The translations under genes and the position numbers were made by a program. Under the pieces are notes generated by a model that saw nothing but the letters and a program-made list of their open reading frames with translations, made no database searches and was not told the origin of the DNA. Positions 1 to 64,000 of a stretch of 64,000 nt of DNA are shown in pieces. The first letter of the stretch is position 1. Every line of letters begins with the position of its first letter. The stretch is from Rhodothermaceae bacterium (GTDB taxonomy: Bacteria > Bacteroidota > Rhodothermia > Rhodothermales > Bin80): positions 1 to 64,000 of the forward strand of contig VXSC01000047.1 of the NCBI GenBank assembly GCA_009838195.1, read 5' to 3'.

Positions 1-2
1 GA

Positions 3-1004
3 ACGTGTGCGATCCTGGGGGTTGCCGCGAATGGGCTTGAGAATCCGATTCACCGGGATGAAATCACAGGTGGGTCGGCCGAAGTCCAGTTCATTCACAA
101 CGCGGTGATTCCGGTTCCGGTGGATGTATCTCTGGATGGTGCGCCGCTTGTTTCTGGATTGACCTTCCAGAATGCGACCGGGTACACGATGGTTAGTGCA
201 GGATCGCATGAGGTCCGGTTCCAGCCGTTGGGTGTTCCTGCCGAGCAGGGAATTACTGTTGAACTGCCGACGTTACAGGCCGATAAGAGTTATGCGGTCA
301 TCGCTCATGGCACGCTTGTCAGTAATGCTGTGAAGACGATTGAAACCAGAAAGACATCCACTGCCAGCAATATGGTGGAGGCGATTCTGGTCCATGGCTC
401 CGGGGATGCACCGGCGGTGAATGTCAATTTGCTGGATCCCTACAGCAATAACGACTTGGAGCGGATCGTCGCTAGGCAGCTTGCGTTTGACGGGACCACG
501 AAGTATCTCCAGTTTGATCCAGACTTTGTCAATCTCCAAGTGACCGGAGCGGACAACATGGAGATTGCGGTGTTCCAGTTGGATCTGTCAGGACGCCAGG
601 GCGAGGCTGTGATCTTGAACCTGTCGAATTTGGCGGCTGCACTGGAGGTCTACGGTGTAGATGTGAATGGCGATCGGGTTTCGAGCTTTGTCGTGACCGA
701 TGTCATCGACACGGAAGAACTTCCGACGGAGTTCACGCTGCACGGAAACTATCCGAACCCGTTCAATCCGTCGACCCGGATCCAGTTTGACCTGCCGGAG
801 ACGGCACAGGTGAGTCTGCAGATTGTGGACATGCTGGGTCGGGAAGTGATGACACTGCCGGCGAAGGAATTTGAAGCAGGAGCAAACCGGAGCATTGAGC
901 TCAACGCGGTGAATCTTGCCTCAGGGACCTACCTGTACCGGATGATTGCAACTGGTGCAGAGAGCAGGTATGTGAAGACAGGTCGCATGACACTGGTGAA
1001 GTAA
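3..1004 (+). CDS. Secreted DUF4397 protein with C-terminal sorting domain, 5'-partial
   Basis: The frame is open from base 3, so the gene begins outside the window. Two DUF4397-like modules are visible: one near VQFIHNAVIPVPVDVSLDG and one near AILVHGSGDAPAVNVNL. These are beta-rich extracellular domains of unknown role. The last 90 or so residues form a type IX secretion-type sorting domain: LHGNYPNPFNPSTRIQF, then MLGREV, then a GTYLYRM strand before the end. Such domains direct export across the outer membrane and are usually removed or anchored at the cell surface. The protein is therefore probably secreted or surface-bound. The ligand is unknown. A strong terminator follows directly, so the gene ends its transcript. 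Confidence 0.85.
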   Translation, partial: TCAILGVAANGLENPIHRDEITGGSAEVQFIHNAVIPVPVDVSLDGAPLVSGLTFQNATGYTMVSAGSHEVRFQPLGVPAEQGITVELPTLQADKSYAVIAHGTLVSNAVKTIETRKTSTASNMVEAILVHGSGDAPAVNVNLLDPYSNNDLERIVARQLAFDGTTKYLQFDPDFVNLQVTGADNMEIAVFQLDLSGRQGEAVILNLSNLAAALEVYGVDVNGDRVSSFVVTDVIDTEELPTEFTLHGNYPNPFNPSTRIQFDLPETAQVSLQIVDMLGREVMTLPAKEFEAGANRSIELNAVNLASGTYLYRMIATGAESRYVKTGRMTLVK

Positions 1005-1012
1005 GGCAGACT

Positions 1013-1029
1013 GAGTAGCTTAGCTACTC
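1013..1029. repeat. Perfect inverted repeat just after the stop codon
   Basis: The arms gagtagct (1013-1020) and agctactc (1022-1029) are perfect complements around a single base. The repeat lies 10 bases past the stop codon and 14 bases before the terminator stem. It could protect the 3' end of the mRNA or be a protein site; no function is proven. Confidence 0.5.
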
Positions 1030-1042
1030 GAGCTTCAACAAG

Positions 1043-1076
1043 GCGCCCCGGTACTGAAAAGTATCGGGGCGCTTTT
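1043..1076 (+). terminator. Rho-independent terminator
   Basis: A 12-base GC-rich stem (gcgccccggtac paired with gtatcggggcgc, one G-U pair) closes a 6-base loop and is followed by four T residues. It ends transcription of the secreted DUF4397 gene and insulates the conjugation genes that start about 300 bases later. The stretch 1077-1380 holds no gene I can support. Confidence 0.85.
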
Positions 1077-1380
1077 GGTTTAGGGGAGTTTTCCGAGGGT
1101 ATCACTGGGATTAATCTCTGTCAGTACAGCCCTTCGCGAGCTTTGGAAAAGGGCAGATTGTTCCGTATCATTTGGTCAGCCGGAAAGATCGGGTGGGAAC
1201 AGAACAAATCACATTGTGTGTGCCTAATCTTCAGGGGCTTCCATTAATTAGATCTACGCCAGAAGCTCACGAGTCAGGAGATTTTAACCCCACCTTACAT
1301 TTTTCTCAAACTGTAACAGAGAGTGCGCTTCTAAATGCCGCAGTTGCGTGTACCACAGGAAAACATCCATCTACACGCAA

Positions 1381-1704
1381 ATGCTACTTCATCGAATACG
1401 ATTCCTGTCCTCTGCAGTTGTGATCGGGTCTGTCATGGTCCTGCTTCCCGTCCTTGCCGATGCCAGCGGTGTCGGAGGTGTCAGGGTTGCAACCTCCACT
1501 GTATCCAAGATCGTTGGGTTGCTCACTGGTGACTTGGCCACGGCTGCGTTCCTCTTGATCATTGTTCTGGGCGGTCTCGCCTGGTGGGTAACCCGCTCCA
1601 GCCGTGCCGGCGAAATCCTCGGCCGGACCGTGATGGGGGCCGTAATCATCTTTGGAGCCGTCCAGATCAGTGAGTTCTTTTCCTTCCAGGGCGCTGTCAT
1701 CTAA
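1381..1704 (+). CDS. trbC: Conjugative pilin, TrbC/VirB2 family
   Basis: This small membrane protein of 107 residues has an N-terminal signal-type segment (residues about 8-24, ending LADASG) and two further hydrophobic stretches separated by a short polar loop, the standard VirB2/TrbC layout. Family members are processed and polymerised into the conjugative pilus. A GTG 33 bases upstream would add 11 residues; I prefer the ATG because the signal peptide then starts with a short positive region. It is the first gene of the trb series and its stop overlaps the next start. A TraF-type peptidase encoded at 14902-15468 may process it, possibly to a cyclic pilin as in RP4; that is an inference. 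Confidence 0.75.
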   Translation: MLLHRIRFLSSAVVIGSVMVLLPVLADASGVGGVRVATSTVSKIVGLLTGDLATAAFLLIIVLGGLAWWVTRSSRAGEILGRTVMGAVIIFGAVQISEFFSFQGAVI

Positions 1705-2033
1705 TGGAGAACATCCGTGACGCATTAGAGACGGCCCCCGTGCATACATCCCTCCAGCGTCGCCCCACCATGGGTGGATTACCACAGGATGCATTCCTGT
1801 TATTGGCGCTGATCATGATCACGATGGGGATTGCTTCACGCCTGGACCCAAAAGTCCTGGCGGGATGCGGCTTGGCATATTTTGCCCTGCTGCCGCTGCT
1901 TCGGAGGGTATTCGAAAAAGACCCATTCTTCATGGTTGTGCTGCCGCGGGCTCTGAGATATACCCCACGCTATCTGAGGCAGGAAAAAGAGGTCACGCGT
2001 CACTGGCGTGATCGTTTAGCACGAACGCGTTGA
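1704..2033 (+). CDS. trbD: Conjugation protein TrbD/VirB3
   Basis: The product has 109 residues with a hydrophobic hairpin at about residues 28-65 and a basic C-terminus, matching VirB3/TrbD inner-membrane proteins, which associate with the VirB4 ATPase and are needed for pilus assembly. Both ends are coupled: the ATG shares a base with the pilin stop codon (taatg), and its own TGA overlaps the ATG of trbE. Position between pilin and VirB4 is diagnostic in this family. No anomalies are seen. Confidence 0.75.
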   Translation: MENIRDALETAPVHTSLQRRPTMGGLPQDAFLLLALIMITMGIASRLDPKVLAGCGLAYFALLPLLRRVFEKDPFFMVVLPRALRYTPRYLRQEKEVTRHWRDRLARTR

Positions 2034-4456
2034 TGGATCCACTGACATTTGGAATCGGCACAGCCACGGGTGCCGGGACAATTTGGGCGATCAATCGGCT
2101 ACAGCACCTGAAAAGACCAGCCGAGGGACTTGGGGACCTTTTGGGCTGGGCATTCCTGATCGACGAAGGGGTCATCCTAATGAAAGACGGATCGTTTGTG
2201 AGCGGATTTGAACTTGATCCTCCCGATCTGGAAACGACCAGTGCAGCAGAAGCAAACAGCGTAACTGATACCGTTCATGATATGCTGATGCTGCCGGGAG
2301 AAGGATATGGGATTGAAGTCAATGTGCATCGTAGACATAGTACCGAGTATCCGATCCGGGGGAATCATGACTTCCCCACCGCCTCCCTGCAAGCCATGGA
2401 GAATGAAAGGCAAAGGCAATATCAGGAGACCGGAAGTCACTATAGCCTCAGGCGTACCGTCCTTTTTACCTACACCCCACCCCGCGAGCTTTGGTCACGA
2501 TGGGAAATCCCTATGATTCAAGGAGCTCAAAAGGAATTTGACTATGCACAGACCCTGTCTGGATTCAACCGCACCTTAAGTGAAGTTCGGGCACTGCTGG
2601 CCGGGCGGTTTCAAGTGACTCAACTAAGCAGCAGTACCCTCTTAACCGAATGTCACTGTGCACTCACCGGTCAGAATGAGCAAGTGGCCTCTCTTCCGAA
2701 CAGTTATCTCAGTCACACGCTTGCCTCTGATGATTTTCAGACGGGATTTTACCCGGTAATCGGAGGGCAGCATCTTTTTGTGGTTACGATTGCCTCACTC
2801 GGAATTCAGACTCAGGTCGGGGACGGGGCATTCTTTCATCATACTGAGGGCGAGGGTCGCTGGCACATGCGATTCATCGGCATAGATCGGCATACAGCCG
2901 GGCGTCGCATCAAGCGACTGCAAACCAGCTGGTTCCATCAACGACGGGGATTGCGAAAACTGATCGCGCCCGAGGAAGATGGGTTTGAAGATCAGGATGC
3001 CGTGGCCATGCAACACGAAACTGCCTCCGCATATGCAGAATCTGCCAGTGGCCGTGTCCGGTTTGGATACTTCACGAACACCTTCATCCTGCGTGACCCG
3101 CAGATGCAACGTGGCCTGACACGCAGTCAGACGCTTTTACAGGCTTTACGGGACCAGGGATATACGTGCGCTTTGGAATCAATCAACGCAACTGATGCCT
3201 TCATTGGATCGCTTCCCGGCCATGGTTATGCCAATCTCCGTCGTCCCCTTTTATCCAGTCGCAATATTGCACATTTATTCCCGGTCTCCGCACCGTGGAA
3301 AGGAAGTTCAACCTGCCCCAATCCCATGTTCCCGGATGGTAGCCCAGCACTGGCCTGTGCGCGAACGCCGGGCAGCATACCATTTATGGTGAATCTGTAC
3401 CAAGGAGATGTAGGGCACACGCTCGTCATTGGAGCAACTGGTGCTGGCAAGAGTGTGCTCGTTGGATGGCTGGCACTCAATTTTTTACGTTATCCAAAGA
3501 GCAGTGTCCATGTCTTTGATATAGGACGATCTCATCAGATCCCCTGCATGGCTGCAGATGGGACTCACTTTTCATTTGGAACTACAAATCCATTGCAGCC
3601 CCTTCGCCATATTCACGAAGAAGGCGAGAGGTTATGGGCATTAACCTGGCTGGAGACAATCTATGACCTTGCAAACGAGTTGCCAAATGCAGATGGGCGC
3701 TTAGCACTTGCAGATACACTCAATCTCCTTTGTCAATCGCCACCAGAACATCGAACCCTGTCCGCATTTCATCTTCTGTCGCCGCAGCCGTTGCAAAGCA
3801 CGATAGTGCGGTATACTGCAGACAGACCCTATGGTCGACTCTTTGATGGGGATAAAGGAGCGGAAGCGTCCGCACGTATGCAGGTCTATGAACTGGGTCC
3901 AGTACTGGACCAGGGGGATGCCGTTGTGGTTCCCCTGCTTCTGGCACTGTTTCGATCCATTGAGCGCACATTGGACGGGTCCCCAACACTGATTGTGATT
4001 GAGGAGGCCTGGGCAGCTCTTTTACGGTCCCGTTTTGCAGAGCGAATCAAGGCCTGGCTTCTGACACTCAGAAAACATAACGCAGCCGTCCTTCTGGTCG
4101 CCCATTCACCGTCTCAGATTGCTGCCCTCCCGAATGCAGCCCTGATTACGGAGTCATGCCCAACTAAAATTATTCTCCCCAACCCAGAGGCACGGACCGG
4201 AGAAGGGGCAGCTATGTACCGGGCATTGGATCTAAGCCCACGTGCAATCCACATGGTTTCCTCCGCAAAACCAAAGCGAGAGTATTTCTATAAGAGTCCA
4301 GCGGGAAGCCGGCTCTTTGAACTGAATCTTGGGGCGATCGCACGCACATTGCTGATGCCGCTACCCGGCATGAGCGCGGAAGACTCCCGTGCCCACATTC
4401 AGGAAGCCATTCACGATCACGGACACGATTTCTTTCACCATATCAAGTACTCATGA
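2033..4456 (+). CDS. trbE: Conjugation ATPase TrbE/VirB4
   Basis: This 807-residue ATPase powers substrate transfer and pilus assembly at the inner-membrane face of the type IV secretion system. A Walker A motif GATGAGKS lies near residue 467 and a Walker B segment LIVIEEAWAALL near residue 652, followed by the typical HSPSQI region. The N-terminal half has the VirB4/CagE layout. Length matches the TrbE family. The ATG at 2033 overlaps the trbD stop; a TTG three bases earlier is also possible. The end overlaps trbJ by four bases (ATGA). Confidence 0.9.
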   Translation: MDPLTFGIGTATGAGTIWAINRLQHLKRPAEGLGDLLGWAFLIDEGVILMKDGSFVSGFELDPPDLETTSAAEANSVTDTVHDMLMLPGEGYGIEVNVHRRHSTEYPIRGNHDFPTASLQAMENERQRQYQETGSHYSLRRTVLFTYTPPRELWSRWEIPMIQGAQKEFDYAQTLSGFNRTLSEVRALLAGRFQVTQLSSSTLLTECHCALTGQNEQVASLPNSYLSHTLASDDFQTGFYPVIGGQHLFVVTIASLGIQTQVGDGAFFHHTEGEGRWHMRFIGIDRHTAGRRIKRLQTSWFHQRRGLRKLIAPEEDGFEDQDAVAMQHETASAYAESASGRVRFGYFTNTFILRDPQMQRGLTRSQTLLQALRDQGYTCALESINATDAFIGSLPGHGYANLRRPLLSSRNIAHLFPVSAPWKGSSTCPNPMFPDGSPALACARTPGSIPFMVNLYQGDVGHTLVIGATGAGKSVLVGWLALNFLRYPKSSVHVFDIGRSHQIPCMAADGTHFSFGTTNPLQPLRHIHEEGERLWALTWLETIYDLANELPNADGRLALADTLNLLCQSPPEHRTLSAFHLLSPQPLQSTIVRYTADRPYGRLFDGDKGAEASARMQVYELGPVLDQGDAVVVPLLLALFRSIERTLDGSPTLIVIEEAWAALLRSRFAERIKAWLLTLRKHNAAVLLVAHSPSQIAALPNAALITESCPTKIILPNPEARTGEGAAMYRALDLSPRAIHMVSSAKPKREYFYKSPAGSRLFELNLGAIARTLLMPLPGMSAEDSRAHIQEAIHDHGHDFFHHIKYS

Positions 4457-5196
4457 AACGCTTACTGTTATTGATCCTGCTGATTGGGAATGCGACCGGA
4501 AGCCGGGCGCAACTCCCTGTCGTTGATGTAGCCGTCCTAGCAGAAACCATCGCAACCGTTGCCGAGCTTCGCCAACAGGTAGACTTGCTCTTAAAAGAGG
4601 TCGCACTGTCCACAGAAATCAAACAGAACACCAAAGTACACTTGCACAGGTACGAGCGCGCTCTGTCGAAACGCGGCCTCATTCCGATGGAGGGACTCGG
4701 GACGTATGTTCGGAAGATCCGACAGGCACATGAGACGGCTCATGGCATGACCTGGGAGAACCCGGAAAAATTTCGGAGGACCTTTCTGATGTATCAGAAT
4801 CCGCCGGATCCGTTGGCAGCCCAAAAGGCTGCGCATGAGCAAACGATGTCGACACTCCATGGGACGCTAGCATCTCTACAGGTTCATAATCACTCTGTCG
4901 ATCAAGCACACGAAGAGCTGGAGCGCCTGAAACAGGAAATCATTCATGCCAAGGAGCCCCAAGAGATGCGTGATGTACAGGCAAACCTTCAGGTTGTACA
5001 TGCCCGCGAACTATTGCTCACCCGACAGGCATTTATGACACTGGTGAATCTGGAGGCGGTCCGCGCTGCTGAAGCGGTCAGTCAAAAAGCACAGGAACGC
5101 ATGCGCTATGATGCGTTCGTGGGAAGTGCTGAATGGTTGGGAGATCCTACCCGTTATGATGTGAAGCGCTTCTTGAAAATGCCCGAAACTCCATAA
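4453..5196 (+). CDS. trbJ: Conjugation protein TrbJ/VirB5-like
   Basis: The 247-residue product has a signal peptide (MKRLLLLILLIGNATGSRAQ) and a long, mostly helical body rich in Gln, Glu and Leu (residues about 35-60 and 130-215), as in TrbJ/VirB5 proteins that decorate the pilus tip or act in the periplasm. The gene sits in the usual place between trbE and trbL and overlaps trbE by four bases. Sequence in this family is poorly conserved, so the call rests on signal peptide, coiled-coil character and synteny. Confidence 0.7.
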   Translation: MKRLLLLILLIGNATGSRAQLPVVDVAVLAETIATVAELRQQVDLLLKEVALSTEIKQNTKVHLHRYERALSKRGLIPMEGLGTYVRKIRQAHETAHGMTWENPEKFRRTFLMYQNPPDPLAAQKAAHEQTMSTLHGTLASLQVHNHSVDQAHEELERLKQEIIHAKEPQEMRDVQANLQVVHARELLLTRQAFMTLVNLEAVRAAEAVSQKAQERMRYDAFVGSAEWLGDPTRYDVKRFLKMPETP

Positions 5197-5247
5197 CAGG
5201 CACCGAAATACCCCAGTACGGGCCCCCTACCCCAGTGATCCAACTGC

Positions 5248-6156
5248 ATGCAAGCACAACAAGCCATACAGAACTGTGCACCCACGATGTTTTTCGATTG
5301 TGCACAGGAAGTTTTTCGACTGACCACAGAGGCTTGGCTGACCCGTGCGCTGGATGCAGCACAGACACTCTTTCTCAGTTTGGCACTCCTGGAGATTGTG
5401 GTAACCGGCTATATGGTTTGGGCCGGGCGTGGAAAACAGGGGGGAGATCTCATCAGCCAGTTTGCGCTCAAGATTGGCCTATTGGCCTTCGTACTCGGGC
5501 TCTTATCCACCTACCACAGATGGTTGCCCATGATCGCACAGGGGTTCGGGGAAACCGCAGTCTATATCGGTGGCAGCGATGTCTCGCACCTATCCCCTAC
5601 CCATCTCTTAAATGTTGGACTAAGCATGTTGCTCAGTGTTATGCAATCCGTAGGGTTGACCTCTGATCTTGTGACCTCTCTGGCCGTGATTCCGGCACTT
5701 ATCATGCTGCTGTGCTTTGTTGCACTTGCAGCACATCTACTTGTGACGATGATTGAGAGCTATGTGGTTGTCACGGGTGGACTCTTCTTTGTCGGTTTTA
5801 TGGCATTTCGCGGAACGGCTCCTCTCGGCGAAGGATACCTGAAGTATGTGGTCTATATCGGAGTCAAGCTGTTTTTCATTATCCTAATCGCGGGGATTGC
5901 CGCCTCAATCGGGGATGATATGGTGGCACTCCTGCAGTCATATGATAATCTGTGGCTGACGGCTTTCGAGCAGCTGTTCTCCCAAAATCCTGGCGGTGTT
6001 GTGGGCGCGGTGTCTTCCCGGCTGGGGTTTCTATGGTCTATGACGGCAGTGGCTATCTTGTTGGCTGGCTTGGGGCTTCATATGCCTGGACGGATTGCAA
6101 CACAGTTGAGTAATGGCCTGACGATCAATTTCAAGCGTGCACTGGGGAACCTGTAA
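5248..6156 (+). CDS. trbL: Conjugation inner-membrane channel protein TrbL/VirB6
   Basis: This polytopic membrane protein of 302 residues has about six hydrophobic segments, including stretches around residues 45-60, 75-90, 150-175, 180-195 and 205-225. It ends in a short basic tail. TrbL/VirB6 proteins line the inner-membrane translocation path for DNA and relaxase. It lies between trbJ (51-base gap) and trbF (2-base gap), as in RP4-type clusters. It is shorter than RP4 TrbL, lacking the long hydrophilic C-terminal tail. Confidence 0.8.
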   Translation: MQAQQAIQNCAPTMFFDCAQEVFRLTTEAWLTRALDAAQTLFLSLALLEIVVTGYMVWAGRGKQGGDLISQFALKIGLLAFVLGLLSTYHRWLPMIAQGFGETAVYIGGSDVSHLSPTHLLNVGLSMLLSVMQSVGLTSDLVTSLAVIPALIMLLCFVALAAHLLVTMIESYVVVTGGLFFVGFMAFRGTAPLGEGYLKYVVYIGVKLFFIILIAGIAASIGDDMVALLQSYDNLWLTAFEQLFSQNPGGVVGAVSSRLGFLWSMTAVAILLAGLGLHMPGRIATQLSNGLTINFKRALGNL

Positions 6157-6158
6157 TC

Positions 6159-6821
6159 ATGGTGAAGGAAGGCCACCCGTATCTGGAGGGGAGATATGCA
6201 TTCGAGCGGCTCTTTGGCGATCTCGCCCGAGGCAGACGCTCCTGGCAGTCCGTAGCCTTTCTTGCACTGCTGCTGAATCTCGTACTCACTGCGGGATATA
6301 TCCATTTGGCTTCACAGCAGAAGGTGGTCCCGTATGTGGTGGAACTGGATGCTCTGGGTGAGATGCGCGCAGTGGGCGAACTATCGGTGCGCGATGTGCC
6401 AGAGCGAGCAATCACCTCCACGCTGCGCAGATTTGTACATAACCTGCGAACGGTTCCTACCGATGCCCGTCTGTTGAATGTACGCCTACAGGATGCACGT
6501 ACGCATGTGCATGGCCGCGCTGCAAAGACACTGGTAACGGACCTAGATCGTGATCGGGAAAACCTGGAACGTATGCTTGAGCGTGGGGACACCCGTTATG
6601 TGACCGAAATCACCAGCGTCCTAAAGGTACCCGGCGAAGGGATCTTGTACCGGGTATCCTGGCGAGAACTCCTCCGGGTTGGGCATGAGGAGCGCGTATC
6701 GGCATACGAAGGGCATTTTCAGGTTCGAGTTAAATCTCCAGAAGATGAAGAAACGCTGGACAATAATCCACTTGGCATCTACATCATGGACTACGCACTG
6801 ACAGAAGTGAGCACGCTCTAG
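6159..6821 (+). CDS. trbF: Conjugation assembly protein TrbF/VirB8
   Basis: The 220-residue protein has a cytoplasmic N-terminus, a single membrane helix (about residues 30-50) and a periplasmic VirB8/TrbF domain beginning at KVVPYVVELDALGE, which is a typical family opening. VirB8 proteins are bitopic scaffolds that nucleate the secretion complex. The C-terminal part ends with the NPLGIYIMDY signature strand. The gene is the last of the first trb block; an intergenic stretch with inverted repeats follows before the DNA-processing genes. Confidence 0.85.
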   Translation: MVKEGHPYLEGRYAFERLFGDLARGRRSWQSVAFLALLLNLVLTAGYIHLASQQKVVPYVVELDALGEMRAVGELSVRDVPERAITSTLRRFVHNLRTVPTDARLLNVRLQDARTHVHGRAAKTLVTDLDRDRENLERMLERGDTRYVTEITSVLKVPGEGILYRVSWRELLRVGHEERVSAYEGHFQVRVKSPEDEETLDNNPLGIYIMDYALTEVSTL

Positions 6822-6840
6822 TTGAGACAAGCTGAGGGCG

Positions 6841-6873
6841 GTAGGCTTTTGCAAGATAGCGAAAGTGACCTAC
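6841..6873. promoter_or_regulatory. Bulged hairpin, candidate oriT arm or weak terminator
   Basis: The arm gtaggcttttgc (6841-6852) pairs with gcgaaagtgacctac (6859-6873), leaving a 3-base bulge and a 6-base loop. It lies between trbF and the relaxosome genes. No U-tract follows, so it is not a typical terminator. MOBP origins often carry such arms near the relaxase operon. Confidence 0.4.
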
Positions 6874-6952
6874 AAGATGTGTCTTCCATCAACTCCCCCC
6901 TCTCCGTCTGCTTTGTTCAAAGAGTAACATTTTAATGGCTTGGTTTGCCATC

Positions 6953-6970
6953 CTTGTGCGTACGTACAAG
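6953..6970. promoter_or_regulatory. 18-base near-perfect palindrome before the RHH gene
   Basis: The sequence cttgtgcgtacgtacaag is self-complementary except for one pair. It partly overlaps catccttg (6949-6956), which resembles the P-type nick-region core with one extra base. It could be the binding site for the downstream ribbon-helix-helix protein, part of oriT, or both. Confidence 0.4.
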
Positions 6971-6990
6971 AAACTATCCAACCCCCGGTC

Positions 6991-7290
6991 GTGGACAAAA
7001 AAGAGCCAGCAATTAAGGTTACTGTTAGTACTCGTCTAACACTACAACAGAGGCAGGTGCTAGAGCGCCGGGCACAAAGTATGGGTATGAATTTATCGGC
7101 TTTCTTACGGGGTTTCATTACGAACTCCAAACGAACTGTCGAAGAGATCCTGGCCCGCGAATGGGTATCGGTTGCACTCCAGCTTCGAAAATTGCAATCC
7201 GGTGATAGTGACGACACAGAATTCCAAAGGATTCTGGAACAGCTGAAACAACTCATTCAGCGTACAACTTCGGGGCGGGACACAGATTAG
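6991..7290 (+). CDS. Ribbon-helix-helix relaxosome accessory protein, MobC/TraJ-like
   Basis: This small protein opens with a strand and helix pair, IKVTVSTRLTLQQRQVLERR and then MGMNLSAFLRGFI, the pattern of ribbon-helix-helix DNA-binding proteins that help a relaxase bind oriT and often repress their own operon. A basic or polar C-terminal helix follows. The start is uncertain: GTG at 6991 leaves the fold intact, and a TTG at 6940 would add 17 residues that run through a palindrome. It is encoded 9 bases before the relaxase, which supports the relaxosome role. Confidence 0.65.
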   Translation: MDKKEPAIKVTVSTRLTLQQRQVLERRAQSMGMNLSAFLRGFITNSKRTVEEILAREWVSVALQLRKLQSGDSDDTEFQRILEQLKQLIQRTTSGRDTD

Positions 7291-7299
7291 GATATTTCG

Positions 7300-8298
7300 A
7301 TGATTTGTGCGAGTCGACTATCACAAAACTTTCATGCGGTTGCCCGCTATCTGGAGTCACCTAAATCCCATCGCGAGGATCGTGTCCGGGTTGCATGGAT
7401 TGAAGGGCGTAATGTGATCTCTGATGAAAATCTTCAGGCCGCCGCCCGAGAAATGAATCTGATTGCAACAGCAGACCCCCGTGTCAGACGCCCGGTTCTG
7501 CACATGTCCATCTCCTGGGCACCGGATGATGATCCGACCAGAAGTCAAATGGCGGAAGTGTCCGACCGGGTACTTGCAAAGCTCAACCTTCAGGAGCATC
7601 AGGCTATGCTTGTTGCGCATGGGGATGAACACTATGCGCATGTGCATGCGATAGCGAATCGTGTTCACCCAATCACTCGGCGGACTCGCACGTTGGGTTT
7701 CTTTTACAGGGACATAGAGGAAACACTGCGAAAAGTGGAGCGAGAAATGAACTTCCGCGAAACTCCAGGGCATCGTTATCAACTTCCAGGACAAGTTCCC
7801 CCGGATCGGCGTGAATCGCTTTCCAAACATGCTCACAAAGCGACCCAGTCAAGAGGAGAGGTGCCGTTTCAGGTGCTCGTGCGTGATGCTGCAGAGACAG
7901 ACTTTGATGCAGCGAGCAGTTGGGAGAATTTACACGCACGGCTTGATCAACACGGACTCCGGCTATTACCCAGAGGAAGCGGCCTGGTGGTAACCGATGG
8001 TCATGAATACGCAAAATGCAGCAGCGTTGCCAAGAACGCCTCTCTACGTAAACTGGAAGCACGCTTTGGTGAATCCTGGCGCAGCGCCGAGGATATCTCG
8101 CTAGGTCAACAGGTCCAGAAACTCAAGCGAGTGAAGATTACGGACCTAACCGCAATCGGTAGACAATCTATCGCCCGTGAATTCATACAGTTGGACAAGA
8201 AAGCACCTGGACTCAAGGCCAAACTAGGCCAAGCAATCTACCAGTCATTGAAAGTGCTGGCAAATGACGAAAGACAACGAGGGGATCTTGGACTCTAA
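7300..8298 (+). CDS. MOBP-type relaxase
   Basis: The 332-residue protein nicks DNA at oriT and is transferred attached to the strand. A likely catalytic Tyr17 sits in ARYLES. Motif II is near H68 (HMSIS). The metal-binding motif III is H114-V-H116-AIAN-RVH, matching the relaxase/mobilisation nuclease family (PF03432-like). The rest, from about residue 170, is helical and less conserved. Its gene lies inside the trb series, between trbF and trbG, rather than in a separate mobilisation operon. It overlaps the next gene by 35 bases in another frame. Which subfamily of MOBP it belongs to cannot be settled by eye. Confidence 0.8.
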   Translation: MICASRLSQNFHAVARYLESPKSHREDRVRVAWIEGRNVISDENLQAAAREMNLIATADPRVRRPVLHMSISWAPDDDPTRSQMAEVSDRVLAKLNLQEHQAMLVAHGDEHYAHVHAIANRVHPITRRTRTLGFFYRDIEETLRKVEREMNFRETPGHRYQLPGQVPPDRRESLSKHAHKATQSRGEVPFQVLVRDAAETDFDAASSWENLHARLDQHGLRLLPRGSGLVVTDGHEYAKCSSVAKNASLRKLEARFGESWRSAEDISLGQQVQKLKRVKITDLTAIGRQSIAREFIQLDKKAPGLKAKLGQAIYQSLKVLANDERQRGDLGL

Positions 8299-8632
8299 AC
8301 CCCGTAGTCTCCGAGACCGAGCACAGAAAGTCTCAACGGATCATATCCGCAAGGAGTTGGCACCGGTTCTTGAGGCACTCAAAGGAAATCAAATGGACCT
8401 GCAAACCTGTGTCCGTCAAATGAAGATGCTTCTGCATGTCCAACAGGAGCCTTGGAAAAAAGCGGGGACGATGTTGTGGGGGATTGTTCTGGGCGTGCTC
8501 CTGTTTGCACTGCTACAGCCCAGAGTTCAGTACACCCATGATGCATGTGCACTGGGAAATAAGATCATGGCAGCCTCGTCGACATTGTCCGACTCCGAAC
8601 TTGCCCTGATCGAAAGAATCGCCAGCGAGTGA
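8264..8632 (+). CDS. Small membrane protein of the conjugation cluster
   Basis: This 122-residue protein has a basic N-terminal half and a single membrane helix (TMLWGIVLGVLLFALLQ, about residues 68-86), then a short C-terminal tail with one Cys. It starts inside the relaxase 3' end, so the two are probably translated together. I do not recognise the family. Placement between relaxase and trbG suggests a role in docking the relaxosome to the membrane, or it could be an exclusion or lysis-type accessory; this is inference from context only. Confidence 0.6.
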   Translation: MTKDNEGILDSKPRSLRDRAQKVSTDHIRKELAPVLEALKGNQMDLQTCVRQMKMLLHVQQEPWKKAGTMLWGIVLGVLLFALLQPRVQYTHDACALGNKIMAASSTLSDSELALIERIASE

Positions 8633-8714
8633 TCTTGCCTACCTCGTAGCAATCGATCCGGGGCATCTGGTGTACAGCTACGTATGACCTCATCATCTTA
8701 CAAAGGCGAATAAC

Positions 8715-9599
8715 GTGCAGCAGAGTACATTCCTTGCAGTTTTCCTGTTCATCAGCAGCTCGGCTCAGGCGCAGCAGCCAGCTCCAGAGCGTATCGTAAA
8801 TATATCTGGGCCCGTTCAGCCAGCCATCGATCAACAGATCTCCAGTTTCAATACTGGAGGACGGGCAGATGTGCTCCGGCAGTCCGATGTGTTGATTTAT
8901 CCGTATGGGATCTATCAGCCCGTCCTAACCTGTACAGTGCTCCGCGCATGCATTGTCGAACTTCAAGCGGGAGAGACCCTGATCAGTCTGATTGCCGGAG
9001 ATGACCAGCGGTGGTTGATTGATCATACTGCTACGGGGGCGGGAGCAGAAACGGCAATCGTCTCGGTCAAGCCAATTGACCACAATATCACGACGAACCT
9101 CATTATTTCCACGGATCGCCGGGTGTACCATATCACCCTTGACAGCCCACCATATACCACGAATAGGAACGAGTATAATCCCCAACATCAATACACGCGG
9201 CACATCCGATTTTACTATCCTGCTGAACCCAAATTCGCATCTATGCCTGTACGCGAGCGGGCAAATCCGCCCAATGGCCTTTCACTGAAGAAATTGAATC
9301 ACCACTACACTTGGCGGGCAGAAAAAGGATTCCCATGGGTTCCCTCGGCAGTATTTGATGATGGCGAGCGCGTTTATATACGGATTCCATCCCATGCCTA
9401 CTCAGAAGATCAGCCGCTCCTAAGCATTGGAACACGTGGCAATGAGCGCGTCGCTGATTATGTCGTACGTGATGGGTATTTCATTGTGGATGGACTTTTT
9501 GAGCAGGCACGGCTGATTACTGGCGGGATTGCACGCAAGGGCCTCTTCCGAAGGAAACGGCATACGCAGCGCGCCCTGCACCTCTACAGAGAAAAATGA
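8715..9599 (+). CDS. trbG: Conjugation outer-core protein TrbG/VirB9
   Basis: The 294-residue protein has a signal peptide (cleaved after about SSAQA) and the two-part VirB9/TrbG layout. The N-terminal domain contains the family segment LQAGETLISLIAGDDQRW, with strands such as HNITTNLIISTDRRVYHI. The C-terminal domain contains GFPWVPSAVFDDGERVYIR and GYFIVDGLFE. VirB9 forms the outer-membrane core ring with VirB10. GTG at 8715 is preceded by an aaagg ribosome site. The stop overlaps trbI by four bases. Confidence 0.9.
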   Translation: MQQSTFLAVFLFISSSAQAQQPAPERIVNISGPVQPAIDQQISSFNTGGRADVLRQSDVLIYPYGIYQPVLTCTVLRACIVELQAGETLISLIAGDDQRWLIDHTATGAGAETAIVSVKPIDHNITTNLIISTDRRVYHITLDSPPYTTNRNEYNPQHQYTRHIRFYYPAEPKFASMPVRERANPPNGLSLKKLNHHYTWRAEKGFPWVPSAVFDDGERVYIRIPSHAYSEDQPLLSIGTRGNERVADYVVRDGYFIVDGLFEQARLITGGIARKGLFRRKRHTQRALHLYREK

Positions 9600-10552
9600 T
9601 CGGTAACCTGAACGAATCTGAAAATGAAGGAGCCGAATTTGTTGATCCGGTTTCTGTTACACGATTATCTAAACGAAATATCCTAGCCCTAGCGCTGAGT
9701 CTGGCAGGAGTATTACTTGTATTGTTTTTCAGTAGCCGCCGTCAACCAGCAGAATCCAACACCGAGTACGAGTTGGCCCCAGCACCCGCCGTAGATGTAC
9801 TCACATTGGCACCAGTCGAACCGCGTACTCCGATACCCAGCCCCTGGGAGCCCTCCACATCAACACGCCCGGAGCGCTCAGACGAGCGAAAATCCACCTA
9901 TGATCAGGCGCGCCAGTCCCGTGGAGTTCTACATGTTTCGAGTATAGTGAATCCAGACAGTACCCAAGAGCCTTCCATCGTCACAGAAGAAGAGGAAAAC
10001 CTGATCCTTCTGGAAGGTAGCGTGATAACCGCCGCTCTTGAAACAGGCATACATACGGGCCGACCCGGCCCGGTTCGTGCACGAGTTGTGCGGCCAGTCC
10101 GGGACTCCAAACGGCTGGAGCAGGTGCTGATTCCAGCCGGCACACAACTCATCGGTGCAATGGAAGGAACGCTTGCAGGAGAAGAGCCACGGGCGCTCAT
10201 TGTATGGAATCGAATGGTCTTCCCGAATGGAGAGGCCAGAGACTTGCCGGGGCTTCCTGCACTTGACCAAAGTGGTGAGGGAGGGTTACAGGACAAGGTA
10301 AAACGTCATCGAGCCCAACGGTTTGGTAGTGCAGCGATGTTAGCACTGATCGGGAGTGCCACCTCTATCGCCACCGCCACAACGGCTGGCAGTCTGGTGG
10401 GCGGCTCGCTGGCATTGGAATTGTCTCGCACCGCATCCGGTCAACTGGATCGTGGCAGCCGTCGGCAGCCGACACTCATCCTCCGTCCAGGGTATCAGTT
10501 TCTGGTGTACGTGTCCAGAGATATGGCATTTTCGGGACCGTACGTTGAATAG
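9596..10552 (+). CDS. trbI: Conjugation core protein TrbI/VirB10
   Basis: The 318-residue protein has a short cytoplasmic segment, one inner-membrane helix (about residues 29-46), a Pro-rich periplasmic linker (about 55-100) and a C-terminal beta-barrel domain with VirB10/TrbI hallmarks: LLEGSVITAALETGI, IPAGTQLIG, RALIVWNRMVFPNG and the closing LRPGYQFLVYVSRDM. VirB10 spans both membranes and senses ATP use by the coupling protein. An Ala/Thr/Gly-rich antenna helix is at about residues 250-285. It overlaps trbG and the downstream traG start. Confidence 0.9.
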   Translation: MIGNLNESENEGAEFVDPVSVTRLSKRNILALALSLAGVLLVLFFSSRRQPAESNTEYELAPAPAVDVLTLAPVEPRTPIPSPWEPSTSTRPERSDERKSTYDQARQSRGVLHVSSIVNPDSTQEPSIVTEEEENLILLEGSVITAALETGIHTGRPGPVRARVVRPVRDSKRLEQVLIPAGTQLIGAMEGTLAGEEPRALIVWNRMVFPNGEARDLPGLPALDQSGEGGLQDKVKRHRAQRFGSAAMLALIGSATSIATATTAGSLVGGSLALELSRTASGQLDRGSRRQPTLILRPGYQFLVYVSRDMAFSGPYVE

Positions 10553-12356
10553 GACCGCACAGGAACGACTCTACGGCTGGACTGCTCCTCGCTCTCTGGG
10601 GATTCGAAGTGTGTTCACGCTCCTGGTTCTCTTTCCTCTTGTGAGTTGCCAGGTTGCACTTACTGTCATGACACTCATTTGGGGACCACCTGCTGCCGCC
10701 CCTCTCCTTCCCTATGAGCTTACACGGGTGATCCTTTTGAGTGCGGCAGCAGTGACAGCGCCATGGCTGCTCAAACCCTCAATGCGCGCGCCCCTCTTTC
10801 CGCTCATTGCCGCACTCTGTCTGATGAGTATCGTGCCATTATTTAGCCCCCATCATGTATTCCTGGCAATTGTGAATGCTCTAGGTAGACCAGAATTGAT
10901 GGGAGTTGTCATCGGAGCACTTGGGGTCGGCGGGTTGATGGGAATGCTCGTAGTCCGGGGAATCATGACACGGACGGCTGAGCAGCTTTCATTAGCCAAA
11001 GGCTCCACGCAGTGGGGAAATGCACATGCATTGAAAAAACCTACCAAAGGGCTGCTTCTCGGAAAGAAGGGAGTAGACTATCTGCGATATGATGGAGATG
11101 GACATCTGCTTACGGTGGCAGCAACACGCAGCGGAAAAGGAGTCGGAACTGTCATACCCAACCTTCTGAATTACGAAGGCAGCATGCTGGTCACGGATCC
11201 AAAGGGAGAAAACTATGCAGTAACCGCCGCTTGGCGGCGGGATTGTCTGGGACAGAAAATCGTGGCATTGGATCCCTTCGGGCTTGTCGAAACGTGTAAT
11301 ACCAAAGTGGCATCACTGAACCCGATGGATTTTATTGACCTTGATGGAGAAGATTATGTGGAAACGGCAATGATGCTTGCTGATATGATGATCGGCCGGG
11401 GCCGTCAGACCGAAGAATCTCACTGGAGAATGGAAGCAAAAGGGTTACTGCTGAGCTTCATTCTTTATGTGGCAGAAAGGGACGAATTCAAAGATGAACG
11501 GCATCTGATCAAAGTACGCAGTCTTTTGACACAGGACAGTGAGGAGATGGATCAGACATTGAGGACAATGAAGGAAAGTGACCTGCCCCAGGTGAAGGAA
11601 GGGGCCTGCCGGATCGAGCAGAAGGCCGATCGTGAGCGTAGCGGTGTCTTTTCCACCGCGCAAAGCCATACCCATTTCTTGAGCAGCCCCCGAATGCAGC
11701 ATGTACTTACGAGTACGAGCTGCGACCTGGAAGATTTGCGGCGTGGAAAAATGACGGGATATATCATTCTCCCCCGGGAATATCTGAGTACATTTGCTCC
11801 GTGGCTCCGCCTTATGATTAGCAGTTGTTACTATGCGTGCACCCACGGTGCTACAAAAAAATCTCGTCCAGAGCAGCGGGTGGTCTTTCTCCTGGACGAA
11901 TTTGCCAACCTCGGATATATGCGGAATATCAAGGAGGCCGTGTCCTTGGGAGGTGGTTACGGCCTGACGATGTGGCTGATCCTACAGGATCTGGCACAAC
12001 TCAGGCGGGAGTATCACAGTGAATGGGAAAGCTTTTTGGCCAACTGTGACGTAATTCAAGCATTTGCGATTCAGGATCCATTCACAAGCCAGAAGATTGC
12101 GCAGCTTCTTGGAGAAATGTCGATCTGGCAGCGTAGGCTGAATAAGGGAGACAAGCATCAATTCGGGCGGATGCGAGCGGGCTATGAGGAGGGGAGTCGC
12201 CCGTTGTTGAAACCTGATGAACTGCGAAGACTCCACCCTGCCCGCCAACTGCTATTTGTACGTCCGTACCAGCCCGTAGCGGCAGATAAGTTCGTCTACT
12301 ACAAAGATCCATTGACCGCATCCCGTGCACAGCCAAATCCGTTTATTGGTCAATAA
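10545..12356 (+). CDS. traG: Type IV coupling protein TraG/VirD4
   Basis: This ATPase of about 603 residues recruits the relaxase-DNA complex to the secretion channel. Three or four N-terminal membrane segments precede a Walker A motif AATRSGKGVG (about residue 192) and a Walker B motif FLLDEFANLG (about residue 448), both diagnostic for the VirD4/TraG family. The frame is open further upstream inside trbI, but TTG at 10545 fits the 8-base overlap best; a later start would lose the first helix. It closes the plus-strand conjugation operon. A 330-base AT-rich gap follows. Confidence 0.88.
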   Translation: MNRTAQERLYGWTAPRSLGIRSVFTLLVLFPLVSCQVALTVMTLIWGPPAAAPLLPYELTRVILLSAAAVTAPWLLKPSMRAPLFPLIAALCLMSIVPLFSPHHVFLAIVNALGRPELMGVVIGALGVGGLMGMLVVRGIMTRTAEQLSLAKGSTQWGNAHALKKPTKGLLLGKKGVDYLRYDGDGHLLTVAATRSGKGVGTVIPNLLNYEGSMLVTDPKGENYAVTAAWRRDCLGQKIVALDPFGLVETCNTKVASLNPMDFIDLDGEDYVETAMMLADMMIGRGRQTEESHWRMEAKGLLLSFILYVAERDEFKDERHLIKVRSLLTQDSEEMDQTLRTMKESDLPQVKEGACRIEQKADRERSGVFSTAQSHTHFLSSPRMQHVLTSTSCDLEDLRRGKMTGYIILPREYLSTFAPWLRLMISSCYYACTHGATKKSRPEQRVVFLLDEFANLGYMRNIKEAVSLGGGYGLTMWLILQDLAQLRREYHSEWESFLANCDVIQAFAIQDPFTSQKIAQLLGEMSIWQRRLNKGDKHQFGRMRAGYEEGSRPLLKPDELRRLHPARQLLFVRPYQPVAADKFVYYKDPLTASRAQPNPFIGQ

Positions 12357-12508
12357 CTCACATTCCATGTGCTTGCCAAAGAGATAATTCCTGTCAACGG
12401 CCGCGGAACTTCTTGGCCTCCCCTTGCGCGAATTGAGTTGAGTATGGGTGGGGTCGTTATGGTGGAGTAGCCTGAAATTCAGGACCCCTTCTGTAGCGTT
12501 GACCCAAG

Positions 12509-12522
12509 TGAGCAATTGCTCA
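12509..12522. promoter_or_regulatory. 14-base perfect palindrome in the traG-protease gap
   Basis: The sequence tgagcaattgctca is perfectly self-complementary and lies about 170 bases before the protease gene in the AT-rich stretch 12357-12688, which otherwise holds no gene I can support. It is a plausible operator; the binding protein is unknown. Confidence 0.35.
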
Positions 12523-12688
12523 ATAAACAGACAATTGAAATTATCCTTATTTCATGGAACAATTACATGATTATTGGGTACTTGGCTTTGGGTACATAAA
12601 CTTATTATTTATAACGAGGGACAGCCCGCTACCGAGGCTCAAGTGAGCCATGTTTTAGCAATATAGAAGTTAAAAAGTAGAGATTCTT

Positions 12689-13693
12689 ATGGGACATTTA
12701 GAGCGTACAAAAATCTATCATAGCATTGAAAAAGACCGGAAAACCAAGGTATTGTCATTTATAACAAGCGACCGCCAAGGTATGGAGACTCAGATTGCTC
12801 CAGATTGTATAGATCCATTCGTTGATCTCCTCGAAAAGATAGGACCTACTGATCGTATATCCTTGATTCTTCATACCAATGGAGGACATACACTTGTGGC
12901 ATGGCGTCTGGTGAACCTTGTACGTATGTTTTGCGAAGAGCTTGAAGTCCTAATCCCATTAAAAGCCCTTAGTGCTGGCACACTTATTTCTATCGGTGCG
13001 GACCGGGTGGTCATGACAAAGCAGGCAGCCTTGGGCCCTATTGATCCAAGCGTAAACAATGCTCTTAACCCACAGGCAGTTATCAATGGCCAACCCAAAC
13101 AAGTACCAGTCAGCGTGGAAAGCGTTCGAGGCTATCTTGATGCCGCCCGCGACGAATTAAAAATCAAAGGAGAGCAGTCACTTACTTCGGTTCTCCTAGA
13201 TTTGACGAGTCATATTCACCCTTTGGTTCTCGGCGAAATATTTAGATCACAAGCACAAATTCGATTCTTAGCCGAGAAATTGCTGTCACGGCAAATCGGT
13301 GATCAGAATAAAATAAAATCGATCATTGATTTTCTTTGTGCCGATTCGGGGAGTCACGACTATACGATTAATCGACGAGAAGCTGCCGAGCTGGGACTAA
13401 ACATTGAGAAGCCGTCTGATACACTTTACAGGCAATTGAGAGAAATTCACTTGGACTACAATAAGGAACTTAAACTGCTTGAACCTTACAACGCACAAGC
13501 TCTTATAGCTGGTGTCAAACCGAATCACCCTACCCCGTATACTATTCCCCGCGCATTAGTGGAAGGAACAGTTGGTGATTGCTATGGTTTTGTATCGGAG
13601 GGGACCCTTATGCGTGTCCAAGTGCAAACGAACAGCGGATTACACGAGGGGGTTAAAGACGAACGAACGTTTGAAGGCTGGAGGAAATTGTAA
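12689..13693 (+). CDS. ClpP/crotonase-fold serine protease, SDH_sah (serine dehydrogenase proteinase) family
   Basis: The 334-residue soluble protein has the fold signatures of the SDH_sah family (PF01972-like): LILHTNGGHTLVAWRL (about residues 59-74), then PLKALSAGTLIS with the likely nucleophile S95, then the family-specific LGPIDPS (115-121). The catalytic acid or base is not obvious by eye. There is no signal peptide, so it should act in the cytoplasm. Base composition is AT-richer than the flanking conjugation genes, which suggests recent cargo. The next gene starts on its stop codon. Similar proteases are scattered on mobile DNA, and their substrates are mostly unknown. A defence or stress role is only an inference. 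Confidence 0.75.
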   Translation: MGHLERTKIYHSIEKDRKTKVLSFITSDRQGMETQIAPDCIDPFVDLLEKIGPTDRISLILHTNGGHTLVAWRLVNLVRMFCEELEVLIPLKALSAGTLISIGADRVVMTKQAALGPIDPSVNNALNPQAVINGQPKQVPVSVESVRGYLDAARDELKIKGEQSLTSVLLDLTSHIHPLVLGEIFRSQAQIRFLAEKLLSRQIGDQNKIKSIIDFLCADSGSHDYTINRREAAELGLNIEKPSDTLYRQLREIHLDYNKELKLLEPYNAQALIAGVKPNHPTPYTIPRALVEGTVGDCYGFVSEGTLMRVQVQTNSGLHEGVKDERTFEGWRKL

Positions 13694-13968
13694 TGACTTT
13701 CAATAGCAATAATGCTGATGCCAGCTTCTATTACCATGAAGATGCAGCAGCAGACATCGCCCGGATGGATTCATCGGCAATGTATGGCAACCTTGCTGAT
13801 GCAATGAAGAACGCTACGGTGTTATTTCCATCTCCTCAGATTATTCGGACAATTATGGTAAGCCCGCCCTCCCCCATGGATGGACAAGTAGATCCTGATC
13901 CTGCAAAGGGTCGTAGCGACGGGGAAACAAAAACTCCTGGCAATAAAAAATTGATCGCAGAGGGATGA
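13693..13968 (+). CDS. Small unknown protein coupled to the SDH_sah protease
   Basis: This 91-residue protein has an acidic N-terminal half with a predicted helix (EDAAADIARMDSSAMYGNLA) and a Pro/Asp/Lys-rich, probably disordered tail. Its ATG overlaps the protease stop codon (taatg), so translation is coupled and the two are likely partners, for example substrate adaptor and protease or inhibitor and protease. I do not recognise the family. The gene ends 5 bases before the convergent trbB stop. Confidence 0.55.
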   Translation: MTFNSNNADASFYYHEDAAADIARMDSSAMYGNLADAMKNATVLFPSPQIIRTIMVSPPSPMDGQVDPDPAKGRSDGETKTPGNKKLIAEG

Positions 13969-13973
13969 TGTGT

Positions 13974-14921
13974 TCAACCCATCTGCTGAACAGTAAATCC
14001 GCTTGAGGTCCGGCCTGTGACCTTTACGATCTGACGAACACGACGCGCCTTTCCAAAGCCAGAAATCACGACGACAATATTCACTGCACGAAGTACGAGA
14101 TGCCTCTGATCAATGCCGCGTGCCCCCTCACGAGCAAGATCACTTAAGCGCTCCAAAGCCTTATCGGCATCTTCGCCGTGAATTGTAGCACATCCGCCAG
14201 GATGACCAGTGATCCATGCATCCAATAGGTCTTTCGCTGATCTATCGCGTACTTCACCAACAATAATCCGATTGGGGGTGACACGCAGACTGAATTTTAC
14301 CAGCTCCGTCATCCCAATCTGGGGCGTGGTCTGGAGTTGGAGTGAGTCAGTTGCCTGAACAGCGAGCTCAGATGTATCCTCAAGAATGACCAGTCGCTCC
14401 TCCGGGAAAGCATCAACAATGGCCTTCAAGATCGCATTGCAGAGTGTAGTTTTTCCGCTGCCGGTGGGACCGGCAATTAAAATGTTCTGGCGGGATTCGA
14501 TGGCAGATATTAATACTGAATACTCATTTGGCGTTAGCATTGCACTCTTTACATAGTCGTGCAGTGTAGGAATTTGTCGGCATGGTTTCCGGATATTGAA
14601 GGCGGGGCCCGAGGTCAGCGGGGGGATAAATCCCTGGATCCTGCATTTCCCAAGATCGGTTTGCGAGACCGCGGCTGCTAAAGAAGGGTAATCACGATCA
14701 AAACGATTTAAAGTGATTGTGGAAATAGCGCGAAGGAAAGCCTCCGCGCTCTGGGGCAGTAGTGTTACAGAGGTAGCAATTCTTTGCCCGGAAGACATGA
14801 TTGCGCGCACCAGCAGATCTGGATTGATGTAGACCTCTTCAATATTTGGGTCTTGGAGAAGTTTAAGGACCTGAGCACCGAGGTACTGACGGATCAAAGC
14901 ACTAAGGCGTTCTGAATCCAT
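13974..14921 (-). CDS. trbB: Conjugation ATPase TrbB/VirB11
   Basis: The 315-residue hexameric ATPase drives pilus biogenesis and substrate transfer. Visible motifs are Walker A GPTGSGKTT (residues 151-159), the Asp box LVILEDTSEL (about 177-186), Walker B RIIVGEVRD (218-226) and the His box GHPGGCATIHGE (239-250). All key residues are present. In RP4 trbB lies at the head of the trb operon; here it is split off on the opposite strand, downstream of a TraF-type peptidase that it overlaps by 20 bases. Confidence 0.9.
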   Translation of the reverse strand: MDSERLSALIRQYLGAQVLKLLQDPNIEEVYINPDLLVRAIMSSGQRIATSVTLLPQSAEAFLRAISTITLNRFDRDYPSLAAAVSQTDLGKCRIQGFIPPLTSGPAFNIRKPCRQIPTLHDYVKSAMLTPNEYSVLISAIESRQNILIAGPTGSGKTTLCNAILKAIVDAFPEERLVILEDTSELAVQATDSLQLQTTPQIGMTELVKFSLRVTPNRIIVGEVRDRSAKDLLDAWITGHPGGCATIHGEDADKALERLSDLAREGARGIDQRHLVLRAVNIVVVISGFGKARRVRQIVKVTGRTSSGFTVQQMG

Positions 14922-15468
14922 GACCGGTCAAAACATAGTGCGGTGGAGACCCGCAGGGAACAGGGCCATAATATCTGCTGTCATAACTGAGCACACTGTG
15001 TGTGCTGAGCAGAAAGCATGTACCGGGGGACAGCACATGGATTCCTATGGCATTTGGCAGTCGCCTTCCTCTTCGGTCGTGTTGGTAAATGGGGATTTCA
15101 AAACCCCGATACCCCTTTACTTGGATATACCGGTCAGAAACCACCACGGTATCTCCCTGCAAGGCAATGACTGGCTTTCCGATTCGAGTCGAGCCACCAG
15201 GACAAGTGCCCTGGCGCAGGTATCCGCGCTGAACGGCAAATTGACTCAGCGTGTCGGGAAGACATGTACGGAGTACATCGCCACGTTCAAGACTTGCTAC
15301 TTTCGTTATACGGTACAAGCCAAAGGGCAATGAAGCCGATGTATTAACAAAAAGAGGCAAGCTCATCCTGCCGATAGGTAAGGATTGAATCGCAACCACA
15401 ATCAGGAAAAAACCACAGATTGCGAGAACACCTATAAACTGGAGCGTGGGCAGAATGCGGCACCGCAT
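14902..15468 (-). CDS. traF: TraF-type S26 serine peptidase, conjugative pilin maturation
   Basis: The 188-residue protein has one N-terminal membrane helix (about residues 11-30) and the TraF/S26 signal-peptidase core. The serine motif is NTSASLPFGLY with S46 before L-P, and the lysine motif is IGKPVIALQGDTV with K98. The 52-residue spacing equals that of RP4 TraF (Ser37 and Lys89 as I recall). In RP4, TraF trims and cyclises the TrbC pilin. Here it is cotranscribed with trbB and follows the response-regulator gene with no gap. It could be a general signal peptidase, but the GLY after the Pro and the context favour TraF. Confidence 0.8.
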   Translation of the reverse strand: MRCRILPTLQFIGVLAICGFFLIVVAIQSLPIGRMSLPLFVNTSASLPFGLYRITKVASLERGDVLRTCLPDTLSQFAVQRGYLRQGTCPGGSTRIGKPVIALQGDTVVVSDRYIQVKGYRGFEIPIYQHDRRGRRLPNAIGIHVLSPGTCFLLSTHSVLSYDSRYYGPVPCGSPPHYVLTGHGFRTP

Positions 15469-16194
15469 TCAATCCACAATCTTAAAATCTCCAAGTCGAT
15501 ATCCAACCCCCTGTACCTTGAGGATATGCCTGGGCTCAAGAGGATTTTCGTCCAGTTTGCATCGGAGCGCATACGCATGACGATCAATGGTCCGCGTCTG
15601 CAGGTCATGTGGGACCTTCAGGACCCAAACGTTGAATTCGGCTCTTGAAACCGCACGCCCGTTCCGAAATGCCAAGTGACGCAGAACTTTCCACTCCATC
15701 GGTGTCAAATGCACGGGCTGGCCATCTTTTTGCGCGGTACGGGTCTCAAAATTGCAGAGGGTACCGCCCACCTGGACCCGCCCGGGTTGATTTCCGCCGT
15801 AGCGCACACGCCGACAAATCGCTTTCGCCCGGGTCATTAACTCATGCGCATTAAAGGGTTTCCCCATGTAGTCATCTGCACCTGCTTCCAGGCCGCGTAC
15901 GCGGTCCCCCACGGAATCGCTCCCTGAAACCATAATGACAGGGGTGTGACAGCCAAACTTCCGTACTCGCCGTACGAGTGTGATGCCATCCATACCCGGC
16001 ATGGTTACATCCAGAATGGCCACATCAAGGGAGTCTTCGGATTGTATGAAGGTTGCGGCATCGTAACCATTGGCTGTGATGGTGACTTGTGCTCCTTCCT
16101 TCTCAAAGACCCGCTTGATTGCTCTGGCAGTCGCGTCATCGTCTTCAGCGATCAACACTTTGGAAAACGGCTCTGGGGCTGCTGTATAGATCAT
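15469..16194 (-). CDS. OmpR-family response regulator
   Basis: The 241-residue protein has an N-terminal receiver domain (acidic pair EDDD at 17-20, phospho-acceptor D62 in ILDVTMPGMDG, K112 in GKPFN) and a C-terminal winged-helix DNA-binding domain ending in KVQGVGYRLG. It should bind DNA when phosphorylated by the kinase encoded just upstream. Its stop abuts the traF start and its start overlaps the kinase stop, so the kinase, regulator, traF and trbB form one operon. That makes regulation of conjugation the likely role; the target promoter was not identified. Confidence 0.88.
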   Translation of the reverse strand: MIYTAAPEPFSKVLIAEDDDATARAIKRVFEKEGAQVTITANGYDAATFIQSEDSLDVAILDVTMPGMDGITLVRRVRKFGCHTPVIMVSGSDSVGDRVRGLEAGADDYMGKPFNAHELMTRAKAICRRVRYGGNQPGRVQVGGTLCNFETRTAQKDGQPVHLTPMEWKVLRHLAFRNGRAVSRAEFNVWVLKVPHDLQTRTIDRHAYALRCKLDENPLEPRHILKVQGVGYRLGDFKIVD

Positions 16195-16847
16195 TTTGAG
16201 TCAAAAAAGATGTTTTGTGGAAGAATGATGCGGATGACCGTTCCAACCCCCACCGTACTGGCCACTTCAATCCGTCCACCATGTGCATGAACAATTTCCT
16301 GGGCAATCGAGAGCCCCATACCATTGCCGGGGACGGTGGAATCTCCTCGAAAATGAGGCTTGAAAATATGGGGCAGATATTTTGACGGGATCCCATATCC
16401 ACGGTCTCGCACTCTGAGTTGCATTCCACTGGATTGCAGCTCTGCAGCGATCACAATTTGGGTAGGTTCGCTATAGTTGACTGCGTTATCAAGCAGATTA
16501 GTGAGTACGCGTCCCAGGGCAGGCCCATCTCCCCAAATGGAAGGCAACTCTGTTTTTGCGTGCAACCGAAATGTATAACCTGGATGCAGCTCCTGGTATA
16601 TGGATGCTGTGTCTCTGAGTAAGGCTACGATATCTACTTCACTGCACCTTTCGGAAGCTGCATGATTTTCGAGCACACTACGTGCAATTTGAACGAGACG
16701 ATCAATTTGATCTGCGATGACCGCGTGACAGGCGTGACGTTCAGGGTCATCTGGTTTCATCATGCGCAATCGGTCATTATAGAGTGCGATCGCGTTCAGA
16801 GGGGTTTTCATATCGTGAGACAAGCTTGCAAGGCGTAGTTGGGTCAT
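16191..16847 (-). CDS. Histidine kinase without sensor or membrane domain
   Basis: At 218 residues this is only the catalytic core. The HisKA H box has H11 (SLSHDMKTP), the N box has N121 (NLLDNAVNY), the G1 box is DRGYGIP and the G2 box is GNGMGLSIA. An in-frame stop lies four codons upstream of the ATG, so there is no hidden sensor domain in the same frame. It must be cytoplasmic and may take its signal from a partner protein. The ATGA overlap with the regulator gene shows tight coupling. The absence of input domains is unusual and may reflect truncation or a dedicated partner. Confidence 0.85.
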   Translation of the reverse strand: MTQLRLASLSHDMKTPLNAIALYNDRLRMMKPDDPERHACHAVIADQIDRLVQIARSVLENHAASERCSEVDIVALLRDTASIYQELHPGYTFRLHAKTELPSIWGDGPALGRVLTNLLDNAVNYSEPTQIVIAAELQSSGMQLRVRDRGYGIPSKYLPHIFKPHFRGDSTVPGNGMGLSIAQEIVHAHGGRIEVASTVGVGTVIRIILPQNIFFDSK

Positions 16848-16868
16848 GGATTTCAGTTAGCTTTGTAT

Positions 16869-17087
16869 TCAGAGTGAAGGCCAGAGCTGTGAAGACGGAC
16901 TCTTGCCATAAAGGATATAAATGGGGGTTGTGGTCTGGTTATAGGCAAAATGGAGTTCGAGATCCCACTTGCCGATCTGGATCGTCCAGATCTTGAGGAT
17001 GTAGTAATGAAAAATCCTTGCATCTTTATGCATCGGGCAGCAAATGATGATTGATGAGATTGCAATCATTTTTTGTGCTTTACTCAT
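16869..17087 (-). CDS. Possible small protein upstream of the kinase
   Basis: This 72-residue reading frame ends 21 bases before the kinase start on the same strand. It has a short hydrophobic stretch near the N-terminus (IAISSIIICC) and a strand-rich middle (IWTIQIGKWDLELHFAY). It could be a small partner that supplies input to the sensorless kinase. There is no clear ribosome site and the region is AT-rich, so it may be chance. Confidence 0.3.
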   Translation of the reverse strand: MSKAQKMIAISSIIICCPMHKDARIFHYYILKIWTIQIGKWDLELHFAYNQTTTPIYILYGKSPSSQLWPSL

Positions 17088-17504
17088 AGGCTGATGCCGG
17101 AATGATTAGAGATATTTAGGTTATTTCTTTCTACACATATAATATATATAATTTATATCTAAATACCAACTAATTTGTAACACTACAGAAACGATTGGGG
17201 AATGGAATGTGGGGACAGGCTGAGGAAACATTGCCATATTCTGAGAACCGCATTCCGCAAAGCCTGGAATCCGCTGGTTCCCGTCCGTTGTGAGCGCCTT
17301 GCACACCAGAAGCGAACGCCCCCACAGCTGGAACAGATCCAGCTATGAAACCGCATACCCCTCGTGATCCAACCACTGCGTTCAATGAAGACGCATCCCT
17401 GTATTCAGACAGTGTAAGGAAGGCCTGTACAATAAACGAATGGCGTTGTTACCTGAATCCTCCCCCATCTCATCGGGGGTGCTCAAGGTCCCCCGATAGA
17501 CTCC
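17088..17504. other. AT-rich intergenic stretch, probable right flank of the conjugative module
   Basis: About 400 bases without a convincing gene. The part 17125-17175 is nearly pure A/T (atataatatatataattta), then normal composition resumes. A weak hairpin with ccccc and ggggg arms near 17463-17480 may end the minus-strand epimerase transcript. I looked for a direct repeat matching the left flank near 1.1 kb and saw none. Confidence 0.35.
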
Positions 17505-18632
17505 TTACTCCTCTACACGGAATGCAAACACGGTCTGTGTTTGATATACCTCCCCTGGTCGCAGAATCGAAGACGGAAAGTTTGGCTGATTCGGTGAATC
17601 CGGGTAATACTGAGTCTCCAGACAAAAACCCGACCTTCGCCCATACTGTACTCCATTCTTGCCCGTAATGCTTCCGTCCAGGAAATTCCCCGTATAAAAT
17701 TGCATCCCCGGTTTGGTAGTATGAACTTCGAGAATACGGCCACTCTCGGATTCCAGCACAGTTGCAGCTAGTATCAGATCTCCCGATACGCGATCAAGTA
17801 CAAAATTATGGTCATACCCTCCCCCATATAGCAACTGCTGATCATCGTCATCTATCTGCTCCCCAATCCTTTTTCCTCCTCGAAAATCAAACGCTGTTCC
17901 TTCCACAGAAAAAATTTCTCCGGTTGGAATCAGCGTTGAATCAACTGGTGTGTAGTGACTCGCAGCCAGTGTCAAATGGTGATCCGCTACCGACCCCTCT
18001 CCTGCTAAATTGAAATAAGCATGCTGCGTCAGATTGACGGGCGTGGCTTTATCGGTCGTTGCCTCGTAATCAACAATGAGCCTGTTGTCCTCTGTGAGTA
18101 GATACGTAACACGTACCTCAAGCGTACCTGGGTACCCCTCCTCTCCGTCAGTGCTGACATAGTTCAGGGATACACCCACCTGGTTCGTGTCTTCGATTAT
18201 CTGTTCTACTTCCCAGTTCGCTTTGTCGAATCCTTTTACACCTCCGTGCAAATGGTTCGGACCATTGTTGCGAGCCAGAGTGTAGGTTTCCCCGTCCAGG
18301 GTAAAGGCACCCTCGGCAATACGATTGGCGTATCGGCCTACAATCGAGCCGAAATACGGGTTTGCTTCAAGATAGCCAGCCAGCGAGTCGTATCCCAGTA
18401 CAATATCTTCTATTAAACCATCCCGATCGGGCGTTGCCAAGGAAACTAGGGTCGCCCCATACGTGATGATTGAAGCCTCAGCGCCCGCAGTATTCTGCAA
18501 CCGGAAACGCTCGACCTCTTCCCCATCCGGCAGCGTGCCAAAGTGCGTTCGCTCTACCATTGGTACTGGTGATTCGGGAGTTTGACAGGAAACTACAACT
18601 GCCAAAATAGTGATGATGGGATAAGTACGCAT
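17505..18632 (-). CDS. galM: Aldose 1-epimerase lipoprotein (galactose mutarotase)
   Basis: The 375-residue enzyme interconverts alpha and beta anomers of hexoses. Family residues are all present: the NHLHGG histidine, the QHAYFNL histidine and the catalytic Glu in CLETQYYPDSPN. The N-terminus has a lipobox (AVVVSC, C16), so the mature protein is probably anchored in the outer membrane facing the periplasm and helps use imported sugars. Length matches the periplasmic branch of the family. It lies downstream of a small unknown gene with a 6-base gap. Confidence 0.9.
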   Translation of the reverse strand: MRTYPIITILAVVVSCQTPESPVPMVERTHFGTLPDGEEVERFRLQNTAGAEASIITYGATLVSLATPDRDGLIEDIVLGYDSLAGYLEANPYFGSIVGRYANRIAEGAFTLDGETYTLARNNGPNHLHGGVKGFDKANWEVEQIIEDTNQVGVSLNYVSTDGEEGYPGTLEVRVTYLLTEDNRLIVDYEATTDKATPVNLTQHAYFNLAGEGSVADHHLTLAASHYTPVDSTLIPTGEIFSVEGTAFDFRGGKRIGEQIDDDDQQLLYGGGYDHNFVLDRVSGDLILAATVLESESGRILEVHTTKPGMQFYTGNFLDGSITGKNGVQYGRRSGFCLETQYYPDSPNQPNFPSSILRPGEVYQTQTVFAFRVEE

Positions 18633-18638
18633 ATGCTA

Positions 18639-18926
18639 TCAATTTTTTAACCAGCCGGGCAGAACCTCATTTTCCTCTATGGTCTCCATATCCTGAATGA
18701 CATACCACCCTTCGTTTTGGGAATTATACGACAAACCGTGGCTTATAAGCTGTACAGTTCTCGGAACAGGATACTGGTAGCGTCGCGTGATACGAATTTC
18801 ACCCCCAATTCCCACAGTTTCCCCCTCCTGAACGACCTTTTTCGGGTATAGCGCCAAAACACAACGTATATATCCACTCACGGTGATCGAATGGCACAGA
18901 TGGTTTTTGTCAAAATCGTCAAACAA
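18639..18926 (-). CDS. Small unknown protein upstream of the epimerase
   Basis: This 95-residue protein has no signal peptide and a strand-rich middle (GEIRITRRYQYPVPRTVQL). It ends 6 bases before the epimerase start, so the two may share a transcript. It is divergent from the pilus operon that begins 60 bases away. I do not recognise the family; composition and codon pattern look like a real gene, but the evidence is modest. Confidence 0.45.
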   Translation of the reverse strand: MFDDFDKNHLCHSITVSGYIRCVLALYPKKVVQEGETVGIGGEIRITRRYQYPVPRTVQLISHGLSYNSQNEGWYVIQDMETIEENEVLPGWLKN

Positions 18927-18953
18927 TCATAATTCCCCGCAGAAATCAAACAG

Positions 18954-18983
18954 TATACATGCTACATACTAAGTACATGTATA
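18954..18983. promoter_or_regulatory. Inverted repeat before the pilus operon
   Basis: The arms tatacatg (18954-18961) and catgtata (18976-18983) are perfect complements, spaced 14 bases apart, ending 3 bases before the first ATG of the pilus operon. The position suits an operator or a 5' leader hairpin controlling the operon and possibly the divergent minus-strand gene. Confidence 0.45.
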
Positions 18984-18986
18984 TAG

Positions 18987-19487
18987 ATGAAGTATTTCTA
19001 TTGTGGAGCGGGCACTTTGGTGGTGGCACTGGTGCTGGTGTTTTGGAGGCCAACAGACAGGCCCACACCCGGGGAGCTCTACCTTCGTGCGGCGCATGAT
19101 TCGTCCGTCGTCGCACGGGCCATTGTGAGCGATAGTGCGGCGAGCCCCCTCGCAAAACAGCTCGTGACCGACCTGCTGACCCGTGAAATCCTCGTACGCA
19201 TCGAAAAGACGGGGCGCTGCGGAGCGGTCATGGATCACTACGACGCTCTGAACCTCCGCCTACAGGCAACTAAGGATCTCCTCGAACAGGCATTCCTCGC
19301 CGCACGGCCCGTACAGCTCTACGAGGATGATCAGCTACGCTGCTTTGCTTATTCGATCACCTACCACATCCCACTCCCCCAGCCGATGAACTGGCGGAAT
19401 CATCTGCTGACAAAAGTCCCTCTGCAACTGACCCTCATTCATCCGATGGACGATTTCAAACACTTCAAACCAGAGTCAAATGATTAA
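18987..19487 (+). CDS. Unknown exported or membrane-anchored protein, first gene of the pilus operon
   Basis: The 166-residue protein has an N-terminal hydrophobic anchor (about residues 6-20) and a helical body with two Cys residues (positions about 78 and 118). I recognise no domain. It overlaps the next gene by 8 bases and so belongs to the same operon as the pilins, chaperone and usher. The small anchored domain could be a periplasmic assembly factor. This role is inferred from position only. Confidence 0.55.
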   Translation: MKYFYCGAGTLVVALVLVFWRPTDRPTPGELYLRAAHDSSVVARAIVSDSAASPLAKQLVTDLLTREILVRIEKTGRCGAVMDHYDALNLRLQATKDLLEQAFLAARPVQLYEDDQLRCFAYSITYHIPLPQPMNWRNHLLTKVPLQLTLIHPMDDFKHFKPESND

Positions 19488-20148
19488 AGTACTCGCAACC
19501 ACTCTCCTTGTATGCGGCACTGTGCAAGCTTCGAACGCGCAGCAGTTTGATCAACTTACACGCCCGGTCGCCACGCTGACCGATAGTACTCAGATCTGGG
19601 CGATGCTAGATGCGCTCCTGATTCCGGCAATCGGACACGTCCATCAGGCGGATGTCGTGGATGTGACCGCCAATGGGTTCGGCCCCAATGACCTGGTGAT
19701 CCTCTACCCCTCCATGGAGACCTATGAGATCGGTAGTGATGTGCCTCACCTGTTGCAAACGTCCATGAAATCATGGGAGATCGCCGCCGATTACCGGCTT
19801 GATGCCACACGTCAGGAAGCACTGCGCATCCCCTTAGATGCCCATCTGCGTCAGGATGCACGCGCAGCACTCACTGGAGATGTACTCAGTATGGTAGCCC
19901 ACTATTATGAAGGAGATGCGTTTGATTTGCGCATGTCGCAGGATCCCCACGGCGTACGCTTGGAAATCTGGAATTATGACCCAGAAGCCCTGCGCTATCG
20001 ACAGCCGTCCATCCCAGTGAGTCAGGACACGCTCTGGCAGACATTCCGATTCGCGGCACCGGCGGTCGTGATGGCCTTCAAGGATGCGACAGGCTGCATT
20101 GAGACCTACGCCGAAGAGGGCCAGGTCCGTACGCGTCCATGCGAATGA
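19480..20148 (+). CDS. Unknown secreted protein of the pilus operon
   Basis: This 222-residue protein has a signal peptide cleaved near ASNAQQ and a soluble mixed alpha/beta body with two C-terminal Cys residues (near CIETY and at RPCE). It does not look like a pilin: there is no DUF4402-type strand pattern. It overlaps both neighbours by a few bases. Possible roles are tip adhesin, minor subunit or periplasmic regulator; none is supported by a recognisable motif. Confidence 0.55.
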   Translation: MIKVLATTLLVCGTVQASNAQQFDQLTRPVATLTDSTQIWAMLDALLIPAIGHVHQADVVDVTANGFGPNDLVILYPSMETYEIGSDVPHLLQTSMKSWEIAADYRLDATRQEALRIPLDAHLRQDARAALTGDVLSMVAHYYEGDAFDLRMSQDPHGVRLEIWNYDPEALRYRQPSIPVSQDTLWQTFRFAAPAVVMAFKDATGCIETYAEEGQVRTRPCE

Positions 20149-20630
20149 ATACCATCCTTTTTGTGATCCTGATAGCATCCCCTACCTATGCACAGGCCGT
20201 GGATACCGAGGTGCGACTCGAACTCCGCGTTCCGCAGGCCACCTGTGCACTGGTGATTCAGGAGCATGTGGACTTTGGCCCAGTCACGGGGCAGCAAGAG
20301 GTGCTTCGCCTGTCCCCATCGTCTAACAGATACCAGACGCCGGGTCGATTCACTCTCTCGGGGCAATATGCCTGGGAGTACATGGTCAGTATTGATTTTC
20401 CAAGCCAGATCACCGGCCCGGGAACTCCTCTGGCCTATGAAGGGCAATGGGAGCAGGCAATCGCGGCTACCGGGTCATTCAAGATGATTCCAGGATTGGC
20501 ATTCCATCAATCTGCAGAAGAGCCCTTCGAACGACATTTTCGTGTCGGAGGCCGGATCCGGGGACTCTCCACGAACACACCACCCGGCTTGTATAGCGGA
20601 CAAATTTCAATCACCGTGACCTGTAACTAA
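20139..20630 (+). CDS. DUF4402-like fimbrial subunit 1
   Basis: The 163-residue secreted protein has a signal peptide (to about SPTYA) and a beta-sandwich pattern: an early Cys in TCALVIQEHVDFGPVT, middle strands and a closing YSGQISITVTCN. The early and final Cys could form the conserved disulfide. The V-x-FG-x-V pattern after the first Cys and the final strand match DUF4402/spore-coat-U-type pilins, which chaperone-usher systems assemble. It is the first of three consecutive pilin-like genes. The ATG at 20139 overlaps the previous gene; an alternative ATG lies six bases later. Confidence 0.6.
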   Translation: MRMNTILFVILIASPTYAQAVDTEVRLELRVPQATCALVIQEHVDFGPVTGQQEVLRLSPSSNRYQTPGRFTLSGQYAWEYMVSIDFPSQITGPGTPLAYEGQWEQAIAATGSFKMIPGLAFHQSAEEPFERHFRVGGRIRGLSTNTPPGLYSGQISITVTCN

Positions 20631-20632
20631 TA

Positions 20633-21178
20633 ATGAGATCCATCATCACATTCCTTGTTCTGAACCTCTGGTGGGCCGTTCCCATGTTCGGGCAATCCAC
20701 TACGGTAACGGCATCCATCTCCCTTTCCACTCCCTCGCCGTCATGCACGATCTCTGGGGTCTCCAATCTTAATTATGGCACCGTAGAGAAGCCGGGCAGC
20801 GGTACCGGCTTGATCGTCATAAATGCCCAGACGGGTGCAAGAACCAGCAGCACTTTATCCGTCAGCGGCTCCAGCAGTGTGGGGCAGGCACGCTTGAGCG
20901 GATCCAATGTAGCCAGCTACAGCGTAGCGCGGACATTCCCGTCCACGCTGACCAATTCCAGCAGCAGCTTAACCTACGCGGGTACATGGGCGCAATCCTC
21001 AAACTCAAGCAGCAATTATAGCGCCGTCAGTGGCACCTCGTACAGCGGAACCTCCGGCGGCCCGGGGGCGACATTTACCCATTTTTTCAGGTTTGGCGGC
21101 ACCGTCGGTGACATCACACTCAGTAAGGCGAACGGGACCTATACCGGCACAATCTCACTGGCCGCAACCTGCAATTGA
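20633..21178 (+). CDS. DUF4402-like fimbrial subunit 2, Ser/Gly/Thr-rich
   Basis: The 181-residue secreted protein has a signal peptide (to about PMFGQ) and the same frame as its neighbours: CTISGVSNLNYGTVEKPGSG at the start, FFRFGGTV near the end and a last strand YTGTISLAATCN. It is strikingly rich in Ser, Thr and Gly, as expected for a major shaft subunit with few charged side chains. Two Cys residues sit at the ends of the domain. It is probably the main pilin. The gap to the previous stop is only 2 bases. Confidence 0.65.
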   Translation: MRSIITFLVLNLWWAVPMFGQSTTVTASISLSTPSPSCTISGVSNLNYGTVEKPGSGTGLIVINAQTGARTSSTLSVSGSSSVGQARLSGSNVASYSVARTFPSTLTNSSSSLTYAGTWAQSSNSSSNYSAVSGTSYSGTSGGPGATFTHFFRFGGTVGDITLSKANGTYTGTISLAATCN

Positions 21179-21180
21179 AC

Positions 21181-21699
21181 ATGAAGCGATACCTCCTTTT
21201 GGGACTAACCGTCTTTTCCGGAGCCGCTCAGGCGCAGACGAGCGGCACGATGCAGGTGCAACTGGAGGTACTTCCAAGAGTGCTGACCGTGAGTGTCAGT
21301 AGCAGCCACCTGGACTTCGCACAGCAGCGCGCAGATGCAGGGGCAGTTACCCTGGACCCGGCAACCGGGCTTGCCAGCCATAAGGCGGGCGGCCCCCATG
21401 CGATGGGGGAAGTGATCGTGCAGGGCCCGGCCGGGGCTGGGTTCCTAGTGAGTATTGATTCCCCGGTCACACTCCAACAGACCGGAACCCGCAACGAGGT
21501 CCGCTTTACCTCATCCTGGGCCCAAAGCAGAGGCTGCAACCAAGGAGCATTCATGCTCATCCCCACGAGACAGACCGCTACAGGAGTGCTTGGCAAGGAC
21601 GGATGCGCAGCCCTCCGCTTTGGCGGGACAGTCCACCTCCTGGGAACTGCTCAGGGCCGCTATGCGGGGCACCTCGCAGTCCGAATTACCCCTCTATAG
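21181..21699 (+). CDS. DUF4402-like fimbrial subunit 3
   Basis: The 172-residue secreted protein has a signal peptide ending SGAAQAQ and the pilin pattern: VSSSHLDFAQQRADAG early, ATGLASH in the middle, LRFGGTVHL late and a final strand YAGHLAVRITPL. Unlike its two paralogues it has no terminal Cys, and its two Cys residues are internal. That may mark a specialised base or tip subunit. The ATG at 21181 follows the previous stop by 2 bases; a TTG overlapping that stop is less likely. Confidence 0.6.
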   Translation: MKRYLLLGLTVFSGAAQAQTSGTMQVQLEVLPRVLTVSVSSSHLDFAQQRADAGAVTLDPATGLASHKAGGPHAMGEVIVQGPAGAGFLVSIDSPVTLQQTGTRNEVRFTSSWAQSRGCNQGAFMLIPTRQTATGVLGKDGCAALRFGGTVHLLGTAQGRYAGHLAVRITPL

Positions 21700-21702
21700 A
21701 AA

Positions 21703-22476
21703 ATGATGCGGCTACTCCCCTCTTTGCTGATCGTATGCACATGGCCATTGTGTCAGGTGCATGCCCAGGCCGCACTCAGCGTGACGCCTGCCTATGCCGT
21801 AGTGACCAATGAGCAGCCCTACGGAGCGTTCGTATTGTACAACCAGGGAACGGAAGGAGTAGAAATCACCATCAGCGCCCATTACGGGGTGATTGCTTCC
21901 ACGGACTCCACCACTGCAGTGATGCTGGAAGAGGCCGGAGAGCTGGGAGATCTATCCCGACATCTGACCTTTTTCCCGGACCGGTGCATCCTGCCAGCGG
22001 GCGGGGAGCAGACAGTACGCTATCGCATTCAGGAAGCCCCTGAGGGGGCGCATATTGCACTCATGCACTTCGCGATGCAAGAGCGGGGTGCCATTGTGGA
22101 CGGACAGATCCCCTCTGTGGCCAGTGGACTCAGTATTGTGTACAACCTGGTTGCGCCCTTGATCTATCTCCAGGGCAGAGGCGTGCCGGTTCTGTCTGCC
22201 CGCTTCCTGAAGAGTACATCAGACGAATTGTACCTGTACCTGGAGAATCACAGCCGGTGGCCCTTTATGGGAGGAGTGCGTGTGATCCAGAAGGGTCGGC
22301 AACTTGGCAGAGCCGAGTCCGCCGTCTATACAGCGCGTCTGATACGCATCCCGGTGGCTGAGCTCCCTGAGCAAGGTCCGCTGCATTTGCAATTCGACGG
22401 GGACTATACCGGGTTGTCCCGGGCAACCAAGCGTCACCTGATTGTCCCGGGTCCCATCGATCTGGACTGGTATTGA
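21703..22476 (+). CDS. PapD-like periplasmic pilus chaperone
   Basis: The 257-residue protein has a signal peptide (to about VHAQA) and two Ig-like domains. The first opens LSVTPAYAVVTNEQPYGAF and ends with TFFPDRCILPAGGEQTVRYR, the strand before the hinge where PapD-type chaperones bear their hydrophobic donor residues and conserved basic residue. The second domain is shorter and ends PIDLDWY. Such chaperones fold pilin subunits by donor-strand complementation and deliver them to the usher. Its stop overlaps the usher start, and the three subunit genes precede it. The family is clear by layout but divergent. Confidence 0.7.
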   Translation: MMRLLPSLLIVCTWPLCQVHAQAALSVTPAYAVVTNEQPYGAFVLYNQGTEGVEITISAHYGVIASTDSTTAVMLEEAGELGDLSRHLTFFPDRCILPAGGEQTVRYRIQEAPEGAHIALMHFAMQERGAIVDGQIPSVASGLSIVYNLVAPLIYLQGRGVPVLSARFLKSTSDELYLYLENHSRWPFMGGVRVIQKGRQLGRAESAVYTARLIRIPVAELPEQGPLHLQFDGDYTGLSRATKRHLIVPGPIDLDWY

Positions 22477-24725
22477 TGCGGCAATGGATGCTCTGGGCCA
22501 TGCTGGCGTTCGCCATTTTGCGCACGGCAACCGCACAGGTGCTGATGGAAGTGCCTCTTCTGTTGGAACTGCCCGGCAACGAGCGGTTGATCCGGGCATG
22601 GTATGACGGAGAGGAGTTTCTCGTGGAGGGCAGCGAGCTCTTTCCGGCTCTGGGGTTCACCGTGCAGCGTACAGAAGCAGGACTGGAAGCATTGGATGCG
22701 CTACATCGCTACGCGTTTTCGTGCTCCCCTTCACCCGGCCCATCGTGCAAGATTCTCATGGATGATGTGCTGGACCGTCTTGGCAGTGCGTTGCACTTTG
22801 ATCAAAACCGCCTGCATTTGACTGCATCCTCAGTCGCGACTGCGTTTGATGTACGTTCGCTGCGAACGCGTCAACGCAGCTGGGCCGAGGCCCCAGGACC
22901 TCACTTGTTTGGTCGAACACGCAGCGTGTGGGGCGGGATGATGGTCAATTGGCAGCTACGCCGGGATGCATTTGGAATTCATCCCTCCCTCCGACTCACC
23001 GGCAGTGTTTTGCATGGGAGCATCGAAGCAGATCTGAATCGGGGTCATTCATGGGTCTACCGGTATGACTGGCCAGAGCGAACGTGGTTGACCCAGATCG
23101 AAATGGGACGTGATGCAAATGGATTCGTCGGAGTCTCCATCACGAATATGCCATTGGCAAGGCAGCGCTTACACCGCGTACAGAATCTTCGCGGGCAGTC
23201 TGCCCCGCATGCACTCGTCCAGGCGGTCGTCAGCGGCGAGGTGGTGGATCAGGTACAAGCGGATGCCGAAGGACACTATGAACTGAGCACCCCCGCATGG
23301 TACGGAACCACAAAACTGGAAGTACGCACCCAGCCGCTCGGAGGACGGCGTATGCAATCGGATCATCACTATCTCTTCACACCAACCTCTCTTGTGCCAC
23401 CCGGCAAAGTATTCTATCAACTGCGTGCCAGTGAGGAACACTCTGCCCTGGATCTACAGTATGGCGTACACCCGAGACTGACACTCCAGAGTGCACTGGC
23501 GCTGCATGGCAGACACCCAGAGGCATCTATCGGCTTCACGATGAATCCGATCACGTTCCTGGTGGCTGATACCAAAGTGCAGATCCCATCTGCACACTGG
23601 CTGACCACGCTCCAACTGTGGCGCTCAGGGGGCCAGGTCATGGTTCATCTTGATGGCTGGCGGCGTCAACTCCAGAACCTGCATGTGAACGCATCAGCCA
23701 GTAAAGGCCCGGTCAGTGTACTGCTCCGAGGCACACGATCATCCTTTTTGGCATCCTTCTCCGAATGGGGGCAGCGTCTATCGTTGCACCCCGAAGTCTG
23801 GCTTCATGCCTATAGCGGACTGCTCATGCAAGCCAGCTGGGATGTTGACCGGCTGCACCATGTGGAAAAAGAAACGCATCACCGCTGGCGCTTTGCCACA
23901 GGCTGGGCATTCCCACAGCTTCGAATCATGGGATTTGCGACACAGGACTATATCCAAAAAGCCTATGGCGTGGAGGGAATTCTGACCCTTGGGGGGCCAT
24001 CCCTGGAATTTCGTGTGGGATGGGATGCCGATCATCAAACGGTAGTCGGTAGTCTCAGTCTCCAGATCTCATCACCGTTTGGGAGCCTGTTTGCCCGGGG
24101 GCGTCGGGATACGCACGGAATCTCTAATTCGCAGCAGATTCAGGGGAGCGTGCATCTCTGGGAAACGGTGAGGCTTGCCCCATACGGTCATCAGCAAAGT
24201 GCCACAGAACTTCGAATCTTTGAAGACATCAACGGGAACGGCTTACAGGACCCCGCCGAGCCGATCCTGTCCCATATTGATGCAGAGCTCTATCAGGGCG
24301 GATGGTCACGCCTTCGAACAGGCGCGCTGTATGTGGCTTATCTGGAGCCCTATCAGCGCTACCAAGTCCGCATCCTGGAGGCATCCATTCGGGATCCGGC
24401 CCTTCACCCTGCCACGGGATTGGAGTTCAGCTTTACGGCGGATCCGGGGCGGAGCAAGATCATCCACGTCCCGATGCAGCGACTGATCCCGGTAGTGGGA
24501 AAGATCACCGGACTAGATCGAACACCGCTCAGACTCAAAATCTTTCTGAACCAGTCAGAAGTGACGGATGTGTATCGAGATGGCGGGTTTGCTTTGCATT
24601 TACGCCCTGGACACTACACCCTCACCGTCGTGGATATCCTAGACCAAGACCCGCTCGCCGAAAAAATGATCGAAGTTGGCATCGACCCACTTCATGTTGT
24701 AATTGATCTGGAAAAAATCCCATAG
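22476..24725 (+). CDS. Divergent usher-like outer-membrane protein
   Basis: The 749-residue protein has a signal peptide (to about ATAQ), an N-terminal domain with two Cys residues (near FSCSPSPG and SCKIL), a segment RVQNLRGQSAPHALVQAVVSG plus EGHYELSTPAWYGTTKLEVR that resembles the plug and adjacent strands of ushers, and a long run of alternating amphipathic strands (about residues 310-570). Then comes an EDINGNGLQDPAEPIL loop of the calcium-binding DxNGNGxxD type and two small beta domains. Ushers form the outer-membrane pore that polymerises pilins. Length is close to the usher family. The assignment rests on pattern and position, not on high identity. Confidence 0.6.
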   Translation: MRQWMLWAMLAFAILRTATAQVLMEVPLLLELPGNERLIRAWYDGEEFLVEGSELFPALGFTVQRTEAGLEALDALHRYAFSCSPSPGPSCKILMDDVLDRLGSALHFDQNRLHLTASSVATAFDVRSLRTRQRSWAEAPGPHLFGRTRSVWGGMMVNWQLRRDAFGIHPSLRLTGSVLHGSIEADLNRGHSWVYRYDWPERTWLTQIEMGRDANGFVGVSITNMPLARQRLHRVQNLRGQSAPHALVQAVVSGEVVDQVQADAEGHYELSTPAWYGTTKLEVRTQPLGGRRMQSDHHYLFTPTSLVPPGKVFYQLRASEEHSALDLQYGVHPRLTLQSALALHGRHPEASIGFTMNPITFLVADTKVQIPSAHWLTTLQLWRSGGQVMVHLDGWRRQLQNLHVNASASKGPVSVLLRGTRSSFLASFSEWGQRLSLHPEVWLHAYSGLLMQASWDVDRLHHVEKETHHRWRFATGWAFPQLRIMGFATQDYIQKAYGVEGILTLGGPSLEFRVGWDADHQTVVGSLSLQISSPFGSLFARGRRDTHGISNSQQIQGSVHLWETVRLAPYGHQQSATELRIFEDINGNGLQDPAEPILSHIDAELYQGGWSRLRTGALYVAYLEPYQRYQVRILEASIRDPALHPATGLEFSFTADPGRSKIIHVPMQRLIPVVGKITGLDRTPLRLKIFLNQSEVTDVYRDGGFALHLRPGHYTLTVVDILDQDPLAEKMIEVGIDPLHVVIDLEKIP

Positions 24726-24793
24726 CGATGCGACCAGCATTTGGCAGCCATTACGCGACATTTTCATGTAACATAATTCATCAACCAAAACTC

Positions 24794-25447
24794 ATGACAG
24801 AAACTTTGCAGGATTCAACGCTTCTTTCACAGGAGATACAGACCTTTTCGATTCTTGAGCTATTCAGCCAGGCGGGGGGCTTCCAGTGGCCAATTTTGGC
24901 CGTATTGACCGCCGGACTAATCGTGCTAATGCTTCGGGTTGTACGTCTTGTTCGGGATCATTTGGCTGCGCGTCCACTCATGCAGTTACGTCTGGATTCC
25001 ATCTCTTACACTGCACTGGCAAATGCGCAGCGTAGCGCCGCGGACAGCCTCTATACCCGACTTCTTTCAGGAATGCTGCAACTGCATCGCAATCCCGAAG
25101 CCATGGGGCGGGAAGTCAGCGATGTAGCGACTGCAGCACATACTGCATATCAACGGACACAACGGATCATCAACTACTGCTCCAGCACCGCCGGTGGACT
25201 CGGCCTACTGGGTACGCTGGTTGGGATTTATGCGCTCTTCTCTGCGGGCACACGCGATCCCCAAACCATCTTTGCAGGAATCGCCATCGCGGTTGTCTCT
25301 ACGCTTCTGGGCATTGTGACCAGCATCCTGCTGGAATTCTTTGAGACACTGATGCACGGCCATGTGAGCCGCTATATCGAATCTGCTCAGGTATGGGCAC
25401 AAAAAGTGCGCAGTCGTGTGCTTTTTCTTTCCGAGGAAGATGTATGA
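24794..25447 (+). CDS. MotA/TolQ/ExbB-type proton channel protein
   Basis: The 217-residue inner-membrane protein has three membrane segments: about residues 30-50 (WPILAVLTAGLIVLML), about 135-155 (GGLGLLGTLVGIYALF) and about 165-190 (IFAGIAIAVVSTLLGI). The GLLGTLVG and FAGIAIAVVSTLLGI strings are the ExbB/TolQ core. Such proteins form a pentamer that conducts protons and powers a partner ExbD pair. ATG at 24794 gives the usual length; a farther ATG at 24728 would add an odd leader. The stop overlaps the next start (ATGA). Confidence 0.85.
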   Translation: MTETLQDSTLLSQEIQTFSILELFSQAGGFQWPILAVLTAGLIVLMLRVVRLVRDHLAARPLMQLRLDSISYTALANAQRSAADSLYTRLLSGMLQLHRNPEAMGREVSDVATAAHTAYQRTQRIINYCSSTAGGLGLLGTLVGIYALFSAGTRDPQTIFAGIAIAVVSTLLGIVTSILLEFFETLMHGHVSRYIESAQVWAQKVRSRVLFLSEEDV

Positions 25448-25812
25448 ACGGGTCCCTGATTGTGCGACTGGTAGATATCACGCTTCTATTACTACTGAGT
25501 CTGATGGCTGCTGCCAGCTTTACGACAACAGGGCTTGATCCCCCGTTCACCAATGAACTTGAAGAGGACGGGGTGCTCCTGGCGCCAATGCAGATCGGTA
25601 TTGCACCAGACGGCAGCATCCATACCCAGGACGGAGCATCCATCACCCTGAAAGAGCTCGAGAGTCTTCTGGACCAGTGGCCTGCTGAGGTGGAATTCAT
25701 CGCAGATGCACGGGCACCCGCGGTCAGATTGCTCGCGGTACACGCCGCCGCAAGACATTTTAATCGTCAGGCCGCATTCAGAGTGCGGCAAAGGCAGGGA
25801 GGTGCACCATGA
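25444..25812 (+). CDS. ExbD/TolR-like motor protein 1
   Basis: The 122-residue protein has one N-terminal membrane helix with the conserved proton-carrying Asp (VRLVDITLLLLLSLM, D11) and a small periplasmic domain (residues about 35-122). This is the ExbD/TolR layout. The end is basic and lacks the long C-terminal part of typical ExbD. It is coupled by ATGA overlaps to both the ExbB-like gene and a second ExbD-like gene. The cluster order ExbB-ExbD-ExbD recalls the AglRQS and Tol motors. Confidence 0.75.
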   Translation: MNGSLIVRLVDITLLLLLSLMAAASFTTTGLDPPFTNELEEDGVLLAPMQIGIAPDGSIHTQDGASITLKELESLLDQWPAEVEFIADARAPAVRLLAVHAAARHFNRQAAFRVRQRQGGAP

Positions 25813-26186
25813 AACGGAGCAGTGGACATTTTCTTCGATTCATAGACCTAGGTCTATTGCTGTTGCTTGCGTTTTTATCCGTCGCAGAGCTGAACCCCAC
25901 GCTACAGGTCCCCCTTCCCGGAAAACCCGGAAGCCCTCAGGAGGTGGTAACTGCCCGTGTGGTATTTAATCAGGATTGGGAGGGAATGCTAACGCGCCTG
26001 GATCGATCAGCAATACTTTGCAAGACAGCAAGTATCGTGGAGCTTGCCACGTGCATGGAACAGCACGCAGCCATGCGATACTTGCTTGCCCCCGTGGAAA
26101 CAGCGACCGTGCAGCAGGTGGTAACCCTGCTGGATCATTGCAGAAGAGCTGCACATCCGTGCGAGATTGAACCATTACAACCATGA
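25809..26186 (+). CDS. ExbD/TolR-like motor protein 2
   Basis: This 125-residue protein again has one N-terminal helix with an Asp (LRFIDLGLLLLLAFL, D13) and a short periplasmic domain with three Cys residues (near ILCKT, ATCME and HCRRA plus HPCE). It is only weakly similar to its neighbour outside the helix. Two distinct ExbD-like proteins suggest a heterodimer inside the ExbB-type pentamer. Both junctions are ATGA overlaps. Confidence 0.7.
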   Translation: MKRSSGHFLRFIDLGLLLLLAFLSVAELNPTLQVPLPGKPGSPQEVVTARVVFNQDWEGMLTRLDRSAILCKTASIVELATCMEQHAAMRYLLAPVETATVQQVVTLLDHCRRAAHPCEIEPLQP

Positions 26187-27109
26187 AAATCAAAACACAG
26201 GAACGACTGCTTGCGTGCGGCATGACAGCCGCCCTCCTCTTTATACTGGGATTGATTGCCACTTGGGTGGAGCTGCGAAGTCAGCCGCCAAAACTGCAAC
26301 AGCTGTCACTGACAGAGAGCTTTGCATCTGTAACCCGCCTCCCTTCATCTGCCCCACCAAGCGTGACCAAACCGGCGACACCCGCTCTCCGAAGGCGGAC
26401 TCCCCGAATACTAGAGTCCATCCAGTCGGAGCGATCGGTTTCTGCTCCAACCCAGCGCGTACTCCCGACTACTTTGCAACTGCAACAGAAAGAAATCCTA
26501 TTAGAATCTGCACACAGAAACATCGATGGGACATCGGTGGCTGTGACTGCAAGGGTTTCACACATCTCTTCGGCACTAATTCCATCGCAACGTGCCGGAA
26601 TACAACAGAGCCTGCGCCAGGCACCTCGTGCAGCAACCGAGGTGACCGGAAGATCAGATCCTCCAAGTATATCTCTGGGAATCGAACGTCCCTTACATGC
26701 AAACCGCGTCCTGAAAACTGAAGAAGCAAAAAAGATCATCCGGTGGATCCGGGTTACGGAATCGGATCTCCCTCCTGGAATCAAGCGCCATGTGGGGTAT
26801 CACCCAGGGAATCTGAGTGCAACCGCTCTCCTGGAATATGAGGGCGAACCCTGGGAAATTTATCTGATGGCTCGTATGCCATCGGAAGAGTTGCATGTTG
26901 TGATCGTTCGAGGCCATGCAACCTACTATGTTGTGGATCCGAGTTTTAAGCGTGATGGGCGGCGGTTTCGGGTGGGTGTAGCCCGCCGGAGTGGTGGCCA
27001 GATCACCGGAATCACCTCGGAGGAGCGCGCGGCCTCCAGTAGCGAAGCGACAGCTCATTACGATGTATTTCTCGCGTGGTGGGACAAGTTGCGACTGACA
27101 TTGCAATGA
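26183..27109 (+). CDS. TonB-architecture periplasmic energy transducer
   Basis: The 308-residue protein has one N-terminal membrane helix (about residues 11-30), a Pro/Ser/Thr-rich spacer (about 45-160) and a compact C-terminal domain (about 185-305) with strands such as SATALLEYEGEPWEIYLM and ATYYVVDPSF. This is the layout of TonB and TolA, but the C-terminal domain shows no TonB YP motif. Adjacent ExbB and ExbD genes make it the likely transducer of motor energy to the outer membrane. Another possibility is a structural clamp. Confidence 0.6.
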   Translation: MKIKTQERLLACGMTAALLFILGLIATWVELRSQPPKLQQLSLTESFASVTRLPSSAPPSVTKPATPALRRRTPRILESIQSERSVSAPTQRVLPTTLQLQQKEILLESAHRNIDGTSVAVTARVSHISSALIPSQRAGIQQSLRQAPRAATEVTGRSDPPSISLGIERPLHANRVLKTEEAKKIIRWIRVTESDLPPGIKRHVGYHPGNLSATALLEYEGEPWEIYLMARMPSEELHVVIVRGHATYYVVDPSFKRDGRRFRVGVARRSGGQITGITSEERAASSSEATAHYDVFLAWWDKLRLTLQ

Positions 27110-28485
27110 GAATTTTCTCCTTTACGCTAGTGCTCCTTGTCGCTGGCTGCAGTGTGCCACCAAGGATTGTGGAGCCTCCTAAACCTGCCAGTCCCATGCT
27201 ACCCGGGGTAGACAGTACGCAGATTCAGATGGCTTGGCAGCTCGCCGAAGCGTCTTTTGCACGCGATGCCGAAGCAGCCGCACGTGCGGCGGAGGAAGGT
27301 AGGAAGCTGGCCGCTCTTGCGGACAGCCTCCTACCACCAGCACTTGCGTCACAGGTTCGGGATACGGCCAGAGCACTGGTTTTATTTCACGCGGGGGTGG
27401 ATCTACTCGAGCAATACTCCGAGACCGACAGCTTACAGGCACTGGAACTACTCAAAAATGCTGCAGCGAAGTTTGAAGAAGCACTTGAAGCAGACGCATT
27501 CGATGACGAGGCAAGGCAGTGGCTGGCTCGTGTGTACCAAACTTTGGCGGAGCGATTCCAGCAGACTGGCGCAATCCAGGAGCAACTTCGCGTATTGCAA
27601 CGTCTGGTTATGTTGAATCAGGACCGGCATGATTACATCGCACTTTTAGCAGCGGCACAGGAAGAGATACCGACTGAAGCATCGGGGATGACTGCTGGAG
27701 CCTTATGGGAGCGTGCTGCACAGGTTGCCCTGGACGATGCGGAGATGGGGCTAAGGGCGGCCCCGGATTCGGCGGCTCTGTTTGCGTACCATGTGCGTGC
27801 TAGCCGGGCGTTTGTAGTAGCCAACCGTAGTTTTCTTGCACGTGCATCATTAAGCAGTGCACAGGTTTGGCAGCGCACTGAACAAGAGCGTGCACTCATT
27901 CATGCGGACAGCATCTGGTTGGCCTGGGATGATGGAAATCTGACTGCTCGCAAACGCTTTGATGTTCTCCTCAGCGAAGTTTCTGTGAATCCAGAAAAAG
28001 CAGCCGACGGTTTGCTGGATTTGCTTGAGGGTGTTCAGAATCCAGATGCTCGGATACAAGTACGCCACCAGTTGGCACTGGCTAGATATGCCTCCGGTTC
28101 AGAGGAGCAGTCAGTCCGTTTGATGCAAGCGTTGGTGAGAGAAGATCCACACCAGAAAAAACTCGCAGAGGATTATGCGGTCATGACATACAATCTTGCT
28201 CAGCAACTACGCCGTGGGGGAGACCTGCGGGGCGCCCTCGCCTATTTATTGCAGTGCGCATCTCTGGATGCACAGATCGCGGCCAGAGCTGCATTTGATG
28301 CAGCGCTTCTTCTGAGAAACAACCTGGATGCGGCCATCCGGTATGCGCACATGGCGGAAGCGCGCATAGATACACTTGACCAGGATGAACGAAATGCGTT
28401 ATTCCGGTATCTGGCGGAGTTGTACCGAAGGAATGGGGATCGCCACCGAGCTAGGGAATACATCGGATATTTGGCTGGCGGCTAG
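27106..28485 (+). CDS. TPR-rich lipoprotein, last gene of the pilus-motor operon
   Basis: The 459-residue lipoprotein has a lipobox (LVAGC, C15), a Pro-rich linker and a helical solenoid with repeated Ala/Leu-rich helices spaced about 34 residues apart across the body (for example near ALELLKNAAAKFEEAL, EQSVRLMQALVREDP and LRGALAYLLQCASLD), a TPR-type layout. It probably acts as a scaffold at the outer or inner membrane. The start ATG overlaps the previous stop; an upstream GTG would place the lipobox too far in. It resembles TPR lipoproteins in gliding and Tol-like complexes. Confidence 0.7.
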   Translation: MRIFSFTLVLLVAGCSVPPRIVEPPKPASPMLPGVDSTQIQMAWQLAEASFARDAEAAARAAEEGRKLAALADSLLPPALASQVRDTARALVLFHAGVDLLEQYSETDSLQALELLKNAAAKFEEALEADAFDDEARQWLARVYQTLAERFQQTGAIQEQLRVLQRLVMLNQDRHDYIALLAAAQEEIPTEASGMTAGALWERAAQVALDDAEMGLRAAPDSAALFAYHVRASRAFVVANRSFLARASLSSAQVWQRTEQERALIHADSIWLAWDDGNLTARKRFDVLLSEVSVNPEKAADGLLDLLEGVQNPDARIQVRHQLALARYASGSEEQSVRLMQALVREDPHQKKLAEDYAVMTYNLAQQLRRGGDLRGALAYLLQCASLDAQIAARAAFDAALLLRNNLDAAIRYAHMAEARIDTLDQDERNALFRYLAELYRRNGDRHRAREYIGYLAGG

Positions 28486-28490
28486 AATTA

Positions 28491-28727
28491 TTGACAGAGC
28501 CAATACCCGGTTACCGCTCGTTTGGTGAGATTGGTAAAGAGGTGCACGTTGTGGCCGAACTGCGCGCGCCAGGGGGCATAAACATCAGCATCATCGGTGA
28601 TCACAAGGGAATGCTGATCATAGCGCATGGGAGAGGGATCACCAAATATGGCTTCCCCCAAGATGACCTTACCGATATTACTCTTACTGGAAGATCGGAA
28701 ATGGTCCGCCAGAAGTCACTTTCCTAA
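28491..28727 (+). CDS. Small unknown protein with a second, decayed copy downstream
   Basis: This 78-residue protein starts with TTG 5 bases after the TPR gene and ends 12 bases inside the convergent porin gene. It contains GITKYGFPQDDLTDITLTG. The remnant near 29569-29664 encodes a similar tail (GITKYGFPKDGHVDFTITG). Differences between the copies mostly preserve the reading frame, which supports coding. I do not recognise the family. Confidence 0.5.
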   Translation: MTEPIPGYRSFGEIGKEVHVVAELRAPGGINISIIGDHKGMLIIAHGRGITKYGFPQDDLTDITLTGRSEMVRQKSLS

Positions 28728-29423
28728 CGGTAAGCTCACGCCAGCTGTGATCGCAAACCCCCGGTTTTTCGATTCAATACCCGTCGTAGTATCAATCATT
28801 CCTAGATCATAAACCGCATCGAGAGACACTGAGAATTCACTGGATACGGGTATATTCACGCCTACTCCAGTCATGATGGATATATCTACAGTCTCTATCT
28901 CTGTGCCACCATCTGTACAATCAGAAGAGTAACGCTCAGCCACAAATCCATGAAGCTCAGTCTCAAGTTCTAAACTACAACCCAAAGCAAAAGAGAGTAC
29001 GGGGCCAGCCAAGACGTGTATAACGTTACTGGATGTAGGGTAAAACTGCAATAGAGCGGGGATCGAAAGGTAGTCTACTCTAGACCTGATATATATACCG
29101 TCAGGGGAATTTTCAGGAAGTAGCGTTTCCGCACTTCGTACTATATCCACCGAGTATCCCCTTTGCATCCAGCCGAGTCCCAACTGTGCCCCCATTCTGT
29201 CTGAGATCGGCAAAGAAATGGATACTCGTGTGTTAAATCCACCTCTGTAACTTGGATTATATGAAGGATCTACGCGATCCGTGGTGATCTTTGATAAACT
29301 AAGTCCCACCTGGATTGACACAGATTTGGTGAGGTAACCTGTTTGAGCATGTGTGGCAACCGAAACCACTGAGAACAGCACGAGAACAATGAAAAATTTG
29401 GTTTTCGCGAGCATGTTTTTCAT
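28716..29423 (-). CDS. PorT-type outer-membrane beta-barrel protein 1
   Basis: The 235-residue protein has a signal peptide (to ATHAQ) and an eight-strand-type barrel with alternating strands: SVSIQVGLSLSKI, RGGFNTRVSISLPI, MGAQLGLGWMQRGYSV, VSLDAVYDLGM and the terminal FAITAGVSLPLGK. Surface loops carry two Cys residues. Such barrels are small outer-membrane proteins with OmpA-like or PorT-like fold and varied roles. The start was set at 29423 by matching the paralogue 29653-30387; an upstream ATG at 29483 adds an unrelated leader. Confidence 0.75.
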   Translation of the reverse strand: MKNMLAKTKFFIVLVLFSVVSVATHAQTGYLTKSVSIQVGLSLSKITTDRVDPSYNPSYRGGFNTRVSISLPISDRMGAQLGLGWMQRGYSVDIVRSAETLLPENSPDGIYIRSRVDYLSIPALLQFYPTSSNVIHVLAGPVLSFALGCSLELETELHGFVAERYSSDCTDGGTEIETVDISIMTGVGVNIPVSSEFSVSLDAVYDLGMIDTTTGIESKNRGFAITAGVSLPLGK

Positions 29424-29568
29424 CCTAGAAAGGTTTGTTGGGAGTGCTCCAGGGAGTGTTTGAAGAAGCTGGGTCTTCCGCAAGAACCATTTGTTCGGCG
29501 GGCATCCCGGAGCTTAGACATCAACACCATCGCTGATTGCATGCGAGTACCGATCATATGAAGAGCGA

Positions 29569-29664
29569 AGAGGGATCACCAAATATGGCTTCCCCAAAGA
29601 TGGTCATGTGGATTTTACTATTACTGGAAAACGAAGTATGATCCACCAGAGATTACCTTCCTAA
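29569..29664 (+). pseudogene. Remnant of the small gene duplicated with the porin
   Basis: This stretch encodes the same tail as the 28491-28727 gene in one frame up to a stop at 29662-29664, which overlaps the convergent porin stop just as in the first copy. The upstream part of the gene is missing or too diverged to read. It marks the left edge of the tandem duplication. Confidence 0.45.
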
Positions 29665-30387
29665 TGGAAAACTCACGCCAGCTGTAATCGCAAACCCTCG
29701 GTTTTTTGAATCATCACCCTCCTTGTCGTAATTCCTCATTCCTAAGTCATAAACCGCATCAAGAGATACGGAGAATGCACTGGATACGGGTATATCCACG
29801 CCTGCTCCAGCCCTGATGGATACATCTACTGTCTCCAGCTCTATATCATCACCACAATCAACAGACTCACGCTCCTCCTCACCATCAGCCTCAAGAATAC
29901 TCTCAAGATTACAACCTAGAGCAAAGGAGAGTACGGGGCCGGCCAGGAGACGTACCTTGGATATTGGGTTAAACTGCAAAAGAGCAGGGACTGAAAGGTA
30001 GTTAATTCTGAAATCAGTGGTACTGGAAATATCAGGAAACTCATAATCAGAGTAATATCCAGCAAAATCACCAAATAAGTCAGATAATTCAATCTCCAAA
30101 GAGAACCCCTTCTGCATCCAACCAAATCCCAACTGCGTGCCCAACCTGCCTCGAATAGGCAAATAAACTGACGCTCGTACGTTAACCCCACTTACGTAAC
30201 CTATATCAACCAAATCTTCCAAATCTTCGAACTCGTCCGGTGTGGTGACCGTTGATAAACTAAGTCCTGCTTGGATTGATACAGATTTGGTCAGATAACC
30301 TGTTTGAGCATATGTAGTGGCTAACGAAACCATGGAGAAAAGCACGAGAATCGCGAAAAATCTGATTTTCATGAGTGCGTTTTTCAT
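29653..30387 (-). CDS. PorT-type outer-membrane beta-barrel protein 2
   Basis: The 244-residue paralogue of the preceding barrel shares the signal peptide (FFAILVLFSMVS), the SVSIQAGLSLSTV first strand, the GTQLGFGWMQKGFS strand and the FAITAGVSFPLGR end. Acidic loops (DEFEDLEDLVDIG, EADGEEERESVDCG) are longer than in copy 1 and may form a different surface. Shared flanks show that the two arose by tandem duplication. Expression is probably separate, since each has its own start region. Confidence 0.75.
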   Translation of the reverse strand: MKNALMKIRFFAILVLFSMVSLATTYAQTGYLTKSVSIQAGLSLSTVTTPDEFEDLEDLVDIGYVSGVNVRASVYLPIRGRLGTQLGFGWMQKGFSLEIELSDLFGDFAGYYSDYEFPDISSTTDFRINYLSVPALLQFNPISKVRLLAGPVLSFALGCNLESILEADGEEERESVDCGDDIELETVDVSIRAGAGVDIPVSSAFSVSLDAVYDLGMRNYDKEGDDSKNRGFAITAGVSFPLGR

Positions 30388-30482
30388 GCTAAATTCACAG
30401 TGTGCTTGCGGATGCCTTATTAAACATATGAAAAAGTTAAGTCTCCCGTGGGACCCATTTGCTGCAATTCCCCTTTCAGAAC

Positions 30483-31079
30483 TTACGAATCCGTCACTGT
30501 TGCATCTGCAATTCGACTCAGCAACTCTTTCCGTCCCCTTCGGTCAACGGCAGACGTTACAATGATCGGTAGTTCTGTCCCATGCGCGCTCAGAGTCTCT
30601 TGTGCCGTTCGAATACTCCGTTGAATTGTATTTCCAGACAACTTGTCCGCCTTCGTAAGAACCAAAAAACGTTCTGCACGCGTCTCACGCAAAAGCAGCA
30701 TGACTTCCTTATCCAAGTCCGTGGGTGGGTGGCGACTATCCACCAGATGGAGCACAGCCCGTAGTGAAACGCGCTGTGTGAGGTATGACACAATATTTCT
30801 CCTCCATTGCGCCCTTGCTTTTTTGCTCACCCTTGCATAACCATAGCCTGGGATATCCACGAAATACATCTCGTGGTTTACCTCATAGAAATTAAAGGTC
30901 TGCGTCTTGCCTGGAGTTGCACTGATTCGTGCCAGAGATTTTCTCCGACACAACATATTCAAAAGAGCACTCTTCCCAACGTTGGAACGCCCAATGAAGG
31001 CAACCTCAGGCAGCCCCTCACCTGGCATCTGTGTCAGGTTTTCCGCACTCTTGACAAAAGTGATGTGCCGAACCTCCAT
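30483..31079 (-). CDS. engB: Ribosome biogenesis GTPase EngB/YihA
   Basis: The 198-residue GTPase helps assemble the large ribosomal subunit. Motifs are G1 GRSNVGKSAL (residues 30-39), G3 DIPGYG (75-80) and G4 TKAD (142-145). The fold and length match the EngB family. It ends a minus-strand run from tatA through gatA and sucD; the gap to sucD is 11 bases, so cotranscription is likely. Confidence 0.95.
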   Translation of the reverse strand: MEVRHITFVKSAENLTQMPGEGLPEVAFIGRSNVGKSALLNMLCRRKSLARISATPGKTQTFNFYEVNHEMYFVDIPGYGYARVSKKARAQWRRNIVSYLTQRVSLRAVLHLVDSRHPPTDLDKEVMLLLRETRAERFLVLTKADKLSGNTIQRSIRTAQETLSAHGTELPIIVTSAVDRRGRKELLSRIADATVTDS

Positions 31080-31090
31080 GGATCATGCAC

Positions 31091-31960
31091 TCAAATCCCC
31101 GTACTTCGAACCGCTTCTCCGATATGCGCCGGGTTACGGACAATATGGGCCCCTGCGTCTTCAAGTGCTGCAAATTTATCTTCGGCCGTGCCTTTACCAC
31201 CTGCAATGATGGCCCCTGCATGCCCCATTCGACGCCCTGGAGGAGCGGTTGCACCGGCAATGAATGCGACCACGGGCTTACTTATATGAGCCTTGATGTA
31301 CGCCGCTGCATCCTCCTCATCCGTTCCTCCAATCTCTCCAATGAGAACCACGGCGGCAGTTTCGGGATCCTCTTCAAACAGTTGTAATGCGTCTATGAAA
31401 CGAGTCCCAATAACTGGATCTCCGCCAATTCCAATCGCTGTGCTTTGACCATATCCCTCACGGGTGAGCTGATCAACGGCCTCATACGTCAAGGTTCCAG
31501 ACCTCGAAATCACACCTACGGGTCCTTCAGCAAAAATCATTGCCGGCATAATCCCCACCTTGGCCTGCCCAGGAGTTAATAGACCCGGACAATTCGGTCC
31601 AACAAGACGGGTGCCCTTGGACTCTGCGTAATGGAACGCGTGAACCATGTCCTTCACAGGAATTCCTTCGGTAATACATACAATCAATCCTATCCCTGCC
31701 TCCGCCGCCTCCATGATTGCATCCTTGGCGAATGGGGGAGGAACAAATATGACCGAGGTATTGGCACCTTCGGCAGCAACGGCTTCACGGACCGTGTTGA
31801 AGACTGGACGACCCAAGTGTTGCATCCCTCCCTTGCCTGGAGTTACCCCTCCAACCACCGTCGTACCATATTCGATCATCTGCTCTGCATGAAATGATCC
31901 TTCCTTGCCCGTAAATCCCTGCACGACTAATCTTGTGTTGTTGTCAATTAAAATGCTCAT
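31091..31960 (-). CDS. sucD: Succinyl-CoA ligase alpha subunit
   Basis: The 289-residue subunit binds CoA and nucleotide and carries the phosphohistidine of the citric-acid cycle enzyme. H247 lies in the [10 protein letters not shown] segment, and the CoA-binding Rossmann part opens [10 protein letters not shown]. The length is typical. The beta-subunit gene is not in this window, so the pair may be split. It is flanked by gatA (39-base gap) and engB. Confidence 0.95.
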
Positions 31961-31999
31961 TAATTAATCTTCTGATTCAATGTATTCGAAGAATGCACG

Positions 32000-33427
32000 T
32001 TATCGTAAATCCATAATCGCCTTACCGGTAGAGAGCAGGGTTGATTCGCTAAATGGTGCCCCTAACAACTGCACCCCTACGGGCAGCCCCTTCGTTGTAC
32101 TCCCCACAGGAATGGATATCCCAGGGATCCCCGCCAAATTTGCTGTCACCGTATAGGCATCGCTAAGATACAGCTGGAGAGGATCCTTGTCCCGTTGTCC
32201 AACCCGCATTCCTGCCGCCGGATTTACGGGAGTTAAGAGCACATCAACCTTCTGCCATGCCTCATCAAAATCCTTGCGAATCAAATTACGAACACGCTGC
32301 GCCTTCCCATAATATGCATCGTAGTAACCGGCTGAAAGTACGTACGTACCCAACATGACCCGCCGTTTCACTTCAAATCCGAATCCACTGCTTCGGGTGC
32401 CTGTATACATGTCTTCAAGGGAGTGACCTTCATCTGAGTATCGAAGCCCATACTTGACTCCATCGTAGCGGGATAGATTACTGGATGCTTCTGCCGCTGT
32501 GAGAATATAATACGCTGCCACCCCATACTCTGTATGAGGCAGCGACACTGGTACTAGATTTGCTCCTTCTGATTCCAGGGTGCTCGCAGTCTGATCAACA
32601 AGTTTCCTGACCTCTGGATCAAGTCCTTCACCATAATACTCTTTTGGCAAACCGATCCGTAATCCTCGAATGGATTGCTCCTCCGAGAAATTCACATCGG
32701 AATAGGACTGGCCCATACAAGTAGCATCACTCGGATCACTGCCCGCCATATGTGAGAGAATCTTTGAGGCAACCTCGGCAGTGTCGGCAAAAGTACCAAC
32801 ACAGTCAAACGAAGATGCAAATGCAACCAGACCGTAACGGCTCACCAGTCCATACGTTGGCTTCAGTCCCAGAACTCCACAAAAAGCTGCTGGCTGGCGT
32901 ACGGATCCTCCTGTATCTGTACCCAATGCAGCATGACACATCCCGGCGGCAACGGCAGCGGCAGATCCTCCCGACGATCCTCCTGAGACGTACTCCAGGT
33001 TATGGGGGTTCAGCGTGGGGCCGTACGCAGAATATTCGGTAGTCGCGCCCATTGCAAACTCATCGCAATTCGTACGCCCGATAAGGAGTGCGCCAGCGCT
33101 ACGAAGTCTGGCAACCGAAGTAGCCTCAAATGGGGGGTGGTATCCCTCGAGAATTTTTGAGGAGCAGGTTACCGGCCATTCAGTCGTACTCAATACATCT
33201 TTCACACCAAGCACCAGCCCCATCAATGGTAAACTCTCTCTCTGGGCGAATGCCCGATCGATCGTTTCCGCTGATTGATGTACAGTCTCAGCGTCTACAT
33301 GCGTGAACGCATTCAGTAAAGGATTCTTCGCCTGAATTGTGTCCAAGGCGAGCTGTGCAATCTCCGCACAACTGGTCCTTTTTTCGAGTAAGGCACTCCT
33401 ACAATCGGCAAACGACGGCAAAGCCAT
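32000..33427 (-). CDS. gatA: Glutamyl-tRNA(Gln) amidotransferase subunit A
   Basis: The 475-residue amidase releases ammonia from glutamine to form Gln-tRNA(Gln) (or Asn-tRNA) with GatB and GatC. The Lys-cisSer-Ser triad is at K76 (GVKDVL), S151 (GGSSGGS) and S175 (DTGGSVRQP), with spacing identical to the family. It is downstream of tatA (33-base gap). GatB and GatC are not in this window. Confidence 0.95.
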   Translation of the reverse strand: MALPSFADCRSALLEKRTSCAEIAQLALDTIQAKNPLLNAFTHVDAETVHQSAETIDRAFAQRESLPLMGLVLGVKDVLSTTEWPVTCSSKILEGYHPPFEATSVARLRSAGALLIGRTNCDEFAMGATTEYSAYGPTLNPHNLEYVSGGSSGGSAAAVAAGMCHAALGTDTGGSVRQPAAFCGVLGLKPTYGLVSRYGLVAFASSFDCVGTFADTAEVASKILSHMAGSDPSDATCMGQSYSDVNFSEEQSIRGLRIGLPKEYYGEGLDPEVRKLVDQTASTLESEGANLVPVSLPHTEYGVAAYYILTAAEASSNLSRYDGVKYGLRYSDEGHSLEDMYTGTRSSGFGFEVKRRVMLGTYVLSAGYYDAYYGKAQRVRNLIRKDFDEAWQKVDVLLTPVNPAAGMRVGQRDKDPLQLYLSDAYTVTANLAGIPGISIPVGSTTKGLPVGVQLLGAPFSESTLLSTGKAIMDLR

Positions 33428-33460
33428 GTGCGGTTCCTAGGACGTGCCAAGGCCGAAAAA

Positions 33461-33733
33461 TTACTTAGAAGGTTCAGGCGTAGGATTTGCCGTAGCAGGC
33501 TCCTGCTCCTGGGATGGGGGGACGTAGCCTGGAGGATTCTGCTGTGCCGGAGGACGGTACGCGGGGGGACGGTCTTCAACGGTCAGCTCACGGCTAATCT
33601 CGCTCGTGGCCGACTTGAATTCCCGGATTCCTTTCCCGAGTCCGCGTGCTACTTCAGGGATACGCTTGGCCCCGAATAACACCAAAACAATCAGAAGTAT
33701 GATGGCTATTTCCATAGGTCCAAGTCCAAACAT
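33461..33733 (-). CDS. tatA: Twin-arginine translocase subunit TatA
   Basis: The 90-residue protein has the TatA layout: a short N-terminus MFGLGPMEIAII, one membrane helix, then LFGAKRIPEVARGLGKGIREF (the amphipathic helix), and a Pro/Gln/Ala-rich tail. It forms the pore through which folded proteins pass. The frame extends upstream, but the family start is at 33733. A FGxxR-like loop follows the helix. Confidence 0.85.
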   Translation of the reverse strand: MFGLGPMEIAIILLIVLVLFGAKRIPEVARGLGKGIREFKSATSEISRELTVEDRPPAYRPPAQQNPPGYVPPSQEQEPATANPTPEPSK

Positions 33734-33975
33734 GGCGCACTCTCGGTTGTTGTGTAATTGGGCAGAACTATTTGGGAATACAAAGACTTGTACTCCATGT
33801 TCCCCACGATCCTCAATTACGTCTCCGCACCAATAAATGGCAATGATCCCGATTTGATCATTCTTGCACGTCTCGATCTGCCTACAATATTTAATCGAGG
33901 GAAATGATAAACGACAATGACTGGAATTGCGGTAAAAGTCAACTACGGCCATCCAACCAGGATCATCTTCGAATC

Positions 33976-34185
33976 CTATGCATCAAGACGGTATTCATGG
34001 CGAGCGTGATACGGCGCGTGATCCACACATCTCGCAGCAAACAGCCCAAAGATTAGGTCAAAGACTTTCCATCTGATTAGATTGCGGCCTTGCGTCTTGG
34101 CGATGGCTAAAGTGGCAAGTGTCGGCAACACAATAAGTAAGTGGAATACAACTGGGTCTATTGTTAAATCCATTACAGGTCTCAA
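33976..34185 (-). CDS. Possible small hydrophobic protein
   Basis: This reading frame of 69 residues (or 65 from a second ATG) has one hydrophobic stretch (VVFHLLIVLPTLATLAIA) near the N-terminus and a His/Arg-rich tail. It is not recognised and lacks a ribosome site. It lies between tatA and an accessory region. It may be real or chance. Confidence 0.25.
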   Translation of the reverse strand: MRPVMDLTIDPVVFHLLIVLPTLATLAIAKTQGRNLIRWKVFDLIFGLFAARCVDHAPYHARHEYRLDA

Positions 34186-34779
34186 TTTGGTGTGAAGTAG
34201 ATTGTGCCCGAACAGGTGACGGGCTGGACATTATCACCCCACAAACCCTGTGCCCAGGATGGATACGGCCAAGAGAAACCTCGCCTATTCACCAGCACCG
34301 GTAGCGGAATCCACGCTTGTTTGCGGCCAATTTATTCGGCAACCAACCCGACGTGTCGGAATCTTTAAGATGAAAATGTATCGTCGAATTACACAACACT
34401 GCGCAACTTTTTGCAACTTTCTGTATAGAATCGAGAGAAATTGTGGTACAATCTAAGTTGTTTCTTATCATTGTACCTCATAAGCGCACACCAACCGGGC
34501 GGAGGCCCTAATGAAAATGAGGAGGGTTTTCATTCTACATTCAGCAATCAATTCCTCTCTCGGCTGAATGATCTAGGCTAATCAAGACTTGGAAATTGCT
34601 CAATCTCATTCACAGTGCAAAAACTGTAATGGGGAGTCTAGCTAGTTTTCACATAGCCTCGATCCTAGAGCATATTGACAAGTCACAAGAAACTAAACGC
34701 AAAAAGAGTCAGGAGCGCGGTGGAACGTTGACGCGCACCCGCATATTATGCAGCCATAGGAACAATTCGGGAATCACAA
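34186..34779. other. Intergenic stretch before the HicBA pair
   Basis: I see no convincing gene here. It holds a perfect 8-base hairpin (aatgaaaa at 34510-34517 with ttttcatt at 34527-34534). It marks the left boundary of the accessory region. Confidence 0.4.
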
Positions 34780-35106
34780 ATGAAAAAGCAGGATATACAG
34801 GAAATAACTGTTACTGTCCGAATCGAGGAAGACGGTGACGGTTTTTACGCGTATGCACCCGCGCTTAAAGGGTTGCACGTTGGTGGCGACACAATAGAGG
34901 AAACGTTAAAAAATGTCGAAGACGGAATTCATGTATATTTGGATTCTTTAGTTGCGCATGGAGAACCATTTCCTGAAGGGCCACATTTTAAGGTTCACAA
35001 CTACAAGAAACCTATAACCAAAGAAATATCCGTTTCATGGCCATCTCCCATGATGCTTGGCGACAAGTCAAAAACATCACAGCGGAAAAGATCATACGCG
35101 CACTGA
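34780..35106 (+). CDS. hicB: HicB-like antitoxin
   Basis: The 108-residue protein has the HicB partial RNase-H-like domain: VTVRIEEDGDGFYAYAPALKGLHVGGDTIEETLKN is the core, read in short motifs GDGFYAYAP and GLHVGGDTIEE. In this family the domain binds and blocks the toxin. There is no clear C-terminal DNA-binding helix, but a basic tail is present. It overlaps the toxin gene by 70 bases, with the antitoxin gene first. The ATG is preceded by an AT-rich leader. Confidence 0.8.
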   Translation: MKKQDIQEITVTVRIEEDGDGFYAYAPALKGLHVGGDTIEETLKNVEDGIHVYLDSLVAHGEPFPEGPHFKVHNYKKPITKEISVSWPSPMMLGDKSKTSQRKRSYAH

Positions 35107-35333
35107 AGCGCGATGGATGGGAACAAGAGCATTCCAGAGGTGCCACTATTGGGTTTACAAAAAACAGAGGAGCCCCTCTTGCACCGAGTAGAGTTGTTGT
35201 ACATTACCACCCAAAGAAAACCTACAAGCCTAAGCTGTTGAAGCAAATACTTTCAGACATAGGTTGGGATGACTCTGATTTAATGCGCCTGAAATTGATC
35301 AGAAAAGGGAAAAAGTCAAAAAAATCTGACTGA
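35037..35333 (+). CDS. hicA: HicA-like mRNA interferase toxin
   Basis: The 98-residue basic protein has the HicA double-stranded RNA-binding-like fold: IIRALKRDGWEQEHSRGATIG and then VVVHYHPKKTYKPKLLKQIL. The usual catalytic GSH motif is replaced by RGAT, a variant I recall for a large subgroup that keeps the late HYHP histidines. Whether it cleaves RNA is not shown by the sequence. It overlaps the antitoxin gene in another frame, so the start is uncertain. Confidence 0.75.
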   Translation: MAISHDAWRQVKNITAEKIIRALKRDGWEQEHSRGATIGFTKNRGAPLAPSRVVVHYHPKKTYKPKLLKQILSDIGWDDSDLMRLKLIRKGKKSKKSD

Positions 35334-35854
35334 CCCACCCCGTGGAATCTTTATGCGTGCGCAAGTATGTAATCCCTTTGAAATTCGTTTGGGCTTGATC
35401 AAAAAGGAATAAAACCCTGAGAATAGCAATACTATTACCAATAAAAGCCATTGAACTTCAACCGCTTCCCGTCCATCCCTCGTACGGTCATAGACATTTG
35501 ATCAATCGTATCGTGGTCCCGGAGATCGTTCTTCCCTGCAAATTGCTTTACGCAGCGGTTCTGGTACTTCTTGTTAAGGTGGTAAAATGTGCAATGATAG
35601 GCACGTTTCAAGACTGCCCAGAACGATTCGATTCCGTAAGGCTATTGAAGACCTTGTGTCTAACCAGTCCAGCCGTTCGGATATTCATCCTCATCTGATT
35701 CTAGAAGAGCACGAGGTGATGGAAAGTCAGCTATCAGATTTCGTGACCAAACTGACTGAATATGAGCGTTTTCAGTTGAAAAGTTCTTCAGTACTCAGCG
35801 TCAACTCATTTAGCGAATGAGGTGACAGCCTCATCAGAGTACGAACTGCATCGG
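35334..35854. other. Intergenic stretch with weak reading frames
   Basis: About 500 bases follow hicA without a convincing gene. A 77-residue frame at 35587-35820 has a mixed composition and no family resemblance. Its end lies next to codons (EYELHRDDENF) that match the tail of the FRG-TPR gene, so this is probably debris of an older copy. Confidence 0.35.
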
Positions 35855-36566
35855 GATGACGAAAACTTCTCTTTTCACCCGCCAAATCTCGCTCAGTATC
35901 AGATGCTCACGGATGAAGAACAATCCGCTGAATATCCCTCAGCGCATTTAGTATGTGAGGGACCTTAGGCGTTTGCATATTGAGATGAATTCGCTCGTTA
36001 GGCGAGATCCAAAATAGCCTGTATATTTGGTTTTCGAGGGACTAGTTGCAATGTAGAAGGCTGGTTTCCGAACAACCGGATACTCCGACAAATGAGGCGC
36101 AACTGGCCCGTCACCCCGATGGTGCGGTACATATCAGCGAACGCCGAGACCTCGTATCATTTCGATTTCTGCTAACCCCAAAGGGATTGGATGCAATTGA
36201 ATACGCAAAACGTTGTCATCCTTCTTCTTGGCCTGTGTTTTCTGGGTAGTGCGGGAGAAAAATCAGTTCTGGAGAACCGGAGCGAGCCAGCGAAACCCAA
36301 AATCGTCCTCATTTACATTGATGACTTAGGGTGGGCGGATGTTGGATTCAACGGTAGTAGCTACTACGAAACACCAAACATAGACCAGCTTGCAAACCAA
36401 GGGATCATTTTTCCGCAGGCCTACGCAAATGCCCCCAACTGTGCCCCAAGTAGGGCCTCCGTGATGACCGGACAGTACACACCACGACATAAGGTTTACA
36501 CGGTGGGGACCTCCGAACGGGGCCAAGAAGAGGACCGCCGTATGATTCCCGTTCCGAACACGGAAA
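35855..36566. repeat. Duplicated block, copy 1 (partner 41001-41706)
   Basis: This stretch is largely identical base by base to 41001-41706, including the end of the FRG-TPR reading frame (FSFHPP, LAQYQMLTDEE), the intergenic spacer and the first 125 or so codons of a sulfatase. Scattered substitutions and a few indels show it is not very recent. Identity ends abruptly after gttccgaacacggaaa at 36566. Confidence 0.85.
36191..36566 (+). pseudogene. Sulfatase, truncated 5' fragment
   Basis: About 125 residues of a sulfatase are intact here, including the signal-type N-terminus, LIYIDDLGWADVGFNGS and the formylglycine motif NCAPSRASVMTG. After codon 125 the sequence switches to unrelated DNA, leaving a short random tail to 36625. 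The rest of the enzyme is missing, so this copy cannot fold as an active sulfatase. The intact copy is at 41337-42731. Confidence 0.85.
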
Positions 36567-36911
36567 GCACCACTCGCCCCTGTGCCACTGATGGATCCCT
36601 CCGATACGCCGGGCATCCTGTGTAAACTCCGGGGATGCCCCCTTTGGAAGACGGAGGACCACATCCTCGGCCTCACGCTCAATCCGATACGCAGGACTGG
36701 ACGGAGCATCCCGTTTCTGTGTCCCCTCTTGCGAACTGCCGTGTTCCCTTTCTCCGGAAACGTCCCGAGCCTTCTGCGGCGCATCGCGCCCGGTCTCGAT
36801 GAGGGTATTCAGTCTGGTCTCCACAGGATCAAACACAACAAAGTTATATATCCGGTGGCTGGCAGCTCCAAGCCCACCGAATCCACTACGCAAGCCCCCC
36901 GCTTCATCCAT
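36567..36911 (-). pseudogene. Truncated gene of the inserted element
   Basis: A minus-strand frame starts at ATG 36911, 8 bases inside the end of the upstream gene, and encodes about 114 residues (for example NFVVFDPVETRLNTLIETGR and AEDVVLRLPKG) before running into the sulfatase fragment at the junction. The reading frame then continues nonsensically to 36405. The loss of its 3' end shows that the element was cut or inserted here. Confidence 0.55.
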
Positions 36912-37278
36912 ACAATTTCTTGTGAGCCTTGAGAAATGCCTTCTCCTGTTTGATGTACTGTTCTGGGTTGTTGGCGTACCTCTCCAGCATATGCGTAGCA
37001 CCACGCATATCATACGTTACCACACCACACCTCCGGCACTCCCACGCGGTTGTTCCAGAAGGACTCAAGAAACTTGACTCGAGCCCCAGGTTCCCCCCTT
37101 CCTTTATAGGAACCGCATGCGGACATTTTGCCTGTAGCTTCTCTTTGAGCCGTTTCCGCTTTGACTCCTGCCACTGATTTATGTTGAAGGTAAAACCGAC
37201 CTTCACTGCAACCACCGCCCCTATCAGAACGAACACTGCAACCACTAACTCCCAAAACGTGTCAGGTAAGAAATCCAT
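36904..37278 (-). CDS. Unknown membrane protein of the inserted element
   Basis: The 124-residue protein has one N-terminal membrane helix (about residues 10-30) and a polar body with a CRRC-type Cys pair (WECRRCGVV) plus an earlier Cys, which may be a zinc-binding or redox site. I do not recognise the family. It overlaps the truncated gene by 8 bases and lies on the same strand as the other genes of the element. Confidence 0.55.
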   Translation of the reverse strand: MDFLPDTFWELVVAVFVLIGAVVAVKVGFTFNINQWQESKRKRLKEKLQAKCPHAVPIKEGGNLGLESSFLSPSGTTAWECRRCGVVTYDMRGATHMLERYANNPEQYIKQEKAFLKAHKKLYG

Positions 37279-37367
37279 AGTAAAAAGCGTTTATTCCTTC
37301 ACCTTACTTATGGCGACATCCTTCTGGGGTTCCTGTCTTTTGTACCCGGATGCAGGGTCCCGGAGCA

Positions 37368-37850
37368 TCATCCGATCTTTAATCCGCCATCCTTTGTACG
37401 TGATACCTTTTTACCGCCCGCAGCTTGGCTATACTTTTCTAACCTTTGCCTTTCTTCCTTGGACGAATTGGCCTCACGCTTAGCCCTTTCTGTTTCCTCC
37501 CGTTCGATCTTAACCTTGCGAAGATCATTAACCTTGCCATCAAGCACCGCCACTGCATCATCATCACCAGGGATTACTGAAAAGTGCTTAATCTCCATAG
37601 TTATGTCAGGAAGCACGGCATGAGTACGGTAAGGAGGTACAAAAACTTTGAACAGATACTTATGGTGCTTGGACATTTCCTCTGGATTGCTCGATGAACG
37701 TCCAACGGGCTTAATCTCGCACTTGATACATCCGTTATCCTTGCCCCTCAGATTCCACAATAGAAAAGCCGCAGCGTCCTCATTAGTGCCATACTGGGCT
37801 TTTGGGATTCGCTCAAACGACCCATCAATACACATATAGAGTTCTTTCAT
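37368..37850 (-). CDS. Unknown protein of the inserted element
   Basis: The 160-residue protein has an N-terminal globular part (residues about 1-110) with strands such as YLFKVFVPPYRTHAVLP, then a long charged helix (VKIEREETERAKREANSSKEE) and a basic Lys/Gly tail. It looks like a cytoplasmic nucleic-acid-associated protein, but no family is recognised. The neighbouring genes on the same strand suggest a small element operon. Confidence 0.55.
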   Translation of the reverse strand: MKELYMCIDGSFERIPKAQYGTNEDAAAFLLWNLRGKDNGCIKCEIKPVGRSSSNPEEMSKHHKYLFKVFVPPYRTHAVLPDITMEIKHFSVIPGDDDAVAVLDGKVNDLRKVKIEREETERAKREANSSKEERQRLEKYSQAAGGKKVSRTKDGGLKIG

Positions 37851-37891
37851 GTTGCTTGCCGACCTCTCGGCTTTTAGTTAGTGTGTTGGTG

Positions 37892-38245
37892 TTATGCTGC
37901 CGCACCTCTTTTCCCTTTCTCACACGGCGCACTTTTCCGCGCATATTGCTTGCCGCGCAGCTCGTCAGTCAGCGGGTATGGAACTTGCTTGGGTTCCAGG
38001 TCAAAAAAAGCTCTGTACGTCTCTTGTGTAGCCTTGCGGAACACAACTGCATCCGCCTTCGAAGTTACCGTGCTACCCCCACGCACTGGCACAACACGCA
38101 GGATTTTATACGGGTCCCCCAACGCCAGCAGAAACCGCTGCGGCGCGTGTTTATGCCCGTTCGCTTCAAGCGTCCCCTCGCAGTCGTACACCGTATAGGC
38201 GCCACCCCCACGCCGTATGCAGATCACATAATCGTTGTTTTTCAT
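37892..38245 (-). CDS. Unknown basic protein of the inserted element
   Basis: The 117-residue protein has a strand-rich N-terminal half (DYVICIRRGGGAYTVYDCEG) and a basic C-terminus (KQYARKSAPCEKGKRGAAA). It ends 41 bases before the next gene and begins 13 bases after the HNH gene on the same strand. It could be a small nucleic-acid-binding protein. Function is unknown. Confidence 0.55.
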   Translation of the reverse strand: MKNNDYVICIRRGGGAYTVYDCEGTLEANGHKHAPQRFLLALGDPYKILRVVPVRGGSTVTSKADAVVFRKATQETYRAFFDLEPKQVPYPLTDELRGKQYARKSAPCEKGKRGAAA

Positions 38246-38257
38246 GGTTTCATTCAG

Positions 38258-39127
38258 TCATCCTATCAGCCCCAGTGTCAATCTGCGGCCATTCATGCGA
38301 TTCATGTTCTCGTTCAGGTACGTGTAAGACTGATTCGGGGCCGTCAGGACGACTTTTATTGCGCGTGCATCAAATATGTGCTTCTCTTCCAGCCAGTCCA
38401 CACACGTTTCGACCGTTCCGTCGCTCCCGAACTTGTAATCGTGCTTGTTTGCAATGTCGATCACATGTTTCATGTCGCGCAGCCCAACGTCTTGGAGCAT
38501 TACGGACGTCATCCTATTAGCCGTTTTTTGTTTTTTTGATTCTGCACCGGCTATATTTTTGGGAAAAATTGATCCGTTTGATAAGGGGGCCATCGAACCC
38601 GATTTGCCATTTTTCGGGTTTGCATACTCGTAAAGCGATCCGCAACATAACCAATAGTCGCGAACGCGTGTGCGTTTGGACGTGCGGCCCTCTACCTCCT
38701 CGTAATGGGTTTCCGGCATGTAGCCGATTATGCCGGCTTTCTTCAGTCGCTGGATAGCCTTCTTGACCGCGTTCTCGCTCTTTCCCAGGTCTTTCGCGAT
38801 CCGCGCTTGTGTTGGCGCATACTTACCCGTATGCCCGAACGGGGAACGGCAGGGCTTGTGATCTACCTTGCTGATCATGTAATCCAACTGTGTCCCACGT
38901 TTAAGGTTAGATAACCAATGAAGTGGGCGAAGATTGGATAAATGGTTTGTTCCTCCCTGAGATTGCGAAATCACATTATCGATTTCCCATCCCCATTGTG
39001 ATCTCCTGCTTCCATAATCTGCATACCGAATCACACGCCCGAAGTCATCCAGTCGCAAAATCAAGGGACTATATCCGGGTATTTCGCGTGCTTTCGGCCA
39101 AACAGCGTCCTTTATATTAGCATCCAT
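38258..39127 (-). CDS. HNH-nuclease and winged-helix fusion, likely element replication protein
   Basis: The 289-residue protein combines two recognisable parts. The N-terminal part has an HNH-type pattern: WGWEIDNVISQSQGG, then HLSNLRPLHWLSNLKRG. The middle (about residues 95-160) has a winged helix with ARIAKDLGKSENAVKKAIQ and KAGIIGYMPE, like phage replication organisers. The rest is unknown. Such fusions suit initiation or processing in small plasmids and phages. Catalytic competence of the HNH part is uncertain because the canonical His pair is changed to EIDN. Confidence 0.6.
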   Translation of the reverse strand: MDANIKDAVWPKAREIPGYSPLILRLDDFGRVIRYADYGSRRSQWGWEIDNVISQSQGGTNHLSNLRPLHWLSNLKRGTQLDYMISKVDHKPCRSPFGHTGKYAPTQARIAKDLGKSENAVKKAIQRLKKAGIIGYMPETHYEEVEGRTSKRTRVRDYWLCCGSLYEYANPKNGKSGSMAPLSNGSIFPKNIAGAESKKQKTANRMTSVMLQDVGLRDMKHVIDIANKHDYKFGSDGTVETCVDWLEEKHIFDARAIKVVLTAPNQSYTYLNENMNRMNGRRLTLGLIG

Positions 39128-39221
39128 TACACTTGCCTTTGTCGTCGTACCCGTGTTAGGGGGTAGAACATAGCTCCTTCAATCTTTCCTTCGCAGTTCT
39201 GTGTCATGCAGAACACACGAA

Positions 39222-39371
39222 CTACTTCTTGCCCTTCCTGCCTTTTTTGGGGGCACGTTGCGACAATGCGCTTCCCGCTATCTTCTTACCAGTTTTTGAA
39301 GTCTTCTTGCTTCTGAGAGCCTTTGAGGCGGCCTTGCCTACTTCCTTACTTGTCCTTCTTTGTTTAGCCAT
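39222..39371 (-). CDS. 49-residue highly basic protein of the inserted element
   Basis: A clean ATG-to-TAG frame on the minus strand encodes MAKQRRTSKEVGKAASK and continues to GSALSQRAPKKGRKGKK. It is about 40 percent Lys plus Arg, with no Asp. It resembles short Lys/Ala/Ser-rich proteins with a GSALSQ motif that I recall from plasmids and mobile elements; their role is not known. Likely roles are DNA compaction or binding. It begins about 95 bases before the HNH gene. Confidence 0.6.
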   Translation of the reverse strand: MAKQRRTSKEVGKAASKALRSKKTSKTGKKIAGSALSQRAPKKGRKGKK

Positions 39372-39452
39372 AGTTAGTACCATTTGATTAAAACATTCCC
39401 AAGGTGGGCTGCGTCAAAAACTGTGCCAGAGCCTGAGTTGTGCTAGAGTGGC

Positions 39453-39539
39453 AGGACTCCGTGCAATAATGGCACAATTGTCATTATCCTGCATTCGGTA
39501 TTGCGTCAGCGCGCGGTAGGACTCCCTGCAATAATGGCA
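39453..39539. repeat. Two 22-base direct repeats (39453-39474 and 39518-39539)
   Basis: The units aggactccgtgcaataatggc and aggactccctgcaataatggc (with one mismatch) are 65 bases apart. They lie just beyond the small basic gene, in the 39372-39746 stretch that has no gene. They could be iterons or an element end. Nearby ataatg and cattat arms flank the first unit. Confidence 0.55.
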
Positions 39540-39746
39540 TCCTGTGGTGGCTGCTGTACGAATTCCGTTTCATAGGGACTGTTCCGTTAGACGATCTCAC
39601 GGGAAAAACAGAGGTCAGCCCTAAGCAGTAGTATTCCTCGGGAACTAGTTAATTCGACGGAACGTGCGAGAGGATATGATCCATTGCAAGATTATGGAGG
39701 CACTAGGACCGGGGGCAATGAAGCCCGGCAATGGATCAGGCGGACG

Positions 39747-41069
39747 ATGGCAGCGGATTGTATGCAGGATACCGACATTCCGCCACGAACTTTGTGCCCA
39801 AGTCTCAGTTCAGCGGATCTAATTGCTCAAAATGATGCCTGCAAAGGCGCGAACTACAGTTCTAACCTTATGGCTATTCACTCGGTTCAAGAATTTCTCG
39901 ATTGCCTCCCCCTTGCAGCAAATGGTACTCCCTCTGGCGAGTTTCTGTACCGTGGTCAGGCTGACAGTAGTTGGAGAGTAGACTGCTCTGCAGTACGCAG
40001 GCTCGTAGCTAGTCAGAACAAGAATCTGGAAAATGGCCCTATTCAGCAAGCACTGGTCGGATACTTGCATAGCTTGCTTAGTGAAGTGTCGCGATACGTA
40101 GGTACTTGTGCCGAACTACCTCCAGGATGCACTCAACTTCACGTCCTCGCCCAGTTGCAGCATTTCGGAGCCGCTACGGGCCTAATTGATTTCACACTGG
40201 ATCCCTTAAAGGCACTCTGGTTTGCCAGCCAAGGATCCCCTGATAAGGATGGAGCAGTCTATGTCTTGCCACGGGCGGATCTGCGAAAGATTGACGAATT
40301 GGACGTGCGGGCTAACGATGCCCTGAGTTATTTCTATGGTCCTGCAAACATGTGGGAAAATCCGCCCTACGTGTGGGAGCCGAAGAACATCCCGGGAAGA
40401 GCATTCTCCCAGCAATCGGTGTTCGTTATAGATGTTCCATTCGTTGCGCCTTTCCGCCTCAGGAAATGTGTCATAGCCAAACGGGCCAAGGAAGAGCTAT
40501 TGAGGGAATTACAGAACGAACATGACATCCACGAAGAAAATCTTTTCGCCGACCTCCCTGGGTTTTCCCAAGCCAACTCGGCTTCAAAGTACTTTAATGC
40601 CAACCGGACTACGGATTTCTGGTTAAAGAGGTTGGACGACATTACAGATAACTACAAAAAAGTAGGAGCACATGTGGATTGTGGGGTGGCGTATTCAGCC
40701 ATCCGAGATTTGGACTCAGCTATCCATCACTATACAGAGGCCATCAAACTGGATCCTGAATGCATTGGGATATACGTCAATCGGGCGCACGAACTATACT
40801 CATGTGGTGATCTAGTCAAGGCATTAGCTGACTGCAATACAGCCATCTGCCTTCATGGAGACGGCAGCCAAGAAAACGGCTTCAAGCAAATAGCCCAGGT
40901 CTACTACCTTAGAGGCCTCATACACCGAGAGCTAGGAAACGAGGATCAGCATTATGCAGATATAAACAAGGCATTCGAGAGCGGTTTCAAATTGTATTGG
41001 GATGACAATAATTTCTCTTTTCACCCGCCACCTCTCGCTCAGTATCAGATGCTTACGGACGAAGAATAA
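39747..41069 (+). CDS. FRG-domain protein with C-terminal TPR repeats
   Basis: The N-terminal domain is an FRG domain (PF08867-like). The sequence FLYRGQADSSWRVDCSAVRR gives the F-Y-R-G core, followed by HFGAATGLIDFTLDPLKAL. The C-terminal part (about residues 320-440) has TPR-type helices, for example DLDSAIHHYTEAIKLDPE and DLVKALADCNTAICL. The function of FRG domains is unproven; they occur near mobile and defence genes. Start options are ATG at 39747, ATG at 39870 (closest to the domain) and a TTG at 39684. Its tail lies in the duplicated block. Confidence 0.75.
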   Translation: MAADCMQDTDIPPRTLCPSLSSADLIAQNDACKGANYSSNLMAIHSVQEFLDCLPLAANGTPSGEFLYRGQADSSWRVDCSAVRRLVASQNKNLENGPIQQALVGYLHSLLSEVSRYVGTCAELPPGCTQLHVLAQLQHFGAATGLIDFTLDPLKALWFASQGSPDKDGAVYVLPRADLRKIDELDVRANDALSYFYGPANMWENPPYVWEPKNIPGRAFSQQSVFVIDVPFVAPFRLRKCVIAKRAKEELLRELQNEHDIHEENLFADLPGFSQANSASKYFNANRTTDFWLKRLDDITDNYKKVGAHVDCGVAYSAIRDLDSAIHHYTEAIKLDPECIGIYVNRAHELYSCGDLVKALADCNTAICLHGDGSQENGFKQIAQVYYLRGLIHRELGNEDQHYADINKAFESGFKLYWDDNNFSFHPPPLAQYQMLTDEE

Positions 41070-41706
41070 ACTACTAGATATCTCTCAGCACATATAGCAT
41101 GTGCGAGATCTTAGGCGTTTGTATATTGAGGCGAAGTTGCTCATTGGGTGGGATCCAAAGTAGCCTGTATATTTGGTTCCAGAGGGACTAGTCGCAGTAG
41201 AAAAGGGCCGGTTTTCAACAATTAGTTACTCCGGCAAGTGAGACACAACTGGCTCGTCAACGCGATGGCACGGTACGTATCAACGATTGCTAAGACCTCG
41301 TCTCAGATTTATTTCTGCCAACCCCGAACGGATTGAATGCATTCGAATACGCAAGGCGTTGTCGTCCTTCTTCTTGGTCTGTGCTTTCTGGGCAGTGCGG
41401 GATTAGTTAAGGAGAAGCTGAGCGAGTCAGCGAAACCCAATATCATCTTCATTTACATCGATGACCTAGGATGGGCGGATGTTGGATTCAACGGCAGTAC
41501 CTACTACGAAACACCAAACATAGACCAGCTTGCAAGTCGGGGGATCATTTTTTCGCAAGCCTACGCAAATGCCCCCAACTGTGCCCCGAGTAGGGCCTCT
41601 GTGATGACCGGGCAGTACACACCACGACATAAGATTTACACGGTGGGGACCTCCGAACGGGGCCAAGAAGAAGACCGCCGTATGATTCCCGTTCCGAACA
41701 CAGAAA
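41001..41706. repeat. Duplicated block, copy 2 (partner 35855-36566)
   Basis: This is the intact copy: the end of the FRG-TPR gene, about 265 bases of spacer and the first 123 or so codons of the sulfatase. The reading frames continue on both sides, so this copy is the working one. Confidence 0.85.
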
Positions 41707-42731
41707 ATCTACCGCTCCATTATACGACTCTAGCTGAGGCGTTAGGCGATGCAGGATATACTACCGGCCACTTCGGAAAATGGCATCTCGGAGACACGGG
41801 GTTTCATCCCGAAGACCAGGGTTTTGATGTAAATGTTGGCGGATACAAAAGTGGATCGCCACGCGGAGGATACTTTCCGCCCTATAATAATCCAAAACTT
41901 GCCGATGGCCCTGACGGTGAATACCTGACGGATCGCCTCACAAACGAGGCCATCACATTTATTGAGCAGAACAAAGAAGGACCGTTTTTCCTGTATCTGT
42001 CTCACTACGCGGTGCATACTCCAATACAGGCGCAGGCAGATGTTATAGCAAAGTATGAGCGCAAAGCACCCGATGGAGATCAAAAAAATCCTACATATGC
42101 TGCCATGATTGAGAGTACTGATCGGAGTGTGGGTAGCGTGTTAGAGCAGATTGCAGCGCTGGGGCTGACCGAAAATACACTGGTTGTTTTCTATTCTGAC
42201 AATGGTGGAGCTGTCCAAGCCACGTCCAATCAGCCGCTCAGAGGCTACAAGGGAATGTTGTACGAGGGCGGAATTCGCGTCCCTTTGGCTGTAAAATGGC
42301 CAGCAATAATCACACCCGGGCGGTTGGATAGCACCCCTGTAATTGGAATTGATTTTTACCCTACCCTCTTGGAGATAGCTGGTGCTGAGCCCCCGGCACA
42401 CAATATGGATGGAGTAAGTCTCGTCCCGATTTTCTCTGGAATTGGCAATCTGGCAGCGAGGAACCTCTACTGGCATTTTCCGGCATACCTTGAGGCGCCA
42501 AGGGGAATACCCGGACCGTGGCGTACGACACCGGCTGGAGCGATACGTAGTGGAGATTACAAGCTGATCGAATTCTTCGAGAATGGTGCACTGGAGCTCT
42601 ACAACCTGCGCGAAGATCCACGAGAGTCCACCGATATGGCTAACCAACTACCCGAAAAGGTCAAACTGCTACATGAGAACCTCAGGGACTGGCGCGAAAA
42701 TGTCGGAGCCGATATGCCAACACCAAAGTAG
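41337..42731 (+). CDS. Type I sulfatase, formylglycine-dependent
   Basis: The 464-residue secreted sulfatase has a signal-type N-terminus and the motif C82-A-P-S-R with TGQYTPRH; C82 would be converted to formylglycine by a maturase encoded elsewhere. Metal-binding residues D42 and D43 (IYIDDLGWADVG) and the later FYSDNGG motif are present. It is likely to cleave sulfate from polysaccharides outside the cytoplasm. The substrate class cannot be read. A second, truncated copy is at 36191-36566. Confidence 0.9.
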   Translation: MHSNTQGVVVLLLGLCFLGSAGLVKEKLSESAKPNIIFIYIDDLGWADVGFNGSTYYETPNIDQLASRGIIFSQAYANAPNCAPSRASVMTGQYTPRHKIYTVGTSERGQEEDRRMIPVPNTENLPLHYTTLAEALGDAGYTTGHFGKWHLGDTGFHPEDQGFDVNVGGYKSGSPRGGYFPPYNNPKLADGPDGEYLTDRLTNEAITFIEQNKEGPFFLYLSHYAVHTPIQAQADVIAKYERKAPDGDQKNPTYAAMIESTDRSVGSVLEQIAALGLTENTLVVFYSDNGGAVQATSNQPLRGYKGMLYEGGIRVPLAVKWPAIITPGRLDSTPVIGIDFYPTLLEIAGAEPPAHNMDGVSLVPIFSGIGNLAARNLYWHFPAYLEAPRGIPGPWRTTPAGAIRSGDYKLIEFFENGALELYNLREDPRESTDMANQLPEKVKLLHENLRDWRENVGADMPTPK

Positions 42732-42794
42732 TTACCGGTACGTTGAGCCAGTTATGATACTCAGTCCAGAAATCCCTTCTCCCCTCCTGATCCA

Positions 42795-45700
42795 TCATGG
42801 CTCGTCTGATTCACCGTATTGCCACTGCCTCCAACCCTTGAGTAAAGGAAAATACAGGCCTAAGAAAATCGGCCGCCTATCTGTGGCCTGCATCGCGCGT
42901 GCATAAATCTCCATTTTGGAGCGATACCTCTCCCGCTCATTGTCTAAAAACCAGTCCACATCGCTTCCAGCATGCGTGCTCGTCTTGTAATCGACGATCC
43001 AGCGCTTGCCGTCCTCCACGAAAGTTCGATCCAGAATATAACGGCGAGCCCCTACTCCCGCGGCAACAGTTAGTGCATATTCCCGCTCATCATGCTTGTG
43101 TCGTGACAGAATCCAACGCCCCCGGCTGTCCTCCACCGTATTGGTTAGCGCCTCCTTCACTTGCACCAAGGCCGTTTCTAGATTTTCTCCCTCCAAACCT
43201 TCATGATAAAGAGCATAGCGTAAAATATTCTCGCTGAAATCCACCCTGTCTGGAAACCACATCTCCTGTAACATCCGGTGAACCACATTCCCGATCCGTC
43301 GCCGAAAATCCCCCGCCCACTTGAAGACCGGCGTACGCTCTTCCTTTTCATCCTCAAACCGCTCCCGTTTCGCTTTCCATATCAACTCCTCGGGCGGATC
43401 CACTGGCTCCCATTCCGCGGACAAACGAAGTAAAGGGACACCAACATCTTCCGGCCTGGTGACATCCGTGGCACCCACCTCCTCCCGACAATCCTTCCAT
43501 GCTCTTGAGAATTCCGGCTCTGCTACTTTCCATATTTTGGACAGAAGCACACGCGAATCCGGCGACTTCACGTCATCGCCTTCCGCTCCGTGAGCAATAT
43601 GCCCGATGAGGTGCAGATCCTTTCGAGCTCGTGTGGCTGCCACATACAATAGACGTGTACTTTCATGGTCTCGCCTCTTTCGCTCGATAGTTCGCAGGTA
43701 TCCATAGGCGGCATCCCCTTGGCCCCCCGTCTCCTGAATCGGTGCCAACAATAAATGGGGTTGATCGCCATCACTGTATTCCCGCCACATCAAGAGGCGT
43801 GAACCATCTGCCCGGGTCTGATATCCCAGACCCGGTAATATGACCGTATCAAACTCCAGCCCCTTGGCCTTATGAGTGGTTAACAGCTGCAAGTCCCCTT
43901 TTGCCTCTACATCCGAGGGGGCAAATAGGCGTTCGACATCTCCCATAAATTTATTCTCGTCCCGCAAGTCGATACCGTCGACCGACTCCTCCAGAAGATT
44001 CAAAAAGGCCGTCGCATCCTCCAGGTCTGTTGATTTCCCAAGGCACGCAGGCCCGCCCAGAGCCAACCATGTACCTTCAATCCACCGCCGCACAGGAAGC
44101 CGACCTCGAAGTGCACATGCATCGGTAAGGATCGGAAAAACACGTTTCAAGCGTCGTCTGCCATCCGGCGACAGCTGCTCTTGACGAACGGAAATAAGGT
44201 CCAGAATCGCAGTTTCAAAATCATTACCCACCAGGTTCTGCAGATCCGCCAGGGTCAATCCACACCATGGTGCTCGAAGAATAGAAAACCAGGCGATGCG
44301 ATTTCCCGGATGAAGCAGTGCCTGGGTCAAAGCCACCAAGTCACGAACTACCGGCCGCTCACCAAGCGGATCAATCTCGACCGATCGAAACGCAATCCTG
44401 CGCCTGTGAAGCAGTGTAATGATGTTTAGCAAATGTCTACGTGCCTGAACAAGTACGGCAATTGTCGCTTCCGGCTGCTGTGATCGGGTTTCTTCAATGA
44501 TCTGGACGACCTTCTCAGCCTGAGCTTCCAAATCATCGCGAAAAAATGGATGGATCCTGATTGTACTGCCATCCATGTCGGTCCTGTAGGCGGTAGAAGG
44601 GCTGTACGTTACACCACCGGTCACCGTATCCTCAACTTGTGGGAAGGCCTCACTCAGGGCCTCATTAACCCAACTCACAATCTCCGTGCTGGAGCGAAAA
44701 TTCGTCTCCAATACAAGAAATCTGAGGCGGACCGGCCCCAATCCATGCGTTCGAGCGCGAGAGAACAGGCTCACCTCTGCTTCCCGAAAACCATAAATGG
44801 ACTGCATGGGATCACCAACCAGAAACAGTGTCCTGTCATCGCCTGTCCAGTCATGGATGAGACTCTCAAACAGTTCGTACTGACTCTGGGACGTATCCTG
44901 AAATTCGTCAATCAATAGATGCCGAACCGCAACGTCTGGAATGCCTCCCCGTGAGCCCGACGACACATGCGCCTTCACTGCTTCTTGGGCTGCCAGTGCA
45001 ACCTCTGTAAAATCAACACACCCGTCCTCCTGAAAGACACCGCGAAGCTGGGTCACTGCTGCCGGCAAAAGATGCATCAGTGCCTCCAGAACCTGCCACT
45101 GCTTGTCATCATAGGTTGCCGGTGGTAATTGTCGCAGTTCATGAAGCTGCATAATAACATCCTCCCCGAGATGGATTGCCTGGATGCGCTCTTTTGCATC
45201 TTGCTCTTGGGGTGGAAAACCCGTACCCACGTTGTATGCCCTGCGACGCTTACCGCTACTGGTCAAAAGTAGCTCTGCAATCCCAAGCCAACACGGAAGA
45301 GCCTCAGCGGAAGTATCCGGGAGGCCTTGAAGCTCAAGACAGGCAACAATCTTACTTTCCCTGCCCGCATCGTGTAGATTTTTGGCTGCCAAACGGGCCA
45401 ACTCAACCACTTCCTCCGCCTGGCCCTCTGAAAATTCCTCCACCACACGTTCCAGCGCATGCTTGATGACATGAGATAATGCAGACTCCAGGGCCCGCCG
45501 CGTCTCCGCAAGTTCTTCCTTTCTTCCATCCACATGGCGCATCCACTGATCCCGTCGGCCTAGCATTGCACCCAATAGCTTCTCCACCTTGCCCATATGA
45601 TTGTCAAGGTGCCTCAATAGAACAGCAATCGCAGCTAGTTCATTCGCCGGTGCCCGATCATCGAATAACAACTCCAGCGTGCGACGCGCAGCCTTTTGGT

Positions 45701-46148
45701 GCAGATGGCGTGCATCCTCTTCCGGCTGTAGTAGTGCTCCCATACGGGAGACCCAAGGCATCCTGCGGACCAGTAAAGAACAAAGTGAATCAATGGTCTG
45801 GATACGCAGACGTAATGGGTTCTCAATAAGATGCCACTCCCGCTTGTCGTTGCGTTCAAGCGCTTGACGGGCCAGATCCCATGTATGCCTCTCGTGCTGG
45901 GCTATTGGTGGTTCACCTGCCACTCCCTGGAGCGCGCGGATAATGCGGTGTCGCATTTCGGCAGCCGCCTTGCGGGTAAAGGTGATGGCAACGATCTCCT
46001 CGGGATAATCTACCCGGGCCAACAGAACGAGATACCGCTGAATCAAGAGTTCTGTCTTACCGGAGCCAGCAGGTGCCTGCACAATGAACGAGGCATGCGG
46101 ATCCAGTGCCTCCTGGCGCTGCGCGTGATCTGGAACCAGATTACTCAT
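42795..46148 (-). CDS. addA: AddA-like UvrD-family helicase-nuclease
   Basis: The 1117-residue protein has the UvrD/RecB helicase core: Walker A APAGSGKTELL (about residues 25-35), motif Ia ITFTRKAAAEM, motif II LLIDEFQDTSQSQ, and later LLTTHKAKGLEFD and RLLYVAATRA. A C-terminal PD-(D/E)XK nuclease core, WIVDYKT, is near residue 1053. With its upstream partner it should form a double-strand-break-processing complex like AddAB. It overlaps the partner gene by 8 bases. The symbol is by function rather than by proven orthology. Confidence 0.85.
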   Translation of the reverse strand: MSNLVPDHAQRQEALDPHASFIVQAPAGSGKTELLIQRYLVLLARVDYPEEIVAITFTRKAAAEMRHRIIRALQGVAGEPPIAQHERHTWDLARQALERNDKREWHLIENPLRLRIQTIDSLCSLLVRRMPWVSRMGALLQPEEDARHLHQKAARRTLELLFDDRAPANELAAIAVLLRHLDNHMGKVEKLLGAMLGRRDQWMRHVDGRKEELAETRRALESALSHVIKHALERVVEEFSEGQAEEVVELARLAAKNLHDAGRESKIVACLELQGLPDTSAEALPCWLGIAELLLTSSGKRRRAYNVGTGFPPQEQDAKERIQAIHLGEDVIMQLHELRQLPPATYDDKQWQVLEALMHLLPAAVTQLRGVFQEDGCVDFTEVALAAQEAVKAHVSSGSRGGIPDVAVRHLLIDEFQDTSQSQYELFESLIHDWTGDDRTLFLVGDPMQSIYGFREAEVSLFSRARTHGLGPVRLRFLVLETNFRSSTEIVSWVNEALSEAFPQVEDTVTGGVTYSPSTAYRTDMDGSTIRIHPFFRDDLEAQAEKVVQIIEETRSQQPEATIAVLVQARRHLLNIITLLHRRRIAFRSVEIDPLGERPVVRDLVALTQALLHPGNRIAWFSILRAPWCGLTLADLQNLVGNDFETAILDLISVRQEQLSPDGRRRLKRVFPILTDACALRGRLPVRRWIEGTWLALGGPACLGKSTDLEDATAFLNLLEESVDGIDLRDENKFMGDVERLFAPSDVEAKGDLQLLTTHKAKGLEFDTVILPGLGYQTRADGSRLLMWREYSDGDQPHLLLAPIQETGGQGDAAYGYLRTIERKRRDHESTRLLYVAATRARKDLHLIGHIAHGAEGDDVKSPDSRVLLSKIWKVAEPEFSRAWKDCREEVGATDVTRPEDVGVPLLRLSAEWEPVDPPEELIWKAKRERFEDEKEERTPVFKWAGDFRRRIGNVVHRMLQEMWFPDRVDFSENILRYALYHEGLEGENLETALVQVKEALTNTVEDSRGRWILSRHKHDEREYALTVAAGVGARRYILDRTFVEDGKRWIVDYKTSTHAGSDVDWFLDNERERYRSKMEIYARAMQATDRRPIFLGLYFPLLKGWRQWQYGESDEP

Positions 46149-48894
46149 CCTTCTGCGATGATTTTACGGGGGGACTCCCGACCCGGCAAAACGTGGTCAG
46201 GTTGCAATACCTGCAGGTCTGTCCTGGAATTTTGGGGTCAACGATCGCATGCCCGGCCTTGTAATCCCGTCCGAGGGCGTTGAGGGTTTCTCTCCAGTGC
46301 CCGATAAGCTCCGGCAAAGGCTCTTTGCTGACTTTAACCCCCTTATTGCCGATGTCCTGATTTGCGATTCCCTTGAATTTCACATCGCCCATCATCAGAC
46401 TGCCAAAGGAAATCCCGGCGATGGGTGAATCTGCCACGACGGCATAGATCGGCAACTGCGGATCATCGGGACGCTCCCCATCCCACAAGGAGACTCTGCA
46501 TCCGCCCGTCTTGTAGTCAAGGATAAATCTCTCCCCACCTTCGAGTAGATCAACGCGGTCTTCCTGGATACGTATGTCTATTCCAGCCACGGTTACATCC
46601 TGCCCCGCTTCGCGTTCATTTTCATCCACGTCTGCGTTTGTACCAGATATATCTATTCCACCTACCGTTACATCCTGCCGCTTTTCCTGCTCAAGAACCG
46701 TAAAGGGTGTCCGCTCACGCTCAAGAGCCAGCCACTCCCCAATAATTTTCTCTAATCGCGCCTGTTCTACACATAGGAATCGTTCATTTCGAAGCCCGCC
46801 CCGAAAGGATGTCAGCCGATCAAGCTCTTCGCGTACGATCCCCCGCACAAGATCTGCCTCTTCCTGCTCGGACAGGGCCCGCAGCGCCGCCTGCGTCCTC
46901 AGTTGTCGCCAAAGTATATCCAGGACACGATGCATGAGTCTACCACGGTCCTGGGCAGCCAGCCCCGGCTGAGCTATACCGGGTGCGGTTGCCCCAAGGC
47001 GTAGCTCCGCAAATGCTCGAAACGGACAGGCCGCCTGCAACTTGAATAGGCTCGTCCCTCCCCTGACCTTTCCTTCGCCGAAGGGGAGTCCTTGATGATC
47101 CTCAATGAATTCCATCTTCGAAGAGCGTTGAATGCGCTCCCCGAGGCTTTCAATGGTACTGACGCCCAGATCTTCCTCCGACACTTCCGGCAATTCCGTA
47201 AACAGTGGACTGACTCTACGATCCGCATCGCCCTCACGTCTGGGGTGACTGACCACAATCGTCGGAGCACTCTTCAGTAACCGATCCGCAAGAGTTTGGG
47301 CGTGCTGCAGCATCCCTTCCGGGGTCGAGCGCCATAATTCTTTTCGACGCTGCAGCCCTATAGGTACAAAAGGGGCCGGTTCACAGGGGGGCGGCCAGGC
47401 ATCATCATGCATCCCAATCATCCAGAGATAATCAAATGATAACCCCATCGCCTCCAAAACCCCCAGAATCTGTACTGGGGCGGGGTCCCTCTCGGGCTGA
47501 AAAAGCTTACTGGAAGCCATGCGACGAAGAATGGTGACGGCCCTTTGACGCGTGATGCTTCCACACACGCCATCCAGTTCCACCAGTGCGGACACCAACT
47601 CTTCCCATACCGAGTACGTTTGATACTCCGCGCTGACTGACTGCCAGGTTCCGGGCCAACTGATACGTTGCGATTTTGTGGACGCATCCCCATCGTTGTC
47701 CTGGATTTTTGACTGCAATAATTGCGAGAGGGCCTCCGCCCATCCACTGGGCTTCTTCCTCCCTCCAAGGTCTGAATACTGCGCCTGCCATGCAACAAAA
47801 AGTGAGGCAAGCAATGGGCATTGATGCAACGAACTCTCCTTTTTCGCCAGATAAATAAGATCCCTCAAGGTCACATACTGCTCTCCGCGATTCCGCAGTG
47901 CCACATCAAGAAGGGCACGTGAGGTGCGTTCCTCAGAAAATCCTGGCAAAAACGGGGACAAGAGAAGGCGGCTGGCCTCCTCTATGGGGATCTCCCGCGG
48001 ATCTATCGAAAGAATCTGCAGTGCCGATTGGATGATTGGATAGTCACCAGCTGGAAGGCCCAGCGAAATGTTGAAGAGCCGTTTTGAATCTTGTTCTGGA
48101 TGAAGCCATGCCTGAGGATGAAATACCTCGGAAAACACACGCTCAACATGACTGCGGAGATTCCCAATGCCTGGCAGAATAATCCCGATCCGAAACGATC
48201 TACGTTCCGCTTCTGGATCGTTCTGCAGAATACGGCGTGCCCATTCAGCCGCAACGCGGATCTCTCGGAAGGTATCGGAAGCACTCAAGCGAAAACTCTT
48301 TTCTGCGTGATTAGGCAAGGGTGTTTCCTGTATCCGTGTCCCCCGCTTTCGAAGAGCCTCAAAGAACTGCTCCTGTGCCGGTGTCGGCTCCAAAAACCCA
48401 CAGAGTTCCAACTCTTGAGGGATTTCAACTTGCCCTTCGTTTACGAGACGGGCTACATGTTTGGAGAGCTCTGCGGCCGCGAACCATCCATTTCGATCAC
48501 ATCGGGCACGAAATTCTAGAGCCCACTTCTGGAATGTACGCGAATCTTCCGAGCTATTCCAATCCGTCCCCTCCAACGGCAGACGCCAATCACAGAGCAA
48601 CTTCCAGGAATTACGGGCCAGTTCCGCAGTTGCAGAAACATCAAGAGGCAGATGTCTGGCCTGTGAACGAAGAATATTCTCCCAAATTATTTGCTCCTCT
48701 GCGGAGCGAAGAGGGCGAAGAAAGGGTGGATCCGATCGCAAATACATCCCCTCTTCCCACAGCTCGGACATCCATGCATTCAGCGTCTTCACGGGCGCGG
48801 TAGGCCAGGTCTGACGGCCTAGCTCTTGCTGATGCCAATCATATTCCTGTTGACGTGCGCGAGCCAGTCGTTCCGTTGCCGCGATGATCATCAT
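46141..48894 (-). CDS. addB: AddB-like partner with PD-(D/E)XK nuclease
   Basis: The 917-residue protein has the layout of the AddB-type or probable DNA-repair protein (TIGR03623-like) partners: an inactivated helicase region with little Walker signature, then a C-terminal nuclease core VDLLEGG followed by LDYKTGG. Near the end, CRYCNLTTFCR suggests part of an iron-sulfur site. It is coupled to addA. A short sequence in the nuclease entry strand is repeated (QDVTVGGIDIS near residue 740 and QDVTVAGIDIR near 765), an oddity described as a finding. Confidence 0.75.
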   Translation of the reverse strand: MMIIAATERLARARQQEYDWHQQELGRQTWPTAPVKTLNAWMSELWEEGMYLRSDPPFLRPLRSAEEQIIWENILRSQARHLPLDVSATAELARNSWKLLCDWRLPLEGTDWNSSEDSRTFQKWALEFRARCDRNGWFAAAELSKHVARLVNEGQVEIPQELELCGFLEPTPAQEQFFEALRKRGTRIQETPLPNHAEKSFRLSASDTFREIRVAAEWARRILQNDPEAERRSFRIGIILPGIGNLRSHVERVFSEVFHPQAWLHPEQDSKRLFNISLGLPAGDYPIIQSALQILSIDPREIPIEEASRLLLSPFLPGFSEERTSRALLDVALRNRGEQYVTLRDLIYLAKKESSLHQCPLLASLFVAWQAQYSDLGGRKKPSGWAEALSQLLQSKIQDNDGDASTKSQRISWPGTWQSVSAEYQTYSVWEELVSALVELDGVCGSITRQRAVTILRRMASSKLFQPERDPAPVQILGVLEAMGLSFDYLWMIGMHDDAWPPPCEPAPFVPIGLQRRKELWRSTPEGMLQHAQTLADRLLKSAPTIVVSHPRREGDADRRVSPLFTELPEVSEEDLGVSTIESLGERIQRSSKMEFIEDHQGLPFGEGKVRGGTSLFKLQAACPFRAFAELRLGATAPGIAQPGLAAQDRGRLMHRVLDILWRQLRTQAALRALSEQEEADLVRGIVREELDRLTSFRGGLRNERFLCVEQARLEKIIGEWLALERERTPFTVLEQEKRQDVTVGGIDISGTNADVDENEREAGQDVTVAGIDIRIQEDRVDLLEGGERFILDYKTGGCRVSLWDGERPDDPQLPIYAVVADSPIAGISFGSLMMGDVKFKGIANQDIGNKGVKVSKEPLPELIGHWRETLNALGRDYKAGHAIVDPKIPGQTCRYCNLTTFCRVGSPPVKSSQKDE
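46571..46677. repeat. Internal tandem repeat inside addB (75-base period)
   Basis: Near-identical 30-base stretches at 46571-46602 and 46648-46677 are 75 bases apart. They encode the QDVTV-GIDI strand twice. Confidence 0.75.
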
Positions 48895-48985
48895 GACAGG
48901 GTTAGAAAATTATAGGGCACCGATCAGTCTACCACGGCTTTCGCAAATCTCTTCGCAGACCCTGCTGATTGAAAACGCCGCCCGG

Positions 48986-50281
48986 TCAATCATTCAAGGC
49001 AATCTCTAGTGCCCGCTCGAATGAACTCAGCGTATGTTCAACCGCCTCCGTATCGTGGGCCGTTGACATAAACCAAGCCTCATACTGGGACGGAGCAAGG
49101 TGTACACCGCGGGGGAGCAGCGATCGAAATACCTTCGCGAACAATTCTGCATTGGATGCAGAGGCCGTTTCCCAATTCGTCACGGGCATCTCTGTAAAGA
49201 AACAACTAAACATGGTCCCGACCCCATCGACCTGCATTGGAACGGATTTACGGGCAGCAATTGCAGCCAATCCCTCCATCAGAGATGAAGCTTGAGAAGA
49301 CGCCTGTTCCCAAGCATCTCCGCGTAATCCTGATTCCAGTGTCGCCAGGCCAGCCTGCACGGCAACGGGGTTGCCAGAGAGCGTACCCGCCTGATAGACC
49401 GGCCCCTCGGGAGCAACCTGTGCCATGATATCTGCTCTACCTCCGTAAGCCCCAATCGGAAGCCCGCCACCGATCACCTTGCCAAGTGTTGTTAAATCCG
49501 GCGTGATCCCGTACAACGATTGCGCACCACCGGGATGGACCCGAAACCCTGTCATCACCTCATCAAAGATCAAGAGTGCCCCGTGAGCACGTGTGATCGC
49601 ACGCAAGCCTTCCAGGTAGCCGTCCGCGGGGGGAATCACTCCCATGTTCCCGGCGACCGGCTCAACGATCATAGCTGCAACCTCCCCGGCGTACTGATCC
49701 AGTGCCTGCTCAACCGCGGAGAGATCATTAAACGAAACCATGATGGTATGCTCCACCGTGCTCTTTGGAATTCCCGGACAATTAGGTAGCCCCAGCGTTG
49801 CCACCCCGCTGCCTGCCTCTACCAACAGGTAATCCGCATGTCCATGATAGTTGCCCACGCACTTGATAATCTTATCCCGTCCCGTGAATGCACGTGCCAA
49901 ACGAAGTGCACTCATTACCGCTTCCGTCCCGGAGTTAACGAGACGCAACCGCTCAATCATCGGCATGAATGTCTGAATTTTGTTTACGAGCCGTGATTCA
50001 TCCTCGGTGCATGCCCCAAAACTGGTTCCTTTCGCGGCGGCGGCACTGATCGCCGCGACCACCTCTTCATGTGCATGCCCAACAAGTAGCGGTCCATAGG
50101 ACAACACATAATCGACGTACCGATTGCCATCTACATCCTGAACCCATGCACCTGAGCCCTGCTCCATAAAAACTGGCGAGCCACCGACTGCCTTATAAGC
50201 ACGGACTGGTGAACTGACACCGCCCGGCATACAGGCCTTGGCAGCTGTGAAGAGTGCATCGGAGCGTGTGCGGGTATACAT
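48986..50281 (-). CDS. hemL: Glutamate-1-semialdehyde 2,1-aminomutase
   Basis: The 431-residue PLP enzyme converts glutamate-1-semialdehyde to 5-aminolevulinate for tetrapyrrole synthesis. Hallmarks are the N-terminal PGGVSSPVRAYKAVGG, the NSGTEA motif near residue 116, the FDEVMTGFR motif and K268 in LGKVIGGGLP, the Schiff-base lysine. Length and motif spacing match the family. It is 91 bases upstream of the AddB-like gene and on the same strand. Confidence 0.95.
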   Translation of the reverse strand: MYTRTRSDALFTAAKACMPGGVSSPVRAYKAVGGSPVFMEQGSGAWVQDVDGNRYVDYVLSYGPLLVGHAHEEVVAAISAAAAKGTSFGACTEDESRLVNKIQTFMPMIERLRLVNSGTEAVMSALRLARAFTGRDKIIKCVGNYHGHADYLLVEAGSGVATLGLPNCPGIPKSTVEHTIMVSFNDLSAVEQALDQYAGEVAAMIVEPVAGNMGVIPPADGYLEGLRAITRAHGALLIFDEVMTGFRVHPGGAQSLYGITPDLTTLGKVIGGGLPIGAYGGRADIMAQVAPEGPVYQAGTLSGNPVAVQAGLATLESGLRGDAWEQASSQASSLMEGLAAIAARKSVPMQVDGVGTMFSCFFTEMPVTNWETASASNAELFAKVFRSLLPRGVHLAPSQYEAWFMSTAHDTEAVEHTLSSFERALEIALND

Positions 50282-50573
50282 GTTTATGCCTGAAGGATCG
50301 GTATGGGATCATTGTACTCGCTCAAAGAGCTTTCCACCGCCAATATAGCAATCCAATCCCGGGAAGAAGCTCTCTTGGAATCATTTGTAGAGTACCCCCC
50401 TGCCAGCTCAGTGGCTGAAAGAACCCCTTCTGTCATGCATGCAGAGTTCGTCAGTGAGTTTCCCAAGTAATTGAGCGTTATTTTGACAGCCTAGTATCAC
50501 TGTTTACCGCTCATGCAAAAGCGGTCTAGGTATTTCGAACTTTCCGTTCATTGAATCATCTTTTTATCGTTCC

Positions 50574-52490
50574 ATGCGAATTTTTTATGTATGTCTTCTC
50601 GCCTGCCTTGTTGGTGGTAGTGGCGGGACTTCACCCCAACCGTTAACCGTTAACAAACTCTTCCGCAGTGGGGCAGTGCTCCAGCGTGACGCATCCGTAC
50701 CCGTCTGGGGAACCGCGACTGCCGATGCTATCGTCATGGTCTCTCTGGACCAGGATGAACAATCTGTACGTGCAGACAGCGATGGCAACTGGCTTGCCAC
50801 TCTCGAACCCCGCCCTGCTGGTGGACCGCACCGACTGATGGTTGCAACAGACACGGATACTCTGGTTGCCGAAAATATCATGTACGGGGATGTCTGGGTC
50901 GCGTCCGGGCAATCCAATATGGAATGGTCCGTAGCCAATTCTGCAGATGCTGAACGGGAAATCGCATCCGCTGATGACCCTCTGCTGCGCCATTACAAAG
51001 TCCCTCGCAGCTGGTCCTATACCCCCGAAGATACGCTGGCTGGTGGTCAGTGGCATTTTGCCAACCCAGAGCATGTAGGAGCTTTCACGGCCGTCGGATA
51101 CTCGTTTGCCCGGGAGCTTCGCGCATCTGCCGACATCCCGATTGGAATTTTGAACACGTCCTGGGGTGGCAGCCGCATCGAAGCCTGGATGGATCCCCCC
51201 GCACTTGGAATGGATGATGCGCAAATCACACGGCTTTGGGATGCCCCAAAAGCCCGTGCAGACAGCCTCATACGGATCTTTACCGAAGAGCATGGCGCTT
51301 CTGCGAATTCGGATCCCGGCTTTGAAGCAGATGTGCCCCTCTGGGCAGACCCAAATCTTGACGACACAGAGTGGATGGAGATCCCGGCTCCCGGGCCCTG
51401 GGAAGCAGGGGGGCTTGAAGGATTAAACGGCATTGCCTGGTACCGTACCAGCTTTGAACTCGATACCGTTCCCACCGATGCAGTATTGCACCTCGGCACC
51501 GTTGATGATCGAGATATGACCTGGATCAACGGTCACCTAGTCGGAGAAACAGATCGGTACCTAATTGAACGGGAATATGCGATTGGTGAAGGCATTCTGC
51601 AACCTGGCGTCAACCAACTGACCGTCCGCGTACACGACACTGGAGGCAATGGAGGATTGGTGGCTGACGATGCCAGACTCGCTCTCCAGTGGCCGGACGG
51701 GGAAGTGGATTTGGAGGGCACATGGAAAATTCGCGTGGGGCAGTTTCAGATCAACCCCGGAGGAAATCCCAACCAGCTGCCGACATTGCTCTACAATTCA
51801 ATGATTCATCCGATCCTGGATTTTCCGATCACAGGGTTTATCTGGTATCAGGGAGAATCCAATGCTGGTGATCCCGTAACTGCCACCGCCTATGCAGCGC
51901 AGTTCCAGTCGATGATCAACCGGTGGCGTACGTTGTGGGAACACGAAGACGCGCCGTTCCTGTTCGTGTCTCTTGCCAGCTTTCTAGCAGCACAGGACGA
52001 ACCCCAGGAAAGCAACTGGGCAATCCTGCGCGAATCTCAGGCCGCGGCTATGGAATTGCCGAATGTCGGCCAGGCCATCACACTTGACATTGGTGAAGCA
52101 GAGGATATTCATCCGAGAAATAAACAGGATGTGGGATACCGCCTTGCGCTCTGGGCCAGAAGCCTCGTCTACGGGGACCAAGTGGTGCACGCCGGACCCA
52201 TCTACCGTGAACATTCCATCGAACATGGAAAGGTCACCCTTTGGTTTGATCATGTTGGGGGTGGGCTTGCCACGCGGGACGACGGACCTCTTGGAGGATT
52301 TGCCATCGCCGGAGAGGAGGGAGAATTCATATGGGCGGATGCCCAAATCCAGGGAGACTCCATAGTGGTGTCGCACCCGGATATCCCGAATCCAACCTCG
52401 GTTCGGTATGCCTGGGCATACAATCCGACTACAGCGAACCTGATCAATGCTGAAGGATTGCCCGCCGCTCCATTCCGAACCGGGCGTTAG
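50574..52490 (+). CDS. Sialate O-acetylesterase family protein
   Basis: The 638-residue secreted esterase has a signal-type N-terminus (to about VGGSGGT) and the SASA domain: catalytic S114 in SGQSNMEW, the IWYQGESNAGD motif, and the late DIHPRNK that supplies the Asp and His. A jelly-roll-like insertion is at about residues 240-380. Such enzymes remove O-acetyl groups from sialic acids or other sugars. It precedes the TamB-like gene with a 23-base gap. Confidence 0.9.
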   Translation: MRIFYVCLLACLVGGSGGTSPQPLTVNKLFRSGAVLQRDASVPVWGTATADAIVMVSLDQDEQSVRADSDGNWLATLEPRPAGGPHRLMVATDTDTLVAENIMYGDVWVASGQSNMEWSVANSADAEREIASADDPLLRHYKVPRSWSYTPEDTLAGGQWHFANPEHVGAFTAVGYSFARELRASADIPIGILNTSWGGSRIEAWMDPPALGMDDAQITRLWDAPKARADSLIRIFTEEHGASANSDPGFEADVPLWADPNLDDTEWMEIPAPGPWEAGGLEGLNGIAWYRTSFELDTVPTDAVLHLGTVDDRDMTWINGHLVGETDRYLIEREYAIGEGILQPGVNQLTVRVHDTGGNGGLVADDARLALQWPDGEVDLEGTWKIRVGQFQINPGGNPNQLPTLLYNSMIHPILDFPITGFIWYQGESNAGDPVTATAYAAQFQSMINRWRTLWEHEDAPFLFVSLASFLAAQDEPQESNWAILRESQAAAMELPNVGQAITLDIGEAEDIHPRNKQDVGYRLALWARSLVYGDQVVHAGPIYREHSIEHGKVTLWFDHVGGGLATRDDGPLGGFAIAGEEGEFIWADAQIQGDSIVVSHPDIPNPTSVRYAWAYNPTTANLINAEGLPAAPFRTGR

Positions 52491-52513
52491 TTCCAACAAA
52501 GTAACCCTTACCC

Positions 52514-55500
52514 GTGGATCACCCTCTTCCATCTGAACCCCGGCCTAGTTCTCGCTCACGCGGGCTCACCCTCAAGCGCGCTGCTGCGATTCTGGTCTTC
52601 GTTCTTGGGAGTGGCTTCCTCGTATATATCGGGCTGACACGTACTGAGGTAAGCCGGGACTATCTGCGCCAGGAGATCGAATCCAGATTTGCCGAAACCT
52701 ACACGGGAAGAATTGCCATTGAAGCAATCACCGGGAACCTCCAGCGCACGATTCGACTGCATAACGTCGCACTCTATGATGAACAGGAGCGCCTGTGGCT
52801 GCACATAGACGAAGTCTTTGCACGTCCCAACTGGAAAGGAGTACTGGGATGGCGGTTTGAGCCCAGTACCCTCCGCATCACACGTCCCACACTGCACCTG
52901 CGGTATAATGCGGACAGCACCTGGAATCTTGCTTCCGTACTCACACGCAGAAAAACGACCAGCGCAGCCGCCGAGTGGGAGTCCCAGTCTGCACATATCT
53001 CAATCTCAGGTGCCGCGGTTACCGTGTCCTATCAGGAGCATGCACCCCCAGTGATTCAGTCAGGGTGGTTGTTCGATTTGGAGGAAGCGACCATTTCCGA
53101 TATCGCCCTGGAAGGCGAAATCAATCTTGAATCCGATCGATACTTGCTTGCGATTGATTCACTTGAAGCTTCCATTGACACGCTGGCCATAGAGGCCAAT
53201 GGAGAACTACTGCTACTTGAGCGTGAGCAACTGCATATTAACGCTCTGACACTATCCAGCACAATCAACCAGACAAGCGTGTTCGGCATACTTTCACTCG
53301 ACGCAGAGCTCGCTGATCTCTATTTGCCCCAAAGCTATTTCACCCCCGGCTTTGTCCAAGCCATTGTTCCCAATGTGCTTCTCCCTGATTCCCTGTCTCT
53401 GAGCGTACTGGCTCACCGCGATGGCGCACAGTGGTCACTGCAAAATTTTGTTGCATTTTCTGATCGCTCACGCATTGTAATCCCTTCCTCCAGGGTCCAT
53501 GCTGACAATAATCAGGTATCCTTCGAGGCTTCCATCGACCCAAGCATCCTTGATCCAGCAGATCTGTATTCCGTGATGGACTCAACCGTGTGGCACGGCG
53601 GAGTCATCCAGGTTGAAGGTTCTGTAGACGGAAGAAGTGCCCTAAATGAACTTGAGGTTGCAGGGGCCATCGATATTACAATGGAAACCGGCAGCCGCGG
53701 ACAACTCCAAGGCACAGTCCGCCGTGATACCTTGTGGACCTATGATGTGGGGTTAACTGCAACCGATCTCAATCCCTACGATCTTACGGGAAAGCAAACC
53801 CTGGATGGTCTAATCAATGGGCATCTCTCCATGGAAGGAACAGGGATCCAGTCGCCATTTGCGTCTGCCTCACTGGCCCTTTCCCCTTCCATGGTTGGTG
53901 GACGGGCGCTTGATAGTCTTTGGATGGAGGGAACCCTCGCCGGCAATCAGTTGAATTTCAGCGGATTTGCATTTGAACAAAGTTCCCAAATTTCGGCCGA
54001 GATTGCGGCGGATTGGGGCAGCGAAAATCTCGTATATGATGCCCAGGGTGAGCTGACTACATTTGATCTGGGGGCTTTATTGGCCATTCCCGAGCTTGAA
54101 ACCGGACTGAATGCAAACTGGGAGCTTCGTGGCGCAGGAACCAATCTGGATGACCTCTCTGCTTCCATCACGATTGATACCGATTCATCTACCGTGATCT
54201 GGGAAACCGATTCGCTTTCTGTGCCACCAACCAGGTGGGCCATCACACTGCACGATACAACTACTACAGATCCCCGCCTCACAGTGCAGGGGGATGTTCT
54301 GGATCTCGAGCTATCCGGCAAAATTGCCCAGAATTCACTTAATCGAATTGCCCCCGCTTGGACGGATGCTTTTTCAGGGACGTTTGACCGGTTTGCCTCT
54401 CACCTGAGGTCTGAGCTTCCCGGTACATCTGTAGATAGCGGGATATCCGATCTGCTGCCTGAAATCCCTGAGAGCGAACAGGAACCGCAACTACCCCCTA
54501 TTGAGATCGCCCTTCGCTGGGAGCTACACGCACATCCCGCCGTAAAGGCATTGTTACCTATGTTGCCATCATTTTCCAGCAACAGCCGCGGGAATGTGGA
54601 TATTGTGGCTGACGGCGAAACGTTCCGTTTACGATCTGAGCTGCAGGACAACCGGTTCACTCTGAACAACATCTCAGCTCACCAGGTCGAAGCTGCACTG
54701 ACACTTACGGCCGATTTGCGGCAGGAAATAGAGTCGGGCTGGGAAATAGATCTAGATCTGGTCGCCGATTCCCTGGCCGATCAACGTGCAACCCTCAGAG
54801 CACCCCGAATCTCGGTGAAACAAGATGGGAGAACTGGAACTGTGGATATCTACACAGGCAGTGAAAATACGTCTACCCAAGGGTATGTGTCCTCCGACAT
54901 CCAACTGCTCCCGGATCGGGTACAGGTACAAATTCGAGATGTGCAGATTTCTGTTGGAGATGCTGCATGGAGTATCTCACAGCCCGCAGACATTGATCTT
55001 TTTGCGGATGCCGCAGTGCTGACCCCACTGAGACTAGAGACCCTCAACCCATTCCTTGAAGACGTGCAGACAGTCACCGTTCAGGGCAACCTCTCAGGCC
55101 TTCCGGCCGATACCCTGAGGTTGAACCTGGATGGGGTTGATCTGAATCACCTGTCAAACATCTTCGAACTGAGACGCCCCTTAGGGGGACAGATTGATGC
55201 AGATCTTTCCTGGACTGGACTCTGGATGCCGGAAATTACCGGCACTTTGGAGGTGGACACCCTCACGTTTGACAATCGCCTAGTGGGGCATCTTCAGGCT
55301 TCTAGCATCCTCTTGCCGGGTGGGTCGGATCTAAGAATTGCCATGATCATCGACTCGGTCGGGACCGCGCCCACAGACCTTCTCTTTGCGAGCAATCAGA
55401 TGGCGGTGACCGGAAGTTTTGTTGTTCCGGGTCCCGAGAGCCCTGGAGCTCTTGACATTCTTGTGGACGTACAGCGCTTGGATGCGTCATTTCTACAATT

Positions 55501-57103
55501 GATTTTGCGGGAATTTGCGGACTTTAGAGGTGGATTTAATGGGACAATCACACTGAATGGACCTCTGGATAATCTCAGTCTCGGTGGATCACTTGACTGG
55601 GAAAATGGCCACTTTGGGATTCCCCGATTCAACTCATCTTATGGGGCAACGGCATCGCTCAATCTGGTCGAAGATGTCATCCTGGTGAACCAGTTGCTCG
55701 TGCAGGACCCGGGCGGCGGGACCGCAAGGCTTGAGGGGACACTGGACCTGAATGATTTTCAATTTCTGTCCTTTGATGCACTGGCGAACCTTGATTCGCT
55801 GCAGATCATGAACGTGCGAACCCATACAAGTGACCTCGCCTTTTATGGTGATATCCGTGTGTCTGGAGACGCGACATTAACCGGCCCTGTCCACACGTCT
55901 TTCCTACGTTCAAATAACCTGATCGTCACCCCGGAAAGTGAAATCTTCATCCCAATTCGGGAAGCGAACACTGCCCATGATCCTGGCTTCATTGTGTATG
56001 TGGATCCCACACGCCCTCTAGAGGGGCAGTTGACTTCCTTCCGGCAGCGCGAAAATATCTTAGGTGAGCGCCCTGAAGGAGAGCGTTTATTCCGGGATGG
56101 ATTAGATATGGACCTCAATCTTGTTGGGCCACCTGGATCCAGTATTCACCTTGTCATTGATCCGCTCCTGGGAGATGTGATTAATGGGATCGGAACGGCT
56201 CGCGTACAGATCCAGCGGACCGGAGGAGATGTAGCAACCTACGGCTCCTTTGAGATCTCCTCTGGAGATTATCTCTTCACCGCAGGGGAGGTATTTATCA
56301 GACGCTTCCTGATTGACTCCGGTACAATCATCTGGAATGGAGAACCTCTCAACCCGGTACTTGATATCCAGGGAGCCTACCGTACCCGTGCTTCGCGCAG
56401 TGGCCTGCCCGAAGATGTAGGTGGAGCCATCAAAACGAGTCTGCCCGTCATTGTCAACCTGGATGTATCCGGGACCTTGAATGCAGTTCAGATCGACTTG
56501 GCGTTGGAGGTTGATCAAAGGCAGGAAGCCATTAGCGATACACCGCTTCTGGATTCCTACCTAAACCGACCAGATCTCGCGGCAGAGCATGCGACGAGTG
56601 TTTTGCTCACGAATTCTTTTTTATTATCGGCCAGTGGTACGCGCAGCGGAATCCTGGCAAGTTCTGCCGTGAACAGTGTCTCCAGTCTTGTAGTGAGTCA
56701 ACTGAACCGATATTTGAGTCAGGTGATTCCACAGGCGGACTTTAGATTGGGAGTGCAGAGTGATGAGACGATTCAGGACCTGGATGTATCCGCAGATATT
56801 GCATTCAGGCTCTTGGATGAACGCCTGCTGATTCGTGGGCAGGGAGTCTACCGGGGGCTGAGCACGGAAGAAATTGCTCCACAGGGGCTTGAAGGGGAAT
56901 TTATTGTGCAAATTCAACTGAGCCCCTCCGTAGCAGTGGAATTCTTTTATCGGCGTGAGGGAGATATACTGAGCGAATCTCTTATCAACCGAGAAACCGG
57001 GCTCGGGCTCAATTATCGAACTGAATTCACCTCCTGGCGGCGGCTGCTGCAGCGACAGGTTCCTGAATCACAGGAAGGTACTGGAGAAGGCAGTGGTTCG
57101 TGA
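52514..57103 (+). CDS. TamB-like translocation and assembly module protein
   Basis: The 1529-residue protein has an N-terminal membrane helix (about residues 20-44), a long beta-rich AsmA/TamB-like taco region and a C-terminal TamB/DUF490 domain, where RRFLIDSGTIIWNGEPLNPVLD is characteristic. TamB bridges the periplasm and helps insert outer-membrane proteins or moves lipids. The GTG start at 52514 gives the N-terminal helix; an ATG is not available nearby. No TamA-type partner is seen in the window. Confident by layout; the specific symbol is not given because paralogues exist. Confidence 0.85.
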   Translation: MDHPLPSEPRPSSRSRGLTLKRAAAILVFVLGSGFLVYIGLTRTEVSRDYLRQEIESRFAETYTGRIAIEAITGNLQRTIRLHNVALYDEQERLWLHIDEVFARPNWKGVLGWRFEPSTLRITRPTLHLRYNADSTWNLASVLTRRKTTSAAAEWESQSAHISISGAAVTVSYQEHAPPVIQSGWLFDLEEATISDIALEGEINLESDRYLLAIDSLEASIDTLAIEANGELLLLEREQLHINALTLSSTINQTSVFGILSLDAELADLYLPQSYFTPGFVQAIVPNVLLPDSLSLSVLAHRDGAQWSLQNFVAFSDRSRIVIPSSRVHADNNQVSFEASIDPSILDPADLYSVMDSTVWHGGVIQVEGSVDGRSALNELEVAGAIDITMETGSRGQLQGTVRRDTLWTYDVGLTATDLNPYDLTGKQTLDGLINGHLSMEGTGIQSPFASASLALSPSMVGGRALDSLWMEGTLAGNQLNFSGFAFEQSSQISAEIAADWGSENLVYDAQGELTTFDLGALLAIPELETGLNANWELRGAGTNLDDLSASITIDTDSSTVIWETDSLSVPPTRWAITLHDTTTTDPRLTVQGDVLDLELSGKIAQNSLNRIAPAWTDAFSGTFDRFASHLRSELPGTSVDSGISDLLPEIPESEQEPQLPPIEIALRWELHAHPAVKALLPMLPSFSSNSRGNVDIVADGETFRLRSELQDNRFTLNNISAHQVEAALTLTADLRQEIESGWEIDLDLVADSLADQRATLRAPRISVKQDGRTGTVDIYTGSENTSTQGYVSSDIQLLPDRVQVQIRDVQISVGDAAWSISQPADIDLFADAAVLTPLRLETLNPFLEDVQTVTVQGNLSGLPADTLRLNLDGVDLNHLSNIFELRRPLGGQIDADLSWTGLWMPEITGTLEVDTLTFDNRLVGHLQASSILLPGGSDLRIAMIIDSVGTAPTDLLFASNQMAVTGSFVVPGPESPGALDILVDVQRLDASFLQLILREFADFRGGFNGTITLNGPLDNLSLGGSLDWENGHFGIPRFNSSYGATASLNLVEDVILVNQLLVQDPGGGTARLEGTLDLNDFQFLSFDALANLDSLQIMNVRTHTSDLAFYGDIRVSGDATLTGPVHTSFLRSNNLIVTPESEIFIPIREANTAHDPGFIVYVDPTRPLEGQLTSFRQRENILGERPEGERLFRDGLDMDLNLVGPPGSSIHLVIDPLLGDVINGIGTARVQIQRTGGDVATYGSFEISSGDYLFTAGEVFIRRFLIDSGTIIWNGEPLNPVLDIQGAYRTRASRSGLPEDVGGAIKTSLPVIVNLDVSGTLNAVQIDLALEVDQRQEAISDTPLLDSYLNRPDLAAEHATSVLLTNSFLLSASGTRSGILASSAVNSVSSLVVSQLNRYLSQVIPQADFRLGVQSDETIQDLDVSADIAFRLLDERLLIRGQGVYRGLSTEEIAPQGLEGEFIVQIQLSPSVAVEFFYRREGDILSESLINRETGLGLNYRTEFTSWRRLLQRQVPESQEGTGEGSGS

Positions 57104-57135
57104 AGGGAATCCGCCAGTGGACCATGATTCATAAA

Positions 57136-57169
57136 AAAGGGCACACGATGAATCCACCGTGTGCCCTTT
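57136..57169. terminator. Bidirectional terminator between convergent genes
   Basis: A 12-base perfect stem (aaagggcacacg with cgtgtgcccttt) closes a 10-base loop and has an A-run before and a T-run after it. It separates the TamB-like gene from the convergent small secreted-protein gene and can end transcripts from both sides. Confidence 0.85.
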
Positions 57170-57217
57170 GAATTTATGCGATCCAAACCGACGACAGGGT
57201 TTGAATCAGGCTTGGAG

Positions 57218-57655
57218 CTATCCGATGACGGATGTAGTCTGACGACTGTCGTAGTATTCGTTCAAGACAGATGCCAGAACCAGGCGAACTTCATCCGAAT
57301 CGACCTGTGTTTCATTGTGGGCCAAGAAGTCCTGTACTCTGGTGCCGCCGATGGTGTGAAGCAGTGCTAATGCAAGCATGTGATTTTGATCAGACTCCGA
57401 CTCCTTGTAAATTTTACGTAACAACGATCCTTGGTCACTCAAGTCGAACTTGTCGCGATAGAGGGTCGCTAATACGATTGCGTTCTTCAGTGTCTGTTCA
57501 CGCACTGACTGGTACTCTGAGTCCAGGGAGGACTCAATTTGTGCGGCTGCAAGATTCCAGCGAATGTCGTCATTTTCAAGGATGCTTGCAACATCCTGTG
57601 CAAAAACGGGTAGGGCGAGAATTGCTGAAAAGCAAAATGCAAATAAGGTTTTCAT
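57218..57655 (-). CDS. Small secreted helical protein
   Basis: The 145-residue secreted protein has a signal peptide ending PVFAQ and a helical body (HEAT- or TPR-like pattern: WNLAAAQIESSLDSEYQSVR, TLKNAIVLATLYRDKF, LALALLHTIGGTRVQ). I do not recognise the family. A LacI-type palindrome lies 53 bases upstream of its start. It may be a stress or periplasmic scaffold protein. Confidence 0.6.
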   Translation of the reverse strand: MKTLFAFCFSAILALPVFAQDVASILENDDIRWNLAAAQIESSLDSEYQSVREQTLKNAIVLATLYRDKFDLSDQGSLLRKIYKESESDQNHMLALALLHTIGGTRVQDFLAHNETQVDSDEVRLVLASVLNEYYDSRQTTSVIG

Positions 57656-57707
57656 GGCTTATAGGTTTTGGTGTTGGAGTTGGTGACTCAATCTAGCCGG
57701 CCTTTAC

Positions 57708-57719
57708 GGAAGCGCTTCC
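57708..57719. promoter_or_regulatory. LacI-family-type operator palindrome
   Basis: The perfect palindrome ggaagcgcttcc with central CG has the form of LacI/GalR or CcpA-type sites. It lies between the divergent starts of the secreted protein gene (57655) and the glycosylase gene (57777). The regulator is not in the window. Confidence 0.45.
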
Positions 57720-57776
57720 ATAAATGTTACACCAAATAGTTGTGTTTTTTGAAAAATTTTAACAAGATTTTTTAGG

Positions 57777-58391
57777 ATGCCTCCTTACGATATCGATGAA
57801 GCGCTGCATGCTCTCAGGGCCTCGGACCCTTGCATGGCCAGCCTGATTGCCCGTGTGGGTGCCTTCGAGCTGTTATTGACCGATGAGTGGAGCCCTTTCC
57901 AGGAACTGGTACGCTCTGTGATCTTCCAACAGATTTCGAGGCACGCTGGAAAAGCGATCCAGGGCCGACTGTTCGACCTATTTGGCGGCCCTCCTGAACC
58001 TGATGCCCTCCTCGAGACCCCGCTCGGCACGCTCAGGTCGGTGGGACTCTCTCAGGCAAAGGAGAATACAATTCGCAGCCTTGCCACAAGCGCAAAAGAT
58101 GGTACACTACCGGATCGAACGCGCATCCAGACCTTAAGCGACGAAGAGATCATTGAAGCACTGACAATGCACCGAGGGATCGGAATCTGGACGGTTCAGA
58201 TGCTTCTCATTTTCAACTTGGGACGTCCAGATGTATGGCCGGTTACCGACCTGGGGATTCGCCGTGGATACAAGATCGCCTATGACCTGGAGGATCTCCC
58301 CAAACCCTCAGAGCTTCGTTCGTTAGGAGATGATTGGAGACCATTCCGAAGTGTTGCCAGCTGGTATCTCTGGCGTGCGAACGACCTGTAA
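57777..58391 (+). CDS. DNA-3-methyladenine glycosylase, AlkA/HhH-GPD family
   Basis: The 204-residue base-excision enzyme has the helix-hairpin-helix motif HRGIGIWTVQMLL (about residues 132-144) and the catalytic Asp D158 in WPVTDLG. The N-terminal half contains the FQQISRHAGKAI core. It removes alkylated bases such as 3-methyladenine. It is shorter than E. coli AlkA because the N-terminal domain is absent, as in many single-domain relatives. Confidence 0.88.
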   Translation: MPPYDIDEALHALRASDPCMASLIARVGAFELLLTDEWSPFQELVRSVIFQQISRHAGKAIQGRLFDLFGGPPEPDALLETPLGTLRSVGLSQAKENTIRSLATSAKDGTLPDRTRIQTLSDEEIIEALTMHRGIGIWTVQMLLIFNLGRPDVWPVTDLGIRRGYKIAYDLEDLPKPSELRSLGDDWRPFRSVASWYLWRANDL

Positions 58392-58597
58392 GTCAGGTGG
58401 GACGTACATGTGAAAGTCGACTCCGGTCCTGCCATGTTTCTGGATCCGCCTCTGAGAAAACTCCCTAAACGGTATCTGAAAGGCAACCTGTTGCACAGGT
58501 GTACCTCCGCAATGATACATTCGGGAGGAATCGCAATAACTGGCATTCTATTTGAGAATCAACAGTGTTTATATTTGACTGCGCAGAAAATAAACCA

Positions 58598-59017
58598 ATG
58601 TCACAACTCAAAACTCAACCTACCAATGCGAGCGTCCAGGAATTCCTCAATGCACTGGAGCGCCCTGACCAACAAGCAGACAGTGCTGTTCTGCTGCGTA
58701 TGATGGGAGTAGCCACAGGGGATTCACCAAAGATGTGGGGTCCCAGCATCATTGGCTTTGGCCAGTTTTGTTATCGCTATGCATCGGGTCGGACTGGCGA
58801 ATGGTTCCAAGTCGGGTTTTCTCCTCGAAAAAGAGCCTTCAGTATATACCTGTCCGGTGGACTGAATCGCCATGAGGCCGCCTTGACGAAGTTGGGCAAA
58901 TATACCCGGGGCAAGAGTTGCCTCTATATCAAGCGGTTAAGTGATGTGGATTTGAACGTTCTAGATGCCATGATCCAGGACGCCTGTTCATTTACCGAAG
59001 GCGATATGCTCACGTGA
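58598..59017 (+). CDS. DUF1801 domain protein
   Basis: The 139-residue protein contains the DUF1801/YdhG-like pattern: MWGPSIIGFGQFCYRY, then EWFQVGFSPRKRAFSIYL, then a late LGKYTRGKSCLYIKRL. The fold is a small alpha/beta domain of unknown biochemistry. ATG at 58598 matches the family start (MSQLKTQPTN). It is downstream of the glycosylase with about a 200-base gap. Confidence 0.8.
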   Translation: MSQLKTQPTNASVQEFLNALERPDQQADSAVLLRMMGVATGDSPKMWGPSIIGFGQFCYRYASGRTGEWFQVGFSPRKRAFSIYLSGGLNRHEAALTKLGKYTRGKSCLYIKRLSDVDLNVLDAMIQDACSFTEGDMLT

Positions 59018-59141
59018 CCAAAACCTGAGGCTTAGCGAGAAAATGCTTGGTAACTTTCGTCGCAAGGATTTTTTTCCGGCGATAAGGCGTACCCTCGATC
59101 AATCCGGCAGCACCTCTGGATTCTCTGGCAACGCAATCTGT

Positions 59142-60245
59142 CTATCCAGACCAAGCTGTACCTAAATCATCCTGATCGAACAGATTGAGTTGATTGCTTG
59201 GATTCCGGATAAATAAATCTGTCCGTAATGGCTCTTTTGATTCATTGAACCCGTATCGCCTGCATGTCACCTCAAAGAGATTTTTTAGAAAACTTGCCCA
59301 CTCCCCTTCCCCGCGCATCCGGTGCCTAAACCGTGGATCGTTGAGCCGCCCCGAACGAAGTTCCTTGATTCGACCGATAATTTTATCCTTGCGCTCCGGC
59401 ATCACCCGATCCAACCAGTCTTCAAAAAGCGGGGCGACCGGTCCCGGTAATCGAAGTACAGTGTATCCGGCCAGCGTCGCTCCCCGCTTGGCTGCAGCCT
59501 CAAGAATCGCCGGAAGTTCCTCATCTGTCAAACCTGGAATCACAGGAGCGACCATTACACCAGTAGGAATCCCCGCTTCAGAGAGTGCCTCAATTGCATC
59601 CAATCGACGTGCTGGAATGCTTGTGCGAGGCTCCATAACTCTGGTAATTTTGCTACGCAGCGTTGTAATCGAAATCATTACCCGCACTAAACTCAACCGT
59701 GCCATCGGAGCCAGGATATCTATATCACGTGTGACGAGATGGTTTTTTGTAATAATGCCAACCGGATTATGATGATCTGAAAGAGTCTGCAGACAGCTGC
59801 GGGTTAACTTAAATCGCCGCTCTGCAGGCTGGTACACATCTGTATTCCCAGAAAGTGCAACAGCGGTTGGTTTCCAGGAACGCTTCCTCAATTCCTTGCT
59901 CAAAAGCTCAGGAGCGTTTCGCTTAATTAAAATTTTTGTCTCAAAATCAATCCCTGCACTCCATCCCAGATATTCATGACTCGGGCGCGCATAACAATAG
60001 ATGCAACCATGTTCGCAACCACGGTATGGATTAAGCCCCCAATTATGCCCAACATCGGGGGAGTCATTGCTCACAAGAATAGATCTCGAAGTATCTTCAA
60101 AGAACTGGGTGGAGGATTTCCTCAATTCACTCGGCTCAAGAGCATCCAAGTCCAGCTCTATGCTGACCGGATCAAATCTGGTGGGAGGGTTCGTGGCTGT
60201 GGCACGTCCTCTCGGGGCTGGTATGGATGGCTGTTCATTCATCAT
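59142..60245 (-). CDS. PA0069-type radical SAM protein
   Basis: The product of about 367 residues has the radical SAM motif C-EHG-C-IY-C (C77, C81, C84 counted from the second Met) after the family-typical LNPYRG. An RFKLTRSCLQTL segment and a PVIPGLTDEELPAIL segment are also typical. PA0069-type proteins are iron-sulfur enzymes with unclear substrates; some are linked to DNA repair. A start at 60245 is preferred over an upstream leader to 60329 that has no family match. Confidence 0.85.
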   Translation of the reverse strand: MMNEQPSIPAPRGRATATNPPTRFDPVSIELDLDALEPSELRKSSTQFFEDTSRSILVSNDSPDVGHNWGLNPYRGCEHGCIYCYARPSHEYLGWSAGIDFETKILIKRNAPELLSKELRKRSWKPTAVALSGNTDVYQPAERRFKLTRSCLQTLSDHHNPVGIITKNHLVTRDIDILAPMARLSLVRVMISITTLRSKITRVMEPRTSIPARRLDAIEALSEAGIPTGVMVAPVIPGLTDEELPAILEAAAKRGATLAGYTVLRLPGPVAPLFEDWLDRVMPERKDKIIGRIKELRSGRLNDPRFRHRMRGEGEWASFLKNLFEVTCRRYGFNESKEPLRTDLFIRNPSNQLNLFDQDDLGTAWSG

Positions 60246-60320
60246 AGTATCTAAGGTGCTATTTATGGCGTACAATCTTGTTCTGAGTATGATTTTCCCA
60301 TTAACCACTACTGATAGGCC

Positions 60321-60860
60321 ATGAAGCAATTTCTGTATACGGTGTCTGTGATTCTTGCAGCGGCCTTACTCGCACTCGTAATCACGGGTCTATTCGTTGA
60401 TGAAGTCCGCTATACGGCAACTGCGCGCGTGAAGGCCCCGGTTGCTGATTCATGGACCACCTTCCTGGATCCGGGCCGACAAAAGCTCTGGCAACGGAAT
60501 CTGGAACGTGTAGAAGCTATCAGTGGCCAACCATTTGATCTCAGTGCATCTTTCCGTATGGAATTTGTCAACGGCAGCTCTCGCCTCGAAACGGTTACAT
60601 CTATCATCCCAATGGAAGAATACCGCGCAGAGATTGAAACCGAGCGCTATTCAGGTTACCGTTCTGTTACGTTTCAGACGTTAGGGGAAGGATCCCGCAT
60701 ACAGCAGACCATCGTTATGCATGGATCATCATTTATCAGCAGGGCAATCCTGCCTGTGATTCGTCCACTGATGCAGCGCGATCAAATGGCTGCTTTTGAT
60801 AATCTGGCGGATCTTATTGAGGCATCGCCCTCAATAGACCCACAGCAGGGATATGAGTAG
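60321..60860 (+). CDS. SRPBCC-fold protein with membrane anchor
   Basis: The 179-residue protein has an N-terminal membrane helix (about residues 5-26) and a START/polyketide-cyclase-like (SRPBCC) domain: RYTATARVKAPVADSWTTFL, then LDPGRQKLWQRNLERVEAISG. Such folds bind lipids or hydrophobic ligands. The stop overlaps the LarA-like gene, so the two are cotranscribed. Ligand unknown. Confidence 0.75.
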   Translation: MKQFLYTVSVILAAALLALVITGLFVDEVRYTATARVKAPVADSWTTFLDPGRQKLWQRNLERVEAISGQPFDLSASFRMEFVNGSSRLETVTSIIPMEEYRAEIETERYSGYRSVTFQTLGEGSRIQQTIVMHGSSFISRAILPVIRPLMQRDQMAAFDNLADLIEASPSIDPQQGYE

Positions 60861-62133
60861 CGGGGTAAATACCGTGCAGTTGGACTACGGCTCTGAGGGG
60901 TTGCCTTTGAACCTTGAAGGGCTCAATACCACCGTACTGCGTCCGCGCTATATCGAAGGCCTGCCAGACGAACATGCAGCATTCATTGAATCGGTTCGGA
61001 ATCCTTACGGTACGCGGCCCCTTCGCGAACTTATCACCGCCGGTGAATCCCTTGCAGTTGTGATTCCGGACATTACCCGTGCATTACCCAGTGATCGTCT
61101 ACTTCCATGGCTTTTTGAAGAAATCAGAGGAATCAAACAAGAGGATGTTACCCTTATCGTTGGGACAGGCACACACCGCGGCAATACGGATGAGGAATTA
61201 CTTCAAATGGTTGGCCCAGAGATCATTGCCAAGTACCGTATTATCAATCATGATTCCCGAAATGCAAGTACCCTGCTCCACGTAGGCCGCAGTCCCTACG
61301 GTTACGATGTTTCCTATACGGCAGACTATGTAAAGGCGGACCGTCGAATTCTGATGGGATTCATTGAACCGCATTTTATGGCAGGATTTAGCGGAGGCTA
61401 CAAGGCAACCTTCCCAGGGATTGCTGATTTGGACGCCATCCAAACCTATCATGGCTTCACAAATATTGCCCATCCAAAAAGTACCTGGGGCATCCTGGAG
61501 GGGAATCCAACCCAGAACCATGTTCGTGCAGCCGGAGCATTGCTGCCCGTAGATTTTTTGGTGAATGTGACGCTCAACACGGACCGGAAGATCACAGGAT
61601 ATTTCTGTGGAGAGGTTAACTCTGCGCATGAAGCGGGATGCGTTTTTTCCAGAGAGACCGCAATGGTCCGCGTTAAGGAAGCCTTCCCGATTGTAGTTAC
61701 AACCAACAGTGGTTTCCCCCTTGACCTAAACCTGTACCAGAGTGTCAAGGGAATGTCAGCCGCCCATCCCATTACAACAAAGGATGGACTGATCATCACC
61801 GCATCCCAGTGCAATGACGGGTTCCCTGAGCATGGCGCATTCAAAAGCCAAGTGCTTCGCTGGGCAAGTGTTGAGGAAGGCTGGGCGGCGATCCGAAGCC
61901 CTGATTTCAGCGAACCCGACCAGTGGCAGACCCAGAAACTTCTGCAGATCCTGCGAACTTGCCGCGTCAGTCTATTCAGTGAACTGGACCCCGAGCTGGT
62001 TCGAAGGGCTCACCTGGCACCTATTGAGGATGTACGCGGAGCGATTGATGCTGAATTGGCACGTCTGAACAGGCCCGATGCACCTATTGCCGTGGTACCG
62101 GAAGGACCGCTGACCATTCCGTACGTCGGCTAG
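60853..62133 (+). CDS. LarA-like nickel-pincer lactate racemase family protein
   Basis: The 426-residue protein has the LarA signature: IVGTGTHRG (H108), EPHFMAGFSGGYK (H174, K184), and H200 in IQTYHG. These match by residue number the pincer-binding residues recalled for Lactobacillus plantarum LarA, so the nickel-pincer cofactor should bind. The substrate may be lactate or another hydroxy acid, since the family is broad. No LarB, LarC or LarE genes are in the window, so cofactor synthesis must lie elsewhere. Confidence 0.8.
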   Translation: MSSGVNTVQLDYGSEGLPLNLEGLNTTVLRPRYIEGLPDEHAAFIESVRNPYGTRPLRELITAGESLAVVIPDITRALPSDRLLPWLFEEIRGIKQEDVTLIVGTGTHRGNTDEELLQMVGPEIIAKYRIINHDSRNASTLLHVGRSPYGYDVSYTADYVKADRRILMGFIEPHFMAGFSGGYKATFPGIADLDAIQTYHGFTNIAHPKSTWGILEGNPTQNHVRAAGALLPVDFLVNVTLNTDRKITGYFCGEVNSAHEAGCVFSRETAMVRVKEAFPIVVTTNSGFPLDLNLYQSVKGMSAAHPITTKDGLIITASQCNDGFPEHGAFKSQVLRWASVEEGWAAIRSPDFSEPDQWQTQKLLQILRTCRVSLFSELDPELVRRAHLAPIEDVRGAIDAELARLNRPDAPIAVVPEGPLTIPYVG

Positions 62134-62804
62134 AGTCCAAGTACGCTCTGAAGCTCCTGGATCATGAAATTTGCGACAAAGCGATTTCCCGCCGCATTCA
62201 GGTGGACACCGTCGGTGGTCAATATCCCGTCATAGACCTTATCCTGATTCTGCTCAACCAGATAGGCTTCGAGAGAAGCACGTAGATCACAGAGATGTAC
62301 GTTCTTTTCTTGCGCGACACCGCGCGAAAGTTGCGCGTATTCTGCCAGACGTAGATTCACTTCTGCATCGCTTTCCGTATCCTCTCCAATCACACTGGGG
62401 GTACACAAAAGCACAGCCGCCCCGCTCTCTTCAACGCGATCAATCAACTCTCCGAGACCTTCCTCAAAAGTCTCGGGATCCGTCCCGGTGACATGATCAA
62501 ATTCGAAATGATGCCAGACATCATTGATTCCGATGTAGACCACTACGTGCGTTGGTTCATGTGCCAGAACATCCTCATCCAGCCGTGCCAGCAGGTCGGG
62601 TACCTTATTGCCGCTGATCCCGGCACCCAATACTTCGATCTCCGCATCAAGCGTCTGCAATGAATCTGCAACCAGCGTAACATAACCGCCTGGGTTTACA
62701 CCTGCCTCCGTAATGGAATCGCCCAGAAAAACGATACGTGACTGCGCTAAGCCAGACTGAATAGTCATCAGAGAAAGAAACAGTGCCAAAGATATACTAC
62801 GCAT
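62130..62804 (-). CDS. SGNH/GDSL-family secreted esterase
   Basis: The protein of about 224 residues has a signal peptide (to about GLAQ) and the SGNH blocks: FLGDSITEAG (nucleophile Ser), then a Gly-containing block GAGISGN, then YIGINDVW and finally DGVHLN with the catalytic Asp and His. It probably hydrolyses acyl or acetyl esters in the periplasm. ATG 62804 is preferred because the signal peptide then starts properly. Its stop overlaps the convergent LarA-like stop. Confidence 0.85.
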   Translation of the reverse strand: MRSISLALFLSLMTIQSGLAQSRIVFLGDSITEAGVNPGGYVTLVADSLQTLDAEIEVLGAGISGNKVPDLLARLDEDVLAHEPTHVVVYIGINDVWHHFEFDHVTGTDPETFEEGLGELIDRVEESGAAVLLCTPSVIGEDTESDAEVNLRLAEYAQLSRGVAQEKNVHLCDLRASLEAYLVEQNQDKVYDGILTTDGVHLNAAGNRFVANFMIQELQSVLGL

Positions 62805-62959
62805 GGTGAGAGGGTTCAATTGCTATTCGTGTGACGGAATCTACAAACCAGATCTATATTTTTCCCGATTACTACCGGTGTGTTTGCCGTTGGAGTGGCA
62901 ATTTCGAAGAGCCCAGTGCCGGGAATCATATACTTAACCACACGAAAATATGCCCATTA

Positions 62960-64000
62960 TCAATCTGTTGGTGGGATAAACCGGTAGCGGATGATCGGAG
63001 GATTCACGGCTTCTCCAGTAAGTTCATCTTCCGGATCACCCGCCATATACAATCTCCCGTTCCCGACGGCCTTTGGTCCTTCCGAAAGTCGTGTGCTTAC
63101 AGCTGGAAAACGATCCCTGTGACTGGCAATGACCACTCCTACACCTGGATCAAATTCGTTGACACCGTAGACAATCATGCGTGTCTCGTTATCAAGCACA
63201 AACATTCCCTCCACGCTTGTTGCCTCGGCCTCAGCTTTATCAATCTTTTCAGTAATCTCCAGAAAATTGGATTGATTTATCATTCCAAAATCTGGAAAAT
63301 CCTGAGTTCGCTCCACGAAAAAGTCCGGCATGAATCGGATCAGTCCTGCACGGGATAGTCGGGGAGTGGCATCAAAGTTTTCTGAATATACCCACCAAAC
63401 GTCGTCGTCAAAACATCCCATGACGGATGTCACGCCCGTTGTTAGCATAATGGCTGCTCGTCTTCGGAACTTGGGTGCGGGGAGTGGAAACCAATCAATA
63501 AGTACAAAATCCGAACTATAGGCTCGGATGAAGGTGCTGTCCCGGATATCACGCGGCATGGCAAATATGGTATCCGAGTGTAAGCATAGTCCCCACGTAT
63601 TTAGTGCCAGATCCATATCGGTGATGGTCTGGACGCACTCCCCATTTTGACCTAAAACGATCACCCCCTTGTTAATCAAAACGGCAACATAAGAATCGTT
63701 CAAGAATGAAGCTTGTACGCCGAAATTGAAGTTTGCTTCGGGATTGCAGTCGGTGATTACTGTCGTCCAAACCAATTTTCCGTCTGGTGAAAACACGTAG
63801 ACTCCCTCGCTTTGGGGATCTAGCACCAAGAGCTCCCCGGCAGAATTTACATCCAGCATCCACCTGTTACCAAACAGCACCGAATGGTTGAATCGGATCG
63901 TATCCTCCAACACAAAAAGGTCTCCAAAGTCCGCGTGAGTAGGGACTAAAACCTGGTCAACCGTAGACCTTGAATTGCAACCGGCGATCAAGCAAATCAA
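62960..64000 (-). CDS. Beta-propeller-like lipoprotein, 5'-truncated at window edge
   Basis: The visible 346 residues have a lipobox LIAGC near the start and repeated strand motifs with DG-type turns (VYVFSPDGKLVWTTVI, GVIVLGQNGECVQTI), a six-bladed propeller-like layout. It ends with YRFIPPTD. The start codon probably lies beyond base 64000, since the signal peptide is very short here. Function unknown; similar lipoproteins are common in Bacteroidota. Confidence 0.65.
   Translation of the reverse strand: MICLIAGCNSRSTVDQVLVPTHADFGDLFVLEDTIRFNHSVLFGNRWMLDVNSAGELLVLDPQSEGVYVFSPDGKLVWTTVITDCNPEANFNFGVQASFLNDSYVAVLINKGVIVLGQNGECVQTITDMDLALNTWGLCLHSDTIFAMPRDIRDSTFIRAYSSDFVLIDWFPLPAPKFRRRAAIMLTTGVTSVMGCFDDDVWWVYSENFDATPRLSRAGLIRFMPDFFVERTQDFPDFGMINQSNFLEITEKIDKAEAEATSVEGMFVLDNETRMIVYGVNEFDPGVGVVIASHRDRFPAVSTRLSEGPKAVGNGRLYMAGDPEDELTGEAVNPPIIRYRFIPPTD

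What the first reader, a model, noticed from the sequence alone, without database searches (positions are those of the whole stretch)
1381..16847. Compact conjugative module with relaxase inside trb genes and trbB split off with TraF and a two-component system
The order trbC-D-E-J-L-F, RHH, relaxase, small protein, trbG, trbI, traG is contiguous, while trbB and traF lie on the other strand directly behind a kinase-regulator pair. This is an unusual layout compared with RP4-type clusters and suggests that pilus maturation and TrbB are under signal control.
Basis: partly seen in the sequence, partly recalled or inferred. Interest (0 to 1): 0.55.

Follow-up and report, generated by a model that had tools for sequence, protein, structure and literature searches.

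The report
Resident, dispersed chromosomal conjugation-type machinery
A bacterial family that includes a sponge symbiont appears to carry its gene-transfer machine as an ordinary inherited chromosomal trait, cut into blocks at different chromosome sites that share one type of promoter, rather than as a jumping element.

Summary
The gene order at 1381-16847 is confirmed: a P-type (RP4/Ti-like) T4SS with a MOBP relaxase and, on the other strand, an overlapping operon kinase-regulator-TraF-TrbB. It does not look like an integrative element: no integrase among the 40 window proteins scanned, no bracketing repeats, and across 16 genomes of the same Rhodothermales family it behaves as a vertically inherited chromosomal trait. 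Conjugation-type VirB11 occurs in 16/16 family genomes but 8/98 others of the order; protein distances and trees track RpoB. In other genera the blocks trbC-virB8 (A), relaxase (B), virB9-traG (C) and TraF-virB11 with or without kinase-regulator (D) mostly lie at separate chromosomal sites, some shared between genera. Relaxase catalytic residues are kept. A two-part promoter motif about 80 bp before the start codon precedes A, B, C and a fimbria-like/ExbB-ExbD cluster at 18987-28485 (E), but not D. So the blocks look like one regulon; the likeliest regulator is the sensorless kinase/OmpR-type pair in D (inferred). DNA transfer and an oriT are not shown. Closest precedent: Rickettsia's scattered vertical T4SS.

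The parts
1301..1357 (+). two-part promoter motif before block A (box 1 1301-1318, box 2 1348-1357), 80 bp before the trbC ATG
   Evidence: 37.8 bits, best + strand site of the window; a training site; box 1 also found by the whole-genome pattern search
1381..1704 (+). trbC (VirB2-like pilin)
   Evidence: PF04956 4.8e-11
1704..2033 (+). virB3/trbD
   Evidence: PF05101 2.2e-4, below curated cut-off; 67-81% identical homologues in the same place in six genus genomes
2030..4456 (+). trbE/virB4 ATPase
   Evidence: PF03135, PF19044; best NCBIfam models TrbE, below their cut-offs; only PF03135 match in the genome
4453..5196 (+). virB5/trbJ-like
   Evidence: PF07996 7.8e-5, below curated cut-off
5248..6156 (+). 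trbL/virB6
   Evidence: PF04610 2.6e-19
6159..6821 (+). trbF/virB8
   Evidence: PF04335 5e-27
6912..6967 (+). two-part promoter motif before block B (relaxase operon)
   Evidence: 36.4 bits, a training site; box 1 also found by a trbC-only matrix, 0 of 178 control regions as high
6991..7290 (+). NikA-like ribbon-helix-helix accessory protein
   Evidence: PF21983 1.5e-5, just below cut-off
7300..8298 (+). MOBP relaxase; motif I tyrosine and HxD/HxH motif invariant in 12 aligned family relaxases
   Evidence: PF03432 1.3e-23, PF22863; NF041893 below cut-off; alignment
8264..8632 (+). 122-aa protein with a hydrophobic stretch (read by eye), overlaps relaxase end
   Evidence: no Pfam or PHROG family; 50-70% identical homologues behind the relaxase in the six other genus genomes where that stretch is held, 33% and 30% in G010 and G015
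8634..8689 (+). two-part promoter motif before block C (virB9)
   Evidence: 15.9 bits, 81 bp before start, not a training site; above all 225 control regions
8715..9599 (+). trbG/virB9
   Evidence: PF03524 1.6e-37
9596..10552 (+). trbI/virB10
   Evidence: PF03743 8.7e-40
10545..12356 (+). traG/virD4 coupling protein (start codon tentative, TTG overlapping trbI)
   Evidence: PF02534 9.7e-81
13974..14921 (-). trbB/virB11 ATPase
   Evidence: PF00437 1.7e-29; TIGR02782 TrbB_P 281 bits, cut-off 304.6
14902..15468 (-). traF pilin-processing peptidase
   Evidence: PF10502 4e-10; TIGR02771 TraF_Ti above cut-off
15469..16194 (-). OmpR/PhoB-type response regulator
   Evidence: PF00072, PF00486; alignment of 11
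16191..16847 (-). sensorless histidine kinase (HisKA + HATPase)
   Evidence: PF00512, PF02518; alignment of 11; upstream in-frame stop
18906..18962 (+). two-part promoter motif before cluster E
   Evidence: 11.7 bits, 81 bp before start, not a training site; above all 225 control regions; 24.7-bit site before the same cluster in another genus
18987..28485 (+). cluster E: 166-aa and 222-aa proteins, three DUF4402-type proteins, 257-aa and 750-aa proteins, ExbB, ExbD-like and further ORFs; fimbria-like, function not shown
   Evidence: same gene order in G003, G006 and G010

Best explanation
The region is one local arrangement of a chromosomally resident conjugation-type system that this Rhodothermales family has inherited vertically. 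It comprises a P-type T4SS channel, coupling protein, pilin and pilin peptidase, and a MOBP relaxase with a ribbon-helix-helix partner. The genes form four blocks (A trbC-virB8, B relaxase, C virB9-traG, D kinase-regulator-traF-virB11) that are contiguous here but scattered in other genera. In this genus A, B, C and a fimbria-like/Exb cluster (E) carry the same two-part promoter motif and so look like one regulon; D does not carry it. Mechanism: a cytosolic signal reaches the sensorless kinase; the phosphorylated OmpR-type regulator switches on the shared promoter at A, B, C and E; pilin is matured by TraF; the relaxase nicks DNA and the coupling protein feeds it into the channel, moving chromosomal or co-resident mobile DNA to neighbouring cells. 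Shown: gene content, dispersal, vertical inheritance, purifying selection, relaxase residues, shared motif. Inferred: that the regulator binds the motif, that DNA is the substrate, that transfer happens.
For: Vertical: Mantel r against RpoB 0.90-0.98 for VirB4, VirB11, relaxase, VirB6, TraF, kinase and regulator, 0 of 2000 permutations each; VirB4, VirB11 and RpoB trees agree in their starred clades. Family trait: VirB11 at 200 bits or more in 16/16 family genomes against 8/98 others of the order; VirB4 14/16; relaxase 14/16. Dispersed: G011 (single contig) has A+C at 0.15 Mb, relaxase at 2.18 Mb, D at 2.20 Mb; G014 (one 2.88-Mb contig) has A 2.64, relaxase 2.09, D 2.57 Mb. Fixed sites: relaxase block in the same neighbourhood in G010, G012, G011, G015 (three genera); D in the same place in G010 and G012. 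Selection: dN/dS 0.04-0.36 in 34 gene-pair comparisons. Relaxase catalytic residues invariant in 12 aligned. Regulon: motif trained on 12 A/B promoters; C 6/6, E 3/3, A of G008, G010, G011, G012 and C of G011 score above all 225 control regions, D 0/12. In G010, blocks A, C and E on three contigs each carry it (26.3, 31.2, 24.7 bits).
Against: No oriT found (only looked for by eye). No transfer or binding data. The motif-to-regulator link is inferred: G010, G012 and G013 lack the pair beside TraF-VirB11, yet G010 has strong motifs; whether they hold the pair elsewhere was not searched. Block B of five other-genus genomes lacks the motif and a sixth (G014) has a weak box 1 only (14.4), and the RHH genes of G004 and G009 lack it too; G014 A is near control level (4/225). 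Within-genus C and E sites are weak (8.7-17.0 bits; control maximum 8.4), so G002 C and G012 A (8.7 each) pass narrowly. Two strong sites have no tie to the system: before a methylase-like gene in G012 (25.0) and antisense inside a cluster E gene of G010 (24.2). VirB4 is in two pieces in G011 and has a stop in G006. TraG within the genus does not track RpoB significantly (248/2000). In the VirB11 and VirB4 trees the element-like copies of G004 and G009 join at unresolved forks, so the resident copies are not shown to be one clade against them. VirB4 and relaxase were not found in G007 and G008; G008's contig ends inside trbC.
Confidence: 0.6

Rival explanations
1. An integrative and conjugative element (or its decayed remnant) inserted beside the aldose epimerase gene, with integrase lost or outside the scanned genes.
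For: Compact full set of conjugation genes incl. relaxase and coupling protein; a related contiguous element-like cluster exists in G004 and G009 (L078, L104; 44% VirB4); partial duplicates of traG, virB11, trbC and RHH-relaxase in some genomes show past movement.
Against: No bracketing direct repeat in 1-19000 (seed 12, minimum 20); no integrase among 40 window proteins; blocks separated by hundreds of kb in G011 and G014; shared chromosomal neighbourhood across genera; distances track RpoB.
Confidence: 0.15
2. A resident T4SS domesticated for protein secretion (to sponge cells or competing bacteria), with the relaxase retained for another job.
For: Known vertically inherited scattered or chromosomal T4SS (Rickettsiales, Patescibacteria) are described as protein exporters or as serving roles other than conjugation (PMC3158045 and PMC12102498, passages read); the fimbria-like cluster shares the motif.
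Against: A relaxase is found in 14/16 genomes with invariant catalytic residues in the 12 aligned; in five of the seven genus genomes tested its operon carries the same promoter as the channel; a ribbon-helix-helix partner precedes it. These point to a DNA substrate. No effector was looked for.
Confidence: 0.22
3. The shared motif belongs to an alternative sigma factor or an unrelated regulator; the kinase-regulator pair only co-regulates TraF-VirB11 or something else. (An alternative for the regulator step only; it can be true together with the main explanation's other parts.)
For: Strong motifs in G010 where no kinase-regulator pair lies beside TraF-VirB11; no motif before the pair itself.
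Against: The pair is the only regulator seen beside T4SS blocks in 12 of 16 genomes; box 1 resembles two half-sites 10-11 bp apart as OmpR/PhoB-type regulators use (recalled, not tested).
Confidence: 0.45

Closest known systems
Rickettsia vir homologue (rvh) T4SS 'archipelago' (PMC2653234; abstract and other passages read)
   Same: Vertically inherited VirB/D4-type T4SS whose genes are rearranged into separated chromosomal islets.
   Different: Different phylum; the word relaxase does not occur in that paper's main text; here a MOBP relaxase with its accessory protein, a TraF peptidase, a linked two-component system and a shared promoter motif are present.
Patescibacteria chromosomal T4SS (PMC12102498; passages read)
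   Same: Widespread, chromosomal, phylogenetically distinct T4SS treated as part of the cell's biology.
   Different: There most clusters lack a relaxase and the main type is that of monoderms (FATA); here P-type with a relaxase in 14/16 genomes.
RP4 / Ti-plasmid Tra-Trb conjugation systems (MPF type T with MOBP)
   Same: Same protein families: TrbB, C, D, E, F, G, I, L and a VirB5/TrbJ-like protein, TraF, TraG, TraI-like relaxase, NikA-like RHH.
   Different: TraF-TrbB form their own operon with a kinase-regulator pair; the relaxase lies between virB8 and virB9 here and elsewhere on the chromosome in other genera; the top-ranked plasmid VirB4 is 36% identical.
VirA/VirG of Ti plasmids and RteA/RteB of CTnDOT (recalled, not looked up)
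   Same: Two-component control of DNA-transfer genes.
   Different: Those kinases have sensor regions and the systems are mobile (recalled); here the kinase is a bare catalytic core inside the TraF-TrbB operon of a resident system.
Neisseria gonorrhoeae ssDNA-secreting T4SS (PMC8716806, search listing only)
   Same: T4SS with a relaxase, TraI, that secretes ssDNA: the proposed work here is alike.
   Different: That system lies on one genetic island and is F-type (both recalled); no such activity has been shown here.

Membership tests
Conjugation system, MPF type T with MOBP relaxase | VirB4 ATPase, coupling protein and relaxase present | tested here: met
Conjugation system, MPF type T with MOBP relaxase | T-type accessory set (VirB3, 5, 6, 8, 9, 10, 11) | tested here: met
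   all found; VirB3 and VirB5 just below Pfam cut-offs
Conjugation system, MPF type T with MOBP relaxase | relaxase catalytic tyrosine and metal-binding histidines | tested here: met
   invariant AxYL and HxD...HxH in 12 aligned family relaxases; G003 and G005 (split or partial) not aligned; motif names recalled
Conjugation system, MPF type T with MOBP relaxase | oriT that the relaxase nicks; DNA transfer | not tested
   upstream regions only read by eye; transfer needs an experiment
Integrative and conjugative element | integrase/recombinase within the element | tested here: inconclusive
   none among 40 window proteins scanned with Pfam; many ORFs beyond 33 kb were not scanned; left flank is only 1 kb because the contig starts there
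Integrative and conjugative element | flanking attachment repeats | tested here: not met
   no direct repeat of 20 nt or more bracketing the module in 1-19000; shorter repeats not tested
Integrative and conjugative element | genes travel as one contiguous unit | tested here: not met
   blocks dispersed in G011, G014 and on separate contigs in G010, G012, G015
Vertically inherited scattered T4SS (Rickettsia type) | vertical inheritance of components | tested here: met
   TraG within the genus not significant
Vertically inherited scattered T4SS (Rickettsia type) | genes in separate chromosomal islets | tested here: met
   in other genera; clustered in the window genome
Vertically inherited scattered T4SS (Rickettsia type) | no relaxase reported; duplicated VirB4/8/9 and multiple VirB6 | tested here: not met
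   relaxase in 14/16; single VirB4 in G000
OmpR/PhoB two-component system | phospho-acceptor His, ATP-binding domain, receiver Asp, winged-helix output | tested here: met
OmpR/PhoB two-component system | sensor region in the kinase | tested here: not met
   HisKA starts at residue 6; in-frame stop upstream

The most novel reading that the evidence does not exclude
A bacterial family maintains conjugation as a cellular trait rather than as a mobile element's trait: a dispersed, vertically inherited chromosomal machine with its own relaxase, switched on as one regulon (pilus, channel, relaxase, adhesive fimbria-like cluster) by a cytosolic two-component pair, and used to exchange chromosomal DNA within dense symbiont populations in sponges.
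Probability: 0.4. Interest if true: 0.88.

Novelty: new variant of a known kind. Interest (0 to 1): 0.62.

Why it matters
Conjugation is normally explained as the selfish trait of plasmids and integrative elements; the resident or scattered T4SS precedents read here are described as exporting protein or mostly lacking a relaxase. A resident system that keeps a conserved relaxase and ties its scattered parts together with one promoter would be a candidate for conjugation selected for the cell itself. The promoter motif and the linked regulator make that directly testable. I found no description of it in the held papers (searches; most subscription journals are missing from that library).

Tried and rejected
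Loss of the T4SS in G007 and G008 with the D operon kept (which would have meant an independent role for D): rejected, because in G008 the contig ends inside trbC at the same chromosomal site as in G004, and in G007 the contig starts before that point.

Reading the window as an integrative element: rejected as above.

Structure prediction of two large cluster E proteins: mean pLDDT 49 and 34, so no fold search was made; sequence searches against solved structures gave one hit at E=1 and none. 'Fimbria-like' therefore rests on DUF4402 neighbours (one of the three is above its Pfam cut-off) and on reading the sequences.

A single-box matrix trained on seven trbC promoters did not separate the virB9 promoters well (1 to 45 of 178 control regions as high in six; the seventh, G010, was scored on the wrong strand; the controls there still held two virB9 and one cluster E promoter). 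Only the two-part motif did. Its second part was fitted on the training set (offset chosen per site), which favours the training sites; C, E and other-genus sites were not in the fit. The 225 controls are 150-bp stretches before ORFs of at least 120 codons in 16 loci, after a list of eight known A, B, C, E positions was excluded; G005 was left out of training as nearly identical to G003; some start codons (G006 C, G014 A among them) were chosen by hand.

Rows left out elsewhere: relaxase comparison without G003 and G005 (split or partial) and VirB11 without G005 and G013 (partial); VirB4 tree without the short pieces of G011 and G013.

oriT: regions before the RHH gene were only read by eye; no conserved nick-like sequence was apparent. 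Not a systematic test.

Full report
WHAT IS THERE. The proteins are P-type: the best NCBIfam models are TrbE, TrbF, TrbG_Ti, TrbB_P, TraF_Ti and the TraI/MobP relaxase (only TraF exceeds its curated cut-off). The four minus-strand genes overlap or abut: kinase - regulator - traF - trbB. The kinase is a bare HisKA-HATPase core of 218 aa with an in-frame stop four codons upstream. In the ten other kinases aligned the catalytic core also begins near the start; alternative upstream starts would add at most about 60 residues (G003). An SDH-type protease and a 91-aa ORF lie between traG and trbB.

WHOSE GENOME. The window is the first 64 kb of a 331,847-bp contig of a 3.0-Mb, 48-contig assembly. Named relatives found with VirB11 are Rhodothermales/Rhodothermaceae/Bacteroidota MAGs. 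One is bin80 of the sponge Aplysina aerophoba (PMC5649159, passages read); a sponge origin of others is my reading of isolate names. The family as held has 16 genomes (G000-G015), 10 of them in the genus (G000-G009).

NOT A PLASMID OR ICE PATTERN. VirB11 of the conjugation type (200 bits or more) occurs in 16 of 16 family genomes (G005 and G013 as contig-end pieces) and 8 of 98 other genomes of the order; at most 19 candidates per genome were scored in that search. VirB4 occurs in 14 of 16 and the relaxase in 14 of 16; G007 and G008 lack both, but G008's contig ends inside trbC. The top-ranked plasmid VirB4 is 36% identical among 72,556 plasmid records. Protein distances follow RpoB: Mantel r 0.92 (VirB4, 14 genomes), 0.95 (VirB11, 14), 0.90 (relaxase, 12), 0.94 (VirB6, 14), 0.93 (TraF, 14), 0.98 (kinase and regulator, 12 each), none reached in 2000 permutations; VirB9 0.97 (7 genomes, 7/2000) and TraG 0.91 (7, 36/2000). 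Within the genus all are high except VirB9 (0.61, 25/2000) and TraG (0.43, 248/2000, not significant). VirB4, VirB11 and RpoB trees agree in their starred clades; the element-like copies of G004 and G009 join the first two at unresolved forks. dN/dS is 0.04-0.36 in 34 gene-pair comparisons; two TraF comparisons gave no value because the aligned stretch ran into a stop.

THE BLOCKS ARE SCATTERED. The blocks are A (trbC to virB8), B (RHH-relaxase-small protein), C (virB9-virB10-traG) and D (kinase-regulator-traF-virB11). The window has all four in 15.5 kb. G009 has A-B-C together and D on another contig. G006 has C-B divergent from D, A elsewhere. G001 has A and D convergent on one contig and B-C on another. 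Outside the genus, G011, a single contig, has A+C at 0.15 Mb, the relaxase at 2.18 Mb and D at 2.20 Mb; G014 has A, relaxase and D at 2.64, 2.09 and 2.57 Mb; G010, G012 and G015 have A, relaxase and D on separate contigs. The relaxase block lies in the same neighbourhood in G010, G012, G011 and G015 (three genera): on one side a Gfo/Idh oxidoreductase and a PEP-hydrolase-like gene, on the other a TonB receptor, followed by aconitase in three of the four (for G012 it was not in the stretch held). G014 does not share it. D lies in the same place in G010 and G012, and two neighbours of D are shared by G014 and G015. By parsimony the separate relaxase site is old and the tidy cluster in the window is secondary; I did not check whether that old site is empty in the window genome.

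THE TWO-COMPONENT OPERON. Kinase-regulator-TraF-VirB11 occurs in this order in 9 of 10 genus genomes (G005 only has a VirB11 piece) and in G011, G014 and G015; in G010, G012 and G013 TraF-VirB11 stand without the pair beside them. In 21 further loci (L115-L127, L220-L227; L120 is the second cluster of G004, the rest lie outside the family; the last eight have only 1.5 kb flanks) other T4SS genes lie within about 3 kb of VirB11. One regulator-like hit (L119, about 9 kb away) and one kinase-like hit (L125, about 8 kb away) were seen, none in this operon form.

A SHARED PROMOTER. Reading the upstream regions showed a common sequence before trbC and before the RHH-relaxase operon. A matrix from seven trbC sites alone put five of seven RHH upstream regions above all 178 controls; the two that fail, G004 and G009, are genomes where B directly follows A (but in the window B also follows A and still has its own box). 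Adding a second element about 28 bp downstream gave a two-part motif, YTTGYYCAAANYGTARCA - N28 - GYGTA, about 80 bp before the start codon. Trained on 12 A/B sites, it was tested on sites not used: virB9 (C) 6 of 6, cluster E 3 of 3, trbC of G008, G010, G011 and G012 and virB9 of G011 all exceed every one of 225 controls (maximum 8.4; the lowest two, G002 C and G012 A, score 8.7). trbC of G014 does not (4/225 as high). D 0 of 12 (best G006, 10/225 as high), RHH of G004 and G009 0 of 2, the SDH protease gene 0 of 1. In the window the four best plus-strand positions are those before A, B, C and E; one minus-strand position inside a cluster E gene scores 13.4, more than the E site (11.7). Whole genomes: the degenerate box-1 pattern has 30 matches in 12 of 16 genomes against 10 for the reversed control pattern; the window genome has three, two of them here. 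Among all held loci (2.67 Mb with overlaps) 19 sites distinct in sequence score 24 bits or more. Seven are not training sequences: five precede A, B, C or E genes (G005 trbC, near-identical to G003; a truncated relaxase copy in G004; A, C and E of G010), one precedes a methylase-like gene in G012, one is antisense inside a cluster E gene of G010.

CLUSTER E. Genes 18987-28485 (three DUF4402-type proteins, ExbB, ExbD-like and others) keep their order near T4SS blocks in G003 (1.4 kb from D) and G006 (2.2 kb from C), and a 46% homologue of one lies about 7 kb from the A+C cluster in G011, there without the motif. In G010 the cluster is on its own contig with a 24.7-bit motif about 100 bp before its first gene. 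In the element-like T4SS of G004 and G009 a homologue of its first gene lies between traG and traF, and Exb homologues stand beside the trb genes. I read it as the system's surface-adhesion partner; this is inference.

HOW IT MOST LIKELY WORKS. A cytosolic cue acts on the sensorless kinase; the OmpR-type regulator activates A, B, C and E; TraF processes the TrbC pilin; VirB4/VirB11/TraG power the channel; the relaxase nicks a chromosomal or co-resident origin and the strand is exported. The blocks, their descent, selection and shared motif are shown; the regulator-motif link, the DNA substrate and the act of transfer are inferred. The main weaknesses are that G010 has strong motifs but no pair beside TraF-VirB11, and that block B carries a clear motif only within the genus.

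AGAINST WHAT IS KNOWN. Scattered, vertically inherited T4SS are known in Rickettsia ('archipelago of five islets', abstract and passages of PMC2653234), and an ICE census calls scattering relatively rare in other proteobacteria (PMC3158045, passages). The Patescibacteria T4SS is chromosomal but mostly without relaxase (PMC12102498, passages). The present system differs in keeping a conserved relaxase, in a promoter shared by its parts, and in the linked sensorless two-component operon. Hence: new variant of a known kind.

Noticed in passing
window 18987-28485; L067, L018, L079, L273: Fimbria-like cluster with ExbB/ExbD, gene order conserved in G003, G006 and G010 and carrying the same promoter motif as the T4SS blocks; identity of the large proteins unknown.
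   Followed up: partly
L094 (G007:C18) 2-298 and 8269-8670; L074, L075, L071, L076: Partial copies of traG 3' ends, virB11, and an RHH-relaxase-virB10 piece in several genomes; in G007 two traG 3' ends bracket about 8 kb with an IrrE/DUF4411 pair and a ThiF/JAB protein (E1-E2-like). Looks like repeated recombination at T4SS genes.
   Followed up: partly
L023 11020-17953; L240 2860-9589: Gaps between or beside T4SS genes hold variable cargo: an IS66 transposase and a C5 methyltransferase (G003), a HEC-01-like pair and an N6/N4 methylase with a GHKL ATPase (G009); possible defence hot spot.
   Followed up: partly
L078 (G004:C65) and L104 (G009:C9): A second conjugation-type cluster (44% VirB4, 49-50% VirB11); in G004 contiguous with a divergent relaxase and, by eye, a ParA-like gene nearby; probably a genuine mobile element.
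   Followed up: partly
window 105-1004; L017 694-6366; L073 4582-9705; L070 154-3798; L021 16-2334: Large proteins ending like the window's DUF4397/Por-tail protein lie beside or near T4SS blocks in several genomes.
   Followed up: no
L278 (G002:C32) 6448-7327: A 267-aa protein with, by eye, a trbC-like leader and the T4SS promoter motif (two-part 20.5 bits, box 1 23.0 in the first matrix), otherwise unlike trbC.
   Followed up: no
L277 (G003:C132) 4035-4480: Second trbC-like copy with the full promoter motif (36.5 bits), apparently frameshifted.
   Followed up: no
L275 (G012:C92) 621 and L274 (G012:C86) 10803: Promoter motifs before a DNA methylase-like gene (25.0 bits) and before a gene that by eye looks LexA-like (18.1 bits, box 1 23.1).
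   Followed up: partly
window 12689-13693: SDH-type ClpP-like serine protease between traG and trbB, best phage-family match phrog_11747 (1e-51, unknown function).
   Followed up: no

Follow-up and report, generated by a model that had tools for sequence, protein, structure and literature searches.

A conserved chaperone-usher lineage encoded with an ExbB-ExbD-type motor cassette in Rhodothermia, a candidate powered surface fibre

Classical chaperone-usher fibres are assembled at the outer membrane without an energy source. A gene cluster of a Rhodothermaceae bacterium raises the question of why such a pilus system should be encoded together with an apparent proton motor, and on what this motor would act. 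The cluster lies in the first 64,000 nucleotides of contig VXSC01000047.1, the stretch of DNA that was analysed as a whole and is hereafter called the window. It comprises twelve co-directional ORFs, A to L, at positions 18987-28485 of the plus strand (Table 1); their order is that given by the first-pass annotation, which had counted eleven genes. Most junctions are as tight as had been described, with overlaps of 4-10 nt or gaps of 2-3 nt, but this does not hold between the usher and the ExbB-like gene: relatives of H open with MTETLQ..., conservation places the start at ATG 24794, and the gap is therefore about 68 nt instead of 2. Gene content and order are kept in many genomes at 25-80% protein identity, which excludes a chance pattern of ORFs. 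A gene for a two-domain DUF4402 protein, located between the usher and H in many relatives, was not found in the window's genome.

Table 1. Genes of the usher-motor operon (A to L) and conjugation-related genes on the left flank of the window
Feature	Position	Strand	Assignment and remarks
VirB2-like, VirB3-like, VirB4, VirB5-like, VirB6, VirB8	1348-6821	+	Family match; VirB2 and VirB3 by position and sequence reading only
MobC-like, relaxase (MobA/VirD2)	6940-8298	+	MobC by position and sequence reading only
VirB9, VirB10, VirD4	8715-12356	+	In several relatives runs on into the usher-motor operon
VirB11-like ATPase, TraF-like S26 peptidase, response regulator, histidine kinase	13974-16847	-	
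A	18987-19487	+	Membrane-anchored protein, 166 aa
B	19480-20148	+	Exported protein of the motor cassette, 222 aa; two invariant Cys in types I/II
C	20139-20630	+	DUF4402-type pilin, 25.0 bits against a cut-off of 25.2
D	20633-21178	+	DUF4402-type pilin, 29.7 bits, above cut-off
E	21175-21699	+	DUF4402-type pilin, weak, below cut-off
F	21703-22476	+	PapD-like periplasmic chaperone (hhalign)
G	22473-24725	+	Predicted outer-membrane usher, 750 aa (AlphaFold model, Foldseek, VIA, hhalign)
H	24728/24794-25447	+	ExbB/TolQ-like proton channel, three TM helices
I	25444-25812	+	First ExbD/TolR-like protein, TM Asp 11
J	25809-26186	+	Second ExbD-like protein, TM Asp 13
K	26183-27109	+	Energy-transducer candidate: TM helix, linker, conserved C-terminal domain (about 176-308)
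L	27106-28485	+	TPR-like lipoprotein, lipobox LVAGC

The pilus set named by the first-pass annotation is present, comprising the DUF4402 pilins C, D and E (E being a weak case), the PapD-like chaperone F and the usher G with a FimD/PapC fold. The family of E is also the pilin domain of the giant proteins described below. The family profile of F aligned with nine Escherichia coli K-12 chaperones at an hhalign probability of 81.5 (E 1e-5), over the first domain only, while an unrelated-profile control reached 0.4%. No match to F was found in the Pfam or NCBIfam libraries, Pfam and NCBIfam gave no usher match for G, and a profile search of solved structures with F and G yielded nothing useful. 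The AlphaFold model of G, which is of modest confidence (pLDDT 64), shows, in this order, an N-terminal domain, a run of six strands, the plug (about 239-300), some 16 more strands and two C-terminal domains. The top 15 Foldseek matches of this model were all FimD or PapC (best E 5e-17), and FimD was also the best match by VIA (Z 13.7, rmsd 7.8, 296 aligned), with other barrels close behind. The profile of G aligned with those of seven K-12 ushers over 528 columns (hhalign 96.1%, E 3e-9). The domain order, together with the Foldseek, VIA and hhalign matches, indicates that G is an usher of the FimD/PapC type, and not an unrelated barrel, a doubt that the earlier annotation had itself raised. 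The features of a chaperone-usher system are present: a plug that splits the barrel after strand 6, a PapD-like chaperone and co-encoded pilins.

The motor set had likewise been recognized correctly, with the ExbB-like protein H, the ExbD-like proteins I and J carrying an invariant helix Asp, and the TPR lipoprotein L. H matches the MotA_ExbB family (2e-13, 50.7 bits against a cut-off of 22.9) and contains three TM-like segments, and its Thr residues are conserved in all 31 informative sequences. The ExbD match of I (8e-4) lies below the cut-off, and J had no ExbD family match in Pfam or NCBIfam. In both proteins the ExbD Asp is invariant (28/28 sequences of I and 27/27 of J); it lies in the single N-terminal TM helix, at the proton-carrying position of ExbD/TolR. 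J also carries four invariant Cys in types I and II, defined below. Judged by their sequences, H, I and J carry the hallmarks of a proton-driven ExbB-ExbD stator.

The TonB architecture previously attributed to K holds for its layout only, with TonB_C unmatched in both Pfam and NCBIfam; K is predicted to span the distance from the inner membrane into the periplasm. In type III relatives its linker can be strikingly rich in Pro and Glu, as in TonB. A poor model of the C-terminal part (pLDDT 63.5) gave a weak match to a p32/C1QBP-like fold that is not significant (Z 6.5). The sequence matches of K among solved structures were weak linker matches to sodium channels and were discarded. Neither B nor K matched any family in Pfam, NCBIfam or PHROGs, and the GltE model did not match L.

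A stator, a TonB/TolA-like transducer and a TPR protein resemble Tol-Pal in outline. The motor could accordingly be imagined to keep the outer membrane close to the cell wall at the sites of large surface complexes, doing no work on a fibre, and a SPOR domain on one stand-alone usher hints that anchoring matters. However, searches of A to L with Pfam and NCBIfam gave no TolB or Pal family match, and the genome holds three dedicated copies of the motor beside a separate fourth ExbB-family gene; we regard tethering of this kind as very unlikely.

For comparison, 59 relatives, mostly fragmented assemblies, were searched, and larger stretches around the matches and family HMMs were analyzed. Nine named contigs from the profile search proved, upon tighter alignment, to be Rhodothermales, Rhodothermaceae or Bacteroidota MAGs. 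The ushers concerned occur in two architectures. Type I has the gene order of the window, while in type II the giant protein is followed by B, J, K, I, L, G, H, or the genes stand in a closely similar order. The giant protein of type II joins a pilin domain to a chaperone domain that follows it in the same chain; where scanned, PKD-like repeats precede both. Three usher clusters lie in the window's genome, one of type I and two of type II, and they hold three of its four ExbB-family genes.

The first-pass annotation had asked whether motor and pilus genes ever occur together elsewhere; in this clade H stands next to 31 of 33 ushers, a pattern that spans two families and at least two gene orders. 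One of the two exceptions, L047, is truncated where its contig ends; the other, L039 (genome G004), is a true exception that has B and no adjacent motor. Trees were built for G, H, K, L and B; they were midpoint-rooted and left several branches of the H tree unresolved, but each sets type I apart from type II with 100/100 support. This matching separation indicates that the usher and motor genes diverged in step, forming two old lineages. That the motor and pilus genes merely share an operon, with no joint work, is a reading which L039 would suit; set against the adjacency across families and gene orders and the common split in five trees, it is extremely improbable.

Related pilus clusters elsewhere lack the motor. 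At 20 DUF4402 chaperone-usher loci elsewhere in the class and phylum no adjacent set of H, I, J, K, L and B was found, two weak single matches being all that was detected, and in the usher tree a 100/100 branch lies between the coupled ushers and 18 stand-alone ones. As far as the sample shows, the coupling appears to be derived, given the motor-less relatives, and of single origin, given that the stand-alone ushers lie on the other side of that branch. The joining of a chaperone-usher system to a motor, first proposed from the window alone, is by adjacency, trees and usher fold real, conserved and derived. The coupling itself is well supported, and from it we infer a mechanism in which the motor would energize the pilus.

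The first-pass annotation had overlooked both the cassette that the motor genes form with gene B and its swapping of partners. Among 394 genomes of the phylum, K was found in 15 and B in exactly the same 15. Five of these K-bearing genomes have no coupled usher and represent a third architecture, type III. At the four type III loci that are not cut by a contig end, upstream genes are followed by H-I-J-K-L-B; where scanned, these encode a TPR protein, a type-B surface protein of the T9SS and a barrel resembling PorP/SprF. Proteins of type B are reported (PMC9143113) to use PorP-like barrels as their anchor; in gliding the pair is SprB and SprF. SprA was present in all eight genomes tried. A search for GldL gave no match in any genome, the controls included, and so does not bear on its presence. 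Since H-I-J-K-L-B also occurs in type III, beside the type-B protein and its barrel, the motor with B is a cassette paired with different outer-membrane-anchored surface proteins. Its partners are the usher pilus, the giant PKD-pilin-chaperone fusion, the T9SS type-B protein with its barrel, and a conjugative T4SS alone.

The left flank of the window encodes a full VirB/VirD4 set, including VirB4, VirB6, VirB8-11, VirD4 and a relaxase, with VirB11 on the opposite strand. This T4SS neighbourhood of the operon had also escaped the earlier annotation. VirB9-VirB10-VirD4 leads directly into A-B-... in genomes G012 and G013 and into B-... in G014 and G015. VirD4 adjoins the operon in G014 (four contigs), and the single VirD4 match of G011 (one contig) is located about 14 kb from it. 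Of the 16 genomes of the family, 15 have a VirD4 homologue, in some cases as a contig-end fragment, compared with none of 13 others tested. A second T4SS lineage (G004 and G009) has a homologue of A between VirD4 and a TraF-like S26 peptidase (hmmsearch 3e-18). It also carries its own H-I-J-K-L beside the relaxase, with no adjacent usher, and its L nests within type I.

This second lineage, with a motor, no adjacent usher and an L of type I descent, is what would be expected if the motor served the conjugative T4SS, for instance in bringing mating pairs into contact or in opening the envelope, with the usher fibre as a separate adhesin encoded in the same operon. We consider this quite unlikely: types II and III retain the motor without this VirB/VirD4 T4SS nearby, and the type II usher still co-evolves with the motor. 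Such a neighbouring VirB/VirD4 system is mostly absent in type II and entirely absent in type III, so conjugation is not the general role of the cassette. The T4SS retains a VirB2-like gene, and the usher fibre is therefore not obviously required for mating.

The reading that we favour, with a slight lean beyond even chances, is that the locus encodes one machine, a chaperone-usher fibre with its own proton motor acting on the anchored surface appendage. The pilin subunits would fold on F and leave through G by donor-strand exchange, with no energy input, as happens at other ushers. Proton flow through the stator formed by H, I and J would pull or turn K, which together with B and L may grip G from its periplasmic side, or else the fibre at its chaperone-capped base. 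Force would in this way reach an appendage that is already exported and anchored by the usher. In type I, which adjoins the VirB/VirD4 T4SS, the fibre could serve attachment or mating-pair formation. On this reading the motor pulls on an outer-membrane-anchored appendage, here probably a mating or attachment fibre. More tentatively, and at somewhat less than even chances, a general motor cassette of Rhodothermia may drive unrelated surface systems, with an usher fibre that is moved or retracted joining mating cells at this locus.

The main rival to this powered appendage is proton-driven export, in which K would pull the plug of the usher or a subunit. TonB acts on the plug of TonB-dependent transporters, and a plug domain is also seen in the model of G. 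The genes of the usher co-evolve with those of the motor, and protein secretion in Myxococcus is reported to need a TonB-dependent transporter and its ExbB/ExbD/TonB partner (PMC6434023). Against export, related DUF4402 ushers function without a motor, and the cassette also accompanies the T9SS, which has its own energy source, and the T4SS. We hold export to be rather unlikely. Stand-alone ushers do without the motor, and what the partners of the cassette share is an outer-membrane-anchored surface protein and not one secretion route, which favours force on an exported appendage over secretion. The pilin-chaperone fusion of type II would be hard to polymerize and resembles a lone, anchored adhesin whose foot stands in the periplasm, an arrangement that suits force transmission better than secretion.

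Overall, the locus suggests a powered surface fibre of a kind for which no description was found. As the first-pass annotation had supposed, the combination of chaperone-usher and ExbB/ExbD genes is undescribed in the open-access literature searched. If a conserved usher lineage does have a proton motor of its own, either the rule that ushers need no energy is broken or usher fibres can be powered. With the FimCD/PapCD chaperone-usher pili the locus shares the domain order and fold of the usher, a PapD-like chaperone and pilins in the operon. It differs from them in adding a proton motor, a transducer, a TPR lipoprotein and gene B, and in having an usher and a chaperone too divergent for the Pfam and NCBIfam models.

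The stator chemistry and the layout of the transducer are shared with ExbB-ExbD-TonB and Tol-Pal. In contrast to these systems, the locus has two different ExbD genes, no TonB_C and no TolB/Pal, and its motor is dedicated to a surface-fibre operon. The stator of the T9SS and gliding machinery is GldLM, whereas the locus has ExbB-ExbD-ExbD with a TonB-shaped transducer. In its type III form the cassette adjoins a type-B-CTD protein and a PorP/SprF-like barrel, which recalls SprB-SprF (PMC9143113, PMC12635249), while the form in the window has an usher in place of SprF/T9SS.

A VirB/VirD4 conjugative T4SS is encoded on the left flank. The open-access literature searched described neither an usher-motor operon as accessory of such a system nor a chaperone-usher system tied to conjugation. 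A possible new part of the conjugation machinery of Bacteroidota is indicated.

In the Agl-Glt/Nfs systems of Myxococcus xanthus, one motor type drives different surface modules (PMC3169522, PMC3858216). The locus shares with Agl-Glt and Agl-Nfs the make-up of the stator, with one TolQ-like protein and two TolR-like ones, as well as a TonB-like transducer and envelope proteins that carry TPRs. Unlike in Agl-Glt, K is without the FHA and TonB_C domains listed for GltG, L has no GltE match, and the cargo is an usher fibre. The locus would work like Agl-Glt/Nfs and, by the tests made, is not a member of that family. The re-use of the cassette with T9SS adhesins and conjugation makes the re-purposing of stators testable and suggests modular delivery of force to the bacterial surface, comparable to that of Agl-Glt/Nfs and built from different parts.

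Type II clusters (L040–L057, including L045 and L046 of the window's own genome), which combine a giant protein with genes B-J-K-I-L-G-H or close variants of this order, encode giant proteins of approximately 700–2250 aa that carry a pilin domain and then its chaperone domain in a single chain. PKD-like repeats precede the pilin domain in those scanned. Genome G014 contains four near-identical type II clusters (L053, L054, L055, and L056) spread over three contigs, with the length or reading frame of the giant protein varying between them; this looks like a recent amplification, perhaps linked to antigenic variation. The orphan fragment of a type II H gene at L147 in genome G011, where the rest of the cluster is absent, is likely a relic of cluster loss.

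In many relatives, a gene for a two-domain DUF4402 protein (about 290 aa), possibly the tip adhesin, sits between the usher and ExbB genes. It was found neither in the window nor elsewhere in the window's genome. A stand-alone usher at L086, from the same taxonomic class as the window's genome, ends in a long C-terminal extension that contains a SPOR domain. Related ushers of the stand-alone kind reach up to 1550 aa as well, a hint of anchoring to the cell wall in systems that lack the motor.

The motor cassette (H-I-J-K-L and B) also occurs with other partners. At four loci of type III (L117, L118, L120, and L121) it adjoins a TPR protein, a T9SS type-B surface protein and a PorP/SprF-like barrel, and in L117 H itself bears a C-terminal Ig-like domain. 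At L172 and L145, motor genes lie without an usher downstream of the relaxase of a second T4SS lineage; a tyrosine-recombinase-like gene is located near those of L172. The window's own conjugation system lies to the left of the usher-motor operon, and the tandem barrel genes directly follow the operon. The FRG domain, present in another protein of the window, is frequent in defence-related genes.

Coordinates of the features discussed
Locus	Position	Strand	Feature
Window	1348–16847		near-complete VirB/VirD4 conjugation system with relaxase
Window	19480–20148	+	B, exported protein
Window	24725–24794		usher-ExbB gap
Window	25809–26186	+	J, ExbD-like
Window	28716–30387	-	two paralogous small outer-membrane beta-barrel genes
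Window	39684–41069		FRG domain and TPR repeats
L086	6089–10735		stand-alone usher
L145	1–1942		motor genes, cut at K
L147	9124–9636		type II H fragment
L172	4164–5087		tyrosine-recombinase-like gene
L172	9185–13206		H-I-J-K-L

J carries four cysteines (27/27) and B two (29/29) that are invariant across types I (the gene order of the window) and II; type III proteins retain them only in part. Such invariant cysteines as those of J are unusual among ExbD-like proteins.
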